From Desmodesmus armatus (taxonomy: Eukaryota; Chlorophyta; Chlorophyceae; Sphaeropleales; Scenedesmaceae): a DNA stretch of 64,000 nucleotides. Every line of letters starts with the position of its first letter. Position 1 is the first letter of the stretch. The position numbers and the translations under genes are program-made. Of the stretch, positions 1 to 64,000 are shown piece after piece. The stretch lies in contig VIIQ02000656.1 in the NCBI GenBank assembly GCA_007449985.2, forward strand, positions 1-64,000, given 5' to 3'. The notes beneath the pieces are model-generated. The model was not told the origin of the DNA. It did not search any database and was given only the letters and a program-made list of their open reading frames with translations.

Positions 1-1936
1 GGCACATCTGCAGCACATTTGCAGCTGCAACCCAGCTGCTGCTGCTTCTGGGTGTGCATGCCATGCAAGGTGTTTGTATGCTGCTGCGCACTACTCCTGT
101 GCACTGTGCTGGGCTTGCCTCAGCCTGTTATGTGCAAGCTTTGCTTGCCTTCTCGACAGGCGTGTATGGGCCCCGGTGTGTGTTTTACTAGTCCTTGGGT
201 ATACTGCCTCCTGGGCATGAGCCAGCAGCCTGCTGTTGGTGCTGGCATGCATGCCCAGTCCACGCGCTGCGCGCCGCGCTCGCGTTGGCGCAGCTGCTGT
301 GCTGTCATTTTTCAGAGTACGTGCTGTGGTTGAGCACCTGCTGCTGTGAGAGATTGGGGATCCCAGCAGCTGCATTCCCAGCACTGCAAATGTGCTCAAT
401 TCCCTTTCAACCCACCTGGCACGAGGCATCTGCACTGCTTCCTGGTAGTGCTGCTGTCTGTCCTGCGCAGTGGCAGTTGGCGATCTGCAGGCAGTACATA
501 GCAGTACTGGGCACAGGTCAGCACAGCCCCTGGCTGACAGGTGCTGATGTGTTTCACGGTAACTAGAGTGGTTTTTTCTGCATTTGTTTAGAATGGGCAA
601 CATGCTTGTATGTGCATGCCAGGCTGACAGGTGTGAACAGCATGGCAGCTGTTCAGTGTTTCAAAGTGCATGCTGTTACGCAGCACGCACGCAATTCGCA
701 ATTGCAATTCATACGTCTGCCATGATTGCGTGTTGCAGATGCATCCTGCTGCCGTTTGCGCACACACAGCCCACCTCGACACAATCTGCAACGTGCCCTT
801 CCTGTGGACTGCACTTCCAGCCTTGATTACGCGCAGCTGGTTCTAATCAATCTCATCAACCCCCCTACGTTCACGCAGCAGATCAACGCACCTGGCAGGA
901 CGTGCTGTTCCGCAGCTGAATCACCCCCGTCACCTCGATATTCTGCACACAGCAGCGGCGTCAAAAGCCCGGCAAACAGTGGCAAATTGTTCAGCTTCCA
1001 GTGCACTCTGGGCACAAGCAAAGGCACGGGACGCGTTCACACTGGGGCATTGCTGCTGCGATCCTCTAGCAGCAACTGGTTTGCAATCATGGAGCAGGAG
1101 GGCACCCTCGACCCAGGTGTGCAAAAGGACTCTTCAGGGACACATCTATGGTGGAGTCCTGCTAGATCCATGCAGCCTGAGCATTGCCAGCCTCTCTTGG
1201 TGAAAGTGCAGTGGGGCAAAAAGTACTTGGCACAGCCAATAACCTTGACTTTGCTTGTGGTGCAGCCAGCAGCAGGCAGCAAGCTAGAGCTAGGGGCTGC
1301 CAGCATGTTTCAGTAGCAGGCACACACCTGTAACAGCACACCTGTATGAACACGAGTCCTGTGCTGAGGGCAGGATAGGGCCGTTTGACCAACTGGGGTC
1401 GACTGCTGCACTGCCAGGCTCCACACAAGCAGCTGCAAAGCCCAACTGTCAGTGTCTGGGGGACACTGCCTTGCTGCACACGCAATGCAGCGCTGGCCAG
1501 GGGAGATAGCTGATGTACAGGAAAGAATGCAGTAAAGAGACGAATTTGAGGCAGCGCACAGCAGCAGCTGCAGCGCAGGCAGATCAACCTGTCGATCAAG
1601 CAGCAGGCCAACGACCTGCACACTCACACCACGCACTGCCACCAACAGGCGCCCAAGACACTTGAACGTTTGCACAGCACCCACGTTCCCCTTACAGTTC
1701 GAATCCTGGCAGTCAAGGTTGTTAGGCGATGTGGACGGATGACCAATAGCCAGCAGCAGCTAGAGCCCCCGAGCAAAGTCCCAGGGTATCAGATATATCA
1801 AGTAGTTTTGCTTGATACAGCGCAGGTCCCGCCACACGCGCCCTGAAACTAGACAAGTTACTTTTTGCCCCACTGCACTCTCCAGTGAGAACCGGTCAAA
1901 GTTAGGGTTTAGCCAAGTGTACCCTGTACCCTGGTA

Positions 1937-4218
1937 GTGGCTGACAAGTGCCGCACACTGCACCTGCTGCTGCCTTCTTTGCGCTGCGCAGAGGAATTGC
2001 TGCGAGAGCATGTCAGGGGCACCAAGTACGCCCGGAAAAGACGTGGTGAGGGTGTTGGGTGCATGTTATGCTTCATGTTTCTGGGGCAAGCTGGGCCAGA
2101 CTTTGCCAAGGCGCACCATGCCCTGAAGGGCATTCTTGACTCTCTCAATCAGCAGCTGCCAGAGGACGAGCAGCAGTTCATTGGTAGCAAAGATTTCAAC
2201 TACTTGCGCACCTGGTGGGGTCATTGGATTGAGAACGGGAGTGGACGATGCACACAGGTCTGGCCGTAGTCGCAAATGCAACGAGAAGGAGGCTCTTGAA
2301 GCAGCTCAGATTTGCAAGGAGGGGAAGCTTGTTGAGGAGAAAGTGAAGGGCAACACAGTCCCACAGGGTACACTTCACCAGCCTGGAGAGGCCATCAGGA
2401 GAGCCCCCGTTTGAAGGAATTATGACCAACAACGGCCTCAAGTTTTCAGACCAGCTGCTGCATGCCATGCACGACGCTGACCCCTCCCTTGTGCGCCGCA
2501 AGCTGTTCTTCAAGCACTCCTTCACAACACAGGAATTGCAGGAGCGTGTGGACTACGCCAAGCACTGTTTGGGCATTCAAGAGGGTTGGCCAGCATTCTT
2601 GAACCACACCATATACATTGATGAGTCTCATTCACTGTCGACAAGTACACTGAGTCTGATGTTTTGTCTGGTGTGACAAGCATGACCTCAACTTCTCTGA
2701 TGTGGTGCCGAGAAGCTGAAAAAGGCCACAAGCATGTCACTGTGAAGTTCATTGTTGCAGTGACCGCCCACCCCGCCTTTGCGCACAGAGGGGGTGGTGT
2801 ATATGGAGTTCACCACTGGCACCACCAAGATCCAACGGCACATCAACACAAGGCTGGATGGCAATGCGGTAGAGCGGGACATGGAGTACGAGGTGAGCCT
2901 GTTACATTGGGGAAATTGTGTGATTGCCGTAACCGTCAGTGTGACCCTGGCAGTTGGGAACTAACCACTTCAGCAGCTGCAAATAGGGCACATCAAAGAA
3001 CCCCAGCGCACTAGCGCTGTACTATATGAGGGTGTCAGCACAAGGGTGTACCCATTGCCGCAGACTCAAGGGCGGCAGCAATGCAGTCAGCATTACCAAG
3101 ATCCTCTGTGTGCACCCGCACCAGCCGACCACCTTGCTGCACTGCTGCCATGTTCTGCATCATGTCGCGCCACAACACCACCCATGTGCTGTGGTGGTAC
3201 ATAGCAACCCAATGGCACCTCCCATCCACCTGCACAAAGTACCCCTGCTGCATGTGGAAGAAGTCCATGGGCCACGGCCAAAAAGCCGGCACCACCTGAA
3301 GGCTGAACTCCCTGTCCACCCCCCACCTCCTCAACAGGTCCATGAAGCTCAGCTCACAGGCTGGTAGCACACGCATGCCCTGCTGCCTCCATGCCTCCTC
3401 ACTGTACATACAGAAGGCACACCACAGATCACAGGGGTCCCGCACTGTTGTGCTAGTTGCCACCTGCAGGTGGGGGGTGCCACGGGGACACCCTTGGAGC
3501 CGCCAATGCAACTGGTACTCTCCTGAGTAGTGGCCAACTGGCAGGGAGGTGCCATCAGGGAACCACAGCTCAGCCCCATCACTGCCATACTTCTCAACCC
3601 TGAGCCCCTCCCCCCGCATGGCACGTAGCGCCCTGAACTTCCACTGAGGCAGCTTCCCCGTGCCCCGCCTCCTTTTTGCTTCCCTGCAGATTCAAGACGG
3701 CAGCCGCAAGGCAGGGAAGATGACCAGGGAGGAATTTGAGAACAACCTCTACCACATAGTCAAGGAGTGGAACAAAGTAACTATCTTGATAACTTCTGGT
3801 TGTCTTATGACAATGACGCCGTCCAGGCAACTGCCACGTGGGAAGTGGTGGTGAACCCCAATGACCCCACCGACACGATTGATTGCCTTGTCAATGGCTG
3901 TAAGCTGCCTCTGCCCTCCTACAGCCATGACTTGAACAGCCTATTGAGCACCTGTTTGGTACTGTGAAGCACCACCTCAGGTGCCAGCTGTATGAGGATT
4001 GGAGCCTCCTTGATGACCACACCAAGTTGCAGGACATGGTGCGCAAGGTCTTTTACAATCTGCCTACGTATGGCTGGGCTCAGCATGTGGAGAAGGATGT
4101 GGCAGGGCTCCCTCAGCTGTGGCAGATGCTGAAGACCCCACAGGTGTTTCTTACTTGGATGAGAAGCACCGTGTGTGTGTGGGGCTGGGGGCGATTACCC
4201 CAACGCCTTGCTCGTTGA
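1937..4218 (+). pseudogene. Tc1/mariner-type (IS630-Tc1-mariner superfamily) DDE transposase, copy 1, frameshifted
   Basis: Cut-and-paste DNA transposase remnant. The coding part ends at a donor after 2892 (GAG|GTGAGC), followed by a 797-nt intron (2893-3689, acceptor CCCTGCAG), and a second exon 3690-4218 ending in TGA. The superfamily signatures are a first Asp in an IYIDES motif, a second Asp in YDND, and the acidic residue in SHDLN-IEHLFG, the equivalent of the family's SPDLNPIE. Copy 1 is broken: compared with copy 2 it lacks two bases near 2243, one base just after the IYIDES codons, and one base in the run before the VWCDK codons. Both copies also seem to lack one A in the run encoding KLKK. 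The true start is unclear; no ATG clearly opens the frame near 1937. Confidence 0.78.
3035..3619 (-). CDS. Antisense ORF of 194 codons inside the transposase intron (function unknown)
   Basis: An ATG-to-stop ORF on the strand opposite the transposase lies wholly within the transposase intron of repeat copy 1. It has an ordinary amino-acid mix (many Trp, Tyr, His, Phe; no low-complexity bias), unlike the Ala/Gly/Cys-rich shadow frames around it. I do not recognise the family. It could be a second element-encoded gene, a captured host exon, or chance. The copy-2 equivalent (7170-7885) is split by one missing C in a C-run near 7590. The copies are too similar to show whether the frame is conserved. 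Confidence 0.3.
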   Translation of the reverse strand: MRGEGLRVEKYGSDGAELWFPDGTSLPVGHYSGEYQLHWRLQGCPRGTPHLQVATSTTVRDPCDLWCAFCMYSEEAWRQQGMRVLPACELSFMDLLRRWGVDREFSLQVVPAFWPWPMDFFHMQQGYFVQVDGRCHWVAMYHHSTWVVLWRDMMQNMAAVQQGGRLVRVHTEDLGNADCIAAALESAAMGTPLC

Positions 4219-6193
4219 GTGGGGTGAGGGGCACACTAGGGCACATCTGCAGCACATTTGCAGCTGCACCCAGCTGCTGCTGCTTTCTTGGGTGTGCATG
4301 CATGCAAGGTGTTGTTGCTGCTGCGCACTACTCCTGTGCACTGTGCTGGGCTTGCCTCAGCCTGTTATGTGCAAGCTTTGCTTGCCTTCTCGACAGGCGT
4401 GTATGGGCCCATGGTGTGTGTTTACTAGTCTTGGGTATACTGCCTCCTGGGCATGAGCCAGCAGCCTGCTGTTGGTGCTGGCATGCATGCCCAGTCCACG
4501 CGCTGCGCGCGCGCGCGTTGGCGCAGCTGCTGTGCTGTCATTTTTCCAGAGTACGTGCGTGTGGTTGAGCACCTGCTGCTGTGAGAGATTGGGGATCCCA
4601 GCAGCTGCATTCCCAGCACTGCAAATGTGCTCAATTCCTTTCAACCCACCTGGCACGAGGCATCTGCACTGCTTCCTGGTAGTGCTGCTGCTGTCTGTCC
4701 TGCGCAGTGGCAGTTGGCGATCTGCAGGCAGTACATAGCAGTACTGGGCACAGGTCAGCACAGCCCCTGGCTGACAGGGTGCTGATGTGTTTATCACGGT
4801 AACTAGAGTGGTTTTTCTGCATTTGTTTAGAATGGGCAACATGCTTGTATGTGCATGCCAGGCTGACAGGTGTGAACAGCATGGCAGCTGTTCAGTGTTT
4901 CAAAGTGCATGCTGTTACGCAGCACGCACGCAATTCGCAATTGCAATTCATACGTCTGCCATGATTGCGTGTTGCAGATGCATCCTGCTGCCGTTTGCGC
5001 ACACACCCCAACCTCGGACACAATCTGCAACGTGCCCTTCCTGTGGACTGCACTTCCAGCCTTGATTACGCGCAGCTGGTTCTAATCAATCTCATCAAAC
5101 AACCCTACGTTCACGCAGCAGATCAACGCACCTGGCAGGACGTGCTGTTCCGTAGCTGAATCACCCCCGTCACTTCGATAATTCTGCACACAAGCAGCGG
5201 CGTCAAAAGGCCAGGCAAACAGTGGCAAATTGTTCAGCTTCCAGTGCACTCTGGGCACAAGCAAAGGCACGGGACGCGTTCAGCACTGGGGCATTGCTGC
5301 TGCAGATCCTCTAGCAGCAGCACTGGTTTGCAATCATGGAGCAGGAGGGCACCCTCGACCCAGGTGTGCAGAAAGGACTCTTCAGGGGATACACATCTAT
5401 GGTGGAGTCCTGCTAGATCCATGCAGCCTGAGCATTTGCCAGCCTCTCCTTGGTGAAAGTGCAGTGGGGCAAAAAGTAACTTGGCACAGCCAATAACCTT
5501 GACTTTGCTTGTGGTGCAGCCAGCAGCAGGCAGCAAGCTAGAGCTAGGGGCTGCCAGCATGTTTCAGTAGCAGGCACACACCTGTACAGCACACCTGTAT
5601 GAACACGAGTCCTGTGCTGAGGGCAGGATAGGGCCGTTTGACCAAACTGGGGTCGACTGCTGCACTGCCAGGCTCCACACAAGCAGCTGCAAAAGCCCAA
5701 CTGTCAGTGTCTGGGGGGACACTGCCTTGCTGCACACGCAATGCAGCGCTGGCCAGGGGAGATAGCTGATGTACAGGAAAGAATGCAGTAAAGAGACAAA
5801 TTTGAGGCAGCGCACAGCAGCAGCTGCAGCGCAGGCAGATCAACCTGTCGATCAAGCAGCAGCTGGCCAACGACCTGCACTCACACCACGCACTGCCACC
5901 AACAGGCGCCCAAGACACTTGAACGTTTGCACAGCACCCACGTTCCCCTTACAGTTCGAATCCTGGCAGCCAAGGTTGTTAGGCGATGTGGACGGATGAC
6001 CAATAGCCAGCAGCAGCTAGAGCCCCCGAGCAAAGTCCCAGGGTATCAGATATATCAAGTAGTTTTGCTTGATACAGCGCAGGTCCCGCCACACGCGCCC
6101 TGAAACTAGACAAGTTACTTTTTGCCCCACTGCACTCTCCAGTGAGAACCGGTCAAAGTTAGGGTTTAGCCAAGTGTACCCTGTACCCTAGTA

Positions 6194-8491
6194 GTGGCTG
6201 ACAAGTGCCGCACACTGCACCTGCTGCTGCCTTCTTTTGCGCTGCGCAGAGGAATTGCTGCGAGAGCATGTCAGGGGCACCAAGTACGCCCGGAAAAAGA
6301 CGGGGTGAGGGTGTTGGGTGCATGTTGTGCTTCATGTTTCTGGGGCAAGCTGGGCCAGACTTTGCCAAGGCGCACCATGCCCTGAAGGGCATTCTTGACT
6401 CTCTCAATCAGCAGCTGCCAGAGGACGAGCAGCAGTTCATTGGTAGCAAAGATTTCAACTACTTGCGCACCTGGTGGGTCATTGGATTGAGAACGGGAGT
6501 GTGGACGATGCACACAGGTCTGGCCGTAGTCGCAAATGCAACGAGAAGGAGGCTCTTGAAGCAGCTCAGATTTGCAAGGAGGGGAAGCTTGTTGAGGAGA
6601 AAGTGAAGGGCAACACAGTCCAGCACAGGGTACACTTCACCAGCCTGGGAGAGGCCATCAGGGAGAGCCCCCGTTTGAAGGAATTATGACAACAACGGCC
6701 TCAAGTTTTCAGACCAGCTGCTGCATGCCATGCACGACGCTGACCCCTCCCTTGTGCGCCGCAAGCTGTTCTTCAAGCACTCCTTCACAACACAGGAATT
6801 GCAGGAGCGTGTGGACTACGCCAAGCACTGTTTGGGCATTCAAGAGGGTTGGCCAGCATTCTTGAACCACACCATTTACATTGATGAGTCTTCATTCACT
6901 GTCGACAAGTACACTGAGTCTGATGTTTTTGTCTGGTGTGACAAGCATGACCTCAACTTCTCTGATGTGGTGCCGAGGAAGCTGAAAAGGGCCACAAGCA
7001 TGTCACTGTGAAGTTCATTGTTGCAGTGACCGCCCACCCCGCCTTTGCGCACAGAGGGGGTGTGGTGTACATGGAGTTTACCACTGGGACCACCAAGATC
7101 CAACGGCACATCAACACAAGGCTGGATGGCAATGCGGTAGAGCGGGACATGGAGTACGAGGTGAGCCTGTTACATTGGGGAAATTGTGTGATTGCCGTAA
7201 CCGTCAGTGTGACCCTGGCAGTTGGGAACTAACCACTTCAGCAGCTGCAAATAGGGCACATCAAAGGAACCCCAGCGCACTAGGGCTGTACTATATGAGG
7301 GTGTCAGCACAAGGGTGTAGCCCATTGCCGCAGACTCAAGGGCGACAGCAATGCAGTCAGCATTACCAAGATCCTCTGTGTGCACCCGCACCAACCGACC
7401 ACCTTGCTGCACTGCTGCCATGTTCTGCATCATGTCGCGCCACAACACCACCCATGTGCTGTGGTGGTACATAGCAACCCAATGGCACCTCCCATCCACC
7501 TGCACAAAGTACCCCTGCTGCATGTGGAAGAAGTCCATGGGCCACGGCCAAAAAGCCGGCACCACCTGAAGGCTGAACTCCCTGTCCACCCCCACCTCCT
7601 CAACAGGTCCATGAAGCTCAGCTCACAGGCTGGTAGCACACGCATGCCCTGCTGCCTCCATGCCTCCTCACTGTACATACAGAAGGCACACCACAGATCA
7701 CAGGGGTCCCGCACTGTTGTGCTAGTTGCCACGCGCAGGTGGGGGGTGCCACGGGGACACCCTTGGAGCCGCCAATGCAACTGGTACTCTCCTGAGTAGT
7801 GGCCAACTGGCAGGGAGGTGCCATCAGGGAACCACAGCTCAGCCCCATCACTGCCATACTTCTCAACCCTGAGCCCCTCCCCCGCATGGCACGTAGCGCC
7901 CTGAACTTCCACTGAGGCAGCTTCCCCGTGCCCCGCCTCCTTTTTGCTTCCCTGCAGATTCAAGACGGCAGCCGCAAGGCAGGGAAGATGACCAGGGAGG
8001 AATTTGAGAACAACCTCTACCACATAGTCAAGGAGTGGAACAAAGTAACTAATCTTGATAACTTCTGGTTGTCTTATGACAATGACGCCGTCCAGGCAAC
8101 TGCCACGTGGGAAGTGGTGGTGAACCCCAATGACCCCACCGACACGATTGATTGCCTTGTCAATGGCTGTAAGCTGCCTCTGCCCTCCTACAGCCATGAC
8201 TTGAACAGGCCTATTGAGCACCTGTTTGGTACTGTGAAGCACCACCTCAGGTGCCAGCTGTATGAGGATTGGAGCCTCCTTGATGACCACACCAAGTTGC
8301 AGGACATGGTGCGCAAGGTCTTTTACAATCTGCCTACGTATGGCTGGGCTCAGCATGTGGAGAAGGATGTGGCAGGGCTCCCTCAGCTGTGGCAGATGCT
8401 GAAGACCCCACAGGGTGTTTCTTACTTGGATGAGAAGCACCGTGTGTGTGTGGGGGCTGGGGGCGATTACCCCAACGCCTTTGCTCGTTGA
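6194..8491 (+). pseudogene. Tc1/mariner-type DDE transposase, copy 2, frameshifted
   Basis: Second copy of the same transposase. The 5' exon runs to 7160, the intron is 7161-7957, and the 3' exon 7958-8491 is fully open. The three putative catalytic acids are at codons 6882-6884 (Asp, IYIDESS), 8078-8080 (Asp, YDND) and 8216-8218 (Glu, NRPIEH). The region from about 6730 to 6985 is open and carries the stretch up to the first Asp. Frame breaks remain: one G missing near 6475 (present in copy 1), one C missing near 6690, and one A missing in the run near 6986. Copies 1 and 2 have different lesions, so each decayed, or was mis-assembled, on its own. Not expected to give a working protein as sequenced. 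Confidence 0.78.
7170..7885 (-). pseudogene. Copy-2 counterpart of the antisense intronic ORF, split by a 1-nt deletion
   Basis: Same antisense reading frame as at 3035-3619, in repeat copy 2. One C fewer in the run near 7590 shifts the frame, so the N-terminal part reads into an unrelated frame while the C-terminal part reopens below about 7595. The end also differs, because copy 2 has an extra G at 7320 and reads on further. Evidence for a real gene is weak. Confidence 0.2.
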
Positions 8492-10406
8492 GTGGGGTGA
8501 GGGGCACACTAGGGCACATCTGCAGCACATTTGCAGCTGCACCCAGCTGCTGCTGCTTTCTTGGGTGTGCATGCATGCAAGGTGTTGTTGCTGCTGCGCA
8601 CTACTCCTGTGCACTGTGCTGGCTTGCCTCAGCCTGTTATGTGCAAGCTTTGCTTGCCTTCTCGACAGGCGTGTATGGGCCCATGGTGTGTGTTTTACTA
8701 GTCTTGGTATACTGCCTCCTGGGCATGAGCAGCAGCCTGCTGTTGGTGCTGGCATGCATGCCCAGTCCACGCGCTGCGCGCGCGCGCGTTGGCGCAGCTG
8801 CTGTGCTGTCATTTTTCCAGAGTACGTGCGTGTGGTTGAGCACCTGCTGCTGTGAGAGATTGGGGATCCCAGCAGCTGCATTCCCAGCACTGCAAATGTG
8901 CTCAATTCCTTTCAACCCACCTGGCACGAGGCATCTGCACTGCTTCCTGGTAGTGCTGCTGCTGTCTGTCCTGCGCAGTGGCAGTTGGCGATCTGCAGGC
9001 AGTACATAGCAGTACTGGGCACAGGTCAGCACAGCCCCTGGCTGACAGGGTGCTGATGTTTATCACGGTAACTAGAGTGGTTTTTCTGCATTTGTTTAGA
9101 ATGGGCAACATGCTTGTATGTGCATGCCAGGCTGACAGGTGTGAACAGCATGGCAGCTGTTCAGTGTTTCAAAGTGCATGCTGTTACGCAGCACGCACGC
9201 AATTCGCAATTGCAATTCATACGTCTGCCATGATTGCGTGTTGCAGATGCATCCTGCTGCCGTTTGCGCACACACAGCCCAACCTCGGACACAATCTGCA
9301 ACGTGCCCTTCCTGTGGACTGCACTTCCAGCCTTGATTACGCGCAGCTGGTTCTAATCAATCTCATCAAAACAACCCTACGTTCAAGCAGCAGATCAACG
9401 CACCTGGCAGGACGTGCTGTTCCGTAGCTGAATCACCCCCGTCACCTCGATAATTCTGCACACAAGCAGCGGCGTCAAAAGGCCAGGCAAACAGTGGCAA
9501 ATTGTTCAGCTTCCAGTGCACTCTGGGCACAAGCAAAGGCACGGGACGCGTTCAGCACTGGGGCATTGCTGCTGCAGATCCTCTAGCAGCAGCACTGGTT
9601 TGCAATCATGGAGCAGGAGGGCACCCTCGACCCAGGTGTGCAGAAAGGACTCTTCAGGGGATACACATCTATGGTGGAGTCCTGCTAGATCCATGCAGCC
9701 TGAGCATTTGCCAGCCTCTCCTTGGTGAAAGTGCAGTGGGGCAAAAAGTAACTTGGCACAGCCAATAACCTTGACTTTGCTTGTGGTGCAGCCAGCAGCA
9801 GGCAGCAAGCTAGAGCTAGGGGCTGCCAGCATGTTTCAGTAGCAGGCACACACCTGTAACAGCACACCTGTATGAACACGGTCCTGTGCTGAGGGCAGGA
9901 TAGGGCCGTTTGACCAAACTGGGGTCGACTGCTGCACTGCCAGGCTCCACACAAGCAGCTGCAAAAGCCCAACTGTCAGTGTCTGGGGGGACACTGCCTT
10001 GCTGCACACGCAATGCAGCGCTGGCCAGGGGAGATAGCTGATGTACAGGAAAGAATGCAGTAAAGAGACAAATTTGAGGCAGCGCACAGCAGCAGCTGCA
10101 GCGCAGGCAGATCAACCTGTCGATCAAGCAGCAGCTGGCCAACGACCTGCACACTCACACCACGCACTGCCACCAACAGGCGCCCAAGACACTTGAACGT
10201 TTGCACAGCACCCACGTTCCCCTTACAGTTCGAATCCTGGCAGCCAAGGTTGTTAGGCGATGTGGACGGATGACCAATAGCCAGCAGCAGCTAGAGCCCC
10301 CGAGCAAAGTCCCAGGGTATCAGATATATCAAGTAGTTTTGCTTGATACAGCGCAGGTCCCGCCACACGCGCCCTGAAACTAGACAAGTTACTTTTTGCC
10401 CCACTG

Positions 10407-11185
10407 GTGACAGGATGTAAAGTGTCAGTGGTCATATGGGGAATTACAACGTGACTGCAAGCAGTCCATGTCACCAGAAAGATCCTATTGATCGTCGTTC
10501 GTTGCTGCATGTTGCTGATCGGGTGCCATCTGCTGTTTGTGTGCCTCAGGCCGCCCGGACAGACTCTGACCCTCAGAAGCGCTTTGACATAGTTTATGCC
10601 AAGGACAAGAAGCCTGATTCCTCCAGGTGCGATGCATACTCACTCAAAGGGTTCTTATCGTCATCCCAACAATGCAATTGCTTGTTGCAACAGTCAAACA
10701 GCAGTCAAACGGCTAGCTGTCAGTCATGTGCACCAGCCTGGCAGGGGTGGGGTCAGGTTATCGCCCGTAACTTCCTGTTAGTGTGTGGGGTCAGTACACC
10801 AGCAATCAGCCAGCAGTGGGAAACATACTCACTCAAAGGGTTCTTATCGTCATCCCAACATGCCCTCCTGCAGTAAACTAACAGTCAAACAGCACACTGT
10901 ATGTGCTGCAACGGGGGTGGCTTTGGGTCGTGCTGGAAACCTCCTCCCCAGGGAGGTATCGGTGCATACCTAGTTCTGCGGGTGGGTTGACGAAAGCTGG
11001 TTGGCTAACAGCAGACAGCAGATTGGCAGTCATGTGCACCAGGGTGGGCGTCCGCTTACTAACTTACTAACGTGTATCAGTACCTTTCAGAGCCTGGCGT
11101 GCACACCAGTGCCGCGCTAGGCGGCCTAGCCAGCAACATCATGTACTGTCCTAGCATCTGCGCCTAGATACTATCTACACAATCT
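10407..11185. other. Non-coding segment after the repeat array, with a 37-bp direct repeat
   Basis: No gene recognised. A 37-bp sequence beginning catactcactcaaaggg occurs at 10635-10671 and again at 10824-10860, each followed by related text rich in cagtcaaac. Open frames here simply run through these repeats. Confidence 0.6.
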
Positions 11186-11224
11186 AACAGGTTTGAGTGT
11201 AGGGGCCCTACACTCAAACCTGTT
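11186..11224. repeat. Near-perfect palindrome, 19-bp arms with a 1-nt centre
   Basis: Arm 1 is 11186-11204 (starts aacaggtttgag), the centre is one G at 11205, and arm 2 is 11206-11224, an exact reverse complement of arm 1. It would extrude as a cruciform or form a very stable RNA hairpin. No gene overlaps it. Confidence 0.9.
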
Positions 11225-11243
11225 CAACGTGCAAGTTGCACCA

Positions 11244-11308
11244 CGTACCTGGGGCAGGGCGAGGCACCGGCCGTAGCCAGCAGCCTTATTAAAGATGCCC
11301 CAGGTACG
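11244..11308. repeat. Second inverted repeat: 13-bp perfect arms, 39-nt loop
   Basis: Arms cgtacctggggca (11244-11256) and tgccccaggtacg (11296-11308) pair perfectly. It lies 20 bp from the 39-nt palindrome, so the two may be one folded unit. Role unknown. Confidence 0.8.
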
Positions 11309-12111
11309 CGGCGCGTTTTGACTTGTGACCTCTCTTCAGTCAAGAACCTGTCGGCCTGGCACCCGTGCATGTGAATGAGACCGCAGGCGCGTGCCGGTCT
11401 TGCTCGACGCTGTGCTGACCATCTGTCCTGCATGCTGCCGCTGCTGCCTCCCTGCTGCCGCCACACTGCCTCTCGCACGCAGGACTGCCCTGTTACAGTG
11501 GTGCCTTCCTCGGCTTGTCATCAGAGCCAACATGGAGCCAGAATGGGGCCCCAGCAGCATGAGGAATGCACAACACCTGGGCACAGATGCCACCACACTG
11601 ACCTGGACGCTGTGACTGGTTTGGAAGGGGGGCTAGCCAGCGCTGGCAGTGAATTGCCGCATAACAAAGGGCCTCTGACAGCAGTCGGCTTTGCGTTGGC
11701 ACAGCACGGGACAGCATGGCACAGTGCTGGGGGTTGGGGGGTGTTGTCACAATATCAGTGGTACAGTAAGGCTGCTGGAGTCTTTGAATGATGGCTGATT
11801 TGTGTGAAAGCACAGCAGTCTGAGGGAGGAGTGCCAGGGGTTTATGAACGGCGGCACCACAGCCAACAGTACTGCTTGACTGAGCACTGGTAGGTGTGGA
11901 AGTACCGTACAAGGCGTGATTTGTGAGAGTCTGTCGCTAGTCAATATGTGTTGTCAAGTTGTGGATATTGTGTAGATTATATTGTGTGTAGAATATGTTG
12001 TGAGGTTGTATTGTAGGGTGTTGTACTTCGTTGCATGTGGCTGCAGTGGTGATGGTTGCTGTTGTCTACATCAAGAAATCAAGGTGCTGCCTACAGGAGC
12101 CACTGCTTTAT
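11309..12111. other. Intergenic, nothing recognised
   Basis: Open frames on both strands lack recognisable motifs and show no codon bias. From about 11940 to 12060 the sequence is unusually T/G-rich (ttgtgtagattatattg style), unlike the GC-rich surroundings. Confidence 0.5.
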
Positions 12112-12153
12112 GTGTGAGCTTCACAGTGTGAGCTTCACAGTGTGAGCTTCGCG
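12112..12153. repeat. 14-bp tandem repeat, 3 copies
   Basis: Unit gtgtgagcttcaca occurs three times in a row, the last ending cgcg instead of caca. Confidence 0.85.
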
Positions 12154-12424
12154 CCTGAGGCTGCAGGCTTGTTTCCACATCACATTACCAATACCGATAT
12201 TGCAGGGGGACAACTCTCTTCCCCGACACTAGCCAGCAAGCATGTCTGCTCATGGGGGCACTGCCCTGTAAGTTACATGCATTGGCAAAGTATGCATCTG
12301 CACTGACGTGCTGCACAGATGTTGAGGCTTGTTTGAGGTTTTGACCGGTGATGTGAGATGGGCGCAGGGTTTCCCCTGTGGTCGATGACAGTGTGTAGTT
12401 TGTGTGTACCAAAATGGGTGACAT

Positions 12425-12695
12425 ATGGCACATGTGTGACGTTCTCAAGGCTGACATGTGGTGATTTGACGCATATGTGAGGGGGCAAGGGCTGACGTGT
12501 GGTGCGTCATTTGACGCATGTGTGACGCTCTTGAGGCTGACATGTGGTGCGTCACGTGATGCATGTGTGACGCTGTCAGGGCTGACGTGTGGGTGCATCA
12601 TATGACGCAAGTGTGACGTTCTCAAGGCTGCGGTGCATCATCATGCATCATTTGACGCATGTGTGAGGCCCCAGGGGCTGACGTGTGATGCGGAC
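12425..12695. repeat. Diverged ~48-bp minisatellite, about 6 copies
   Basis: Units share the core gcatgtgtgacg, then a variable block, then ggctgacgtgtggtgcgtca, then ttgacgcatg. They include short palindromes such as tgacgca/tgcgtca. Copies differ by substitutions and short gaps. No gene. Confidence 0.75.
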
Positions 12696-13951
12696 CTGGG
12701 GGCGCCTTGGCTGACTTGTGATCATGGCAAGGTTGGTTGGGTGTACTGCTTGAGCAGTTGAATGTGAAACACACTCACAGAACAGCAGTTGTTTGTAACT
12801 GACAGTTGCTGTGTCGCATTGGCAGCCGCTCACTTCATCACTGTGTTCCTGGATTTCCAGAACAATCGCACCCAGCCCATGCCTGCCGATCAGAGCAATG
12901 AAACAAGCGCTCATATCATGTTACAACGACCCAACACCACCTCAACTAAATGCTGCATGCATATGCCTGTCTGCACTGCTCACACACCTCAACAAATCCA
13001 ACTCAGCCCTTGACAGAACAGGTCACAGGTGCAAAATTGTCATGCCATGCACAGCCTGAAATTTCCAGCTAGCGTATGCAAGCTCCCCAGCAGCAGCTAC
13101 TGCTGCATGGTGCTCGGATGGCTGCATGCACCTGCTGCTGCTGGCCAGCGCACACCGGCACACACACACGTGCCTGTGGTCAACCCCACCATGCAGCTGC
13201 TAGCGCCTCTTGATTAGCGCCTCGCCAGCTGAGCCCACAGCCACTAGCAACTCTACAGCTTGTTCCTTACACCATTACACCTTGTACACAGTTGCTGCAA
13301 GGTGCTGGCTTAGCTGGGTGCGCCAGCTGCTGCTGATTAACACAACACAGCCCGGTGGCCTGCATCTGCCTTCCAACTGAGCCGGCCGCGCTCTGTGCAC
13401 CAGGCCCGCTGTGCCCACCGACAAACAGCAGCACGCAGCTGCTGCCGTTGCAAGCATGCTCAAGACACCTCCCGGTAACAGGCCCCACACTGGCTCACAC
13501 ACAAACCTTCGCATCTGCAGCCGCTTGGTGAAAGCAGCACCACTGCGCCAGAAGCCTTGGGTGACTGTGCCGGCGACTGCTGGTGCGTTGCTGGCCTGGT
13601 GCTGTGCTGTTCCACAATACACCCCTGCCATCCATGGAAGCTTGCTGCTGTCTTCACTGCACCTCTCCCTCTGCTCCTGTGGCTGCTGCTCACAGGCCTG
13701 AGCCCCGTCTCTCCTTCACGCCAGCGAGCGTCTGCCGCTGGCCATCACACACGGGGTGTGCTGAACCCCAGCACCATGCAGCTGCCGGCGCCTCACACTG
13801 CCCCACCAGCTGAGCCCACAGCCACCTGCAAACTGTTTACGCCAGCAGGGCGTCTGCCGCCTGCACCTCATTCACGCTGTTGCTCCTGTGGCGGCTGCTG
13901 ACAGGCCTGAGCCCTGTCTCTCTCTTGCGCCCTGTTGGCGTAGAGAGAGAC
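12696..13951. other. Intergenic 3' flank of NDC80 with echoes of its last exon
   Basis: No gene recognised. Two partial copies of the NDC80 terminal-exon edge lie here (about 13835-13890 and 13715-13750), with the same gccagcagggcgtctgccg text. A looser ~130-bp duplication links 13120-13265 with 13730-13840 (shared: caccatgcagctgc, cagctgagcccacagcca). TTACA (TGTAA on the gene strand) occurs at about 13268-13279 and may mark polyadenylation, but it is ~680 nt from the stop codon. Confidence 0.55.
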
Positions 13952-15152
13952 CTATGCCAGCAGGGCGTCTGCGGCCTGCACCTCGTTGGCGCATGCGCCC
14001 ACCCTTGCGCTGAGCTCCTTGATGCCTGTGCGCATGCTGGAGGCGTAGCCCAGCAGCATGTCTGCTGCAGCCATCACGCTGTGGTTCAGCTCATCAACCT
14101 CCTCAGCACAGCGCCTGAAGGGGCAGCAAGCGGCAGCAGCAGCAGCAGGCGGCGGCAGAGCAGGCTGTGAGCTACAATATATTTTGGATGGAGTTCTGTG
14201 AGGCACACTGTCCGGACCAGCTCGATATACCCCCCCTTACAAGCGCCAACAACCCTTCACGTATCCCAACCATCCTGGAGGGGCAGCAGGAGGCAGCAGC
14301 AGGCGGCGGCAGCAGCAGGTGGCAGCAGCAGGGCTCTTAGCACAGATGAGTACAGTGACGGGGGCCACAGCCACATCCTTTGCACTAGCCAGCAAGCGGC
14401 AGCAGCAGGCGGCGGCAGAGGCAGGCTGTGAGCCATGACAGGTTTGTATGGTACTCCGTGAGGCAAGGAGCAGCAGCAGCAGGCGGCAGAGGGCAGGCTG
14501 TGAGACATGTCACTATTAACTTTGGTATCCTGTGGGGCACCATGAACGACCTTGCAGTGCCCCCATACAAGCCCCAACAACCATTTGGATACCCCAAACA
14601 TTCTCACTGCTGGGCCCCATCAGTGTCGAGACGCGCGGTGGCATGCACTTCCTCTGTCTCCACCCAAGGGCAGGTCCTTGTTCATGGCCTGTGCAGGACT
14701 CTCAGCACAGGCCAGCACAGTGACGAGGGGCCAGAGCCACATCCCCTACACTAGCCAGCAAGGCCCACCGAGCGCGCCAACTTGTGCACAAGCAACTCCC
14801 AGGTCAGATTCATGGGCAACTCAACCCAACACCGCCTGCCGACTCCAGCGGCCCTGCCCACCTCCTTGCCACCCCGTACTCTGCCGCCGCTGCCGTGAGT
14901 GCCCAGGTCGGATCCATGGACAACCCAACCCAACACCGCCCGCTCTAGCTGCCCTGCCCACCTGCTTCAATCCCCTCCTTACATGACCCTCACACTGTCC
15001 CTCAACTCCACTGTCCCCCCCCCCGCATCGAGCTGCCGTGCCTACCTGCTTGCCGCCTCATACTCTGCCGTTGCTGCCCTGAGTGCCTCCTCAGTCTCTG
15101 TCACCTTGTTGACCAGGGCGTTGCGCAGGCACAACACCTCACCCTGACGCAC

Positions 15153-15186
<34 letters not shown>

Positions 15187-18100
15187 AAGTGCACGGCCAT
15201 GGAACACACACAGCGCAGCACACACACAGGTCAAAAGGAGCCGCATGTGCTGACCACTTCAAGCTGCAGTGTTGCAGGAGCAGGCACAGACATCACTCCG
15301 CCCAACTCACACCACTTGCGCCTCCCACTGCTGACGCTGTCACTCAACCTCACCAACACTGCCCACACGCGGCCCAATCGCATCGACCCAATCGCATCGT
15401 GGAACACACCACCCACAGCTGCCTGGTGTTACTCACTGACCTTGATCCTGTCTGCCTGGCCCCCTATTGAGGCCACGTCAACCTCCAGGGCCTCCTTCAG
15501 GCCGCGGTGACGCTCCTCAGCAACAGACACCTGCACAGCACACACATCAGCACATTGTGGTCACCGACAGCATCCACATGCAGCATCTCCAATCCTCAGA
15601 GCTATCTGCAGGCACACACCGCGCACTGCCAGAGGCAATACACCCACCCATCCGGCAAACATACCCACACCCACCCGTCCCCCCCACACACTGTTTGCTA
15701 TCCTATCCAAGTTGGTCTGCCTCATAGATTGCTTGCATGTGACTGCATGTTCATAGTATGCTAGCTACACGTCTATCCTTTTGTTTCAAGGTTCCATCCA
15801 TCATCTATGCCAAACACACACGCACCTGTCGCCTGAGTGCAGCCAGCTCCTCCAGCCGCTCTGCGTTGCCCTCACGAGCAGCGTCCAGCTGCTCAGCCAG
15901 CACCAGGCCGTCCTCCGCCAGCTCACGGCCCCGCAGCCGGTAGCGCTCACGCAGCGACAGCAGACCCGGCCGGATCACACCTGCGGTGAGTGGCAAGCGA
16001 ACAATGCGCAGCCATTCAGTCCATGGGTTTGCAAAGTAAACTTGATGCTGGCACATGACAGTTGCATGGCCCCGCAGCCGGTAGCGCTCACGCAGCGACA
16101 GCAGCCCCGGCCGGATCACCCCTGCGGTGGGGTGGCAAATCAACAATGCGCAGCCAAGCAGTCCATGGGTTTGCACTCTCAAACTGAACAGCGCTGGTTT
16201 TGTGAACTTCATCCTGCTCCCACATTGCTGTTGCTGCCCCAGTGCCGCCCCTCCTCCTCTTCAAACTTGAGTCTGGAGCGAGTCTACACAAGTTGACAAC
16301 ACAGGTTGAGTTGTCCCGCATGCACTTCCCTCTGCTGCCACACCACGTCCACACCTTGATGTCCCCGCTGATCAGCTCCTGTGGGGTAGCAGCGGCCCTG
16401 TTGACGCCCATTTCGTAGGCGATGCCTGACGCACGCTTGGCTGCCGCCGGCAGCAGCGCCAGGCGGTGGCAGCAGGCGTGGTACTGCCGCAGCCGCTCCT
16501 CCAGGCCATTCAGCACGGACTCAAGCTGCAGGACAGAAAACAATCAGCAACACACAGTTCAGGACGATCTTGAGGGGTGGGATTAGAATGTGCTTGCAGC
16601 TACCGGGCAGCCGATCCTCTAGGCCATTCAGCACGGACTCAAGCTGCAGGACAGAAAACAAAACAGTTCAAGACAATCTTGAGAGGAACATCCTCAGGGG
16701 TGGGGTGAGAGTGTGCTTCCAGCTACTGCGCAGCCGCTCCTCCAAGCCGTTCAGCACAGACTCAAGCTGCAGGACAGCACACACAGCACAGCGATTCAGC
16801 ACAGACATGAGCTGCGGACGACACGCACGGCAAGGTAGATCCGTGCCACACGCCCTTGGGCATGTACAGTATGTGGGGTCCTTTGCTTTTGCTCTCCCCC
16901 ATCTGTGGAAACGTGATGGCCTGGGGTGTAATGCGCTCGCAGCTACTGCGCAGCAGTTGTGCCTTTCCAGCTGCTCGTAAGTGAACAGTCCACAGCCACA
17001 TGCAGCAGCGTCACCCGACGTCACTGCATCGGCGGCGGCGTTGCTGTTGGCCGGCAGTCCCAGCAGCATGCACACCTGCACTTCAGCTTGGTACAGCCGC
17101 TGCTGCAGGGCCTCCCGCTGCGACACCACGCCGTCCAGCAGACTCTTCTGCTTCTGCCTGTGGCAGCAACAGCGCACAGCAACACACGCAACACATGCAT
17201 GGCCGCACCCACTGGCTGTAACACCCGTCCAGCTGTCTTTCTGGCAGCATGCGCACGCATCACGGAATGGCACATGCACGCCACAGCAGGCGTAGAGAGC
17301 ACCAGGCATGCCTGCCATGCTGTGACCACAGCCTGGTGGGCGCGAACCAGCAGGACCATCTCAACACCCTTCCTGACCCTATCAAACATGGCGCAGCTGC
17401 AGCCTTGTTGCCCTGTTGGCACAAGACATGATTCACTGAGTGAGGTCTCTGCGCATAGGATTCCGTCGCGCCTGCGCACCTCTCCGCCACCATCCTGTTG
17501 ACGTCAGCCTTGCTGAGCGCTTGGCCAGCAATGCGCTGCGCCAGGCTCACGTTGTCTGCAGCAACAGCAAGGCGCAGCAGCACAAGTGAGGCAGCAGGGC
17601 ATTGCATGCACACACGCATCTACCTGTTCTATGCAACTCATGCGAGTTGCTTGTGGGTCTATACCCCCCGGCGCTTAGCCGCAAAACTGCTGTACAGTCC
17701 CAGGACCCCCCCCCCCCCCGGGTCGGTCGCTTGTAGGTTATACCCACCTGCGCGCACTGCCATACGGCTGCGCATGCCGCATTTTCAAATCACCTCTGCC
17801 AATTGCTGTGCTGGCACATACCCAGCTGTGCGCACTGCGGCAGTGCTGCCATCCGATTGCTGGCCATGTCTCGTCACATGCTGGTCTGTGCACACTTGTC
17901 AGTGCGTGGCAAGGGTTCACCCAGGCGCCCGCTTGTGCGCACTGCTGCTGCTGCTGCTGCTGCTGGCATCTATCGCTGCCCACATGTCGCTGCATCTGTG
18001 ATCTTTGCACACGCTTGCCGCTGCTGTCCAGTCACCCACCTGCACGCACTGCTGCCATTCCTGCCCTCTATTGCTGTCCATATGTCACTGCATTTATCAT

Positions 18101-20070
18101 GTGCCATGTAGACACCCACCTGCACGCACTGCTGCCAGTGCTGCCTTCTTTGCCTCCAGGTCAGCCTGGCGCTCCTCCAGCTTCTTCTGCAGGCTGGCTC
18201 GCTGGGCCTGCACAGCACGGCACAGAATGCACACCACAGCACAGCATGGCACGGCATAGCTGGGTGACTTCACGGTGTGTTTTTGGGCCCTTTAGATGGC
18301 GTACAGGTGGGGTGTGCTACTGCTGTAGTTCTGTACAGGGTTCACTGCTCACATGTGGCGCACTGTGCGCAGACTACTGAAGTCATGCACAGACACGGCA
18401 GGATGCGGGCGCCAGCAACTTGTGATGCGGGCGCCAGCAACTTGTGATGCGGGCGCCAGCAACTTGTGATGCGGGCGCCAGCAACTTGTGAGGTGCCCAC
18501 GTCGCATGCGCCCAACTTGCACTGCTCAGCCATGAGGCAATTTGTGGGGTGCGCGCGCCCCATCCTGCGCCCCATTGTGCGCGCCCAACTACTACTCCCC
18601 AAGCAGCAGTTCGTTCCGCCGCCCCCTCCCCCCCCCCTCACACACCAAACACCCACCTGGTTTCCTGCGATGACCTCCTGGAACTTGCGCTGGTCTGCCA
18701 GCACCTCCTGCCTGGCTGCCTGCGCTGCTGCAAGCGGCGAGGGCTGCTTGTGCAAGCCGTCCAGCTCAGCACACAGGGAGCCCATGGACTGCAGGGGCAG
18801 CAGGAGGTACAGACGGAGAGAAACACACATATTCGGCATCATGATCATGTATGTTCATGCTCTATGCAACTCATGTGTTCAACACATGACACAACTTTGG
18901 ATGGTTGATGCATTGGCTGGATGCACTTCCTGTGTCAACTCACGGACAGGGCAGCGCAGGAGACGTGGGGCAGGGGTGGCACAGTGAGCCACAGCGGCGG
19001 GAGCAGCACATGCATGGGGTTGCAGGACGCAGGCGCGCAAGAGCAGCACGCAGCGCTGGGTGTTCCTGCATGCAGTTTGTTGTGGGGCATGTGTGTTTGC
19101 GGGACGTTTACTGTGGCCTGTAGCACAGACTGGGTGCCGCAGATGCTCAAGATGTCTGACAGGGCCAGCACTGCCTTGACCATTGCTGCTTTGTGCGGGC
19201 ACCTTGCTGCTGCATGAGCATAGCCCCTGCAGTGCATGTAGCTGAGCTCCGATTGCGAACCCACAAGCTTCAAGCCCCCCAGTCACTCGGCACCCCGCGC
19301 ACCTGCTGCAGCGTTTTGTTGCTCTGCAGGAGTGCTGCATGTCGCTCCCTGAACTGCCCCAGCATCTCGTCATCAGCTGCACCTGCCTTGGCATCATCCC
19401 CCGCCAGGAAGTACCTGTAGGCTGTCGATGCATACGAGAAGAACTGCCGCTCGCTGCGCTGCTTCTCGTCAAACTGCGCTGCTGTTGCATCCTCTGCCCT
19501 GTCGTCGTAGTTGAGCAGCTCCACCAGCCAGCTGAGTGCTGCCAGCACACTGGGCCAGGAGTGAGGGCTGCCGACTGCAAACAGGGCGCTCTTGCTGATC
19601 TGGAAGGGGTAGTTGAGGCGCTTGAAGAACAGCGGCACCTCATCCTCCACTTTGCCAAAGGCCTTGAGGGTGGGGTCGAATCGCTGGAACAGCCAGAAGG
19701 CCAACTGCGTGAAGTCCTTCCCCGTGGGAGAGGTCAGGATCTTGGGGGACAGCGCGTAGGGGTACGCGTGTGTGGAGGCATAGGTGATGATGGTGCGGAT
19801 GCAGCTGTTGAAGAAGTTCTTGTCATTCAGGGGCCTGGGGTCTGCCTTTGCATTGCCGCTCTTGCCAAAGGCACTAGATCGACGTGGGTCTAAGCCAGCA
19901 TTGGAGGGGCGCTCTAGCTGCCTGGGTGCCACTGAAGGCCTGCCTGCTGCTGCTGCATGGGGCTTCAAGCTCTGCCTGCTGTCTTTGCCGGCCTTGTGCC
20001 CTGGTGCTAAGCTCTGCCTACTGTTGAGGTTGTTGGGACTCAACGCCCCCAGTGTCTGCCTTCTGCTCAT
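13952..20070 (-). CDS. NDC80: NDC80/HEC1-like outer kinetochore protein (10 exons)
   Basis: Microtubule-binding subunit of the NDC80 kinetochore complex, acting at the spindle-kinetochore interface. Exons (gene order): 19303-20070, 18657-18788, 18120-18207, 17480-17555, 17076-17157, 16355-16525, 15826-15980, 15441-15530, 15046-15143, 13952-14114. All have GT-AG borders and matching phases except the sixth-seventh join, which is one base off. The ~607-residue product compares with 642 for human HEC1. Residues 1-75 are a basic Ser/Thr-rich tail. Residues ~78-188 are the calponin-homology domain (DKNFFNSCIRTIITY; EVPLFFKRLNYPF; VGSPHSWPSVLAALSWL). Later exons are Glu/Gln/Leu-rich coiled coil aligning in order with HEC1 segments. 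The start is ATG at 20070; the frame continues upstream only from non-ATG codons. Introns contain tandem copies of exon edges. Identification is by pattern, without a search. Confidence 0.9.
16068..16778 (-). repeat. Exon-edge echoes around NDC80 exons 6 and 7
   Basis: The 5' edge of exon 6 with its CTGCAG acceptor recurs upstream at about 16600-16657 and 16725-16778, in ~115-125 bp units that include intron sequence; a further piece lies near 16924. The 5' half of exon 7 with its CCGCAG acceptor recurs at about 16068-16170. The copies are partial exons without matching donors. Confidence 0.8.
17735..18075 (-). repeat. Donor-side echoes of NDC80 exon 3
   Basis: The 3' edge of exon 3 (real edge at 18120; + strand text cacccacctgcacgcactgc) recurs at about 18036-18075, 17930-17975, 17815-17860 and 17735-17775, progressively diverged, in units of roughly 85-110 bp. 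The nearest copy keeps a consensus GTGGGT donor. Confidence 0.75.
18402..18492. repeat. 22-bp tandem repeat, 4 copies, in NDC80 intron 2
   Basis: Four near-identical copies of gatgcgggcgccagcaactt plus two bases. Each contains the palindrome ggcgcc. Confidence 0.9.
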
Positions 20071-20408
20071 GAGGCCAGAGAAAGAGCAGCTCAGATGCAA
20101 TCGTTGTTAGGCATCACTGTTGCTTTGGCTTGAGTGCACCACGGGCTGACTGAAGCGATATTTGAACGACTCGCAACAAAATGGTTGGAACTGTAAGGCT
20201 ACGCATAGCACTGCAGCTGTCGAGGCCTCGAGGTTTTCAAGCTCAACGGTCACATAGCAGCGACCTGAAGCGAGCAGAACCATCATTGTTCCTCCACGTG
20301 TATCTATGTATGACCAGAACCATTGTTTGATCACACTGCTCTTCACAACCCACCAGTGGTCCCAGCCCACAAACATCACAACCTGTCTGCTGCTCAGCAA
20401 GCCCCCAA
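20071..20408 (-). other. Intergenic gap between the mS35 stop and the NDC80 start
   Basis: 338 bp separate two co-oriented genes. It should hold the mS35 3' UTR and the NDC80 promoter and 5' UTR. No TATA box or clear TGTAA signal was found. Confidence 0.5.
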
Positions 20409-23400
20409 TCAAGAAGCTGGGGCCATGGGGTTGCCAGCAGGCACTCCCAACACGCTGCTGTCCACCCAAAAGTCCTTGCTGGGGTACCTGCCCTGTGCTG
20501 TCTGCAGCAGCCGGTGCAGCACCTCCAAGCACCAGCGCCTGTTCTCCTCACGCGTGGGGAAGCGATCACAGGCAATGGTCAGGTCGCCTGTCTTAGCGTT
20601 GTACCTGCACCACATCAGCAGCAGCACCCACAAGCCTTCAGCGATTGCAAGCACTTGCCCAGCGTAGTTCACCTACAGGACAGAAGACCGAAGGGCAGCT
20701 GCAGCTGCAGCTGCCGACGCATGCGCAGGTTTCCCACAGGCCATGGCAACCACCCTGACGTTGCTTCTATCACAGTACACTGGCGCCCCTGCATCATGCA
20801 TGAGGATGGTCCTCATGCTGCTGCGCTGCGCACCCCCCTTCATTCAGCCTCACATTCCCCAGCCACTGAGAGCAGATGCTGTAGTCCCCCCCCCTCCCCG
20901 GATGCACAGCGGAAAACACACCCAACATAAGCAAGGTACATGTTCAAACATGCACACGCCCATACAACGCATGGGCTTCATTATATTCTATTATTTGTAT
21001 ATATTCTTTGTGTATGAAATAGAATAGAAACCCACAGCCCTGCTGCCACCCAGCCATCATGACCTTTCTCCCGCCCCTGCCAGCAGGTATTAATAAGCAT
21101 TGCTCTGCGCTTGTACATGGATTGCCATTGAGGTGTTACACGAAGAAAACGCCGATCGGCGGAAAGTCAACAATAAGGAGAGAAGAAGAAAGAAGAAGAA
21201 GTGCAAGACAGGGCAATGCAGGCCAGAGGCCAAACAAAGGGCGGGAAGGGAGGGCGAGTTGTTGTCACACACGTGTGAACAACAACAAAACGTGCCCTGC
21301 CAAGGGCAGGGCCAGAGTATATCATGCTAGGAGCAGCATGAGCACTCCAGGGCTTAGTGGGCCCAAGCCCTGGATGCATCAGCCCGCTAGCTGATTAACG
21401 CATGTTAATACATTATCATGCTATCAATAAGCATTGCTCTGCGCTTGTACATGGATTGCCATAATAAGAGAGTAGATAGGAGTGGCACACCCGGCAGTCG
21501 GTGCGCCACAACTTGTGAGGCTGCAAAGCACAGACAAGGGGAATGCAGCAGCCCATGCACGTAAGAAGTGCATATGCATTGGGCACACATCAGATGCATA
21601 GGACAAGCAAGTGTTGGGCTCACCAGCACGCATCCGTACAGCAGGCTGGTTGGACAAGGCACAGTACCCAAGACCCAGCCACAACTGCCACAAGGTGGCC
21701 AAGAGGGAGCACTCACAGGTGCCGAGATAAGGATGTAAAGGCGCAACGGCCTGGAGCTGCCCAACCCACCGGAATGCATCAGAAAACCACGGCCCCTGGG
21801 GGGGGGGGGGCAGCAGAACTAGACTGGGAGCCTAGCAGGCAGCAAGCAGTAGCGCGGCCAATGACCACAACTGCCACAGCCACACACAAGAGTGTAGCAG
21901 GGAGGCATTAAACTGGAAGCATAATAGATCATTAAACAGGTGGCTGAGGCAGCTCAAATCAGCAGACAGATCGTGGTCACGCATCCGGGCACTACTCTAG
22001 AGCAGTACACAAGGCGGGGTTGGCAGCACAAGGCAGTGGTGCTCAGAGGGAGGGCAGCAATAGTCATGCATTGCTGCGCACAAACCAACATACGCAAATG
22101 GGTGGCACTAAGGAGAACAACACACCCAGGGGTGTGGACACGGTATGGCGCATGCCATGCCAATGCCGTTGCCAACTGCCTAAGATATGCAAAGTGTGCG
22201 ACGGGAGGTCAAGGTCGCGAGACGTACAGCAATGCCTGTCACTGCCAGAGCACAATCACCTGAGCCAGAAAACCAGGAAAGTGCTACAGCACACGGGCTC
22301 AGTGTAATTTAGCCAGTGTGGCACGACGGGGCAGGTCACACAAAAGCGCAGGCTCGCTACAGCACAGATACTACGATTGTCATCAGAGTGAGTGACTGGC
22401 AACCAGCATACGAGCACATGGGCTCTGTTTACCAACAAGAGCAGCACCCAGGGCTGCCAACATAAGGCAGCACAACACCCGAAGGTGAATTTTCTGTGCG
22501 CTGCTGTAAGCTGCACCAACAGCAGCACCAGAGCGTAAGGGCTCAGTGCATAAAAGCAGCGCATCAGGCGCTGAAGAGGCCAAAAGCCAGGCTGAGCGGC
22601 ACTAGGAAGCCGCACCAGCAGCGCCACCAGAGCACATGGGCTCAGTGCGTAAAAGCAGCGTATCACGCACTGCAAAGGCCAAAGCCCAGACCAACAACAA
22701 GCCAAGCCAGCTCAAGCCCCAACAGAAACCACAAGCACAGAGTCCCTTTGATGCTGCAACACAACCCTTGGTGGGCATACTGTATATGCGGCTCAGTGAA
22801 CAACGCGCACAGCCATCATAGGCCAAGACGCCTTGGGCATATGCTGGGCAGACCCAGCTGATCCCAGGCTGAAGGTGGCCTGAGGAAGGGCCACCGTATC
22901 AGCGGCCAACAACATAAGCTCATGGTACCAGGGCTGGGAGGGCCAGCAGGGCACCAGCAGAGTCACAGTGGCGCGATCCTCACGGATCTTCTGCACCACT
23001 TGCAACAAGATATTGGTTTCCAAAGGGGGGTTTGCAAACCCATTAAGACCCTGCCATGACTGTAGGAATGCATTGACTCCACTGCTGCCAGGACACCGAT
23101 GCAGGCTGAAAAACCTAGGCAAGTGCGTGTTGGTGTCCGAAGCAAACAGATCCACATCATGGGGCCCCCACAACACATCAAGGCTGGCAAAGACGCTGCC
23201 GTCGAGCCTGTAGTCGCTGCGGTCCAGAGCACGGGACGGCGCGTCAGCCAAATTGTGCTCAAAGGCTACACGCACCACCTGAAGCTGCACATGCAGCTCA
23301 TCCAACAAGGCCCACAGGTGGCGGTACTCAGTCATCAACACAGGCGAACGCGATGCAAACCGGCCCAACACTGACTGCGTGACAGAATTGTCCTCATGCA

Positions 23401-25730
23401 CACGAACCACCCGGTCACGGACAACAGGAGCAAACGAGCGCAACGCTAGCTGCACAGCACGCATCTCCTTCTGATTGATGTGCATGGACTGCTCTGCAGC
23501 CGACCAGCTGCCATGAGCAACCCCTTCAGGGGAATCCTGCAACTCAGGCAAGACAGCTCCCCAACCCACATCAGAGGCATCAACGTACAACTCCACGGTG
23601 GCTGGGCGCAAAGCTATGGGGGAAGACAGGTGGCGGGCAGGGATGCTGGCCCACCACTCTAGGTCCCGAAAGGCTTGACGTGACAGCCTAACATCCCCAT
23701 TCCAGCCAGGCACAGAAGCACATGCATCATACAAGCTACGCAAAAACAGGTTGGCAGGCATGACTGCCAAGCGCACAGACTGTGCAAAGCCACAAAAAGA
23801 GGCTAGCTCGCGCTTCGGAACAAGCCGACGGCGCAGCTTGGCAGAGACAGCGATGTCCCTAGCCATGCGGGAAAGCCTTGCTAGCTTAGCTGCTGGCACA
23901 GAGAAGGTGCCAGCCGCCAGATCAACTGTAAGCCCCAGGTGCTCCAGCTGCTGCACAGGCTCCCAAATAGACTTGGTAGGGTGGGGAGTGAAACCAAGCC
24001 AGAACATCAGAGACCGCACCCAGTCTGCACCAGCAGCGGCGGTGTCGCGATCCGGAAAGATGAACAAGAAGTCATCTAAATAGGGAAGGACCCTGCAACC
24101 ATGCTGGGCCAGCCACGAGGACGGTGGGGGAGGGTACATGCAGCCTGGTGGGACACGGGTATGCTGGGGTGCACGCAAGTGTGCCACAAACACTCTAGCC
24201 ACTTTGGTGAACACATAGGGACTGTTGTTCCACCCAAATGGCAGGCAATTGATGCTGTAAAACCTGCCTGCAAACTCAAACGAAAAATACGGCACAGATT
24301 CTGCATGAAGAGGCACCTGGTAGAAGGCATCTGCCATATCAGCCTTCAAAGCAAAGGCACCCTGCAGATCATAGCGCTGCAGAAACTTCAGGGTTTCAAA
24401 CCTGCACTTGTAAGCCTTGTCAAACTTGTTGAGGTGTGACAGGTTCAGCACAAGGCGCCAAGAGGAGCCCTTCGGCACACAAAATGCATTCGAGCAATAA
24501 TCAGGCTTTGATGTCAGCTCAGACATGATGCCAAGCTTAGCAAAGCGTGGGAACTCAGTGCACAACCACCACTGCTGCTGCGCATGTGTATACGGCAGGG
24601 GCCGTTTGCAGAAGGGCGGCGGGGGCCGTCCCCCAAGCCACTCTATCTCAACACCATGCTTCAACCAGGATACAACCCTAGCAGGGGCTCCAAGGGCTTT
24701 CCAACGAGATGCACACAACCCCAGCCTGCGAGGAAGCGGGGTATCAGCTGGAAATGAGTGGCTGAACACCATGCTGAGAGACACAGGGGTGATCTCAAGC
24801 TCTCTGTAAAGGCACAAACGTATGTGCCCCGGCTGGCTGCTGCACGACTAAGCAACCAGACGTAACTGACAAGTGGCCTAAGGCTGGCGCTTTCAGTGGG
24901 AGCCTATCCCCACACTTGCCTGCTGATGCAGAAGCCCTTACTGGGGGGCTGCTCCAGCAGAAGCGCTGCTGAAGCCTGCACTGGTGCAGATGAGCAGGAC
25001 CATGGGGGTTCCGTGCTCTGCTGCCTTGCTGAGGGCCATAGGCCCCACTCCATGTTGCAGCTGGCTGCTGCAATCAGTCTTCACTATCCCGCAGTGGCTG
25101 CTGCTGTTGCTGCATGTGCTGCTGTAGCTGCTGCTCCAGCTGCTGCTCCAGCTGCTGTAGCTGCTGCTGGCCATCCATAGCTCCGATGTTGCCAGGGGAT
25201 ACTGCATGGGCAAGGCTGTGGGACCTGGTGTCCCAGACCTAGGGAGGTCTACTGCTGCTGTTGCTGCTGCTTGAGAGAACGGCTAGCGAACAGACAGCTG
25301 AGGCTTAAAGCCTATCTCTTTTGGAGAGCTTAGTCGATGGCAAACGTGCAAACGACTGGAGGTTTGAGGAAAATGCGAAGTTGTGCTTCGCACTCTGGAG
25401 GGAAAGGCGGTAACACTTCAAACGCTACCAAAGGTAGCGAGTCGAGTTGTTGTCACACACGTGTGAACAACAACAAAACGTGCCCTGCCAAGGGCAGGGC
25501 CAGAGTATATCATGCTAGGAGCAGCATGAGCACTCCAGGGCTTAGTGGGCCCAAGCCCTGGATGCATCAGCCCGCTAGCTGATTAACGCATGTTAATACA
25601 TTATCATGCTATTAAATGCCCCCCCCCCCCCGCAGGCCCCGTCCTTACATAGCCAAACTGTACTTACATAGCCAAACCTTCAACGTCTGTCTCCTTACAA
25701 GCTGCACCCTCACATACACACGTGGATGCA

Positions 25731-25799
<69 letters not shown>

Positions 25800-28783
25800 A
25801 AAGCACATGCTGCATCCTCGCCATCCTCACCTGTCCCCCGGTACTGCCAACAGGAACTGCAGGCCATGTGTGCTGACATAAGCCAGCCGATCGACATCCC
25901 CTACCATGCAAGCTGCATCCCCACATACACACATCTACTGCAAACAAAGCACCAGCTGCATCCCCCCCCCCTCCCCACCCCCCCACCCATCCTCACCTGT
26001 CCCCCGCCACTGCCAGCAGGTATTGCAGGCCATGCGTGCTGAGCCCGGTCTCCTGCTGCAACTCTGCAGCAGACACAGCCAGCTTGACCTTCAGCTCCGC
26101 AGGCATAACCACCTGGCCCGATGTCGCATGCAGCATCAGACGCTGCTCCCAGCGCAACAGGCGGCGCGCTCCTGCACACATGCAGCACACAGCACAGGAA
26201 CACGGGCATAACCACACAGATAGCAGCTTGCAGATCACGTGCGGGTTCTACTGCAGGCGCCCGATGTGGCATGCAGCATCAGACGCTGTTCCCAGCGCCA
26301 CAGCCGGCGCGCTCCTGCATGCATGGGGGGTGGGTGGGTGGGTGGGCGTAAGGTTGGGTGTGTGGGTGAAGGGGTGGGTGGGTGGGGGCTTGGCAGCAAC
26401 AACAACAGCCAATGGGCTCCTGCACGCATGGTGGACACCACAAAACAGGAACAAGGACACAGCCAGCTTCAGCTCCGCAGGCATGACCACCTGGCCCGAG
26501 GTCGCATGCAGCATCAGATGCTGCTCCCAGCGCAACAGCCGGCGCGCTCCTGCAAGCATGGGGGGAGGGAGGTGGGGGGGTGGGGTGGGTGTGTGGGTGT
26601 AAGGGTGGGTGGGTGGGGGCTTGGCAGCAACAACAACAGCCATTGGGCTCCTGCACGCATTTCGCACAGCACATGAACCAGGACACAGACAGCAAGTTGC
26701 AGAAAACTTCTGAGTATTCACTGACGCACGCACGATGTCGCATGTCAGATGCTGCTCCCAACATGCGACGCCCTCCTGCCAGCATGGGGGGAGGGTGGGT
26801 GGGGTGGGGTGGGTGAAGGAGTGGGTGGGGGTGCGGGCTGAAGTGAAACATTAACAGCCGTCGGGCGCTCCTGCACGCATACAGCACAAGAACAGGAACA
26901 AGGCACAAACGGCAACAAGGCAAGCACATGGGGGGTGTCGCACCTTGGTATGGTGGGGGTGTCATCGCCACGCCCTCAGCCTCCCGTAGGTGCCTGTCCA
27001 GCTGTGCGGCCGCATCATCTGCTGCTGCTGGGGGTGCTGCCTGCTGCTGCTGCTGCTGTGCTGCCACCTTGTGCAGCAGCTGCCACATGTGGGACCAGTC
27101 CAGCTGCTCTGACTTGAAACCCTCACCAAACTCTTGCCGAGATACCTGCAGCACGCGAAAGTCGGTGGAAGGTGTGTGTGTGTGTGTGTTTGGGGGGGGG
27201 GGGGAGATAGTGGGGGAAAGGTGGGGGAGTTCCCTGCTTTTCGGGCAGTTGCGATCCTGAGCAAACTCTCAGCACACAACCCTCACCGAATTCTTGCTGA
27301 GACACCTGCAGCACGCGATAGTGGGGGGGGGGGAGTGTGTGTGTGTGTGTGGGGGGGGGGGGGGGCTACATGCTTGTTGGCCAGCTGCGACCCTGAGCAA
27401 ACTCTCAGCACACAACCCTCACCAAATTCTGGCTGAGACACCTGCAGCATGCGATTGTGAGGGGAGTGAGAGGGGGAGGGGGGGTGACATCCTCGATGGT
27501 TGACTGCAACCCTGTGCAAACCCTTGCCCAGCTCTTGCTGAGACACCTACAGCATGTGCTAAAGGGGAGAGGGAGGGGGGGTGAACCCAGAATGTTACAT
27601 GCTCCTTGGCTGGCTGCAATCCTGTGCAAACTCTCAACACGGCAATGCTATGCACTCCTGAGCAAACTCTCAGCACACCACGTGGCATGGCAAGCACAGC
27701 ATGCACCATGGGTTAACCCGACTACTGGGCATACCCCCCCCCTCTCTCAGCTGGGGCTATTGCTCTGTGCAAGTTGCACGTGTGTATGCACGGCAAGCAT
27801 TGCGCGGCCTCAACGTTGCTTCCGTCATGCCACCAACACCCCCAAGCATTCCGCCCCTCCCCCCCTCCCCACCATCCCCCAGCAACAATCCTGTAACGCA
27901 AAAACCCAAAAGACTCCACTAACCCAGAACCGCACCTGCTCCCATCGCTGCTGCAGCAGCTGCTCCAGAATGGGTGGAGCAGCAAAGACCTCCTGCAGCT
28001 GCTGCAGCTCCTGAGGACCCAGCCCACCGCTGCTGCTGCCCAAACTGACCAACTCCTGCACCTGCCCCTGCTCCAACCCAAGCCTCTGCTGCAACGCCTG
28101 CTGCAGTTGTGACAGCTGCTGCTGCAAGCCGTCGCTGCTGCTGCTGTCGGCCAATAGGACCTGCTCAAACTTGGGGCCGTTGGTTTGACCAGCGAGGTGC
28201 AGCAGCTGCTGCCAAGTTGCCTCTGCCTCCTCGTAACTCACACCGCCCTGAGCCCACCAGCTGCTGCTGCTGCTGCCGTCGTTTGCTGATGCTGCCGCAC
28301 CTGCAACAAACACGGACACGTCCCTTGTAATGACGGCAGCACATGACGCGACCCCTGTGTGCACTCCTGCCAATGCCGTTGCTGATGCATACTAACAACT
28401 GAATACATGCACTAACAAACAGACCACCTTCGCGACTGCGCACATAGAACTGGGCCAAAGACCAGTCAAGCAGAGGGATGCAGAACGACACATGCACAGG
28501 CGCATGCCCCCCCTCCCCCCCCCCCCCACACACACAGTTGCAACCTTAAACCTCAACCCTACCACCCTGATCCTCAACCTCAAACCTGATCCTCGACCCT
28601 AGAAAGCGGATCTTTAACCCTAATATATGAACCTTGAGACCCTCAAACCCTTATTTATGAACCTTGAGACCCTAAAACCCTAACCGGCGCACCTGCAGAA
28701 GACCAGGTGGCTGCCAGCTGTTGTCCCGCCTCCTCCCAGGCCTTGCGTGCAGCAGCAGCACTGCTGGATGACTCACCACCAGC

Positions 28784-28814
<31 letters not shown>

Positions 28815-31800
28815 GTGGAGAGTGTGAGAGATTGAGCGGGCAGCTGCTGCTGGCCTGACAGCAGCTGGAACAGCTGCTGCCGGTCCTCTGCAGGAATGGC
28901 ACAGCACAGCGCAGCGCAGCACACACATGGTTGTGCCTTGCCTTCCAGCTGTTGGAGTTGGATGAGCACAGCATGGCACAGCGCAGCGCCGCATGTTGAT
29001 ATTGTGGTTTGCACCCAGTGCATAAGGTGCATGTGAAGTAACAGATTCCTGACTCACCTGCAATGCTGACAGCCCCCTGCAAGTCGTATGCTGCTTGTAG
29101 TAACTTCACTCGATGCATGTACTACACAACATCCCTGACTCACCCGCAATGCTGACAGGGCCCTCAGCAGCAGCAGTAAGCTCCTCTGCCGCATGAGCAG
29201 CACTCCAACACTCCTGCAACTCCCCCCAGCTGACTAATCCATCGCTGTACAGCTGCATAACTGCCTCCCGGTACTGTCCGTACTGCTTCGAATTCAAAAA
29301 CCCGTCCAGGGTTTTGACGACCGCGTCACGTTCCCCGGGGCTCAGGGTTTTGCCGGCTGTCAGGGCGGACGGCGGTTGCTCTAAAACCTCGCTCGCAAAA
29401 CCGCTGCCGTGTTGGCGCAGGATTTGGAGGGCGAGCTGGCGGTTTGTGGACTGCACTGCGTCCTTCTGCAGCAGCACATCTGCAAAGCATGATACACGCA
29501 CAAAGAGTTGACATCCATGGCCACCGATGCGTCAAAGCGATGCAACAGAAGCACGAGGGTTACTGTGCGCATTCCGACATGCAATGCTGGTGCACTCAGA
29601 AAAGTACGCACTTTCACCCAAATGAGCGTCAACTGAACATGCAGCGCAAGCACCAACACGACTGTGCTGACCCCACAATAGCAGTGTTGACCAGAAGCGG
29701 TCCAGTCAGCACCACCAGCAAACCGGAGGCATATGCATGGTATGCATACCAGGGTCTCTTGGGAAGGTGCACTCCACCACACCACCACAACCCATCAAAC
29801 ATGAGCTAGCAGCACCCAGTACCACCAGGAGAGGGGCGGCATGCTTACCTGCATACTTTATCTCCAGGTATGAGGAGAGGAGGTCGAAGGTGGGGGTGGG
29901 GGGACGCTGCTCCAGGCTAAACGTGTAGCCGTCACTTATGACCTGCCACGGCCTGTAAAGGAGACGGGGGGGGGGGGTGCGAGGGGGGCGGGGGGGGGGG
30001 GGGGCAAGGAGACGCATGATTAGGGGATTAGCATGTCTGCCTGCTTTCCTACTCCAGAAAGTGTTAATTTCCTACCAACTGCACCGGCCCCACTTGCATG
30101 CACGCTGACGGCCCTTGACCCCCCACCCCCTCCAGGGACTTGCATGGTTATGACAAAAACGGAAGTCGTACTTCGAAGTACTCCTTTTGGGTTGGCTGCC
30201 GTCTCCCCGCAACTTGAACCTATCCCAGTTTCCCCCACCCACCCACCAACGCCCTTGCCCGAAACAGGGAGCGTACTACTCACAGTTCCTTCTTGGGTTT
30301 AGCTGCTGCCCGTTCCTCAGCCCTCCTCGCCTCCTGCTCATGAAGCACACTCCTGTCCAACAGAGGCATGCTCAACCAAGTGGCAGGCATGGACCCACCG
30401 CTGCTGCTGCTGCTGCTGCTGAGAAGGCCTGGCATTCCGTCTGCTGCTGCTGCTGCTGATGCCCGCTTTGCTGCTGCCACTGTCCATTGGGCCTGCAGCC
30501 TGACCTTGTCGGGGTTGACTGGCTGACCCTCAGACAGAGCGGCAGCAACCTGGTCGAAAATGAAACACCCCGGGGGAAGGGGGGGGGGGAGCAGGTAAGG
30601 AGAGGGGAGGGGGGGGGGGGGAGGAGTGAGAAGGTGGGAGTGGTGTATCTCGGGGGTGTGCATCAGTTAGCGGTATTTAGAGGGTCAGGGGCAAGATAAG
30701 GTGAGGGGTGGGGGTGGGGAGCCTAGTCGGGGTTCACTGGCTGGCCCTCAGACAGAGCGGCGGCAACCTGATAGGATGTCAGCAAGGGGTTGAAACGGTC
30801 GGGGGGGAGGGGGTGTCCAGGCAGGGGAAGGGGGGGGGGTGAGAAAGAAGGAGTGGTGTTTGTTGGGAGTATGGAGCGTGGACAGAGGGAGGGTCACTGT
30901 CAGGGAGGAGGGGCAGGAGTAGGTGCAGCCTGACCATGTCGGGGTTGGATGGCTGACCCGTTGACAGGCTGAATGTGCTGCCAGTGCCGCACACAACAGT
31001 CACTTATCTTGCAGCCAGGTTGCAGCCCAGAAACTTGACACCCAACTAACACCCACACAACATATGCCTGTGACCCCCCCCTTGCCCCCTGACGGGGCTA
31101 CGTGCCCGGGACCATCCTTTACATAATGTCATCATAAGAATAAGGGCTGTACACACGCACTCCCTGTGTCTACACGCGGCATCAGACACGTGCACTCCCC
31201 CCAGTCCTCCGCTCTCCTGGGCCCTGATCCCCCCCTCTCGCCCCCGCCCCCCTCGTGTGCCTCCTCACCTGTGTGCAGTCAGTGGGCAGGAACAAGAACT
31301 ATGTCATAAGACATCAGGCTATACTATAGTGTGGCACACGCGGCATCAGGCACGTGCACTCCCCCCAGTCCTTCGCCCTCCTGGGCCCCAACATCCGCCC
31401 TCCTCAAAGGCCTCCTCCCCCTCCCCGGCCTCCCCCCTCCCTGGCCTTCCCCCTCCCCTCTCTTTAAATTCCTCACCTGTGCGTTGCTCAGGACTTTGGT
31501 TGGCAGGAAGATGTCTCTATCATAGAACACAGGGCTGTACACACGCAGCATCAGATAAGTGCCCCCCCCTCTCCTGGGCCTTCAACGCCCCCTCCCCCCC
31601 CCCCCCCCCTCGTGAGACCACCCCCCATGCCTCCTCACCTGTGCGTTGCCCAAAGGCTTTGTTGGCAGGAAGATGTCTCCATCATGGGGCACAGGGCTGT
31701 ACACACGCAGCGTGAGTCCCTCTGCAGGCACAAACAGCACATGCACACACAGCTTTGTTCACATGCCCTAATTTCTTACTATGAGAGGGGGTCACTAAAC

Positions 31801-33920
31801 AAGCAGCACAGCCCCTCTGCACGAACAAACAGCACATGCACAAACTGGTCCTTGGGTTTTGGATATATGAATTCTCAAACACAAAGGTTGGTACACATAT
31901 ACAGCATGGCCCCTCTGCGGGCGCACATAGGCATGCACACACGTCATCCCTACGTCATGCTTTTGCCTACCAGCCAAGCCTCCCCTGTCCCCGTTCCTTT
32001 CCCCCGCACCTCTCATATGAATCCTCTGCCCCTTTTCATTGGTAGCTGCCCCTGTCGCAACATGCACTCCACATCACCCGCAAACTTGGGGCCCACCCCG
32101 TCCCCGCTCCCTCCTCCACTCCCTGCCCACATGACCTTCCCCCCCCCTTGCCATGCGTCCCCTGTCTCCCCCCAAAAAGGCACTAACCCTGCATCCCCCC
32201 CTCCAGAACACATCCCCCCTCCGCACCTCTCACGTGTATCCTCTGTCCCTTTTCGTCAGTAGCCGCCCCCTGCCGCAACATGCGCTCCACATCACCAACA
32301 CCCCGCTGCAAGGCGCGGGGGTCACTCGCCCCCCTCGGTCCCCTGCTGTGCCTTGCACCCCTGCTGCTGCTGCTGTCGACGACGTCAGGGATGTCTTGTA
32401 CTGCTGCTTGTGCTGCTGCTGCTGCTGCCTGCTGCTCACGGGCTGCCCTAGCACGCTCCTCATCTTCCGCCAGCACATCCAGCACGTCTGTAGCAGAAAG
32501 CAGCATCGGGGCGGGGGGGGGGGGGAATGAGCAGAGTGGTTGCTTTTGCAAGAGGGAAAACCAGGGGGGGAAGGAGAGAAACTGAATTTTGATGTACAAA
32601 TGAGTCGGGTGTTTGTGTCCTAGGACGGTCCTCATCCTCAGCCAAGACATCGAGCACGTCTGCGCCCGGGGGGGGGGGGGGGGGGCACAGGAAAAGGATA
32701 AGCGATGCAGTAACTTTGCACGCGCGCGCGTGGGGAAGGGGATGGGGATGCGTGAGCGGACTGCTCCTTGTCGATCACCACGTCGAAATCAAGTGCATGT
32801 GTGTGTGGGCAACAGAGCAACACCACAGGCAGAGGTGAGTCATGGGGTGTCAGCATTTGATGTGTGCGTGTGTGCCCCAAAGGGGGGGCTTATCTCTCGG
32901 CCAACACATAAGACATATGCAGCAGAAGGCAGGCAGGTGGGGGCGGGGGGGGGGGGGGCTGCCCTGGCGCGGTCCTCAGCCAACGTGGTCAGCATGTGTG
33001 TAGCAGAAGGCTGTGGTGGTGCTGCTGCTGCTGGTGCTCCTGCTGACACAGAGCGACTGCTTCTCGCTCCTTTTCTCAAACATAGGTCACCACACTCACC
33101 CTTTTCAGCGTAGTCTGGTGCCGCAGCCAAAGGGTCCCACTCAAGCTGATTGTCAACACCGCTGCTGCTCTCTTCTGCTGCTGCTGCTGCTGCTGTTTCG
33201 TCCGCTGCTGTTGCTGCTGCTGCTGCTGTCATGTCCTCCCCCAGCAACTCCCCAACATCCACCACTGCTGCTGCTGCTGCTTCCAGCACTGCTGCTTCTG
33301 GTGCTGCTGTAGCCTCCAGTATGCTTGCAGCACTGCTGCTGCTGCTGCTGCTGTAGCTGCCGGCGGCTGCTGCTGCTGCTGCTGATGTGGGGGGTAGGTC
33401 AGGGGTGAGGCCTAGGGCTGCCCTGCGGTGTTGCCAATCCCATAGCCGAGCAAGCTCCTGCAGCAGCAGTGGCAGCAGCAGTGACGGCAGCAATGGCAGC
33501 AATGGCAGCAGTGGTGGCAGCAGCAACGGCAGCAATGGCAGCAATGGCAGTAGTGACGGCAGTAATGGCAGCAGCAGTGACGGCGGTATGGCAGCAATGG
33601 CAGCAATGCAGCAGCAGCACAGCTTGACAAGCAGTCACTTGTGTGCAACCACAACAACTGCTAGCTACAACAGCAGTGTCAGCAGAGCGGTGGTGCATAC
33701 ATACACACAGCCGCTGCTGTCTGTTGCCATGAGCACATGTACCTCAAACCTGCAGCAGGAGTATGCTCTGCTCCCTCCCCCCCCCCCCCCCTGCCCCTCC
33801 CCCCTCCCCGCCCTCGGGGTGTGTTCAGCATTCCACTCACATGTTGCGACTGTTTCACAAATGCCGAGCGTGTTGACTCATCTCCCATCACCTCATGCAC
33901 AAACAGCAGCGTTTCATACT

Positions 33921-33969
<49 letters not shown>

Positions 33970-36900
33970 GCACTTTGATCATAGCAGCGTGCAACAGCAG
34001 GCACACACACAACTATTGCCACCCCACACACACATTGATTGCCAACTCATTTGCGTCTCAGGATGAAACACGCACCAACATGACAGCAATCAACACATTC
34101 TCACTCCATGTGCTCAACAGGCCCATCGGATCCACAAGTGATGATGCAGTTTACAGGTGCTCACCTCCCCCTTGACTCAAATAATCCAAACGATTGGTAA
34201 AGTGTGGTGGGAAAAATTTGGGCACCAAGCAAAAACACATTCTCACTCACCTGCTCCTGGGGTAGGTGTGCAGCTGCCCACGCCCTCCACACATAGAAGG
34301 GGCCACGAGGCTCGTAGCTGAACCCAGCCTGGGGCAGCAGCAGCAGCAGCAGGGACAACGGCAGCAGCAGAGACAACAGCAGCAGCGGCAGCGTTGGGAC
34401 AGGCAGTCAAGCCTGGACTGCTTTCACTATCCAACAGCGCCATGCATTTCCCTCTGTGACCCCAATCGGCCCCTCTTGCTCCCCTCCACATATGCGTGCC
34501 TACGAAGCAAGGTCTGATCCCTCCCCCCCCCCCCCCCCCCCCCCCCCCCGCGACCCCCATCTCTTTGAACATCCCCCCCCCCCCCCCAAACACTACCCCC
34601 CTTCCCCACGTACACCCCCTCTCCCCCAAACCTCCCGATTACACCCCCCCCCCCCCCCTGGAGCGCGGCCAACCCCCACCTCCTTGAAGTGTGCCTCCAG
34701 CCACTGGCTGGCATCCACAAGAGGCGCCTTGGGTGAATGCTGACCGTAAACTTCATTTGACACCAACAGCTCATCAACAAAGGCTTTGTAGCCAGGCATG
34801 TCAGACCCTCCCCTATTTTCCCCACCCCCCTCCTGTCTCGCCGTCACCCCCCCCCCCATCCGTCCATCCGCCCACCTTCCCCCCCTCCCCCCCGCATTTA
34901 GAACCCACCTCCTTGAAGTGTGCCTCCAGCCACTGACTGGCATCCACTAGAGGCGCCTTGGGTGAGTGCTGACCATAAACTTCATTGACACCAACAGCTC
35001 ATCAACAAAGGCCTTGTAGCCACAAACACCCCCCCCCCTTCCACACACACACAAACACGCACAAGACAACCCCAAACAGCCCCCGCCCTCACACAAACAC
35101 CCCCCCCCCCCTGACCCCACCTCTTTGAAGTGTGCCTCCAGCCACTGACTAGCATCCACAAGGGGCGCCTTGGGTGAATGCTGACCATAAACCTCATTCA
35201 ACACCAACAGCTCATCAACAAAAGCCTTGCAGTGAAATTGCCCCCCCCCCCCCAAGCCCTCCTATATTGCCGAGTGGACCCCCCCCCCCCCCCCAAAGCC
35301 CTCCTATATTGCCGAGTGGACCCCCCCCCCCTTTCCCACACACCCTCACTCGCTGCAGAGGACCCCACCTCTCCCCCCCCCCCCCACACACCTGCTCCCC
35401 TTCTGCCCCTCGCCCCCCCCCCCCCCCCCCGCGCCCCCTCACCCCCCCCCCTCCACCCCCCCCCCACACACACACACCTCCTTGAAGTGTGCCTCCAGCC
35501 ACTGACCGTCTAGGAGCATCCACAAGAGGCGCCTTGGGTGAATGCTGCCCATAAGTTCATCATGAACTTCTGTCAAGTTGACACCAACAGCTCATCAACT
35601 AAAGCCTTGTAGCCACCCCCTCCCCAACAAAACACACAAGACAACCCCAAACAGCAACCCCTCCGACACGAACACCGCCCCCCCCCCCCCAGACCCACCT
35701 CCTTGAAGTGTGCCTCAAGCCATTGGCTAGCATCCACAAGGGGAGCCTTGGGTGAATGCTGCCCATACACCTCATGTGACACCAACAGCTCATCAACAAA
35801 GGCCTTGTAGCCAGGCATGTCAGACCCCCCACCCCTCTTTCCCCCACACCCACATCCCTTCTCGCCGTCACCCCCCCCCCCATCCCTCCACCCACCCACC
35901 TTTGCCCCCCTCCCCCCCGCATTTAGACCCCACCTCCTTGAAGTGTGCCTCCAGCCACTGACTAGCATCCACAAGAGGCGCCTTGGGTGAATGCTGACCA
36001 TAAACTTCATTTGATACCAACAATTCGTCAACAAATGCCTTGTAGCCAGGCATGTCAGGGTAGGTCAGCCGCCGCTGGTTGGGGGGCGCAGGTGATACTG
36101 CATAGTCATCCTCTCGTGTCGGCCTGGTGTTGACTAGAGAGGGGTTGACCATCCCTGTTGGGGGGGGGGGGGCAGGTGAGGGCAAGAACAGGCGGCAACT
36201 TGGGGTGTTGTTGCAGGTGTGGGCGCTGTGATGGGTATGTGTAGACACAGGGAGTGCAACCAGCCAATGCATCAACCGTCCACGTGTTTTGTTTGGGGGG
36301 GGGGGGGGAGGGTAGGTCAGCCGCCCCTGGTTGGGGGGAGCAGGTGATACTGCATAGTCATCCTCTCGTGTAGGCCTGGTGTTGACCAGAGAGGGGTTGA
36401 CCATTCCTATTGGGGGGGGGGGGGGGCAGGGGGGGGGGGGCAGGTGAGGGCAAGAACAGGCGGCAACTTGGGGTGTTGTTGCAGGTGTGGGCGCTGTGAT
36501 GGGTATGTGTAGACACAGGGAGTGCAACCAGCCAATGCATCGACCGTCCACGTGTTTTGTTTGGGGGGGGGGGGGGAGGGTAGGTCAGCCGCCGCTGGTT
36601 GGGGGGAGCAGGTGATACTGCATAGTCATCCTCTCGTGTAGGCCTGGTGTTGACCAGAGAGGGGTTGACCATTCCTATTGGGGGGGGGGGGGCAGGGGGG
36701 GGTGCAGGTGAGGGCAAGAACAGGCGGCAACTTGGGGTGTTGTTGCAGGTGTGGGCGCTGTGATGGGTATGTGTAGACACAGGGAGTGCAACCAGCCAAT
36801 GCATCAACCGTCCACGTGTTTTGTTTGGGGGGGGGGGGGGGGAGGGTAAGTCAGCCGCCGCTGGTTGGGGGGCGCAGGGGAAACAGCGTAGTCATCCTCT

Positions 36901-38907
36901 CGTGTCGGCCTGGTGTTGACTAGAGAGGGGTTGACCATTCCTATTGGGGGGGGGGGGGCAGGGGGGGGGGCAGGTGAGGGCAAGAACAGGCGGCAACTTG
37001 GGGTGTTGTTGCAGGTATGGGCGCTGTGATGGGTATGTGTAGACACAGGGAGTGCAACCAGCCAATGCATCAACCGTCCACGTGTTTTGTTTGGGAGGTG
37101 GGAGGGGGAGGGTAAGTCAGCCGCCGCTGGTTGGGGGGAGCAGGGGACACCGCGTAGTCATCCTCTCGTGTGGGCCTGGTGTTGACTAGGGAGGGGTTCA
37201 TCATCCCTGTTTGGGGGGGGGGGGGGGGGCGCATGGGGGGGGGGGGGGAGGTGAGGGCAAAGACAGACGGCAACTTGGGGTGTTGTTGTACGTGTGGGCA
37301 CTGTCATGCGTATGTGGGTACGTGTTTTTTTTGGGGGGGGGGGGGAGGGTAGGTCAGCCGCCGCTGGTGGGGGGCGCAGGGGAAACAGCGTAGTCATCCT
37401 CTCGTGTCGGCCTGGTGTTGACTAGAGAGGGGTTGACCATTCCTATTGGGGGGGGGGGGGGGTGCAGGTGAGGGCAAGAACAGGCGGCAACTTGGGGTGT
37501 TGTTGCAGGTGTGGGCGCTGTGATGGGTATGTGTAGACACAGGGAGTGCAACCAGCCAATGCATCAACCGTCCACGTGTTTTGTTTGGGGGGGGGGGGGG
37601 GGGGAGGGTAAGTCAGCCGCCGCTGGTTGGGGGGCGCAGGGGAAACAGCGTAGTCATCCTCTCGTGTCGGCCTGGTGTTGACTAGAGAGGGGTTGACCAT
37701 TCCTATTGGGGGGGGGGGGGGGGGGGCAGGGGGGGGGGGGCAGGTGAGGGCAAGAACAGGCGGCAACTTGGGGTGTTGTTGCAGTTGTGGGCGCTGTGAT
37801 GGGTATGTGTAGACACAGGGAGTGCAACCAGCCAATGCATCAACCGTCCACGTGTTTTGTTTGGGAGGTGGGAGGGGGAGGGTAAGTCAGCCGCCGCTGG
37901 TTGGGGGGAGCAGGGGACACCGCGTAGTCATCCTCTCGTGTGGGCCTGGTGTTGACTAGAGAGGGGTTCATCATCCCTGTTTGGGGGGGGGGGGGGGGGG
38001 GCGCATGGGGGGGGGGGGGCAGGTGAGGGCAAAGACAGACGGCAACTTGGGGTGTTGTTGTACGTGTGGGCACTGTCATGCGTATGTGGGTACGTGTTTT
38101 TTTTGGGGGGGGGGGGGGGAGGTAGGTCAGCCGCCGCTGGTTGGGGGGAGCAGGGGACACCGCGTAGTCATCCTCTCGTGTGGGCCTGGTGTTGACTAGG
38201 GAGGGGTTCATCATCCCTGTTTGGGGGGGGGGGGGGGGCATGGGGGGGGGGGCAGGTGAGGGCAAAGACAGACGGCAACTTGGGGTGTTGTTGTACGTGT
38301 GGGCACTGTCATGCGTATGTGGGTACGTGTTTTTTTTGGGGGGGGGGGGGGGAGGGTAGGTCAGCCGCCGCTGGTTGGGGGGAGCAGGGGACACCGCGTA
38401 GTCATCTTCTTGTGTGGGCCTGGTGTTGACTAGGGAGGGGTCATCATCCCTGTCAAGGGTGGAGGGGGGGGGGGGGTGGAGATGGGGAACAAGGGAGGGT
38501 GGGTGTAGGAGGGGGGGGGGGTGGCGCGAGGACAAGCATGGGCAACTTTGCTGATGCGGGTGTCTGTGTATGATGGTGGTAGTGGATGTGTGGGGGGGAG
38601 GGGGGGGGGGGGGTCAGCCGCCGTGGTCGGGAGCGCAGGTGATACGGCATAGTCATCCCAGGAGGGGGGGGGGGGGGTAGGGGGGCACAGGGGGAGCAGA
38701 GGAAAGGGAGAGGGATGAGAACCATGGATGTGTGGATGTGTGGGCGTATGTGGCGGCAGCCTGGTGCTGGTGCTGCTGCTGCTGCTGGTGCTGCTCTTGG
38801 CACTGAGGTCACACAAGCGCCGCTCCCCCCCCCCCCTGCCCAAATACCACTCTCCAGGTCCTTAAAAGCGTGTGCACCCAGCCCCAGTTTGGGCGCAGCT
38901 CCTGCCA

Positions 38908-38957
<50 letters not shown>

Positions 38958-39004
38958 GGTGACTCCAGCCAAGATCTATCTTTTCCCCCTCCCCTCCCCC
39001 CCCC

Positions 39005-39040
<36 letters not shown>

Positions 39041-39561
39041 ACCACCACTACTCTCCAGAGCCTCTCAAAGGGCTGCATCCGGCCCAGTTCGGGTGCAGCC
39101 CCTGCACACCACTGCTACTTGCTGCTGCTAGTTGCACTGCTACCTAACTGCATCTACTTTCACTGCTAACTAGCTGCTACTATTGCTGCTGCTTGCACTG
39201 CTGCTGCTGCTGCTGCTACTGCAGTTGCCCCAGGCCAGATGCCCCGCCCTCCCCACTCTCTCACTGTTGAGGTCCTGTAGGGGGACTGCACCCAGCCACA
39301 CAGTGCGCACAGCCCCTGCACACCGCTGCCATCTGCTGCTGCTGCTGCTGCTGCTGCTGTGATCCCAGCCATGACCACTCACCCCCACTTTCGATCCCCC
39401 TCACGTGCACGCATGTTCCACGCTCTCCCACGGGACTGCATCCAGCCCCACAGTGTGTGCGCCCCTGCACATCATCACTCACTCACATCTGATTCTACTG
39501 CTGCTACTTCACATCTGATTCTACTGCTGCTACTGCACTTACCCTAGCCCCCCTTCAGCCC

Positions 39562-39592
<31 letters not shown>

Positions 39593-39891
39593 ATCCACTC
39601 ACTTTTGAGGTCATCCAAAGGGACCGCATCCAGCCCCAGTTCATGTGCAGCTCTTGCAACTTCGCTGCTGGCTGCGCTTTCCTGCGGCTGCGCGTCTGCC
39701 GCATACCACCGCAGCGGACGCAGCTGCTGTGCTGCTGCATGCCTGGCATCCGCTGCTGTTGAGGCCGCTGCTGCTGCTGCTGTTGCACCTGCCCCAAGAG
39801 CTGCTGTATGTGAGCTGCTGCATGTTAAGCTGCCCAAAAGCTGCGGCAGTGAGAGAAGCTGCAGCTGCGGTTGCAGTCTGCTTCGTAGCAT
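20409..39891 (-). CDS. MRPS35: Mitochondrial small-subunit ribosomal protein mS35 (MRPS35-type) with a very long N-terminal extension, 15 exons
   Basis: Predicted mitoribosome small-subunit protein. Exons (gene order): 39603-39891, 35934-36154, 34251-34328, 33841-33918, 33100-33457, 32227-32487, 31639-31721, 30284-30549, 29849-29952, 29144-29479, 28693-28887, 27936-28300, 26944-27145, 25997-26171, 20409-20604. All borders are GT-AG, every phase matches, and the total of 3207 nt is an exact reading frame, strong internal support. Residues 1-~65 form a mitochondrial presequence (ATG 39889-39891; MLRSRLQPQLQLL, Arg/Ala/Ser-rich, ending near RWYAADA). Residues ~946-1050 carry the mS35 signature: KVKLAVSAAELQQETGLS, then across the last junction DRYNAKTGDLTIACDRFP and REENRRW. 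The middle (~100-940) has Ser/Gln/Ala tracts from CTG/CAG codons and no domain I know. Family members are usually 300-400 residues, so ~1068 is exceptional. A retrotransposon sits in the last intron. Confidence 0.85.
21092..21128 (-). repeat. Split direct repeat B2 (37 bp), outer edge of the element
   Basis: Identical to B1. The bases just outside (21053-21091) match the donor-side edge of mS35 exon 14, which marks this as the element boundary. Confidence 0.85.
21255..21424 (-). repeat. Split direct repeat A2 of the DIRS-like element
   Basis: Second copy of the 170-bp repeat A, one base from B1. Its match to 25443-25612 starts at cgagttgttg and ends at catgctat. Confidence 0.9.
21426..21462 (-). 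repeat. Split direct repeat B1 (37 bp)
   Basis: Starts aataagcattgctctgcgct, identical to 21092-21128. Confidence 0.9.
22500..22690 (-). repeat. ~110-bp tandem duplication downstream of the RT ORF
   Basis: Two diverged copies share cagtgcgtaaaagcagcg-type text and gaggccaaaagccag. The duplication lies where a tyrosine recombinase gene would be expected, suggesting that region has degenerated. Confidence 0.6.
22793..24772 (-). CDS. DIRS-type reverse transcriptase / RNase H polyprotein (intact ORF)
   Basis: 659 codons from the first ATG (24770-24772); the frame stays open a little upstream without ATG. The RT fingers and palm include RLVLNLSHLN, LKADMADAFYQVPL (first catalytic Asp ~145) and YLDDFLFI (catalytic Asp pair ~233-234). 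RNase H follows with ELYVDASDVGWGAVL (Asp ~398), NQKEM (Glu ~436), HEDNS (Asp ~460) and NLADAPSR (Asp ~509). The C-terminal block has DLFASDTNT, GVNAFLQSW and FANPPL (~580-585); the NPP motif resembles the methyltransferase-like domain of DIRS elements. No frameshift or stop interrupts it, so the insertion looks young or recently active. Confidence 0.9.
   Translation of the reverse strand: MVFSHSFPADTPLPRRLGLCASRWKALGAPARVVSWLKHGVEIEWLGGRPPPPFCKRPLPYTHAQQQWWLCTEFPRFAKLGIMSELTSKPDYCSNAFCVPKGSSWRLVLNLSHLNKFDKAYKCRFETLKFLQRYDLQGAFALKADMADAFYQVPLHAESVPYFSFEFAGRFYSINCLPFGWNNSPYVFTKVARVFVAHLRAPQHTRVPPGCMYPPPPSSWLAQHGCRVLPYLDDFLFIFPDRDTAAAGADWVRSLMFWLGFTPHPTKSIWEPVQQLEHLGLTVDLAAGTFSVPAAKLARLSRMARDIAVSAKLRRRLVPKRELASFCGFAQSVRLAVMPANLFLRSLYDACASVPGWNGDVRLSRQAFRDLEWWASIPARHLSSPIALRPATVELYVDASDVGWGAVLPELQDSPEGVAHGSWSAAEQSMHINQKEMRAVQLALRSFAPVVRDRVVRVHEDNSVTQSVLGRFASRSPVLMTEYRHLWALLDELHVQLQVVRVAFEHNLADAPSRALDRSDYRLDGSVFASLDVLWGPHDVDLFASDTNTHLPRFFSLHRCPGSSGVNAFLQSWQGLNGFANPPLETNILLQVVQKIREDRATVTLLVPCWPSQPWYHELMLLAADTVALPQATFSLGSAGSAQHMPKASWPMMAVRVVH
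25443..25612 (-). repeat. Split direct repeat A1 of the DIRS-like element
   Basis: 170 bp nearly identical to 21255-21424. It contains a long imperfect hairpin (gttgttgtcacac pairing with gtgtgaacaacaac) and two smaller ones (gccctgcc/gggcagggc; agggctt/aagccct). Confidence 0.9.
25732..25797. repeat. (CA)n microsatellite, ~33 units
   Basis: Uninterrupted CA dinucleotides in the last intron of mS35, between echoes of the exon-14 edge. Confidence 0.97.
25828..26795 (-). repeat. Exon-14 echoes of mS35 on both sides of the real exon
   Basis: The real exon is 25997-26171. Acceptor-side partial copies lie at about 26250-26318, 26460-26558 and 26730-26795, each with the gcgcgctcctgca acceptor text and G/T-rich intron spacer. 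A donor-side copy lies at about 25828-25878, and another at 21053-21091 is cut by the retrotransposon. Confidence 0.85.
27282..27556 (-). repeat. Acceptor-side echoes of mS35 exon 13
   Basis: Three copies (about 27282-27318, 27417-27452, 27517-27556) of the exon-13 5' edge with acceptor. They would read VSQQEFGEG, VSQPEFGEG and VSQQELGKG against VSRQEFGEG in the real exon. They are separated by G-rich (GT)n spacers. Confidence 0.85.
28623..28685. repeat. ~31-bp duplicated unit in an A/C-rich intronic stretch
   Basis: tatgaaccttgagaccct followed by aaaaccctaa-type text occurs twice, after a looser run of aaccctaa-like words from 28545. It lies in mS35 intron 11. Confidence 0.7.
31125..31553 (-). 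repeat. Donor-side echoes of mS35 exon 7
   Basis: Copies at about 31468-31553, 31261-31348 and 31125-31185 follow the real exon (31639-31721). The first keeps almost the whole exon (RVYSPVFYDRDIFLPTKVLS against RVYSPVPHDGDIFLPTKPLG) and the cctcacctgtg donor; the others decay with distance. Confidence 0.85.
34678..38640 (-). repeat. Double echo array around mS35 exon 2 (10 acceptor-side and 5 donor-side partial copies)
   Basis: Exon 2 (35934-36154) is complete only once. Upstream in gene sense, ten copies of its 5' half (reading VNPSLVNTRPTREDDYAV) lie at 234-275 bp steps; their cagccgcc marks are at 36318, 36587, 36852, 37118, 37354, 37613, 37888, 38128, 38362 and 38614. They fall into two subtypes by intron text. 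Downstream, five copies of its 3' half (reading YKAFVDELL and QWLEAHFKE, then the donor) begin near 35698, 35477, 35121, 34908 and 34678. Poly-G joins the upstream copies and poly-C the downstream ones (+ strand). Confidence 0.9.
38845..39470 (-). repeat. Donor-side echoes of mS35 exon 1
   Basis: Four diverged copies of the exon-1 3' edge (real edge reads HELGLDAVPLDDLK) lie at about 39400-39470, 39255-39320, 39050-39105 and 38845-38905, each preceded by a CTG run. Confidence 0.75.
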
Positions 39892-40183
39892 GCTGCTGCT
39901 GCTTCTGCACAGACGGCTTACTGATCTACAGTAGCAGTTGCATAGCGCTGTCACCTCAATCTGATAATACAATTGAACGTTAACACCAAACTAAATTTCA
40001 GTCAGAATGCACCAATCACTTGGGCAATCGCAGTTTGCACACGAAGATGACAGACAACAGACAGCAGCAGATCGTGTGAGCTACAGCCGACCCCGTCACT
40101 GGGCACATACAGGAAGTGCAGGATGTTGCTCTAGCATTTCATGGTTCCCACCCAAAGTTCCGTTGCACACTTGATGTTCCGGG
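39892..40183 (-). other. mS35 upstream region
   Basis: 292 bp between the mS35 ATG and the stop of the next exon-like frame. It should contain the mS35 promoter. No TATA-like element was recognised. Confidence 0.4.
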
Positions 40184-40409
40184 TCAAAGCATGTGACAGG
40201 TGTCACCCCCCAAAAGTGAGACACCATGCCATGCATCCACTTCAGGAATGCTTGCTGCTGCGTCCAGTGTTTGTTCCACATTTTCTTTAGCATCCTGCCA
40301 GGTTTGATTTTCAAGCAGTGGAACATTCTGAAATCCCTCCACACCTGAGCCGCTGGCGCCTGCACCAGAGCACAGACCTGACCAGCCACAGTACATTTCG
40401 CCCACAGCC

Positions 40410-40442
<33 letters not shown>

Positions 40443-43358
40443 TTGAATCCTCATTCTGTAAGGTTCCAGTCTGCTTACAACCGCTGACAAGCTTACGCAA
40501 CTCACCAGCCCTACTATGCAGCTAAGCTGAGGAGCCATAACCTAGGCATCATCTGCATACGTGTGTCAACAGACCCACGCGCTACCTGCTTTTCATCCAC
40601 AACATATGGTGTGGTACAGCGCAGCTGCAGGGGTACCAGCCCCAGGCCCAGCCCTAGCACAAGCGCCAGCAGCAGCATCGCCACCACCATCAGCAGCACC
40701 CAACACAGCAGGGGTGCACACACTCCACCACTGGGCGCGCACACACCACAGCGCGGCGGCAGCAGGGGTCTCCTATCCTGTGCTACAATAGGATAGGGCT
40801 AGGGCGCAGCATTTGCCGAAGGCAAGGCGAGTGCAGAGAGGCAGTGAAGCAGCAGGGGTCTCAGCACCAGCACCGCCCACAGCAGCACCCCACCCCCTTT
40901 TACGGCATCAGCAAACACATCAACTTGTATAACGTCAGCCAGAGAAAATTTCTGTAAGCACCCTCATCAGCATTCATCCTGCACACTTACAAACTTTGAA
41001 AGTTGAATATGAAACATTGAAAGACTGAGTCTCACCACCCACGTCCTTAGGCAACACCGTAACGATCATGGGCGCTACCTGTCTGCTGCTGCTTCTCTGG
41101 GCGCTGCTTCAGCTCTGCAACTTGCCGCAGCTTGTCTGCTGTAGATTGATTTCTTTCTTTGCTGCTGCTGCTGCTGCTGCTCTGGGCGCTGCTCCAGCTT
41201 TGCATCTTGCCATATCTTGTCTGCTGTGACCTGGTTCCATTGCTGCTGACGTGGCCACACGACACACAGAAGAGCTACCGACAGTTGGCCCTGACGGCAC
41301 CCGGTCGTCTGGCTACAAGGGCCACAATAAAGCACAGACCAGCACAGCACAGCAAGGCACATCAGAGATAGCAACACAGTGTGTGTTGGTGTGAACATAC
41401 CCTAGCCATGCAACCCCCATGGGGGTCCCCCACCAGCAATCACTCCTGCAGTACTGAATATGTAAGGGGTGGCAAATTTGCAAATCCGAGCGCTATATTT
41501 TCTTCTATGATGCTCATAAGGCCTTGGTGTGGCAAGCCGTCCTGCTGCCTGTTGTACTGCCTGAGGTGCTACTGTGGCTGGGGCCCCTTGTCCGGGAACG
41601 GCAGTGAGTCGGTGTCCCGCCCGCAAGCTATCTTGGAGTGTCAAAAGGCTGCGTAAATCAGCAAACAAACTGTCGATTCGCAACGCGAATTTCGTCCGTC
41701 ACTTTGCTACAACCTGTTATGACAGCTAGCACTTTTCAGCAGACCCCCTACATATACTGCGACCCACCCCTTGCCTCACCAGACCAGCAGCCTTTTGTAT
41801 GACCCTCAGCAGGTTTCCTCAAGGGCTAGACACGGTGAATAAGTACCGTACCTGCCTGGAAGCCTGTCTGACTTTTGCTGCCACTGTTCAGCAGACTCTT
41901 TCCCCACATCTACAGCCACCCATCTCTTTCCTCAGCGGACCCAGTAGCCTTTGGCAGGACACCCCGGCAGGTCTGAAGGGCTAGACACGGTGAATAAATA
42001 CCGTAGCCTGGATGCCTGCTGCCCATGGGGTAGGGGGTCAGTGCAGGAGCGCTGGCCCTGGATAGGCATTGGTCCCTTCAAAAGGCTATGACCTTGAAGC
42101 CAGCAGCATGCGGGAGATGAGTAGGGTGCGGTACAGGCGCGAGCAGTGAAATGATACTGCTCGTGTCCTCGCATCTGAAGTCTCCTGCTGTCTGCTGGTG
42201 GTCCGGCCTTCTGGAGGGTCTTTGTCTATCCGTTTCCTTGCCAAAGGACAGTAACCACATGAGATGTCGCTTTCGTGGCTCCGTGAGGCCAGGCAACATC
42301 GGACGGCATCGGGTTCAGGTAGCTGGACGCAGCTTGGCAAGCAGGAGCCCAACGCAGCCCAGGTATGTCGCAACATCATGGTACCATGTCAGCGCATACT
42401 CGTTTGGCCCAGCAGCTGTCTACAGCACTCCTGTTCCGGACCCGAAGAGGTTGTCTGCTGCTGTGCTGCTGCAGGTGGTGTGCCCAGGAATCGGTAGGTG
42501 TCGGTAGGTGCAGCAGACTCTTTCCCCACATCTACAGCCACCCATCTCTTTTCTCAGCAAACCCAGCAGCCTTTGGCAGGACACTCAGCAGGTCGACGGG
42601 CTAGAGACGGTGAATAAATACCGTACGTGCCTGGAGGCCTGTCTGGGGTAGGGGGTCAGTGCGGGTGCGCTGGCCCTGGATAGGCACTGATTCCTTCAAA
42701 GGCTTTGACCATGAAGCCAGCAGCATGTGGGGGGCGTGTAGGGTGCGAGCCACCCGAAAGTCTGCTGCTGTCTGCTGGTGGTCAGAGTCTTCTGGAGGGT
42801 CTTTGTCTATCCGTTTCCATATGCCAGAGGCTAGTATCCACTTGAGTTGTCGTTTGTGGCTCCGTGAGACAAGGCCAGCAACGGAAGTAATTCCTTTTTC
42901 AGGGGCTGACTGCGCTGCCCAGTGTTCCCACAGTCCCCGGCCTGGGCAACACACACTTTTTGGGTCCGGCTGGTTGCCAGCGGTGTTGCAGCCTGCTGCA
43001 CACCGTGCCAATACCAACAGACAGAAATGCCGCCTGCACATTTCAGCAGCATGGGAGCAGCACTAGCTAGTGCGCCCTCCTCCACTCTGTGCTTCCCAGC
43101 GCAGGAACAGTAGCATGCACTCACAAAACTTGGCTGTAGCAACAACCACCCCAACTACACACAGCCGCAGCAGCACCTGCAGGCCCCGCTGAGCAACTGG
43201 TTGTGCCTCCCCCTATGCTGGCAGTCCCTGCCACTATGAGCGCACACCGCGTACTTTGCTGCACTTTGTCATGTGCGAGGTGCAGAGAGTGGTACCGCTG
43301 CTGCAGATCATCTAGCTGTTGTCGTACTGCTAGCTGCTGCCGCTTCTTCACTGCCAGA
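40184..43358 (-). CDS. Exon-like pieces of an unrecognised, probably coiled-coil protein gene (partial, uncertain)
   Basis: A likely terminal exon lies near 40184-40330 (stop at 40184; reads TWQDAKENVEQTLDAA). Echo-like copies at about 41160-41240 and 41075-41150 read ADKIWQDAKLEQRPE and ADKLRQVAELKQRPE. A likely internal exon at 43125-43358 has a CTGCAG acceptor and GTGAGT donor and reads KKRQQLAVRQQLDDLQQRY. An exon-like block reading WKRIDKDPPED recurs three times between 42057 and 44280. I cannot join these into one frame or name a family. A competing frame over 40096-40330 (KPGRMLKKMWNKHWTQQQ) looks almost as plausible. Confidence 0.35.
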
Positions 43359-44470
43359 CTGCAGCGACAGTACTGCATACGGTACTGCCATACTGCAGTG
43401 CCCAGTAGTACTGCTGTACTTTGCCCCTGGACTGTAGACTGGGTGGATTCAGCAATTCAATCCAGTCTCTTGGTGTACCTGTTTCAGGGACTGAGCAGGG
43501 CAAGCCATTGTGAGCTGATATCATCTCAGCACCCCCTTGCTGACGGACCCAAGGCACCCACTCTTGCACCGTGAGACAGACAGGATGGAGACTTCAAATA
43601 CCCGAGTGGCAGAAAGCTTAATGCTCATAAGGTCTTGATCTGGCAAGCAGTCCTGCTCCCTTAGGCACTGCTGAGGTGTTATTGTGGCTTGGGGAGCTTG
43701 TCAGGGAGTGGCAGTGAGTTGGTGTCCTGCACGCAAGCTATCTTTCAGAATCAAACGATGATATAATTTACAATCAAAAAGACTATTCGCAACGCGAGTT
43801 TGGTCCGTCACTTTGCTACGACCTGTTATAACAGCTTGCACTTTTTGAGCAGACTCCCTACAAATACTGCGACCCACCCCTTGCCTCACCAGACCAGCAA
43901 CCTTTGGCAGGGCACTCAGCAGGGTTGAAGGGCTAGAGACGGTGCTGAGCGCACCTCAGTACCGTACGTGCCTGGAATCCTGTCTGGGGTAGGGGGTCAG
44001 TGGTGGAAGCGCCCAGGTGCAACTAGTGCCTGGGGCGGAAGCGCTGGCCCTGGATAGACAATGATTCTTTCAATGGCTATGACCTTGAAGCCAGCAGCAT
44101 GCGGAGAAGAGTAGGGTGCGTTGGGCGCTAGCGGTGTCCTATCCACCCGAAAACTCTTGCTGTCTGCTGGTGGTCGAGTCTTTGGAGGGTCTTTCTCTAT
44201 CCGTTTCCATTTGTCAAAGGTCAACATCCTCAGATGTCGTTTTCGTGGCTCCTTGAGGCCAGGCAATACAATCAACAACGGACAGGATGGGCCCCAGGAA
44301 GCTGGACGCAGCTTTTCAAGCAGGAGCCCAACACAGCCCAGGTATGCTGCGAAATATTTTTATCATATCAGTAAAAGCTTCTTCATCCAGCAGCTGTCCA
44401 CGGCAATCCTTTGCCGGACTCTCAGAACTCAGAGGTGGTCTGCTGCTCCTGCAGGTGGTGTGTGACACAG
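41505..44470. repeat. 2.1-kb duplication with an extra internal copy
   Basis: 41505-42480 and 43618-44470 are diverged copies in the same order: atgctcataaggcctt block, actgcgacccaccccttgcc block, WKRIDKDPP block, then ggctccgtgaggccaggcaa block. A third partial copy occupies about 42510-42890. It may be a duplicated gene fragment or an unknown element. Confidence 0.75.
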
Positions 44471-44477
44471 GAGCGAG

Positions 44478-47400
44478 CTTACCTTCCTCTGCCAGGTACG
44501 GACAGCTCTTTCTTAGCAGCAGCAGCAGCAACAGCAGCAACAGCTGGTGCAGGGGTGGGGCATTTACAAAGCACTGTGCCTGGTGTACTGGTATGAGTGG
44601 TTTGCTTACCTTCCTCTGCCAGGTACTGGACAGCGCTATCTCAGCAGCAGCAGCAACAGCGGGTGCAGGGGTGGTGGCGTTACAAAGCACTGTGCCTGGT
44701 GTACTGGTATGAGTGGTTTGCTTACCTTCCTCTGCCAGGTACTGGACAGCGCTATCCCAGCAGCAGCAGCAACAGCGGGTGCAGGGGTGGTGGCGTTACA
44801 AAGCACTGTGCCTGGTGTACTTGTATGAGTTGTTGCCTTACCTTCCTCTGCCAGGTATAGCACAGCGCTATCCCAGCAGCAGCAGCAACAGCGGGTGCAG
44901 GGGTGGTGGCGTTACGAAGCACTGTGCCTGGTGTACTGGTATGAGTGGTTGCCTTACCTTCCTCTGCCAGGTACTGGACAGCGCTATCCCAGCAGCAGCA
45001 GCAACAGCGGGTGCAGGGGTGGTGGCGTTACAAAGCACTGTGCCTGGTGTACTGGTATGAGTGGTTGCCTTACCTTCCTCTGCCAGGTATAGCACAGCGC
45101 TATCTCAATAGCAGCAAACAACGGGTGCAGGGGTGGTGGGGTTACAAAGCACTGTGCCTGGTGTACTTGTATGAGTGGTTGCCTTACCTTCCTCTGCCAG
45201 GTACTGGACAGCGCTATCCCAGCAGCAGCAGCAACAGCGGGTGCAGGGGTGGTGGCGTTACAAAGCACTGTGCCTGGTGTACTGGTATGAGTGGTTTGCT
45301 TACCTTCCTCTGCCAGGTACTGGACAGCGCTATCCCAGCAGCAGCAGCAACAGCGGGTGCAGGGGTGGTGCGTTACAAAGCACTGTGCCTGGTGTACTGG
45401 TATGAGTGGTTGCCTTACCTTCCTCTGCTAGGTACAGCACAGCGCTATCTCAGCAGCAGCAGCAACAGCGGGTGCAGGGGTGGTGGCGTTACAAAGCACT
45501 GTGCCTGGTGTACTGGTATGAGTGGTTGCCTTACCTTCCTCTGCCAGGTACTGGACAGCGCTATCCCAGCAGCAGCAGCAACAGCGGGTGCAGGGGTGGT
45601 GGCGTTACAAAGCACTGTGCCTGGTGTACTGGTATGAGTGGTTGCCTTACCTTCCTCTGCCAGGTATAGCACAGCGCTATCTCAATAGCAGCAAACAGCG
45701 GGTGCAGGGGTGGTGGGTTACAAAGCACTGTGCCTGGTGTACTTGTATGAGTGGTTGCCTTACCTTCCTCTGCCAGGTACTGGACAGCGCTATCTCAGCA
45801 GCAGCAGCAACAGCGGGTGCAGGGGTGGTGGCGTTACAAAGCACTGTGCCTGGTGTACTGGTATGAGTGGTTTGCTTACCTTCCTCTGCCAGGTACTGGA
45901 CAGCGCTATCCCAGCAGCAGCAGCAACAGCGGTGCAGGGGTGGTGGCGTTACGAAGCACTGTGCCTGGTGTACTGGTATGAGTGGTTGCCTTACCTTCCT
46001 CTGCCAGGTACTGCACAGCGCTATCCCAGCAGCAGCAGCAACAGCGGGTGCAGGGGTGGTGGCGTTACAAGCACTGTGCCTGGTGTACTGGTATGAGTGG
46101 TTGCCTTACCTTCCTCTGCCAGGTACAGCACAGCGCTATCTCAGCAGCAGCAGCAACAGCGGGTGCAGGGGTGGTGGGGTTACAAAGCACTGTGCCTGGT
46201 GTACTGGTATGAGTGGTTGCCTTACCTTCCTCTGCCAGGTACAGCACATCGCTATCTCAATAGCAGCAAACAGCGGGTGCAGGGGGGTGGGGTTACAAAG
46301 CACTGTGCCTGGTGTACTTGTATGAGTGGTTGCCTTACCTTCCTCTGCCAGGTACTGGACAGCGCTATCCCAGCAGCAGCAGCAACAGCGGGTGCAGGGG
46401 TGGTGGCGTTACAAAGCACTGTGCCTGGTGTACTGGTATGAGTGGTTTGCTTACCTTCCTCTGCCAGGTACTGGACAGCGCTATCCCAGCAGCAGCAGCA
46501 ACAGCGGGTGCAGGGGTGGTGGCGTTACAAAGCACTGTGCCTGGTGTACTGGTATGAGTGGTTGCCTTACCTTCCTCTGCCAGGTACAGCACAGCGCTAT
46601 CTCAGCAGCAGCAGCAACAGCGGGTGCAGGGGTGGTGGCGTTACGAAGCACTGTGCCTGGTGTACTGGTATGAGTGGTTGCCTTACCTTCCTCTGCCAGG
46701 TACAGCACAGCGCTATCTCAGCAGCAGCAAACAGCGGGTGCAGGGGTGGTGGGTTACAAAGCACTGTGCCTGGTGTACTTGTATGAGTGGTTGCCTTACC
46801 TTCCTCTGCCAGGTACTGGACAGCGCTATCTCAGCAGCAGCAGCAACAGCGGGTGCAGGGGTGGTGGCGTTACAAAGCACTGTGCCTGGTGTACTGGTAT
46901 GAGTGGTTTGCTTACCTTCCTCTGCCAGGTACTGGACAGCGCTATCCCAGCAGCAGCAGCAACAGCGGGTGCAGGGGTGGTGGCGTTACAAAGCACTGTG
47001 CCTGGTGTACTGGTATGAGTGGTTGCCTTACCTTCCTCTGCCAGGTACAGCACAGCGCTATCTCAGCAGCAGCAGCAACAGCGGGTGCAGGGGTGGTGGG
47101 GTTACAAAGCACTGTGCCTGGTGTACTGGTATGAGTGGTTGCCTTACCTTCCTCTGCCAGGTACAGCACATCGCTATCTCAATAGCAGCAAACAGCGGGT
47201 GCAGGGGGGTGGGGTTACAAAGCACTGTGCCTGGTGTACTTGTATGAGTGGTTGCCTTACCTTCCTCTGCCAGGTACTGGACAGCGCTATCCCAGCAGCA
47301 GCAGCAACAGCGGGTGCAGGGGTGGTGGCGTTACAAAGCACTGTGCCTGGTGTACTGGTATGAGTGGTTTGCTTACCTTCCTCTGCCAGGTACTGGACAG

Positions 47401-50400
47401 CGCTATCCCAGCAGCAGCAGCAACAGCGGGTGCAGGGGTGGTGGCGTTACAAAGCACTGTGCCTGGTGTACTTGTATGAGTGGTTTGCTTACCTTCCTCT
47501 GCCAGGTACTGGACAGCGCTATCCCAGCAGCAGCAGCAACAGCGGGTGCAGGGGTGGTGGCGTTACAAAGCACTGTGCCTGGTGTAATGGTATGAGTGGT
47601 TGCCTTACCTTCCTCTGCCAGGTACTGGACAGCGCTATCCCAGCAGCAGCAGCAACAGCGGGTGCAGGGGTGGTGGCGTTACGAAGCACTGTGCCTGGTG
47701 TAATGGTATGAGTGGTTGCCTTACCTTCCTCTGCCAGGTACTGGACAGCGCTATCCCAGCAGCAGCAGCAACAGCGGGTGCAGGGGTGGTGGCGTTACGA
47801 AGCACTGTGCCTGGTGTACTGGTATGAGTGGTTGCCTTACCTTCCTCTGCCAGGTACAGCACAGCGCTATCTCAGCAGCAGCAGCAACAGCGGGTGCAGG
47901 GGTGGTGGCGTTACAAAGCACTGTGCCTGGTGTACTGGTATGAGTGGTTGCCTTACCTTCCTCTGCCAGGTACAGCACAGCGCTATCTCAGCAGCAGCAG
48001 CAACAGCGGGTGCAGGGGTGGTGGGGTTACAAAGCACTGTGCCTGGTGTACTGGTATGAGTGGTTGCCTTACCTTCCTCTGCCAGGTACAGCACATCGCT
48101 ATCTCAATAGCAGCAAACAGCGGGTGCAGGGGGGTGGGGTTACAAAGCACTGTGCCTGGTGTACTTGTATGAGTGGTTGCCTTACCTTCCTCTGCCAGGT
48201 ACTGGACAGCGCTATCCCAGCAGCAGCAGCAACAGCGGGTGCAGGGGTGGTGGCGTTACAAAGCACTGTGCCTGGTGTACTGGTATGAGTGGTTTGCTTA
48301 CCTTCCTCTGCCAGGTACTGGACAGCGCTATCTCAGCAGCAGCAGCAACAGCGGGTGCAGGGGTGGTGGGGTTACAAAGCACTGTGCCTGGTGTACTGGT
48401 ATGAGTGGTTGCCTTACCTTCCTCTGCCAGGTACAGCACAGCGCTATCTCAGCAGCAGCAGCAAACAGCGGGTGCAGGGGGGTGGGGTTACAAAGCACTG
48501 TGCCTGGTGTACTGGTATGAGTGGTTGCCTTACCTTCCTCTGCCAGGTACAGCACAGCGCTATCTCAGCAGCAGCAGCAACAGCGGGTGCAGGGGTGGTG
48601 GCGTTACAAAGCACTGTGCCTGGTGTACTGGTATGAGTGGTTGCCTTACCTTCCTCTGCCAGGTACTGGACAGCGCTATCTCAGCAGCAGCAGCAACAGC
48701 GGGTGCAGGGGTGGTGGCGTTACAAAGCACTGTGCCTGGTGTACTGGTATGAGTGGTTTGCTTACCTTCCTCTGCCAGGTACTGGACAGCGCTATCCCAG
48801 CAGCAGCAGCAACAGCGGGTGCAGGGGTGGTGGCGTTACAAAGCACTGTGCCTGGTGTACTGGTATGAGTGGTTGCCTTACCTTCCTCTGCCAGGTACAG
48901 CACAGCGCTATCTCAGCAGCAGCAGCAACAGCGGGTGCAGGGGTGGTGGGGTTACAAAGCACTGTGCCTGGTGTACTGGTATGAGTGGTTGCCTTACCTT
49001 CCTCTGCCAGGTACAGCACATCGCTATCTCAATAGCAGCAAACAGCGGGTGCAGGGGGGTGGGGTTACAAAGCACTGTGCCTGGTGTACTTGTATGAGTG
49101 GTTGCCTTACCTTCCTCTGCCAGGTACTGGACAGCGCTATCCCAGCAGCAGCAGCAAACAGCGGGTGCAGAGGTGGTGGGGTTACAAAGCACTGTGCCTG
49201 GTGTACTTGTATGAGTGGTTGCCTTACCTTCCTCTGCCAGGTACTGGACAGCGCTATCCCAGCAGCAGCAGCAACAGCGGGTGCAGGGGTGGTGGCGTTA
49301 CAAAGCACTGTGCCTGGTGTACTTGTATGAGTGGTTTGCTTACCTTCCTCTGCCAGGTACTGGACAGCGCTATCCCAGCAGCAGCAGCAACAACGGGTGC
49401 AGGGGTGGTGGCGTTACGAAGCACTGTGCCTGGTGTAATGGTATGAGTGGTTGCCTTACCTTCCTCTGCCAGGTACTGGACAGCGCTATCCCAGCAGCAG
49501 CAGCAACAGCGGGTGCAGGGGTGGTGGCGTTACGAAGCACTGTGCCTGGTGTACTGGTATGAGTGGTTGCCTTACCTTCCTCTGCCAGGTACAGCACAGC
49601 GCTATCTCAGCAGCAGCAGCAACAGCGGGTGCAGGGGTGGTGGCGTTACAAAGCACTGTGCCTGGTGTACTGGTATGAGTGGTTGCCTTACCTTCCTCTG
49701 CCAGGTACAGCACAGCGCTATCTCAGCAGCAGCAGCAACAGCGGGTGCAGGGGTGGTGGGGTTACAAAGCACTGTGCCTGGTGTACTGGTATGAGTGGTT
49801 GCCTTACCTTCCTCTGCCAGGTACAGCACATCGCTATCTCAATAGCAGCAAACAGCGGGTGCAGGGGGGTGGGGTTACAAAGCACTGTGCCTGGTGTACT
49901 TGTATGAGTGGTTGCCTTACCTTCCTCTGCCAGGTACTGGACAGCGCTATCCCAGCAGCAGCAGCAACAGCGGGTGCAGGGGTGGTGGCGTTACAAAGCA
50001 CTGTGCCTGGTGTACTGGTATGAGTGGTTTGCTTACCTTCCTCTGCCAGGTACTGGACAGCGCTATCCCAGCAGCAGCAGCAACAGCGGGTGCAGGGGTG
50101 GTGGCGTTACAAAGCACTGTGCCTGGTGTACTGGTATGAGTGGTTGCCTTACCTTCCTCTGCCAGGTACAGCACAGCGCTATCTCAGCAGCAGCAGCAAC
50201 AGCGGGTGCAGGGGTGGTGGCGTTACGAAGCACTGTGCCTGGTGTACTGGTATGAGTGGTTGCCTTACCTTCCTCTGCCAGGTACAGCACAGCGCTATCT
50301 CAGCAGCAGCAAACAGCGGGTGCAGGGGTGGTGGGGTTACAAAGCACTGTGCCTGGTGTACTTGTATGAGTGGTTGCCTTACCTTCCTCTGCCAGGTACT

Positions 50401-53400
50401 GGACAGCGCTATCTCAGCAGCAGCAGCAACAGCGGGTGCAGGGGTGGTGGCGTTACAAAGCACTGTGCCTGGTGTACTGGTATGAGTGGTTTGCTTACCT
50501 TCCTCTGCCAGGTACTGGACAGCGCTATCCCAGCAGCAGCAGCAACAGCGGGTGCAGGGGTGGTGGCGTTACAAAGCACTGTGCCTGGTGTACTGGTATG
50601 AGTGGTTGCCTTACCTTCCTCTGCCAGGTACAGCACAGCGCTATCTCAGCAGCAGCAGCAACAGCGGGTGCAGGGGTGGTGGGGTTACAAAGCACTGTGC
50701 CTGGTGTACTGGTATGAGTGGTTGCCTTACCTTCCTCTGCCAGGTACAGCACATCGCTATCTCAATAGCAGCAAACAGCGGGTGCAGGGGGGTGGGGTTA
50801 CAAAGCACTGTGCCTGGTGTACTTGTATGAGTGGTTGCCTTACCTTCCTCTGCCAGGTACTGGACAGCGCTATCCCAGCAGCAGCAGCAACAGCGGGTGC
50901 AGGGGTGGTGGCGTTACAAAGCACTGTGCCTGGTGTACTGGTATGAGTGGTTTGCTTACCTTCCTCTGCCAGGTACTGGACAGCGCTATCCCAGCAGCAG
51001 CAGCAACAGCGGGTGCAGGGGTGGTGGCGTTACAAAGCACTGTGCCTGGTGTACTTGTATGAGTGGTTTGCTTACCTTCCTCTGCCAGGTACTGGACAGC
51101 GCTATCCCAGCAGCAGCAGCAACAGCGGGTGCAGGGGTGGTGGCGTTACAAAGCACTGTGCCTGGTGTAATGGTATGAGTGGTTGCCTTACCTTCCTCTG
51201 CCAGGTACTGGACAGCGCTATCCCAGCAGCAGCAGCAACAGCGGGTGCAGGGGTGGTGGCGTTACGAAGCACTGTGCCTGGTGTAATGGTATGAGTGGTT
51301 GCCTTACCTTCCTCTGCCAGGTACTGGACAGCGCTATCCCAGCAGCAGCAGCAACAGCGGGTGCAGGGGTGGTGGCGTTACGAAGCACTGTGCCTGGTGT
51401 ACTGGTATGAGTGGTTGCCTTACCTTCCTCTGCCAGGTACAGCACAGCGCTATCTCAGCAGCAGCAGCAACAGCGGGTGCAGGGGTGGTGGCGTTACAAA
51501 GCACTGTGCCTGGTGTACTGGTATGAGTGGTTGCCTTACCTTCCTCTGCCAGGTACAGCACAGCGCTATCTCAGCAGCAGCAGCAACAGCGGGTGCAGGG
51601 GTGGTGGGGTTACAAAGCACTGTGCCTGGTGTACTGGTATGAGTGGTTGCCTTACCTTCCTCTGCCAGGTACAGCACATCGCTATCTCAATAGCAGCAAA
51701 CAGCGGGTGCAGGGGGGTGGGTTTACAAAGCACTGTGCCTGGTGTACTTGTATGAGTGGTTGCCTTACCTTCCTCTGCCAGGTACTGGACAGCGCTATCC
51801 CAGCAGCAGCAGCAACAGCGGGTGCAGGGGTGGTGGCGTTACAAAGCACTGTGCCTGGTGTACTGGTATGAGTGGTTTGCTTACCTTCCTCTGCCAGGTA
51901 CTGGACAGCGCTATCCCAGCAGCAGCAGCAACAGCGGGTGCAGGGGTGGTGGCGTTACAAAGCACTGTGCCTGGTGTACTGGTATGAGTGGTTGCCTTAC
52001 CTTCCTCTGCCAGGTACAGCACAGCGCTATCTCAGCAGCAGCAGCAACAGCGGGTGCAGGGGTGGTGGCGTTACGAAGCACTGTGCCTGGTGTACTGGTA
52101 TGAGTGGTTGCCTTACCTTCCTCTGCCAGGTACAGCACAGCGCTATCTCAGCAGCAGCAAACAGCGGGTGCAGGGGTGGTGGGGTTACAAAGCACTGTGC
52201 CTGGTGTACTTGTATGAGTGGTTGCCTTACCTTCCTCTGCCAGGTACTGGACAGCGCTATCTCAGCAGCAGCAGCAACAGCGGGTGCAGGGGTGGTGGCG
52301 TTACAAAGCACTGTGCCTGGTGTACTGGTATGAGTGGTTTGCTTACCTTCCTCTGCCAGGTACTGGACAGCGCTATCCCAGCAGCAGCAGCAACAGCGGG
52401 TGCAGGGGTGGTGGCGTTACAAAGCACTGTGCCTGGTGTACTGGTATGAGTGGTTGCCTTACCTTCCTCTGCCAGGTACAGCACAGCGCTATCTCAGCAG
52501 CAGCAGCAACAGCGGGTGCAGGGGTGGTGGGGTTACAAAGCACTGTGCCTGGTGTACTGGTATGAGTGGTTGCCTTACCTTCCTCTGCCAGGTACAGCAC
52601 ATCGCTATCTCAATAGCAGCAAACAGCGGGTGCAGGGGGGTGGGGTTACAAAGCACTGTGCCTGGTGTACTTGTATGAGTGGTTGCCTTACCTTCCTCTG
52701 CCAGGTACTGGACAGCGCTATCCCAGCAGCAGCAGCAACAGCGGGTGCAGGGGTGGTGGCGTTACAAAGCACTGTGCCTGGTGTACTGGTATGAGTGGTT
52801 TGCTTACCTTCCTCTGCCAGGTACTGGACAGCGCTATCCCAGCAGCAGCAGCAACAGCGGGTGCAGGGGTGGTGGCGTTACAAAGCACTGTGCCTGGTGT
52901 ACTTGTATGAGTGGTTTGCTTACCTTCCTCTGCCAGGTACTGGACAGCGCTATCCCAGCAGCAGCAGCAACAGCGGGTGCAGGGGTGGTGGCGTTACAAA
53001 GCACTGTGCCTGGTGTAATGGTATGAGTGGTTGCCTTACCTTCCTCTGCCAGGTACTGGACAGCGCTATCCCAGCAGCAGCAGCAACAGCGGGTGCAGGG
53101 GTGGTGGCGTTACGAAGCACTGTGCCTGGTGTAATGGTATGAGTGGTTGCCTTACCTTCCTCTGCCAGGTACTGGACAGCGCTATCCCAGCAGCAGCAGC
53201 AACAGCGGGTGCAGGGGTGGTGGCGTTACGAAGCACTGTGCCTGGTGTACTGGTATGAGTGGTTGCCTTACCTTCCTCTGCCAGGTACAGCACAGCGCTA
53301 TCTCAGCAGCAGCAGCAACAGCGGGTGCAGGGGTGGTGGCGTTACAAAGCACTGTGCCTGGTGTACTGGTATGAGTGGTTGCCTTACCTTCCTCTGCCAG

Positions 53401-55040
53401 GTACAGCACAGCGCTATCTCAGCAGCAGCAGCAACAGCGGGTGCAGGGGTGGTGGGGTTACAAAGCACTGTGCCTGGTGTACTGGTATGAGTGGTTGCCT
53501 TACCTTCCTCTGCCAGGTACAGCACAGCGCTATCTCAATAGCAGCAAACAGCGGGTGCAGGGGTGGTGGGGTTACAAAGCACTGTGCCTGGTGTACTGGT
53601 ATGAGTGGTTGCCTTACCTTCCTCTGCCAGGTACTGGACAGCGCTATCCCAGCAGCAGCAGCAACAGCGGGTGCAGGGGTGGTGGCGTTACAAAGCACTG
53701 TGCCTGGTGTACTGGTATGAGTGGTTTGCTTACCTTCCTCTGCCAGGTACTGGACAGCGCTATCCCAGCAGCAGCAGCAACAGCGGGTGCAGGGGTGGTG
53801 GCGTTACAAAGCACTGTGCCTGGTGTACTGGTATGAGTGGTTGCCTTACCTTCCTCTGCCAGGTACAGCACAGCGCTATCTCAGCAGCAGCAGCAACAGC
53901 GGGTGCAGGGGTGGTAGGGTTACAAAGCACTGTGCCTGGTGTACTGGTATGAGTGGTTGCCTTACCTTCCTCTGCCAGGTACAGCACATCGCTATCTCAA
54001 TAGCAGCAAACAGCGGGTGCAGGGGGGTGGGGTTACAAAGCACTGTGCCTGGTGTACTTGTATGAGTGGTTGCCTTACCTTCCTCTGCCAGGTACTGGAC
54101 AGCGCTATCCCAGCAGCAGCAGCAACAGCGGGTGCAGGGGTGGTGGCGTTACGAAGCACTGTGCCTGGTGTACTGGTATGAGTGGTTGCCTTACCTTCCT
54201 CTGCCAGGTACAGCACAGCGCTATCTCAGCAGCAGCAGCAACAGCGGGTGCAGGGGTGGTGGCGTTACAAAGCACTGTGCCTGGTGTACTGGTATGAGTG
54301 GTTGCCTTACCTTCCTCTGCCAGGTACAGCACAGCGCTATCTCAATAGCAGCAAACAGCGGGTGCAGGGGTGGTGGGGTTACAAAGCACTGTGCCTGGTG
54401 TACTGGTATGAGTGGTTGCCTTACCTTCCTCTGCCAGGTACTGGACAGCGCTATCCCAGCAGCAGCAGCAACAGCGGGTGCAGGGGTGGTGGCGTTACAA
54501 AGCACTGTGCCTGGTGTACTGGTATGAGTGGTTTGCTTACCTTCCTCTGCCAGGTACTGGACAGCGCTATCCCAGCAGCAGCAGCAACAGCGGGTGCAGG
54601 GGTGGTGGCGTTACAAAGCACTGTGCCTGGTGTACTGGTATGAGTGGTTGCCTTACCTTCCTCTGCCAGGTACAGCACAGCGCTATCTCAGCAGCAGCAG
54701 CAACAGCGGGTGCAGGGGTGGTGGCGTTACGAAGCACTGTGCCTGGTGTACTGGTATGAGTGGTTGCCTTACCTTCCTCTGCCAGGTACAGCACAGCGCT
54801 ATCTCAGCAGCAGCAGCAACAGCGGGTGCAGGGGTGGTGGCGTTACGAAGCACTGTGCCTGGTGTACTGGTATGAGTGGTTGCCTTACCTTCCTCTGCTA
54901 GGTACAGCACAGCGCTATCTCAGCAGCAGCAGCAACAGCGGGTGCAGGGGTGGTGGCGTTACGAAGCACTGTGCCTGGTGTACTGGTATGAGTGGTTGCC
55001 TTACCTTCCTCTGCTAGGTACGGGACAGTGCTATCCCAGC
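44478..55040. repeat. 116-bp satellite array, about 91 copies, with 8-mer and 16-mer higher-order structure
   Basis: Each unit has a CAG run, caacagcgggtgcaggggtgg, acaaagcactgtgcctggtg, tactggtatgagtgg, and cttaccttcctctgccaggt. Variants (tactgg/tacagc/tatagc; cccagcag/ctcagcag/ctcaatag; tttgctt/ttgcctt) recur in register. The variant containing acatcgctatctcaatag occurs at 46246, 47168, 48093, 49018, 49828, 50751, 51676, 52599 and 53986, mostly 922-925 bp apart, i.e. every 8 units. A larger 1848-bp period is visible (49447, 51295, 53143). Because 116 is not a multiple of 3 and units have few stops, long spurious ORFs appear on both strands; I do not consider them genes. Each unit carries AAG|GTAAGG, a perfect 5' splice site, on the minus strand. 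Confidence 0.95.
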
Positions 55041-55684
55041 AGCAGCCCCCCCCCCCCCCGGGTACACGGCCTGGGCAACACACACTTTTTGGGTCCGGCT
55101 GGTTGCCAGCGGTGTCGCAGCCTGCTGCACACCGTGCGGGTCCGATTCCCGCTGTTCCCTGCACATGTCACACATTCAAACCTGCCCTGGTAGCAATGCC
55201 CAACCACAGTCTGACAGAAATACCCCGGCTGCATATATCTGCAGCACGAGGTTGCCTACTGTGTGGGTTGCTGCAGCTTTCAAGCGCAGCAACAGCGACA
55301 TGCACTCACTTGCTCAGGTGAACTAGCATCCTTGCGTGTTCAGCTTGACCCCTACATCTGCAAGCGCAGCTTACAACATGGAAAATGACTATGCCACTTT
55401 GCTTCCATGTCCACACTGAGAGCTGAACCGACGTCTAAGTCTAATCAGACAACAATGCATGCAGCAAGAAGTGACCAGCGCTCAACATTGGCTAGCGCTC
55501 CTGAATTGATGCATCACAGCGCAGCGGCAGCAGGGGTCTCAGCAGCAACACTGCCCCTCCAACAGCTGCAGCACCGCCCCTCCTGACGGCATCAACATAC
55601 GCATTATTGTTTGGTGTCAACCATCCCTGTCAACCGCCCCTCACCGTTGTTTGATTCATCCTGCTGCATGCAACCAACTCAGTG
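55041..55684. other. Flank of the satellite with sequence shared with 42930-43060 and an echo of the ADP-ribosylglycohydrolase last exon
   Basis: 55070-55135 nearly matches 42945-43010 (ggttgccagcggtgt; cctgctgcacaccgtgc). About 55500-55600 resembles the 3' end of the exon at 55752-55947; a similar block lies at about 40690-40930. No intact gene. Confidence 0.6.
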
Positions 55685-55689
55685 TTACA
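55685..55689 (-). promoter_or_regulatory. Candidate polyadenylation signal TGTAA
   Basis: TGTAA on the minus strand (ttaca at 55685-55689), 63 nt past the ADP-ribosylglycohydrolase stop codon. TGTAA is the usual poly(A) signal of chlorophycean algae; position and strand fit. Confidence 0.5.
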
Positions 55690-55751
55690 TTCCCCTCCTG
55701 AGGCAACACAGTAAATATCAGAACCAAAAAACAGCAACACGACTTGCCGCA

Positions 55752-57448
55752 TCACAGCGCGGCAGCAGCAGGGACCTCAGCGCCAGCAGCAGCATCCCCA
55801 CCAGCAGCAGCAGCAGCCAACACAGCATCGACAAAGGCATCAATCTCCTTTCGGATGTTTGCTGAATCAGCCAGCCCTGTGATCAGCCGCTCAGGGATGC
55901 CACTCTCACCAGCTGCTGCACCCATGATGGCCCCGAGGGCGGAACCCCTGAACGCAAGCAGGATAACGAGAGCAGAACCAGACGTCAGTGGGTTTGTTTG
56001 GGAACTTGCATGCCGGTGCGCCCATGACACGCGCATATGTGTCAAGCAGTAGCCGCAGCAGCAGCAGCAGCAAGTACAGGCCGCTGTGCCCACGAAGGGT
56101 CCGAGGGCAGAACCTCTGAGAGCACAAGGGAGATGGTACGGCAGCGCCACCACACATCAGGGACGCGTTTGAAAATTACTGCACTGCACTGCCGCATGTA
56201 CGGCACTTTGATGTTGCCTGTAAAGCCACTGCGGCCCGTGGCAGTACCGCACTGTACTGTGTCTGACCTGTACTACACCTGAGACCTGATGAGCCTTGAA
56301 GAAGGCGAAACTAGTCGTCTGTAAGTTCGTTCACTCCACACGCACAATACAATCCGCCTGCTGCCTGGTCGCTGGTACTTCCCACATTGTCTGTACAACC
56401 GCAGGCTGCACTGTGCTACACGACCAGTACTGCACTGCACTGTGACCCCTACTGCACGCTGAAACCCTAATACTTCTCCACTGCCTTCCCTCACCTGTGG
56501 CAGTTCTCTCCCCCCACGTTTGTGTTGGCCAGCACTGCCTTCTCAAAACTGCCAGCGTACTTCCACGACAGGTAGAGCACTGACGGCCTGCAGGGGCACA
56601 GGGCAGCGGGATTTGTGTGTCAGACACCACATGTGTGTGTGTGTGTGTGTGGGGGGGGGGGGGTAGGTGCCCTGCACTCATGCAGCTTGAGTCAGGCCCT
56701 CAGTTTGGGACCACACAAATGCCATTTAGTGCACAGTGATGTAGGGGGAGGGCCGTAGGGTGCCAGCACTGCCTTCTCAAACTGTCACTGTGACGGTCGT
56801 AGTACTTCCACGACAGGTACAGCACGGACGGCCTGGGGGGGGGGGGGGTGTAAGACACATGGACAGTGTGTGCTTTTGGGGGGTCAGGTGGGGTGGGGGA
56901 GAGTGTCTGATGCCCCGAAGAAGGGGGGGGCATGTGCAGATGCACTGCACTCATGCGGCATGAGGGCCTCAGTTTGAGACCACACAACTGTCATCAGTGA
57001 TATGGGAGGGGGGGTGGGGGGGTCAGCACTGCCTACTCAAAAACGCACCATGAGTCTTCAATGTAGTAGGCGCTGCCAAACACCCCGTGCACGATGTTGA
57101 CGTCATTCTAGGCCTTGTCAGCCCAATGGGGGGGGGGTATTTATGGGGGGTGGGGGGTGGGGGTGTTACGGGGGGTTTAAAGGGGGGGAGTAAGAGAGAG
57201 GGGGGGGGGGCGTGCTCAGGAATGGTGGGGTCAGGAAGGGACACTCCCACACACGCACCATGAGTCTTCAATGTAGCAGGCGCTGCCAAACACCCATGCA
57301 CGATGTTGACATCGTTCCAGGCCTTGTCAGCCAGCTCCTGGGGGTTGAACCGCACACGACGGGCCTCAACAGCAGCAAGGTCCTTCAATGGCTCACCCTA
57401 CAGCAGCAGTAGCAGCAGAAGAAGTGATGATGGCAGAGGGAATGTATA

Positions 57449-57479
<31 letters not shown>

Positions 57480-60400
57480 TCCTTCCACGGTTTACCCTAA
57501 AGCAGCAGCAGCAGCAGCAGCAGCAGTGATGATGGCAGAAGGGATGCAGGAGCAGCAGCAGCAGCAGCAGGAGCAGCAGTGATGATGGCAGGGCGCAGGT
57601 GGCAGCGGCAGCAGCAACGGCAGTGTTGACAAGACATGAAGAGATAACAAAGGAGATCATAAAGGCCGCACACACTGCCACGCTCGGCAGATTTGCACGA
57701 GTGGGGAAAATGGTCCGTAGGCCTGCACAGACGATGTGCACACCCAGCCGCTTTGAGTCGAAGGCAGCCATTCCTTGCCCCGGCGCAACTGCTGGTCCTT
57801 TCATCATCACTGCTGGTAGTTCAGTCGGTAGTGCAGTGCAGCCTCCCCCCCCCCCCACGACTACGCTCTATGTTACCACACACCCCAAACCCCATGACGT
57901 TCACCCCCCCCCCTTTAACCAGTGCAACACTTTCCAGCAGCTGTGGATGTCTGTCTCGCCACTGCTGCCAGCTCCCCGCTGATGCTGCTGCTGCTGCTGA
58001 CTCCCCCCCCCCACAGTCTTAATGAGCTTGCATGTATCCAAATACTCCCTCTGTCGACACACGCACACCAACACAAACACCCCCCCTTCCCCCCCCCCCC
58101 CCCCATGCCTCACCAGTGCCACCCGTGCCAGCAATTGTGCATATCTGTCCGCCACTGCTGCCAGCTTCTTGCTGTCATGAGTGCAGCCAAGGTGAGTCAG
58201 CGCTGCCTTGGCAGCAGCAGCAGCAGCCGCATCATTGCTGCCACACGCCTGCTGGTCCACACTGCTGCCACTGCTGCCAGCCGCCGCTGCTGCTGCCACT
58301 GCTGCCATGATGACGGTGGCAGCATTACAAAGCCGCCGATTTGGGCGGTGTTGTGGCCCTCAGTGCCCTGCGGGGGCCAAGCAGTTATAGACACAAAGTT
58401 TGAAAAGCAGTTGCAGACGGCTATTAGCCACTCCCACACACCCTCGGCAGCAGCAAGCACCTACACAGCTACTGTTACAAAGTTGCATCGTTGAAAAAAC
58501 ACCATCTGCAGCTCACTGGTGTATTTCTTCTGCTGCATGCATATTGCCAAACTGATGAGGGCTGCTGTTGCTGTTGGGGAAGCCCGGGGGGGGGGGGGTG
58601 TGTCAGCGCGTGTGTGTGCGTGGTGTGGGAGGAGAAATGTGGTATGAATGGTGTCAGGACGGTGTTGAAGGGCTAGGCAAACGGAGGAATGCATACATAG
58701 ACATGTATGTGCATGAACACACATGTACTGGGCTCCTCTGCGTGCGCAGACCACACCCACGCACCCATGCGACAACCCCCCCCCCCCCATCACGCCCAAG
58801 AGCTCCCCCCCTCCTCGCACACTTCTCTGCAGTGCACACGACCTCGCTCGCGCCCAAATCCATGTAACCCCCCCCCCTCCCACCCACCCCAACCGAGCGC
58901 ACTGTTCCCTGTGTACCTCAGCACACTTCTCTGGCGGCACTCCGCTGCCCAGTTTTTGAAGAAGTCTCTGTGGAATGACTCTGCATATGTGTCATGTGGT
59001 GTCGGGTGTAGTCATGAACTGAACGTAGTCGTCAAGGAAGGCAGCAGGGTCATACCTGATTGTGATGTAGGGGGGGGGGGAGTCAGGGTTATCAGCAAGG
59101 GCTTGAAAGGTGTGCACTAAGGCTGTTGGGGAGAGGGAGAACAGAGTGGCAGGTGGCGGAAGGGGGTAAGGAGGTCAACTTTCAAACCAACATGTCCAGC
59201 ACGCTTTGGTTCTCTTGGTGAGTAGGTGATCCACTGTGTGACCACTCTAACGCACACAGCATCGAGGTATGCCCAAGCCCAGACGCTAGGCCTAGGGTAC
59301 CCCAGGGGGGATCAAATTCCAGCAACATATCTCTCAGATGCTGCGGCAAACGGAGCCCCTCACCCTTTTCCTTGGGGCAAAGAAAAGGGTGAGGGGCTGG
59401 CACATGAGCGAGTGAGTGACAAATGCCAGTCCTGCGATACTCACCGTCCGTCTGTGTTGGTGATTGAGCGCATGACCACTCGCGCGCAGAGTGCGTTGAG
59501 AGTGTTCTCCCCCGCCTTCATGCCCTGATGGTAGTGCATGCCAGGCACACCCCAGAACTTGTGCTTGCCATGGTTGATCACGTCACCTGCAGAAACAGAG
59601 AACAGGTGGGCAGGGGAAACTGATGACTCTGTTTGAATTTGTCTTTACATGGCTATAGTATAATCAAGACACACTGTCTTGATTTGCCAGGGTTGGGACA
59701 TCATTTGACCCAATGTGGGGACTGGGGGGGGGGGGGGGGGATGAAGCAGGGCGATAGCAATGCGGCAGCATAGGTTTGTTATGGGGGGGGGGGGGGGGGC
59801 GGAGGCACTGCAGTGGTTGAGGGCAAACCCCAGAAACTTGTGCTTGACGTGATTGATCACGTCACCTGCAGGGTGTGTGTTGGCATCAGCAGAAGCAGCA
59901 TAGAGGATAGCCACTTCATTGTGGGCGACGTAACGCAAGCTCATGGCACGATTTGCCAAAAGCAGCCGCCCTACGCGTGACGAGCAGGAACCTACAGGCT
60001 GGCAGTTGCCTTGTGTGCCAGCACAAAGATCCTGGTCACATGGGAAGCACCGACCAAAATCATGGTGGACACCAACCCGCGCAATGTCAGCCAAAGACGC
60101 CCCCCCCCCCCGGGGGGACCACCAAGCCTCACCTACGATGCGTACGCTCTGGTCCCCCCTCTCCCCCCCCCCCTCTCCCCCCCCCCCTCCCCCCCCCCCC
60201 TCCTGCCCCCTCCCCGTCGGAGCCGGCCCCCACCAAGCCTCACCTACGATGCGTCCGCTCTGCCCCCCGCGTCCGTGTCCTCCTGTGTTGCTGAGGCTCA
60301 TGATGTGCTGGGGTGGCGCAGCTTGGGGGCCTGCACAGAAAAAACACAGACACAGGACCCTGTTTGTGTGCTGGCTCAATTTGTGTGCATGTGACTCGCT

Positions 60401-61429
60401 TGTAATTCTGATGTCCAACACCGACACACGGAGGAATGGATTGTGTTTCAGAGAAGAATCTGGGCAGGCTGGGACAGCGACACCCAGTCACGGGGGGGGG
60501 GGGTGAGGGGGGACGACATAGAATTGACTACGGGGACAACAGGGATGCTGCTTGCGGCTTGGGAGGAAGAGACACAAACACACGCAGGGGGGGGGGGGCA
60601 GAGAAGGACATGTCAGAATAACAGGACTGGAAGAGGGAGTTGCGCGAGGGGCGGAAGGGAGGAAGCCCGGAGAGGGAGGGGGGGGGGAGGGCAGCGGGGG
60701 TTGTGTGTGTGGGGGGGTGGGGGGGGGGGTGGGGGGGGGGCTGCCCTGGAACATGGACGCAGAGAGGGATCGGGACTGAAAGTATAGGAGGTTTGAGATG
60801 GATATCTATATCCGTTTATACTTCCAGTCCCGATCCCTCTCTGCGACCATGTTCCGGCAGCCCCCCCCCCCCCCCAACCTCCACCCCCCCGCCACACACA
60901 CACTGCTTGGTCCCTAACCTGCGTCAATCTTTGATCCCTCCCCCTAGCGCTGACAGGGTGTGGGCAAGCAGGCTTCGCAAAATGGGGCATTACTGATAGG
61001 CCCATGGCGGGGTATATGGGTGCATGCTGTGTTCTGCTCAGGGTGATTGTGACGTCAGCCGAGAGCACTGCTGTTCTGCTGCTGCTGCTGCTGCAGCTCG
61101 GGCCAGTGTGTGAGCTGCAGCAAAGCAGCTGCATTGCTCAAGCGCTCCTCCGTGGAAAGAACTGGCAGGAGATTCCTTCCCCCTCCACCCCCCCCCCACA
61201 CACACACACACCCTCCCTGTGTCTACACATGCATCTTCCCCCCTCCCCTGTGTCCCCCCCCCTGCCCCTGTGTCCCCCCCCCCCCTTCACCCCCCCCTCC
61301 CCCCTGCCCCTGTGTCCCCCCCCCCCCTTCACCTGGTAGTCTGTGATCTCCCCAAAGTCCCTCTTCAGGGATGTCACATCATAGTACCTGAAGGGCAGCA
61401 GCAGCAGCAAGGGCAGCAGCAGCAGCAAG

Positions 61430-61470
<41 letters not shown>

Positions 61471-61471
61471 G

Positions 61472-61512
<41 letters not shown>

Positions 61513-61684
61513 GGGCAGCAGCAGTGTCACACTAGCAACAACTCCAAAACTCCAGGTCACTGCTGGATCGCTGGCTGCTGCTTCTGGACTCTTGTTGAAT
61601 GGCTGCACGGTTAGATGTTCCTTTGTGCGCCCCAAGCTTGACACTTCTGCTGGGAAGAGGTCTTGCGACTTGCCCAACAACAGT

Positions 61685-61723
<39 letters not shown>

Positions 61724-61922
61724 TGTTGCTGCTGCTGAGTCCTGCAACCCTGCCTCGCCCTGGCAATAGCCCTGGTACAACAGTTTACTGCCACCACACA
61801 AATTTACAGCACCGGGCGGGGGTGGGGTGGGGGTGCCATGCAGCAAACTGCTTCATAGCGGCACTAAACCTATGCGGGCTGCACTGTGGTGATGCCTGTG
61901 CATGCCTGTGGGAAAGAAATCG

Positions 61923-61953
<31 letters not shown>

Positions 61954-62577
61954 AATAGCACTCACCAGTGCACGGGCATGCTGAGTGCGTCAGCGATCAG
62001 CAAACCCCACAGGGCTCCCCGCATGCGGTCAACCAGGCCGCCTGGTGCTGCTGCGGCTGCTGAAGCCATGCTGCTGCAACGGAGTGCTGTGCTGCGGCTG
62101 ATGCTGCAACATGGCAGCAGCACACCCCATCGGTGGGTGGGAGGGTGGGTGTCGGGGGGGGGGGGGGGGGGGGGGATAGTTCAGCGCATGACCAGCTGCA
62201 TGGATTCTGTAGCCTAGTTGTGTGATGGTGATGCTATGTGCCACTGCAGTATTGGCAGATTGAAGCTGTGCCATGCCCGGCCAGAAGCATATGGCCAGGT
62301 GCGCTCCATCCACCACATACTGTCTGTGGTGGCCAGAGCGTGTGTGCCGGCCAAGCAGTGACCAGCTGTTGATGAGACTGAATCGTTGTTGAACCTTTGT
62401 ATTTGCATTGCATGGCGCTGTTGCGAGTACCACCTTTGAAACAGCAAACAGGATCATTGTCTCTGCTGAACCTGCTCACCTCCTGCGCTGTGCTGCAGGC
62501 TTGGCGACACGTGCAGTTGACGGAGGCCGACTGACGAAGATATTTCCTTGACTGCTCCGGCGGCAAATCTGCTGCAT
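55752..62577 (-). CDS. ADP-ribosylglycohydrolase family protein, 10 exons, frame broken by small deletions (possible pseudogene)
   Basis: Predicted hydrolase of ADP-ribosyl linkages. Exons (gene order): 62480-62577 (tentative), 61966-62073, 61333-61387, 60244-60330, 59445-59586, 58917-59055, 58114-58367, 57259-57397, 56495-56587, 55752-55947; all GT-AG. Family signatures in order: DRMRGALWGLLIADAL and MPVHWYYDV, LKRDFGEITDY, IMSLSNTGG, GDVINHGKHKFWGVPGMHYH, AGENTLNA, YDPAAFLDDY, TYAESFHRDFFKNW, GHNTAQIGGFVMLPP, THDSKKLAAVADRYAQLL, YIEDSW, SVLYLSWKY, NTNVGGENCH|RGSALG, GESGIPERLITGL. Five losses break the frame: 1 nt in exon 4, 2 nt and 1 nt in exon 6, 1 nt in exon 7, 1 nt in exon 8. Allowing for them, all phases match and the length is ~438 residues. 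Exon 1 would add a basic Arg/Ser-rich leader (MQQICRRSSQGNIF) resembling an organelle transit peptide. Decay, or consensus errors, cannot be separated here. Confidence 0.78.
56090..57515 (-). repeat. Echo copies of exons 8, 9 and 10 of the ADP-ribosylglycohydrolase gene
   Basis: Exon 8 has an acceptor-edge copy at about 57474-57515 and a 3'-half copy at about 57020-57130 that keeps the base missing from the main copy. Exon 9 has a copy at about 56757-56836 (SVLYLSWKYYDRHS). Exon 10 has an acceptor-edge copy at about 56090-56122. Confidence 0.8.
59354..59398. repeat. Perfect 17-bp stem with an 11-nt loop, in an ADP-ribosylglycohydrolase intron
   Basis: Arms agcccctcacccttttc (59354-59370) and gaaaagggtgaggggct (59382-59398) are exact reverse complements. 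Confidence 0.9.
59826..60160 (-). repeat. Echo copies of exons 4 and 5 of the ADP-ribosylglycohydrolase gene
   Basis: About 60104-60160 repeats the 3' edge of exon 4 with donor (cctcacctacgatgcgt). About 59826-59872 repeats the 5' edge of exon 5 with acceptor (GDVINHVKHKF against GDVINHGKHKF). Confidence 0.8.
60697..60905. repeat. Large imperfect inverted repeat in an ADP-ribosylglycohydrolase intron
   Basis: The core arms 60741-60786 and 60817-60860 (about 45 nt; shared text gagagggatcgggact) pair with few mismatches around a ~30-nt loop. Pairing continues outward through G-runs on the left and C-runs on the right to a GT-run (60701) and a CA-run (60893). Confidence 0.85.
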
Positions 62578-64000
62578 ATCGGCCTTGTCAAATGTTGTGC
62601 AGATCGGCAGTAGCAGTTGGTGAAATTGACCGACCGACCTGATACAACAATTGCTATCACCGCTTGTGATAGATGACAGTCCTAACCAAACGCTCCTTCA
62701 CCTCCAGCTGTGGACTTGATGTTTGACTGACCCCCAGGTGGCATTGTCACTTGCAGCTGCATCAGCAGTGCTGCGCAGTATCTCCACCTCCTTGCAGTGC
62801 CCAGTAGCGTGGTGTTGATGGTCTCACAAAACAGCCTTGACGCACATGGGCTAAGGGTCCACCATGGTCACTGGAACGGTGACCCTCACTGTGCAGTGCC
62901 TGTGCAAGAGAAGAGGGAACGGCGAGGACCTGGGGCACGCCTTGCATCCATTCCAACACGTATGGTGACAGAACTGACGGCATCGAGCAAATAAAGAACC
63001 AGTGCCTTCGGAAATGTGGTGCCTGACATGCGTATTACTAGCTATCTGATAAAGGCTCGGGGTACGGCACTCTTGACACCTTAGCATTGGCAGCAGGAGC
63101 ACTAGTAGTAGCTGTGTTGTGGGTCCTGCTCTGCGTGCTAGCACAGCAAATGATTGGCTTGTTCTGTTAACTTCTGCCTATATTGAGACTTGTCTGAAAG
63201 ACTGACCCATGTGTGTGCGTGCACGGTGTGTGGAGACTACCAGCTTGCAGCTGAGTCATGAATGCACGATCCTATGCCTGGTGTGTGTGGCAGTTGCCCT
63301 TGGTGGTGTGTTTTTTTTTGGGGGCTGGTCTTGTTTGCCGGTCTTGCTGCAGGTTTTCCTTGCAGGTGTGTCTTCCCTGTTCATCCCGTGTGGAGAGTAC
63401 CGCTCAGCGGTGAAAGTATCCACTTGTAACAACCTCCCCCCCCCCCCCCCAATAAATACCTGGCCTCCCAACCTTGGGCATCCTGTAAAAAATTTCCAGA
63501 GTGAGGGGGTGGCAACAACTAGAAAGCATTGCACGCTGAATTCTGAAATTTTAACGAAGCTGGGATCGCATTAGTGGGGGCGGGGGGGGGGATTTGGCAG
63601 TTGTTATTGCAGATTTAAATTGTCAAGGAACCTTAAACCCTTGCAGCCAGTCATAAGACGTCCTCTTGGACAAGCGTATGCACATAAGAGGTCGTGCGAC
63701 CCGTATACCACCGAACAGATTCCGTTTCTCTCTCGTCTTCTGCAGCTGGTTGCCTTCAGATCTCTGATCTTCCATCCTTAGATATAGGTCCTTCCATCCT
63801 TAGATATAGGTCCTTCCATCCTTAGATATAGGTCCTAGCCACTGCAAGTGTAGACCCTGCCCTCTGAAAGAGTATTCAACCTTTGCTTCTGACACGAGCG
63901 TACACCCAAGGCAGTGCAGATCATCTATCTCAGGTGGGGTGTACAACACTGCAGTGCGCTTCCAGCTGTTGCAGGGCAGTGTGCTTCCATTCCATTTTGC
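62578..64000. other. Upstream flank of the ADP-ribosylglycohydrolase gene; no gene recognised
   Basis: Frames on both strands lack recognisable motifs. Features are a T-run at 63310-63318, a C-run at 63437-63450, and the tandem repeat at 63770. It should include the promoter of the gene to its left. Confidence 0.5.
63770..63836. repeat. 22-bp tandem repeat, 3 copies
   Basis: Unit ccttccatccttagatatag plus gt, three times, identical. Confidence 0.9.

Follow-up and report, generated by a model that had tools for sequence, protein, structure and literature searches.

Intronic minisatellites and other intronic tandem arrays are built of head-to-tail direct repeats, and tandemly duplicated or mutually exclusive exons are adjacent exon copies with splice sites. 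The copies described here from the green alga Desmodesmus armatus resemble the former in forming direct head-to-tail arrays with smallest shifts of ∼100–300 bp, but their end unit extends into an exon with its splice site; they resemble the latter in being exon-derived, splice-site-bearing copies that lie next to one another, but most hold a partial exon and one splice site. Tandem genomic duplication is also a described mechanism of intron gain (the AGGT model; PMC3443670), with cases in Drosophila (PMC2891723). In the portions of those reports used here, the likeness is a short direct tandem duplication at splice signals, tolerated since its extra copy can be hidden by splicing, and the difference is that there an exonic piece is duplicated and a new intron arises, whereas here the copies contain part of an existing intron, which lengthens and acquires decoys. 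Short tandem duplications with exonic sequence segregate in Drosophila (Emerson et al., cited in PMC2891723) and, as far as the citing text describes them, span a few hundred base pairs and often include some exon, whereas those of the alga have been retained and repeated, with a concentration on one contig. Introners yield similar introns at many loci (PMC9860276); in the part of that paper drawn on here, intron sequence is likewise multiplied with its splice sites carried along, but the copies in the alga are local and gene-specific. A limited literature search returned no paper on exon-edge copies in adjoining introns, and we claim no absence from print.

The window analyzed is a 64,000-nt stretch of contig VIIQ02000656.1 (C624), where NDC80, mS35 and an ADP-ribosylglycohydrolase gene (ADPRGH) all lie on the minus strand. 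Exons were modeled with a small purpose-written gene finder and then corrected by hand against algal proteins (P0001–P0003 for NDC80, P0081 for mS35 and P0085–P0087 for ADPRGH), giving 10, 15 and 9 exons and 62 exon–intron junctions. With a junction-spanning copy defined as a match covering at least 10 bp on each side of the junction at E ≤ 1e-4, the exon edge and its splice site are copied into the adjoining intron at 21 of the 62 junctions, as a sequence-only reading of this DNA had claimed, whereas inverted copies in the same intron occur at 0 of 62. Copies are labeled D (donor) or A (acceptor) with the exon number. A looser screen, with a longer probe and relaxed limits, adds copies at mS35 D6 and ADPRGH A4 and A8.

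NDC80 (13952..20070; gene finder and tblastn of P0001–P0003) has exons 1–5 at 19303–20070, 18657–18788, 18120–18207, 17480–17555 and 17076–17157, and exons 6–10 at 16355–16525, 15826–15981, 15441–15530, 15046–15143 and 13952–14114; as read here, the joint of exons 6 and 7 is 1 base short of frame. Its junction-spanning copies are D3, in intron 3 (17963..18074, 71% identity, with a second, weaker copy at 17742–17853); A6, twice in intron 5 (16607–16704 and 16724–16811, spanning 16607..16811; 81–83%), where a head-to-tail array is evident (16489–16683/16607–16811); A7, in intron 6 (16065..16175, 91%); and D9, in intron 9 (14820..14903, 75%). The exon lists of the sequence-only reading agree with ours once its ADPRGH numbers, which equal the present ones plus one, are converted, except that the copy ascribed to NDC80 exon 10 (13838..13877, of 13953–13992; 87.5%) repeats the coding end downstream of the gene model and contains no splice junction.

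The mS35 gene (20452..39891; gene finder, with the name taken from P0081, PF10213) has exons 1–5 at 39603–39891, 35934–36097, 34251–34328, 33841–33918 and 33100–33457, exons 6–10 at 32227–32487, 31639–31721, 30284–30549, 29849–29952 and 29144–29479, and exons 11–15 at 28693–28887, 27936–28300, 26944–27145, 25997–26171 and 20452–20604; the exact 5′ end (acceptor) of exon 2 is either 36097 or 36154. Twelve labels apply: D1, A2, D2, A4, A6, A7, D7, A8, D10, A13, A14 and D14. Intron 1 holds a decayed array of exon 1 donor-edge copies (38756..39794, ∼63–75%) and an array of ∼10 copies, ∼266 bp each, of the exon 2 start and acceptor region (36057..38658), of which 2 of 10 retain AG where the junction is assumed to lie. 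Most of exon 2 with its donor is present five times in a ∼232-bp array in intron 2 (34523..36058), GT being kept in all five copies. The exon 4 acceptor-edge copy (33920..33968) is weak and lies in CTG-repeat sequence. Exon 6 has three acceptor-edge copies in intron 5 (32616..33011, 71–77%) and the donor-edge copy from the looser screen (32001..32078; 70 exon bp and 9 intron bp, 85%). For exon 7, an acceptor-edge copy lies in intron 6 (31796..31845, 82%) and a donor-edge array in intron 7 (31165..31554, the best at 31417–31536, 74%), the latter intron also holding exon 8 acceptor-edge copies (30722..30967, 73–86%). The remainder are one exon 10 donor-edge copy in intron 10 (29028..29095, 76%), three exon 13 acceptor-edge copies in intron 12 (27278..27583; 85, 81 and 71%), five exon 14 acceptor-edge copies in intron 13 (26259..26903, 73–93%) and an exon 14 donor-edge copy in intron 14 (25821..25876, 89%; weaker ones at 21046–21091 and 20826–20887). 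Head-to-tail arrays are seen at 31165–31554/31330–31716 and 26155–26695/26403–26915. Intron 14 also contains a retroelement-like ORF (22796–24847), and this region of the contig is repeat-rich.

The ADPRGH model (55764..62069) draws on PF03747, tblastn of P0085–P0087, splice sites and an own-genome search with P0084. Exons 1–5 are at 61966–62069, 61333–61387, 60244–60333, 59445–59586 and 58918–59057, and exons 6–9 at 58114–58367, 57259–57397, 56495–56587 and 55764–55947, with several apparent frame breaks. Junction-spanning copies are D3 (60100..60157, 79%), D6 (57904..57981, 79%), A7 (57466..57578) and D7 (57015..57123), both at 83–85%, and A9 (56080..56160, 67%). The looser screen contributes an exon 4 acceptor-edge copy (59822..59871; 43 exon bp and 6 intron bp, 90%) and, with the longer probe only, one for exon 8 (56762..56897, 69%).

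Two features of these copies bear on their origin: (i) they include, besides exon, the intron sequence beside the junction (the probes covered up to 100 bp of it) and (ii) they match only their own neighboring exon. Of the 22 families found in the window genes, none is confined to exon sequence. Homologous proteins, as read from tblastn matches, carry the duplicated segment once, and one protein segment (P0001 334–348, for example) matches two or three genomic places. Because the copies hold both exon and intron sequence, the intron must predate the duplication. The AGGT model, in which a segment duplicated inside an exon is intronised and the sequence is shared from birth, has been shown in vivo for another system and is common by indirect evidence, according to the part of PMC3443670 considered here; a pair on a comparison contig sampled over 200 kb (C526; 91500–91577/91597–91675 in joined-sample coordinates) carries a donor and an acceptor on separate copies, which is what that model predicts. 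In the window, however, the duplicated segment is exon plus adjoining intron, which places the junction first and makes such an origin very unlikely for these introns. Transposon-made introns (introners) or dispersed repeats would be in keeping with the retroelement-like ORF in mS35 intron 14 and its repeat-rich surroundings, but similar sequence at many unrelated positions is not what the introns of the three genes contain: direct copies in non-adjacent introns were found in 4 of 1748 tests. That explanation is largely refuted.

Of the 20 junction-touching families, 19 have a smallest shift of 97–295 bp. In some cases the alignment does not cover the full shift (111 of 141 and 87 of 181), so not all copies are clean head-to-tail duplicates, and inspection by eye of eight breakpoint pairs revealed no long shared microhomology. 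Each aligned copy spans a single junction, in accord with the earlier statement that copies usually hold one splice site. The statement that copies keep phase is not supported, the smallest shift being divisible by 3 in 4 of the 20 junction-touching families, and decay with distance, also stated earlier, is monotone in one of six families with at least three copies.

Many decoy splice sites are left in the introns, as had been proposed, often of near-native strength. GT is present in 16 of 18 donor copies; these canonical copies average 8.3 bits, compared with 8.8 for 31 real donors, and 12 of the 16 score at least as high as their own real site. Among acceptor copies AG is present in 17 of 29 (15 of 19 without the mS35 exon 2 array), with a mean of 7.9 bits against 8.3 for real acceptors, and 6 of the 17 equal or exceed their own site. 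The splice dinucleotide is unchanged in 34 of 39 pairs, compared with a fraction of ∼0.49 expected from nearby intron identity; we set this retention aside as proof of selection, since gaps in G-runs depress nearby intron identity.

Mostly intact dinucleotides and native-like scores would also be expected if the copies were functional tandem exons, that is, alternative or mutually exclusive exons or purposely used alternative splice sites. In favor of such a function, the five intronic copies of mS35 exon 2 differ among themselves by 63 synonymous and 5 nonsynonymous changes (pN/pS 0.02), and from their source by 35 synonymous and 2 nonsynonymous changes. Yet for none of the five exon 2 copies did examination reveal an upstream acceptor in phase, free of stops and scoring more than 3.1 bits (5th percentile among the acceptors of C526); there are 16- and 8-bp insertions in one copy and a single-base gap in one. 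None of the five is thus a complete exon with both splice sites, the other copies are part of an exon and span one junction, and in the other families with at least two copies pN/pS between copies is 0.58. We therefore regard functional exons as improbable. The mS35 exon 2 copies nevertheless lack the appearance of neutral intronic remnants, and are an anomaly for a model of duplication and decay. One tentative explanation, which we consider unlikely though less so than functional exons, is that in this region a tandem array resides in the intron, has an exon end as its outermost, selected unit, and still exchanges sequence between that end and the intronic copies. If so, introns would store spare exon ends whose compatibility with the protein is maintained indirectly, because these ends can be swapped into the gene, and the mS35 exon 2 array, with almost only synonymous differences, would be a case caught in the act.

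The pattern is concentrated on one contig. Junctions with copies number 30 of 97 on C624 compared with 4 of 650, by uncurated gene predictions, in stretches taken without selection from six other contigs, and tandem duplications account for 0.40 of bases in the window versus 0.068 in the 200 kb of C526. Intron length is ruled out as the cause of this difference, since the excess persists among length-matched introns (450–800 bp; 10 of 13 in the window versus 1 of 33). The proposal that introns grow by tandem duplication across junctions is thus supported for these genes but not for the genome at large. In two other, separate stretches of C624, copies are found at 6 of 18 junctions and at 3 of 17. 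This recurrence, together with a divergence of 5–37% among copies and their different neighbors, makes it highly improbable that the copies are mis-assembled or over-expanded repeats, although the ADPRGH frame breaks and the NDC80 exon 6–7 joint suggest that the consensus may hold indel errors, and long arrays may be mis-sized. NDC80 was found as a single gene in the assembly, on C624 alone (exon 1 gives 1 match and protein P0001 gives 10), which makes a contaminant contig less likely; no second NDC80 copy was found that would indicate a divergent second haplotype.

Whether families touch junctions more often than random placement predicts gives a mixed picture. Of the 22 window families, 20 do so versus 13.6 ± 1.9 expected, a moderate excess, and in the two other C624 stretches 7 of 12 do so versus 4.1 (P = 0.04); outside C624, the shuffled-position check suggested earlier gives no excess, with 9 junction-touching families versus 8.0 expected at 12 loci (P = 0.35) and 6 versus 6.9 in the C526 sample (P = 0.84). 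Exon-only families make up 3 of 15 in C526 and 3 of 15 at the 12 loci. Because duplication affects interior positions of the window introns with about the same frequency as their edges (123 of 320 versus 21 of 62), and because the placement excess is mixed, most of the ‘edge’ pattern is local tandem duplication that happens to reach a junction. The junction copies represent ordinary tandem duplication in a regional form rather than a rule for the whole genome.

We consider it likely that these introns grew by repeated short-range tandem duplication across pre-existing junctions, on a duplication-prone contig and with the tolerance of splicing. Duplications of ∼80–300 bp, produced perhaps by slippage, unequal exchange or microhomology-mediated repair, would repeatedly span existing junctions. 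When the acceptor is spanned, the last copy would remain contiguous with the remainder of the exon; when the donor is spanned, the first copy would. The spliceosome would presumably use the exon-attached copy and leave the mRNA unchanged, and junction-spanning duplications may be tolerated by selection because that copy can still be spliced, whereas duplications inside exons would mostly be lost. The remaining copies would lengthen the intron, serve as decoy splice sites and, in the majority of families, decay. The excess of window families at junctions is not required by duplication of this kind, and may arise because copies paired with a constrained exon stay detectable longer. The exon-only families of C526 and the 12 loci, the alignments that fall short of the shift and the breakpoint pairs lacking long microhomology also weigh against this model.

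Duplication across junctions would provide a naturally occurring set of decoy splice sites, many of which score like the adjacent real ones, in a mitoribosomal protein gene and the sole NDC80 gene found in the assembly. How the spliceosome chooses between a true site and its near-identical copy at a distance of a few hundred bases could be read from the RNA of this alga. Intron growth by tandem duplication, as distinct from intron gain, and its concentration on one contig raise the question of why some genomic regions tolerate it.

Protein-profile searches of two families gave candidate overlapping pairs on other contigs; the approach has low sensitivity, the ADPRGH Pfam profile recovering one of the nine exons on C624. 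For the CCT chaperonin family, two neighboring pairs among 72 matches overlap by at least 15 profile positions (C625 and C571), as judged by eye and at the protein level, where pairs may include read-through into introns. Under the same reservation, the 151 kinesin matches include, by eye and among the matches listed, at least eight overlapping neighbor pairs at at least seven loci (C82, C18, C21, C545, C642, C55 and C632).

The window's minus strand holds NDC80, a mitoribosomal protein gene (mS35) and an ADP-ribosylglycohydrolase gene, and the exon-edge copies that the sequence-only reading had described in their neighbouring introns are a true and striking local pattern. Exons of the three genes were set manually using tblastn with homologous proteins. 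Each junction was represented by a probe holding at most 60 exon bases and at most 60 intron bases, which was searched against the adjoining intron; a copy was counted if it extended at least 10 bp past the junction on each side. We found 47 junction-crossing copies, distributed over 21 of the 62 junctions (10/31 donors and 11/31 acceptors). As controls, inverted copies were found at 0/62 junctions and copies in non-adjacent introns in 4 of 1748 tests. Tandem families account for 0.33 of intron bases in NDC80, 0.70 in mS35 (a figure that omits most of intron 14) and 0.24 in ADP-ribosylglycohydrolase.

Self-matches in the three genes form 22 families, which were compared with random placements that allowed for low-complexity sequence and left out exon-only placements. 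Junctions are crossed by at least 10 bp in 18/22 families versus 13.1±1.9 at random (P = 0.006), and by at least 5 bp in 20/22 versus 13.6±1.9 (0 of 1000). A moderate excess over shuffled positions is present in the window, and it recurs elsewhere on the same contig, C624, where 7/12 families touch a junction (4.1±1.5 at random, P = 0.04), but not at 12 loci on other contigs (9 junction families versus 8.0±1.2, P = 0.35) or on contig C526 (6 versus 6.9±1.4, P = 0.84). Interior intron positions in the window are duplicated (123/320) about as often as edges. We read the pattern as local tandem duplication with a modest edge bias at most, and this bias may stem from detection, as each edge pair includes a constrained exon.

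Intron growth of this kind is not supported for the genome at large. Gene models beyond the window are uncurated predictions; the gene finder was small and purpose-written, its training set being the window plus a 200-kb C526 sample. With these models, the identical test detected copies at 3/560 junctions on C526, 1/30 on C47 and none on C618 (0/10), C35 (0/20), C89 (0/20) or C75 (0/10), or 4/650 for the six contigs combined. Two further stretches of C624 (224,902 bases, of which the window is 1–64000, in an assembly of 115.8 Mb in 831 contigs) gave 6/18 and 3/17, bringing the contig to 30/97 with the window included. Seven 3-kb loci on other contigs, chosen for a GT- and G-rich piece in common with a window intron, gave 5/42; one example is an isoleucyl-tRNA synthetase-like gene on C434 (named by eye from its translation). 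Junction copies thus occur elsewhere but are concentrated on C624, and intron length was rejected as the cause of this excess, since the difference remains after length matching. Tandem duplications make up 0.40 of bases in the window, compared with 0.44 and 0.30 in the two further stretches of C624, 0.34 in that of C618 and 0–0.13 in C526 (0.068), C35, C89, C75 and C47. The C618 stretch, heavily duplicated but with 0/10 junctions copied, indicates that a heavy tandem load need not yield junction copies. In a pyruvate-dehydrogenase-like gene on C47 (named by eye), an exon start and its acceptor are repeated downstream of their own exon (9722–9805 and 9917–9991 of the fetched stretch L034).

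Excerpts of PMC3443670 and PMC2891723 present tandem genomic duplication as an established way of gaining introns, in which doubling of an exonic AGGT segment creates a new one. In the window genes, by contrast, the duplicated unit contains a junction that was already there, and it is the present introns that lengthen. An excerpt of a general review (PMC3488318) names related studies of introns that arise from tandem arrays. Introners, as an excerpt of PMC9860276 presents them, were excluded because, in the tests between introns of the three genes, the copies are local and gene-specific. Short tandem duplication of the ordinary kind, which splicing tolerates, is the most likely mechanism.

Decay with distance, proposed as the usual rule, was seen as a steady fall in identity in one of six families having at least three copies (mS35 exon 13: 85, 81 and 71%). 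With mS35 exon 2 left out, pN/pS is 0.42 for exon parts against their source and 0.58 between copies, values close to what decaying, unused copies would give. The expectation of many decoy splice sites is supported by score, using matrices derived from C526 predictions. GT is kept in 16/18 donor copies, the canonical ones averaging 8.3 bits versus 8.8 for real donors, and AG in 17/29 acceptor copies (15/19 without the ten-copy mS35 exon-2 array), averaging 7.9 versus 8.3 bits. Twelve of 16 donor and 6 of 17 acceptor copies score at least as high as their own real site. Decoy scores are often close to those of real sites, and decoys are therefore not, as a rule, silenced by sequence.

The mS35 exon-2 array is a single unexplained case. 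Its five intronic copies at 34615–35798 differ among themselves by 63 synonymous and 5 nonsynonymous changes (ratio 0.02); against the exon the counts are 35 and 2. A manual tally in which every change enters a single time leaves about 22, 2 of them nonsynonymous (P about 5e-12 at equal rates; 8e-8 at a nonsynonymous share of 0.65). A usable in-phase acceptor was found by score in 0/5 of these copies; insertions of 16 and 8 bp interrupt one copy, and a single-base gap is seen in one. Recurrent sequence exchange of these copies with the exon would be compatible with this picture. The exon has two candidate 5′ ends, 36097 being phase-compatible and 36154 better scoring. Arrays of ~266-bp and ~232-bp units abut at 36057/36058, the same point inside exon 2.

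NDC80 has homologues at 79% (P0001) and 71% (P0002, Scenedesmus sp. NREL 46B-D3), and the ADP-ribosylglycohydrolase is identified from a PF03747 match. The mS35 name is based on a Tetradesmus obliquus protein (P0081) bearing PF10213, which we take to be the mS35 family; against it, the draft window protein itself has no Pfam match, and pieces of it match the solved chains mS111 and mS115. The top named relatives of the window genes are from Scenedesmus, Tetradesmus and Raphidocelis, which points to a green alga close to Scenedesmaceae. For all three genes the Scenedesmus sp. NREL 46B-D3 homologue is given with a contig of identical size (587,718), which suggests conserved synteny. Exons of the ADP-ribosylglycohydrolase gene (55764–62069) show apparent frame breaks near 60333, 58996/58943 and 57295, reflecting either assembly indels or a decaying gene.

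Other repeats are also present. Intron 14 of mS35 contains a long ORF (22796–24847, minus strand), by eye a putative retroelement reverse transcriptase, flanked by 184-bp direct repeats (21244–21427 and 25433–25615) that are 97% alike. Between mS35 and the ADP-ribosylglycohydrolase gene, a 116-bp unit is repeated ~91 times at 95% matches (44526–55046). Separately, a 6.1-kb segment is repeated at 98% identity (1–6132 and 4240–10406).
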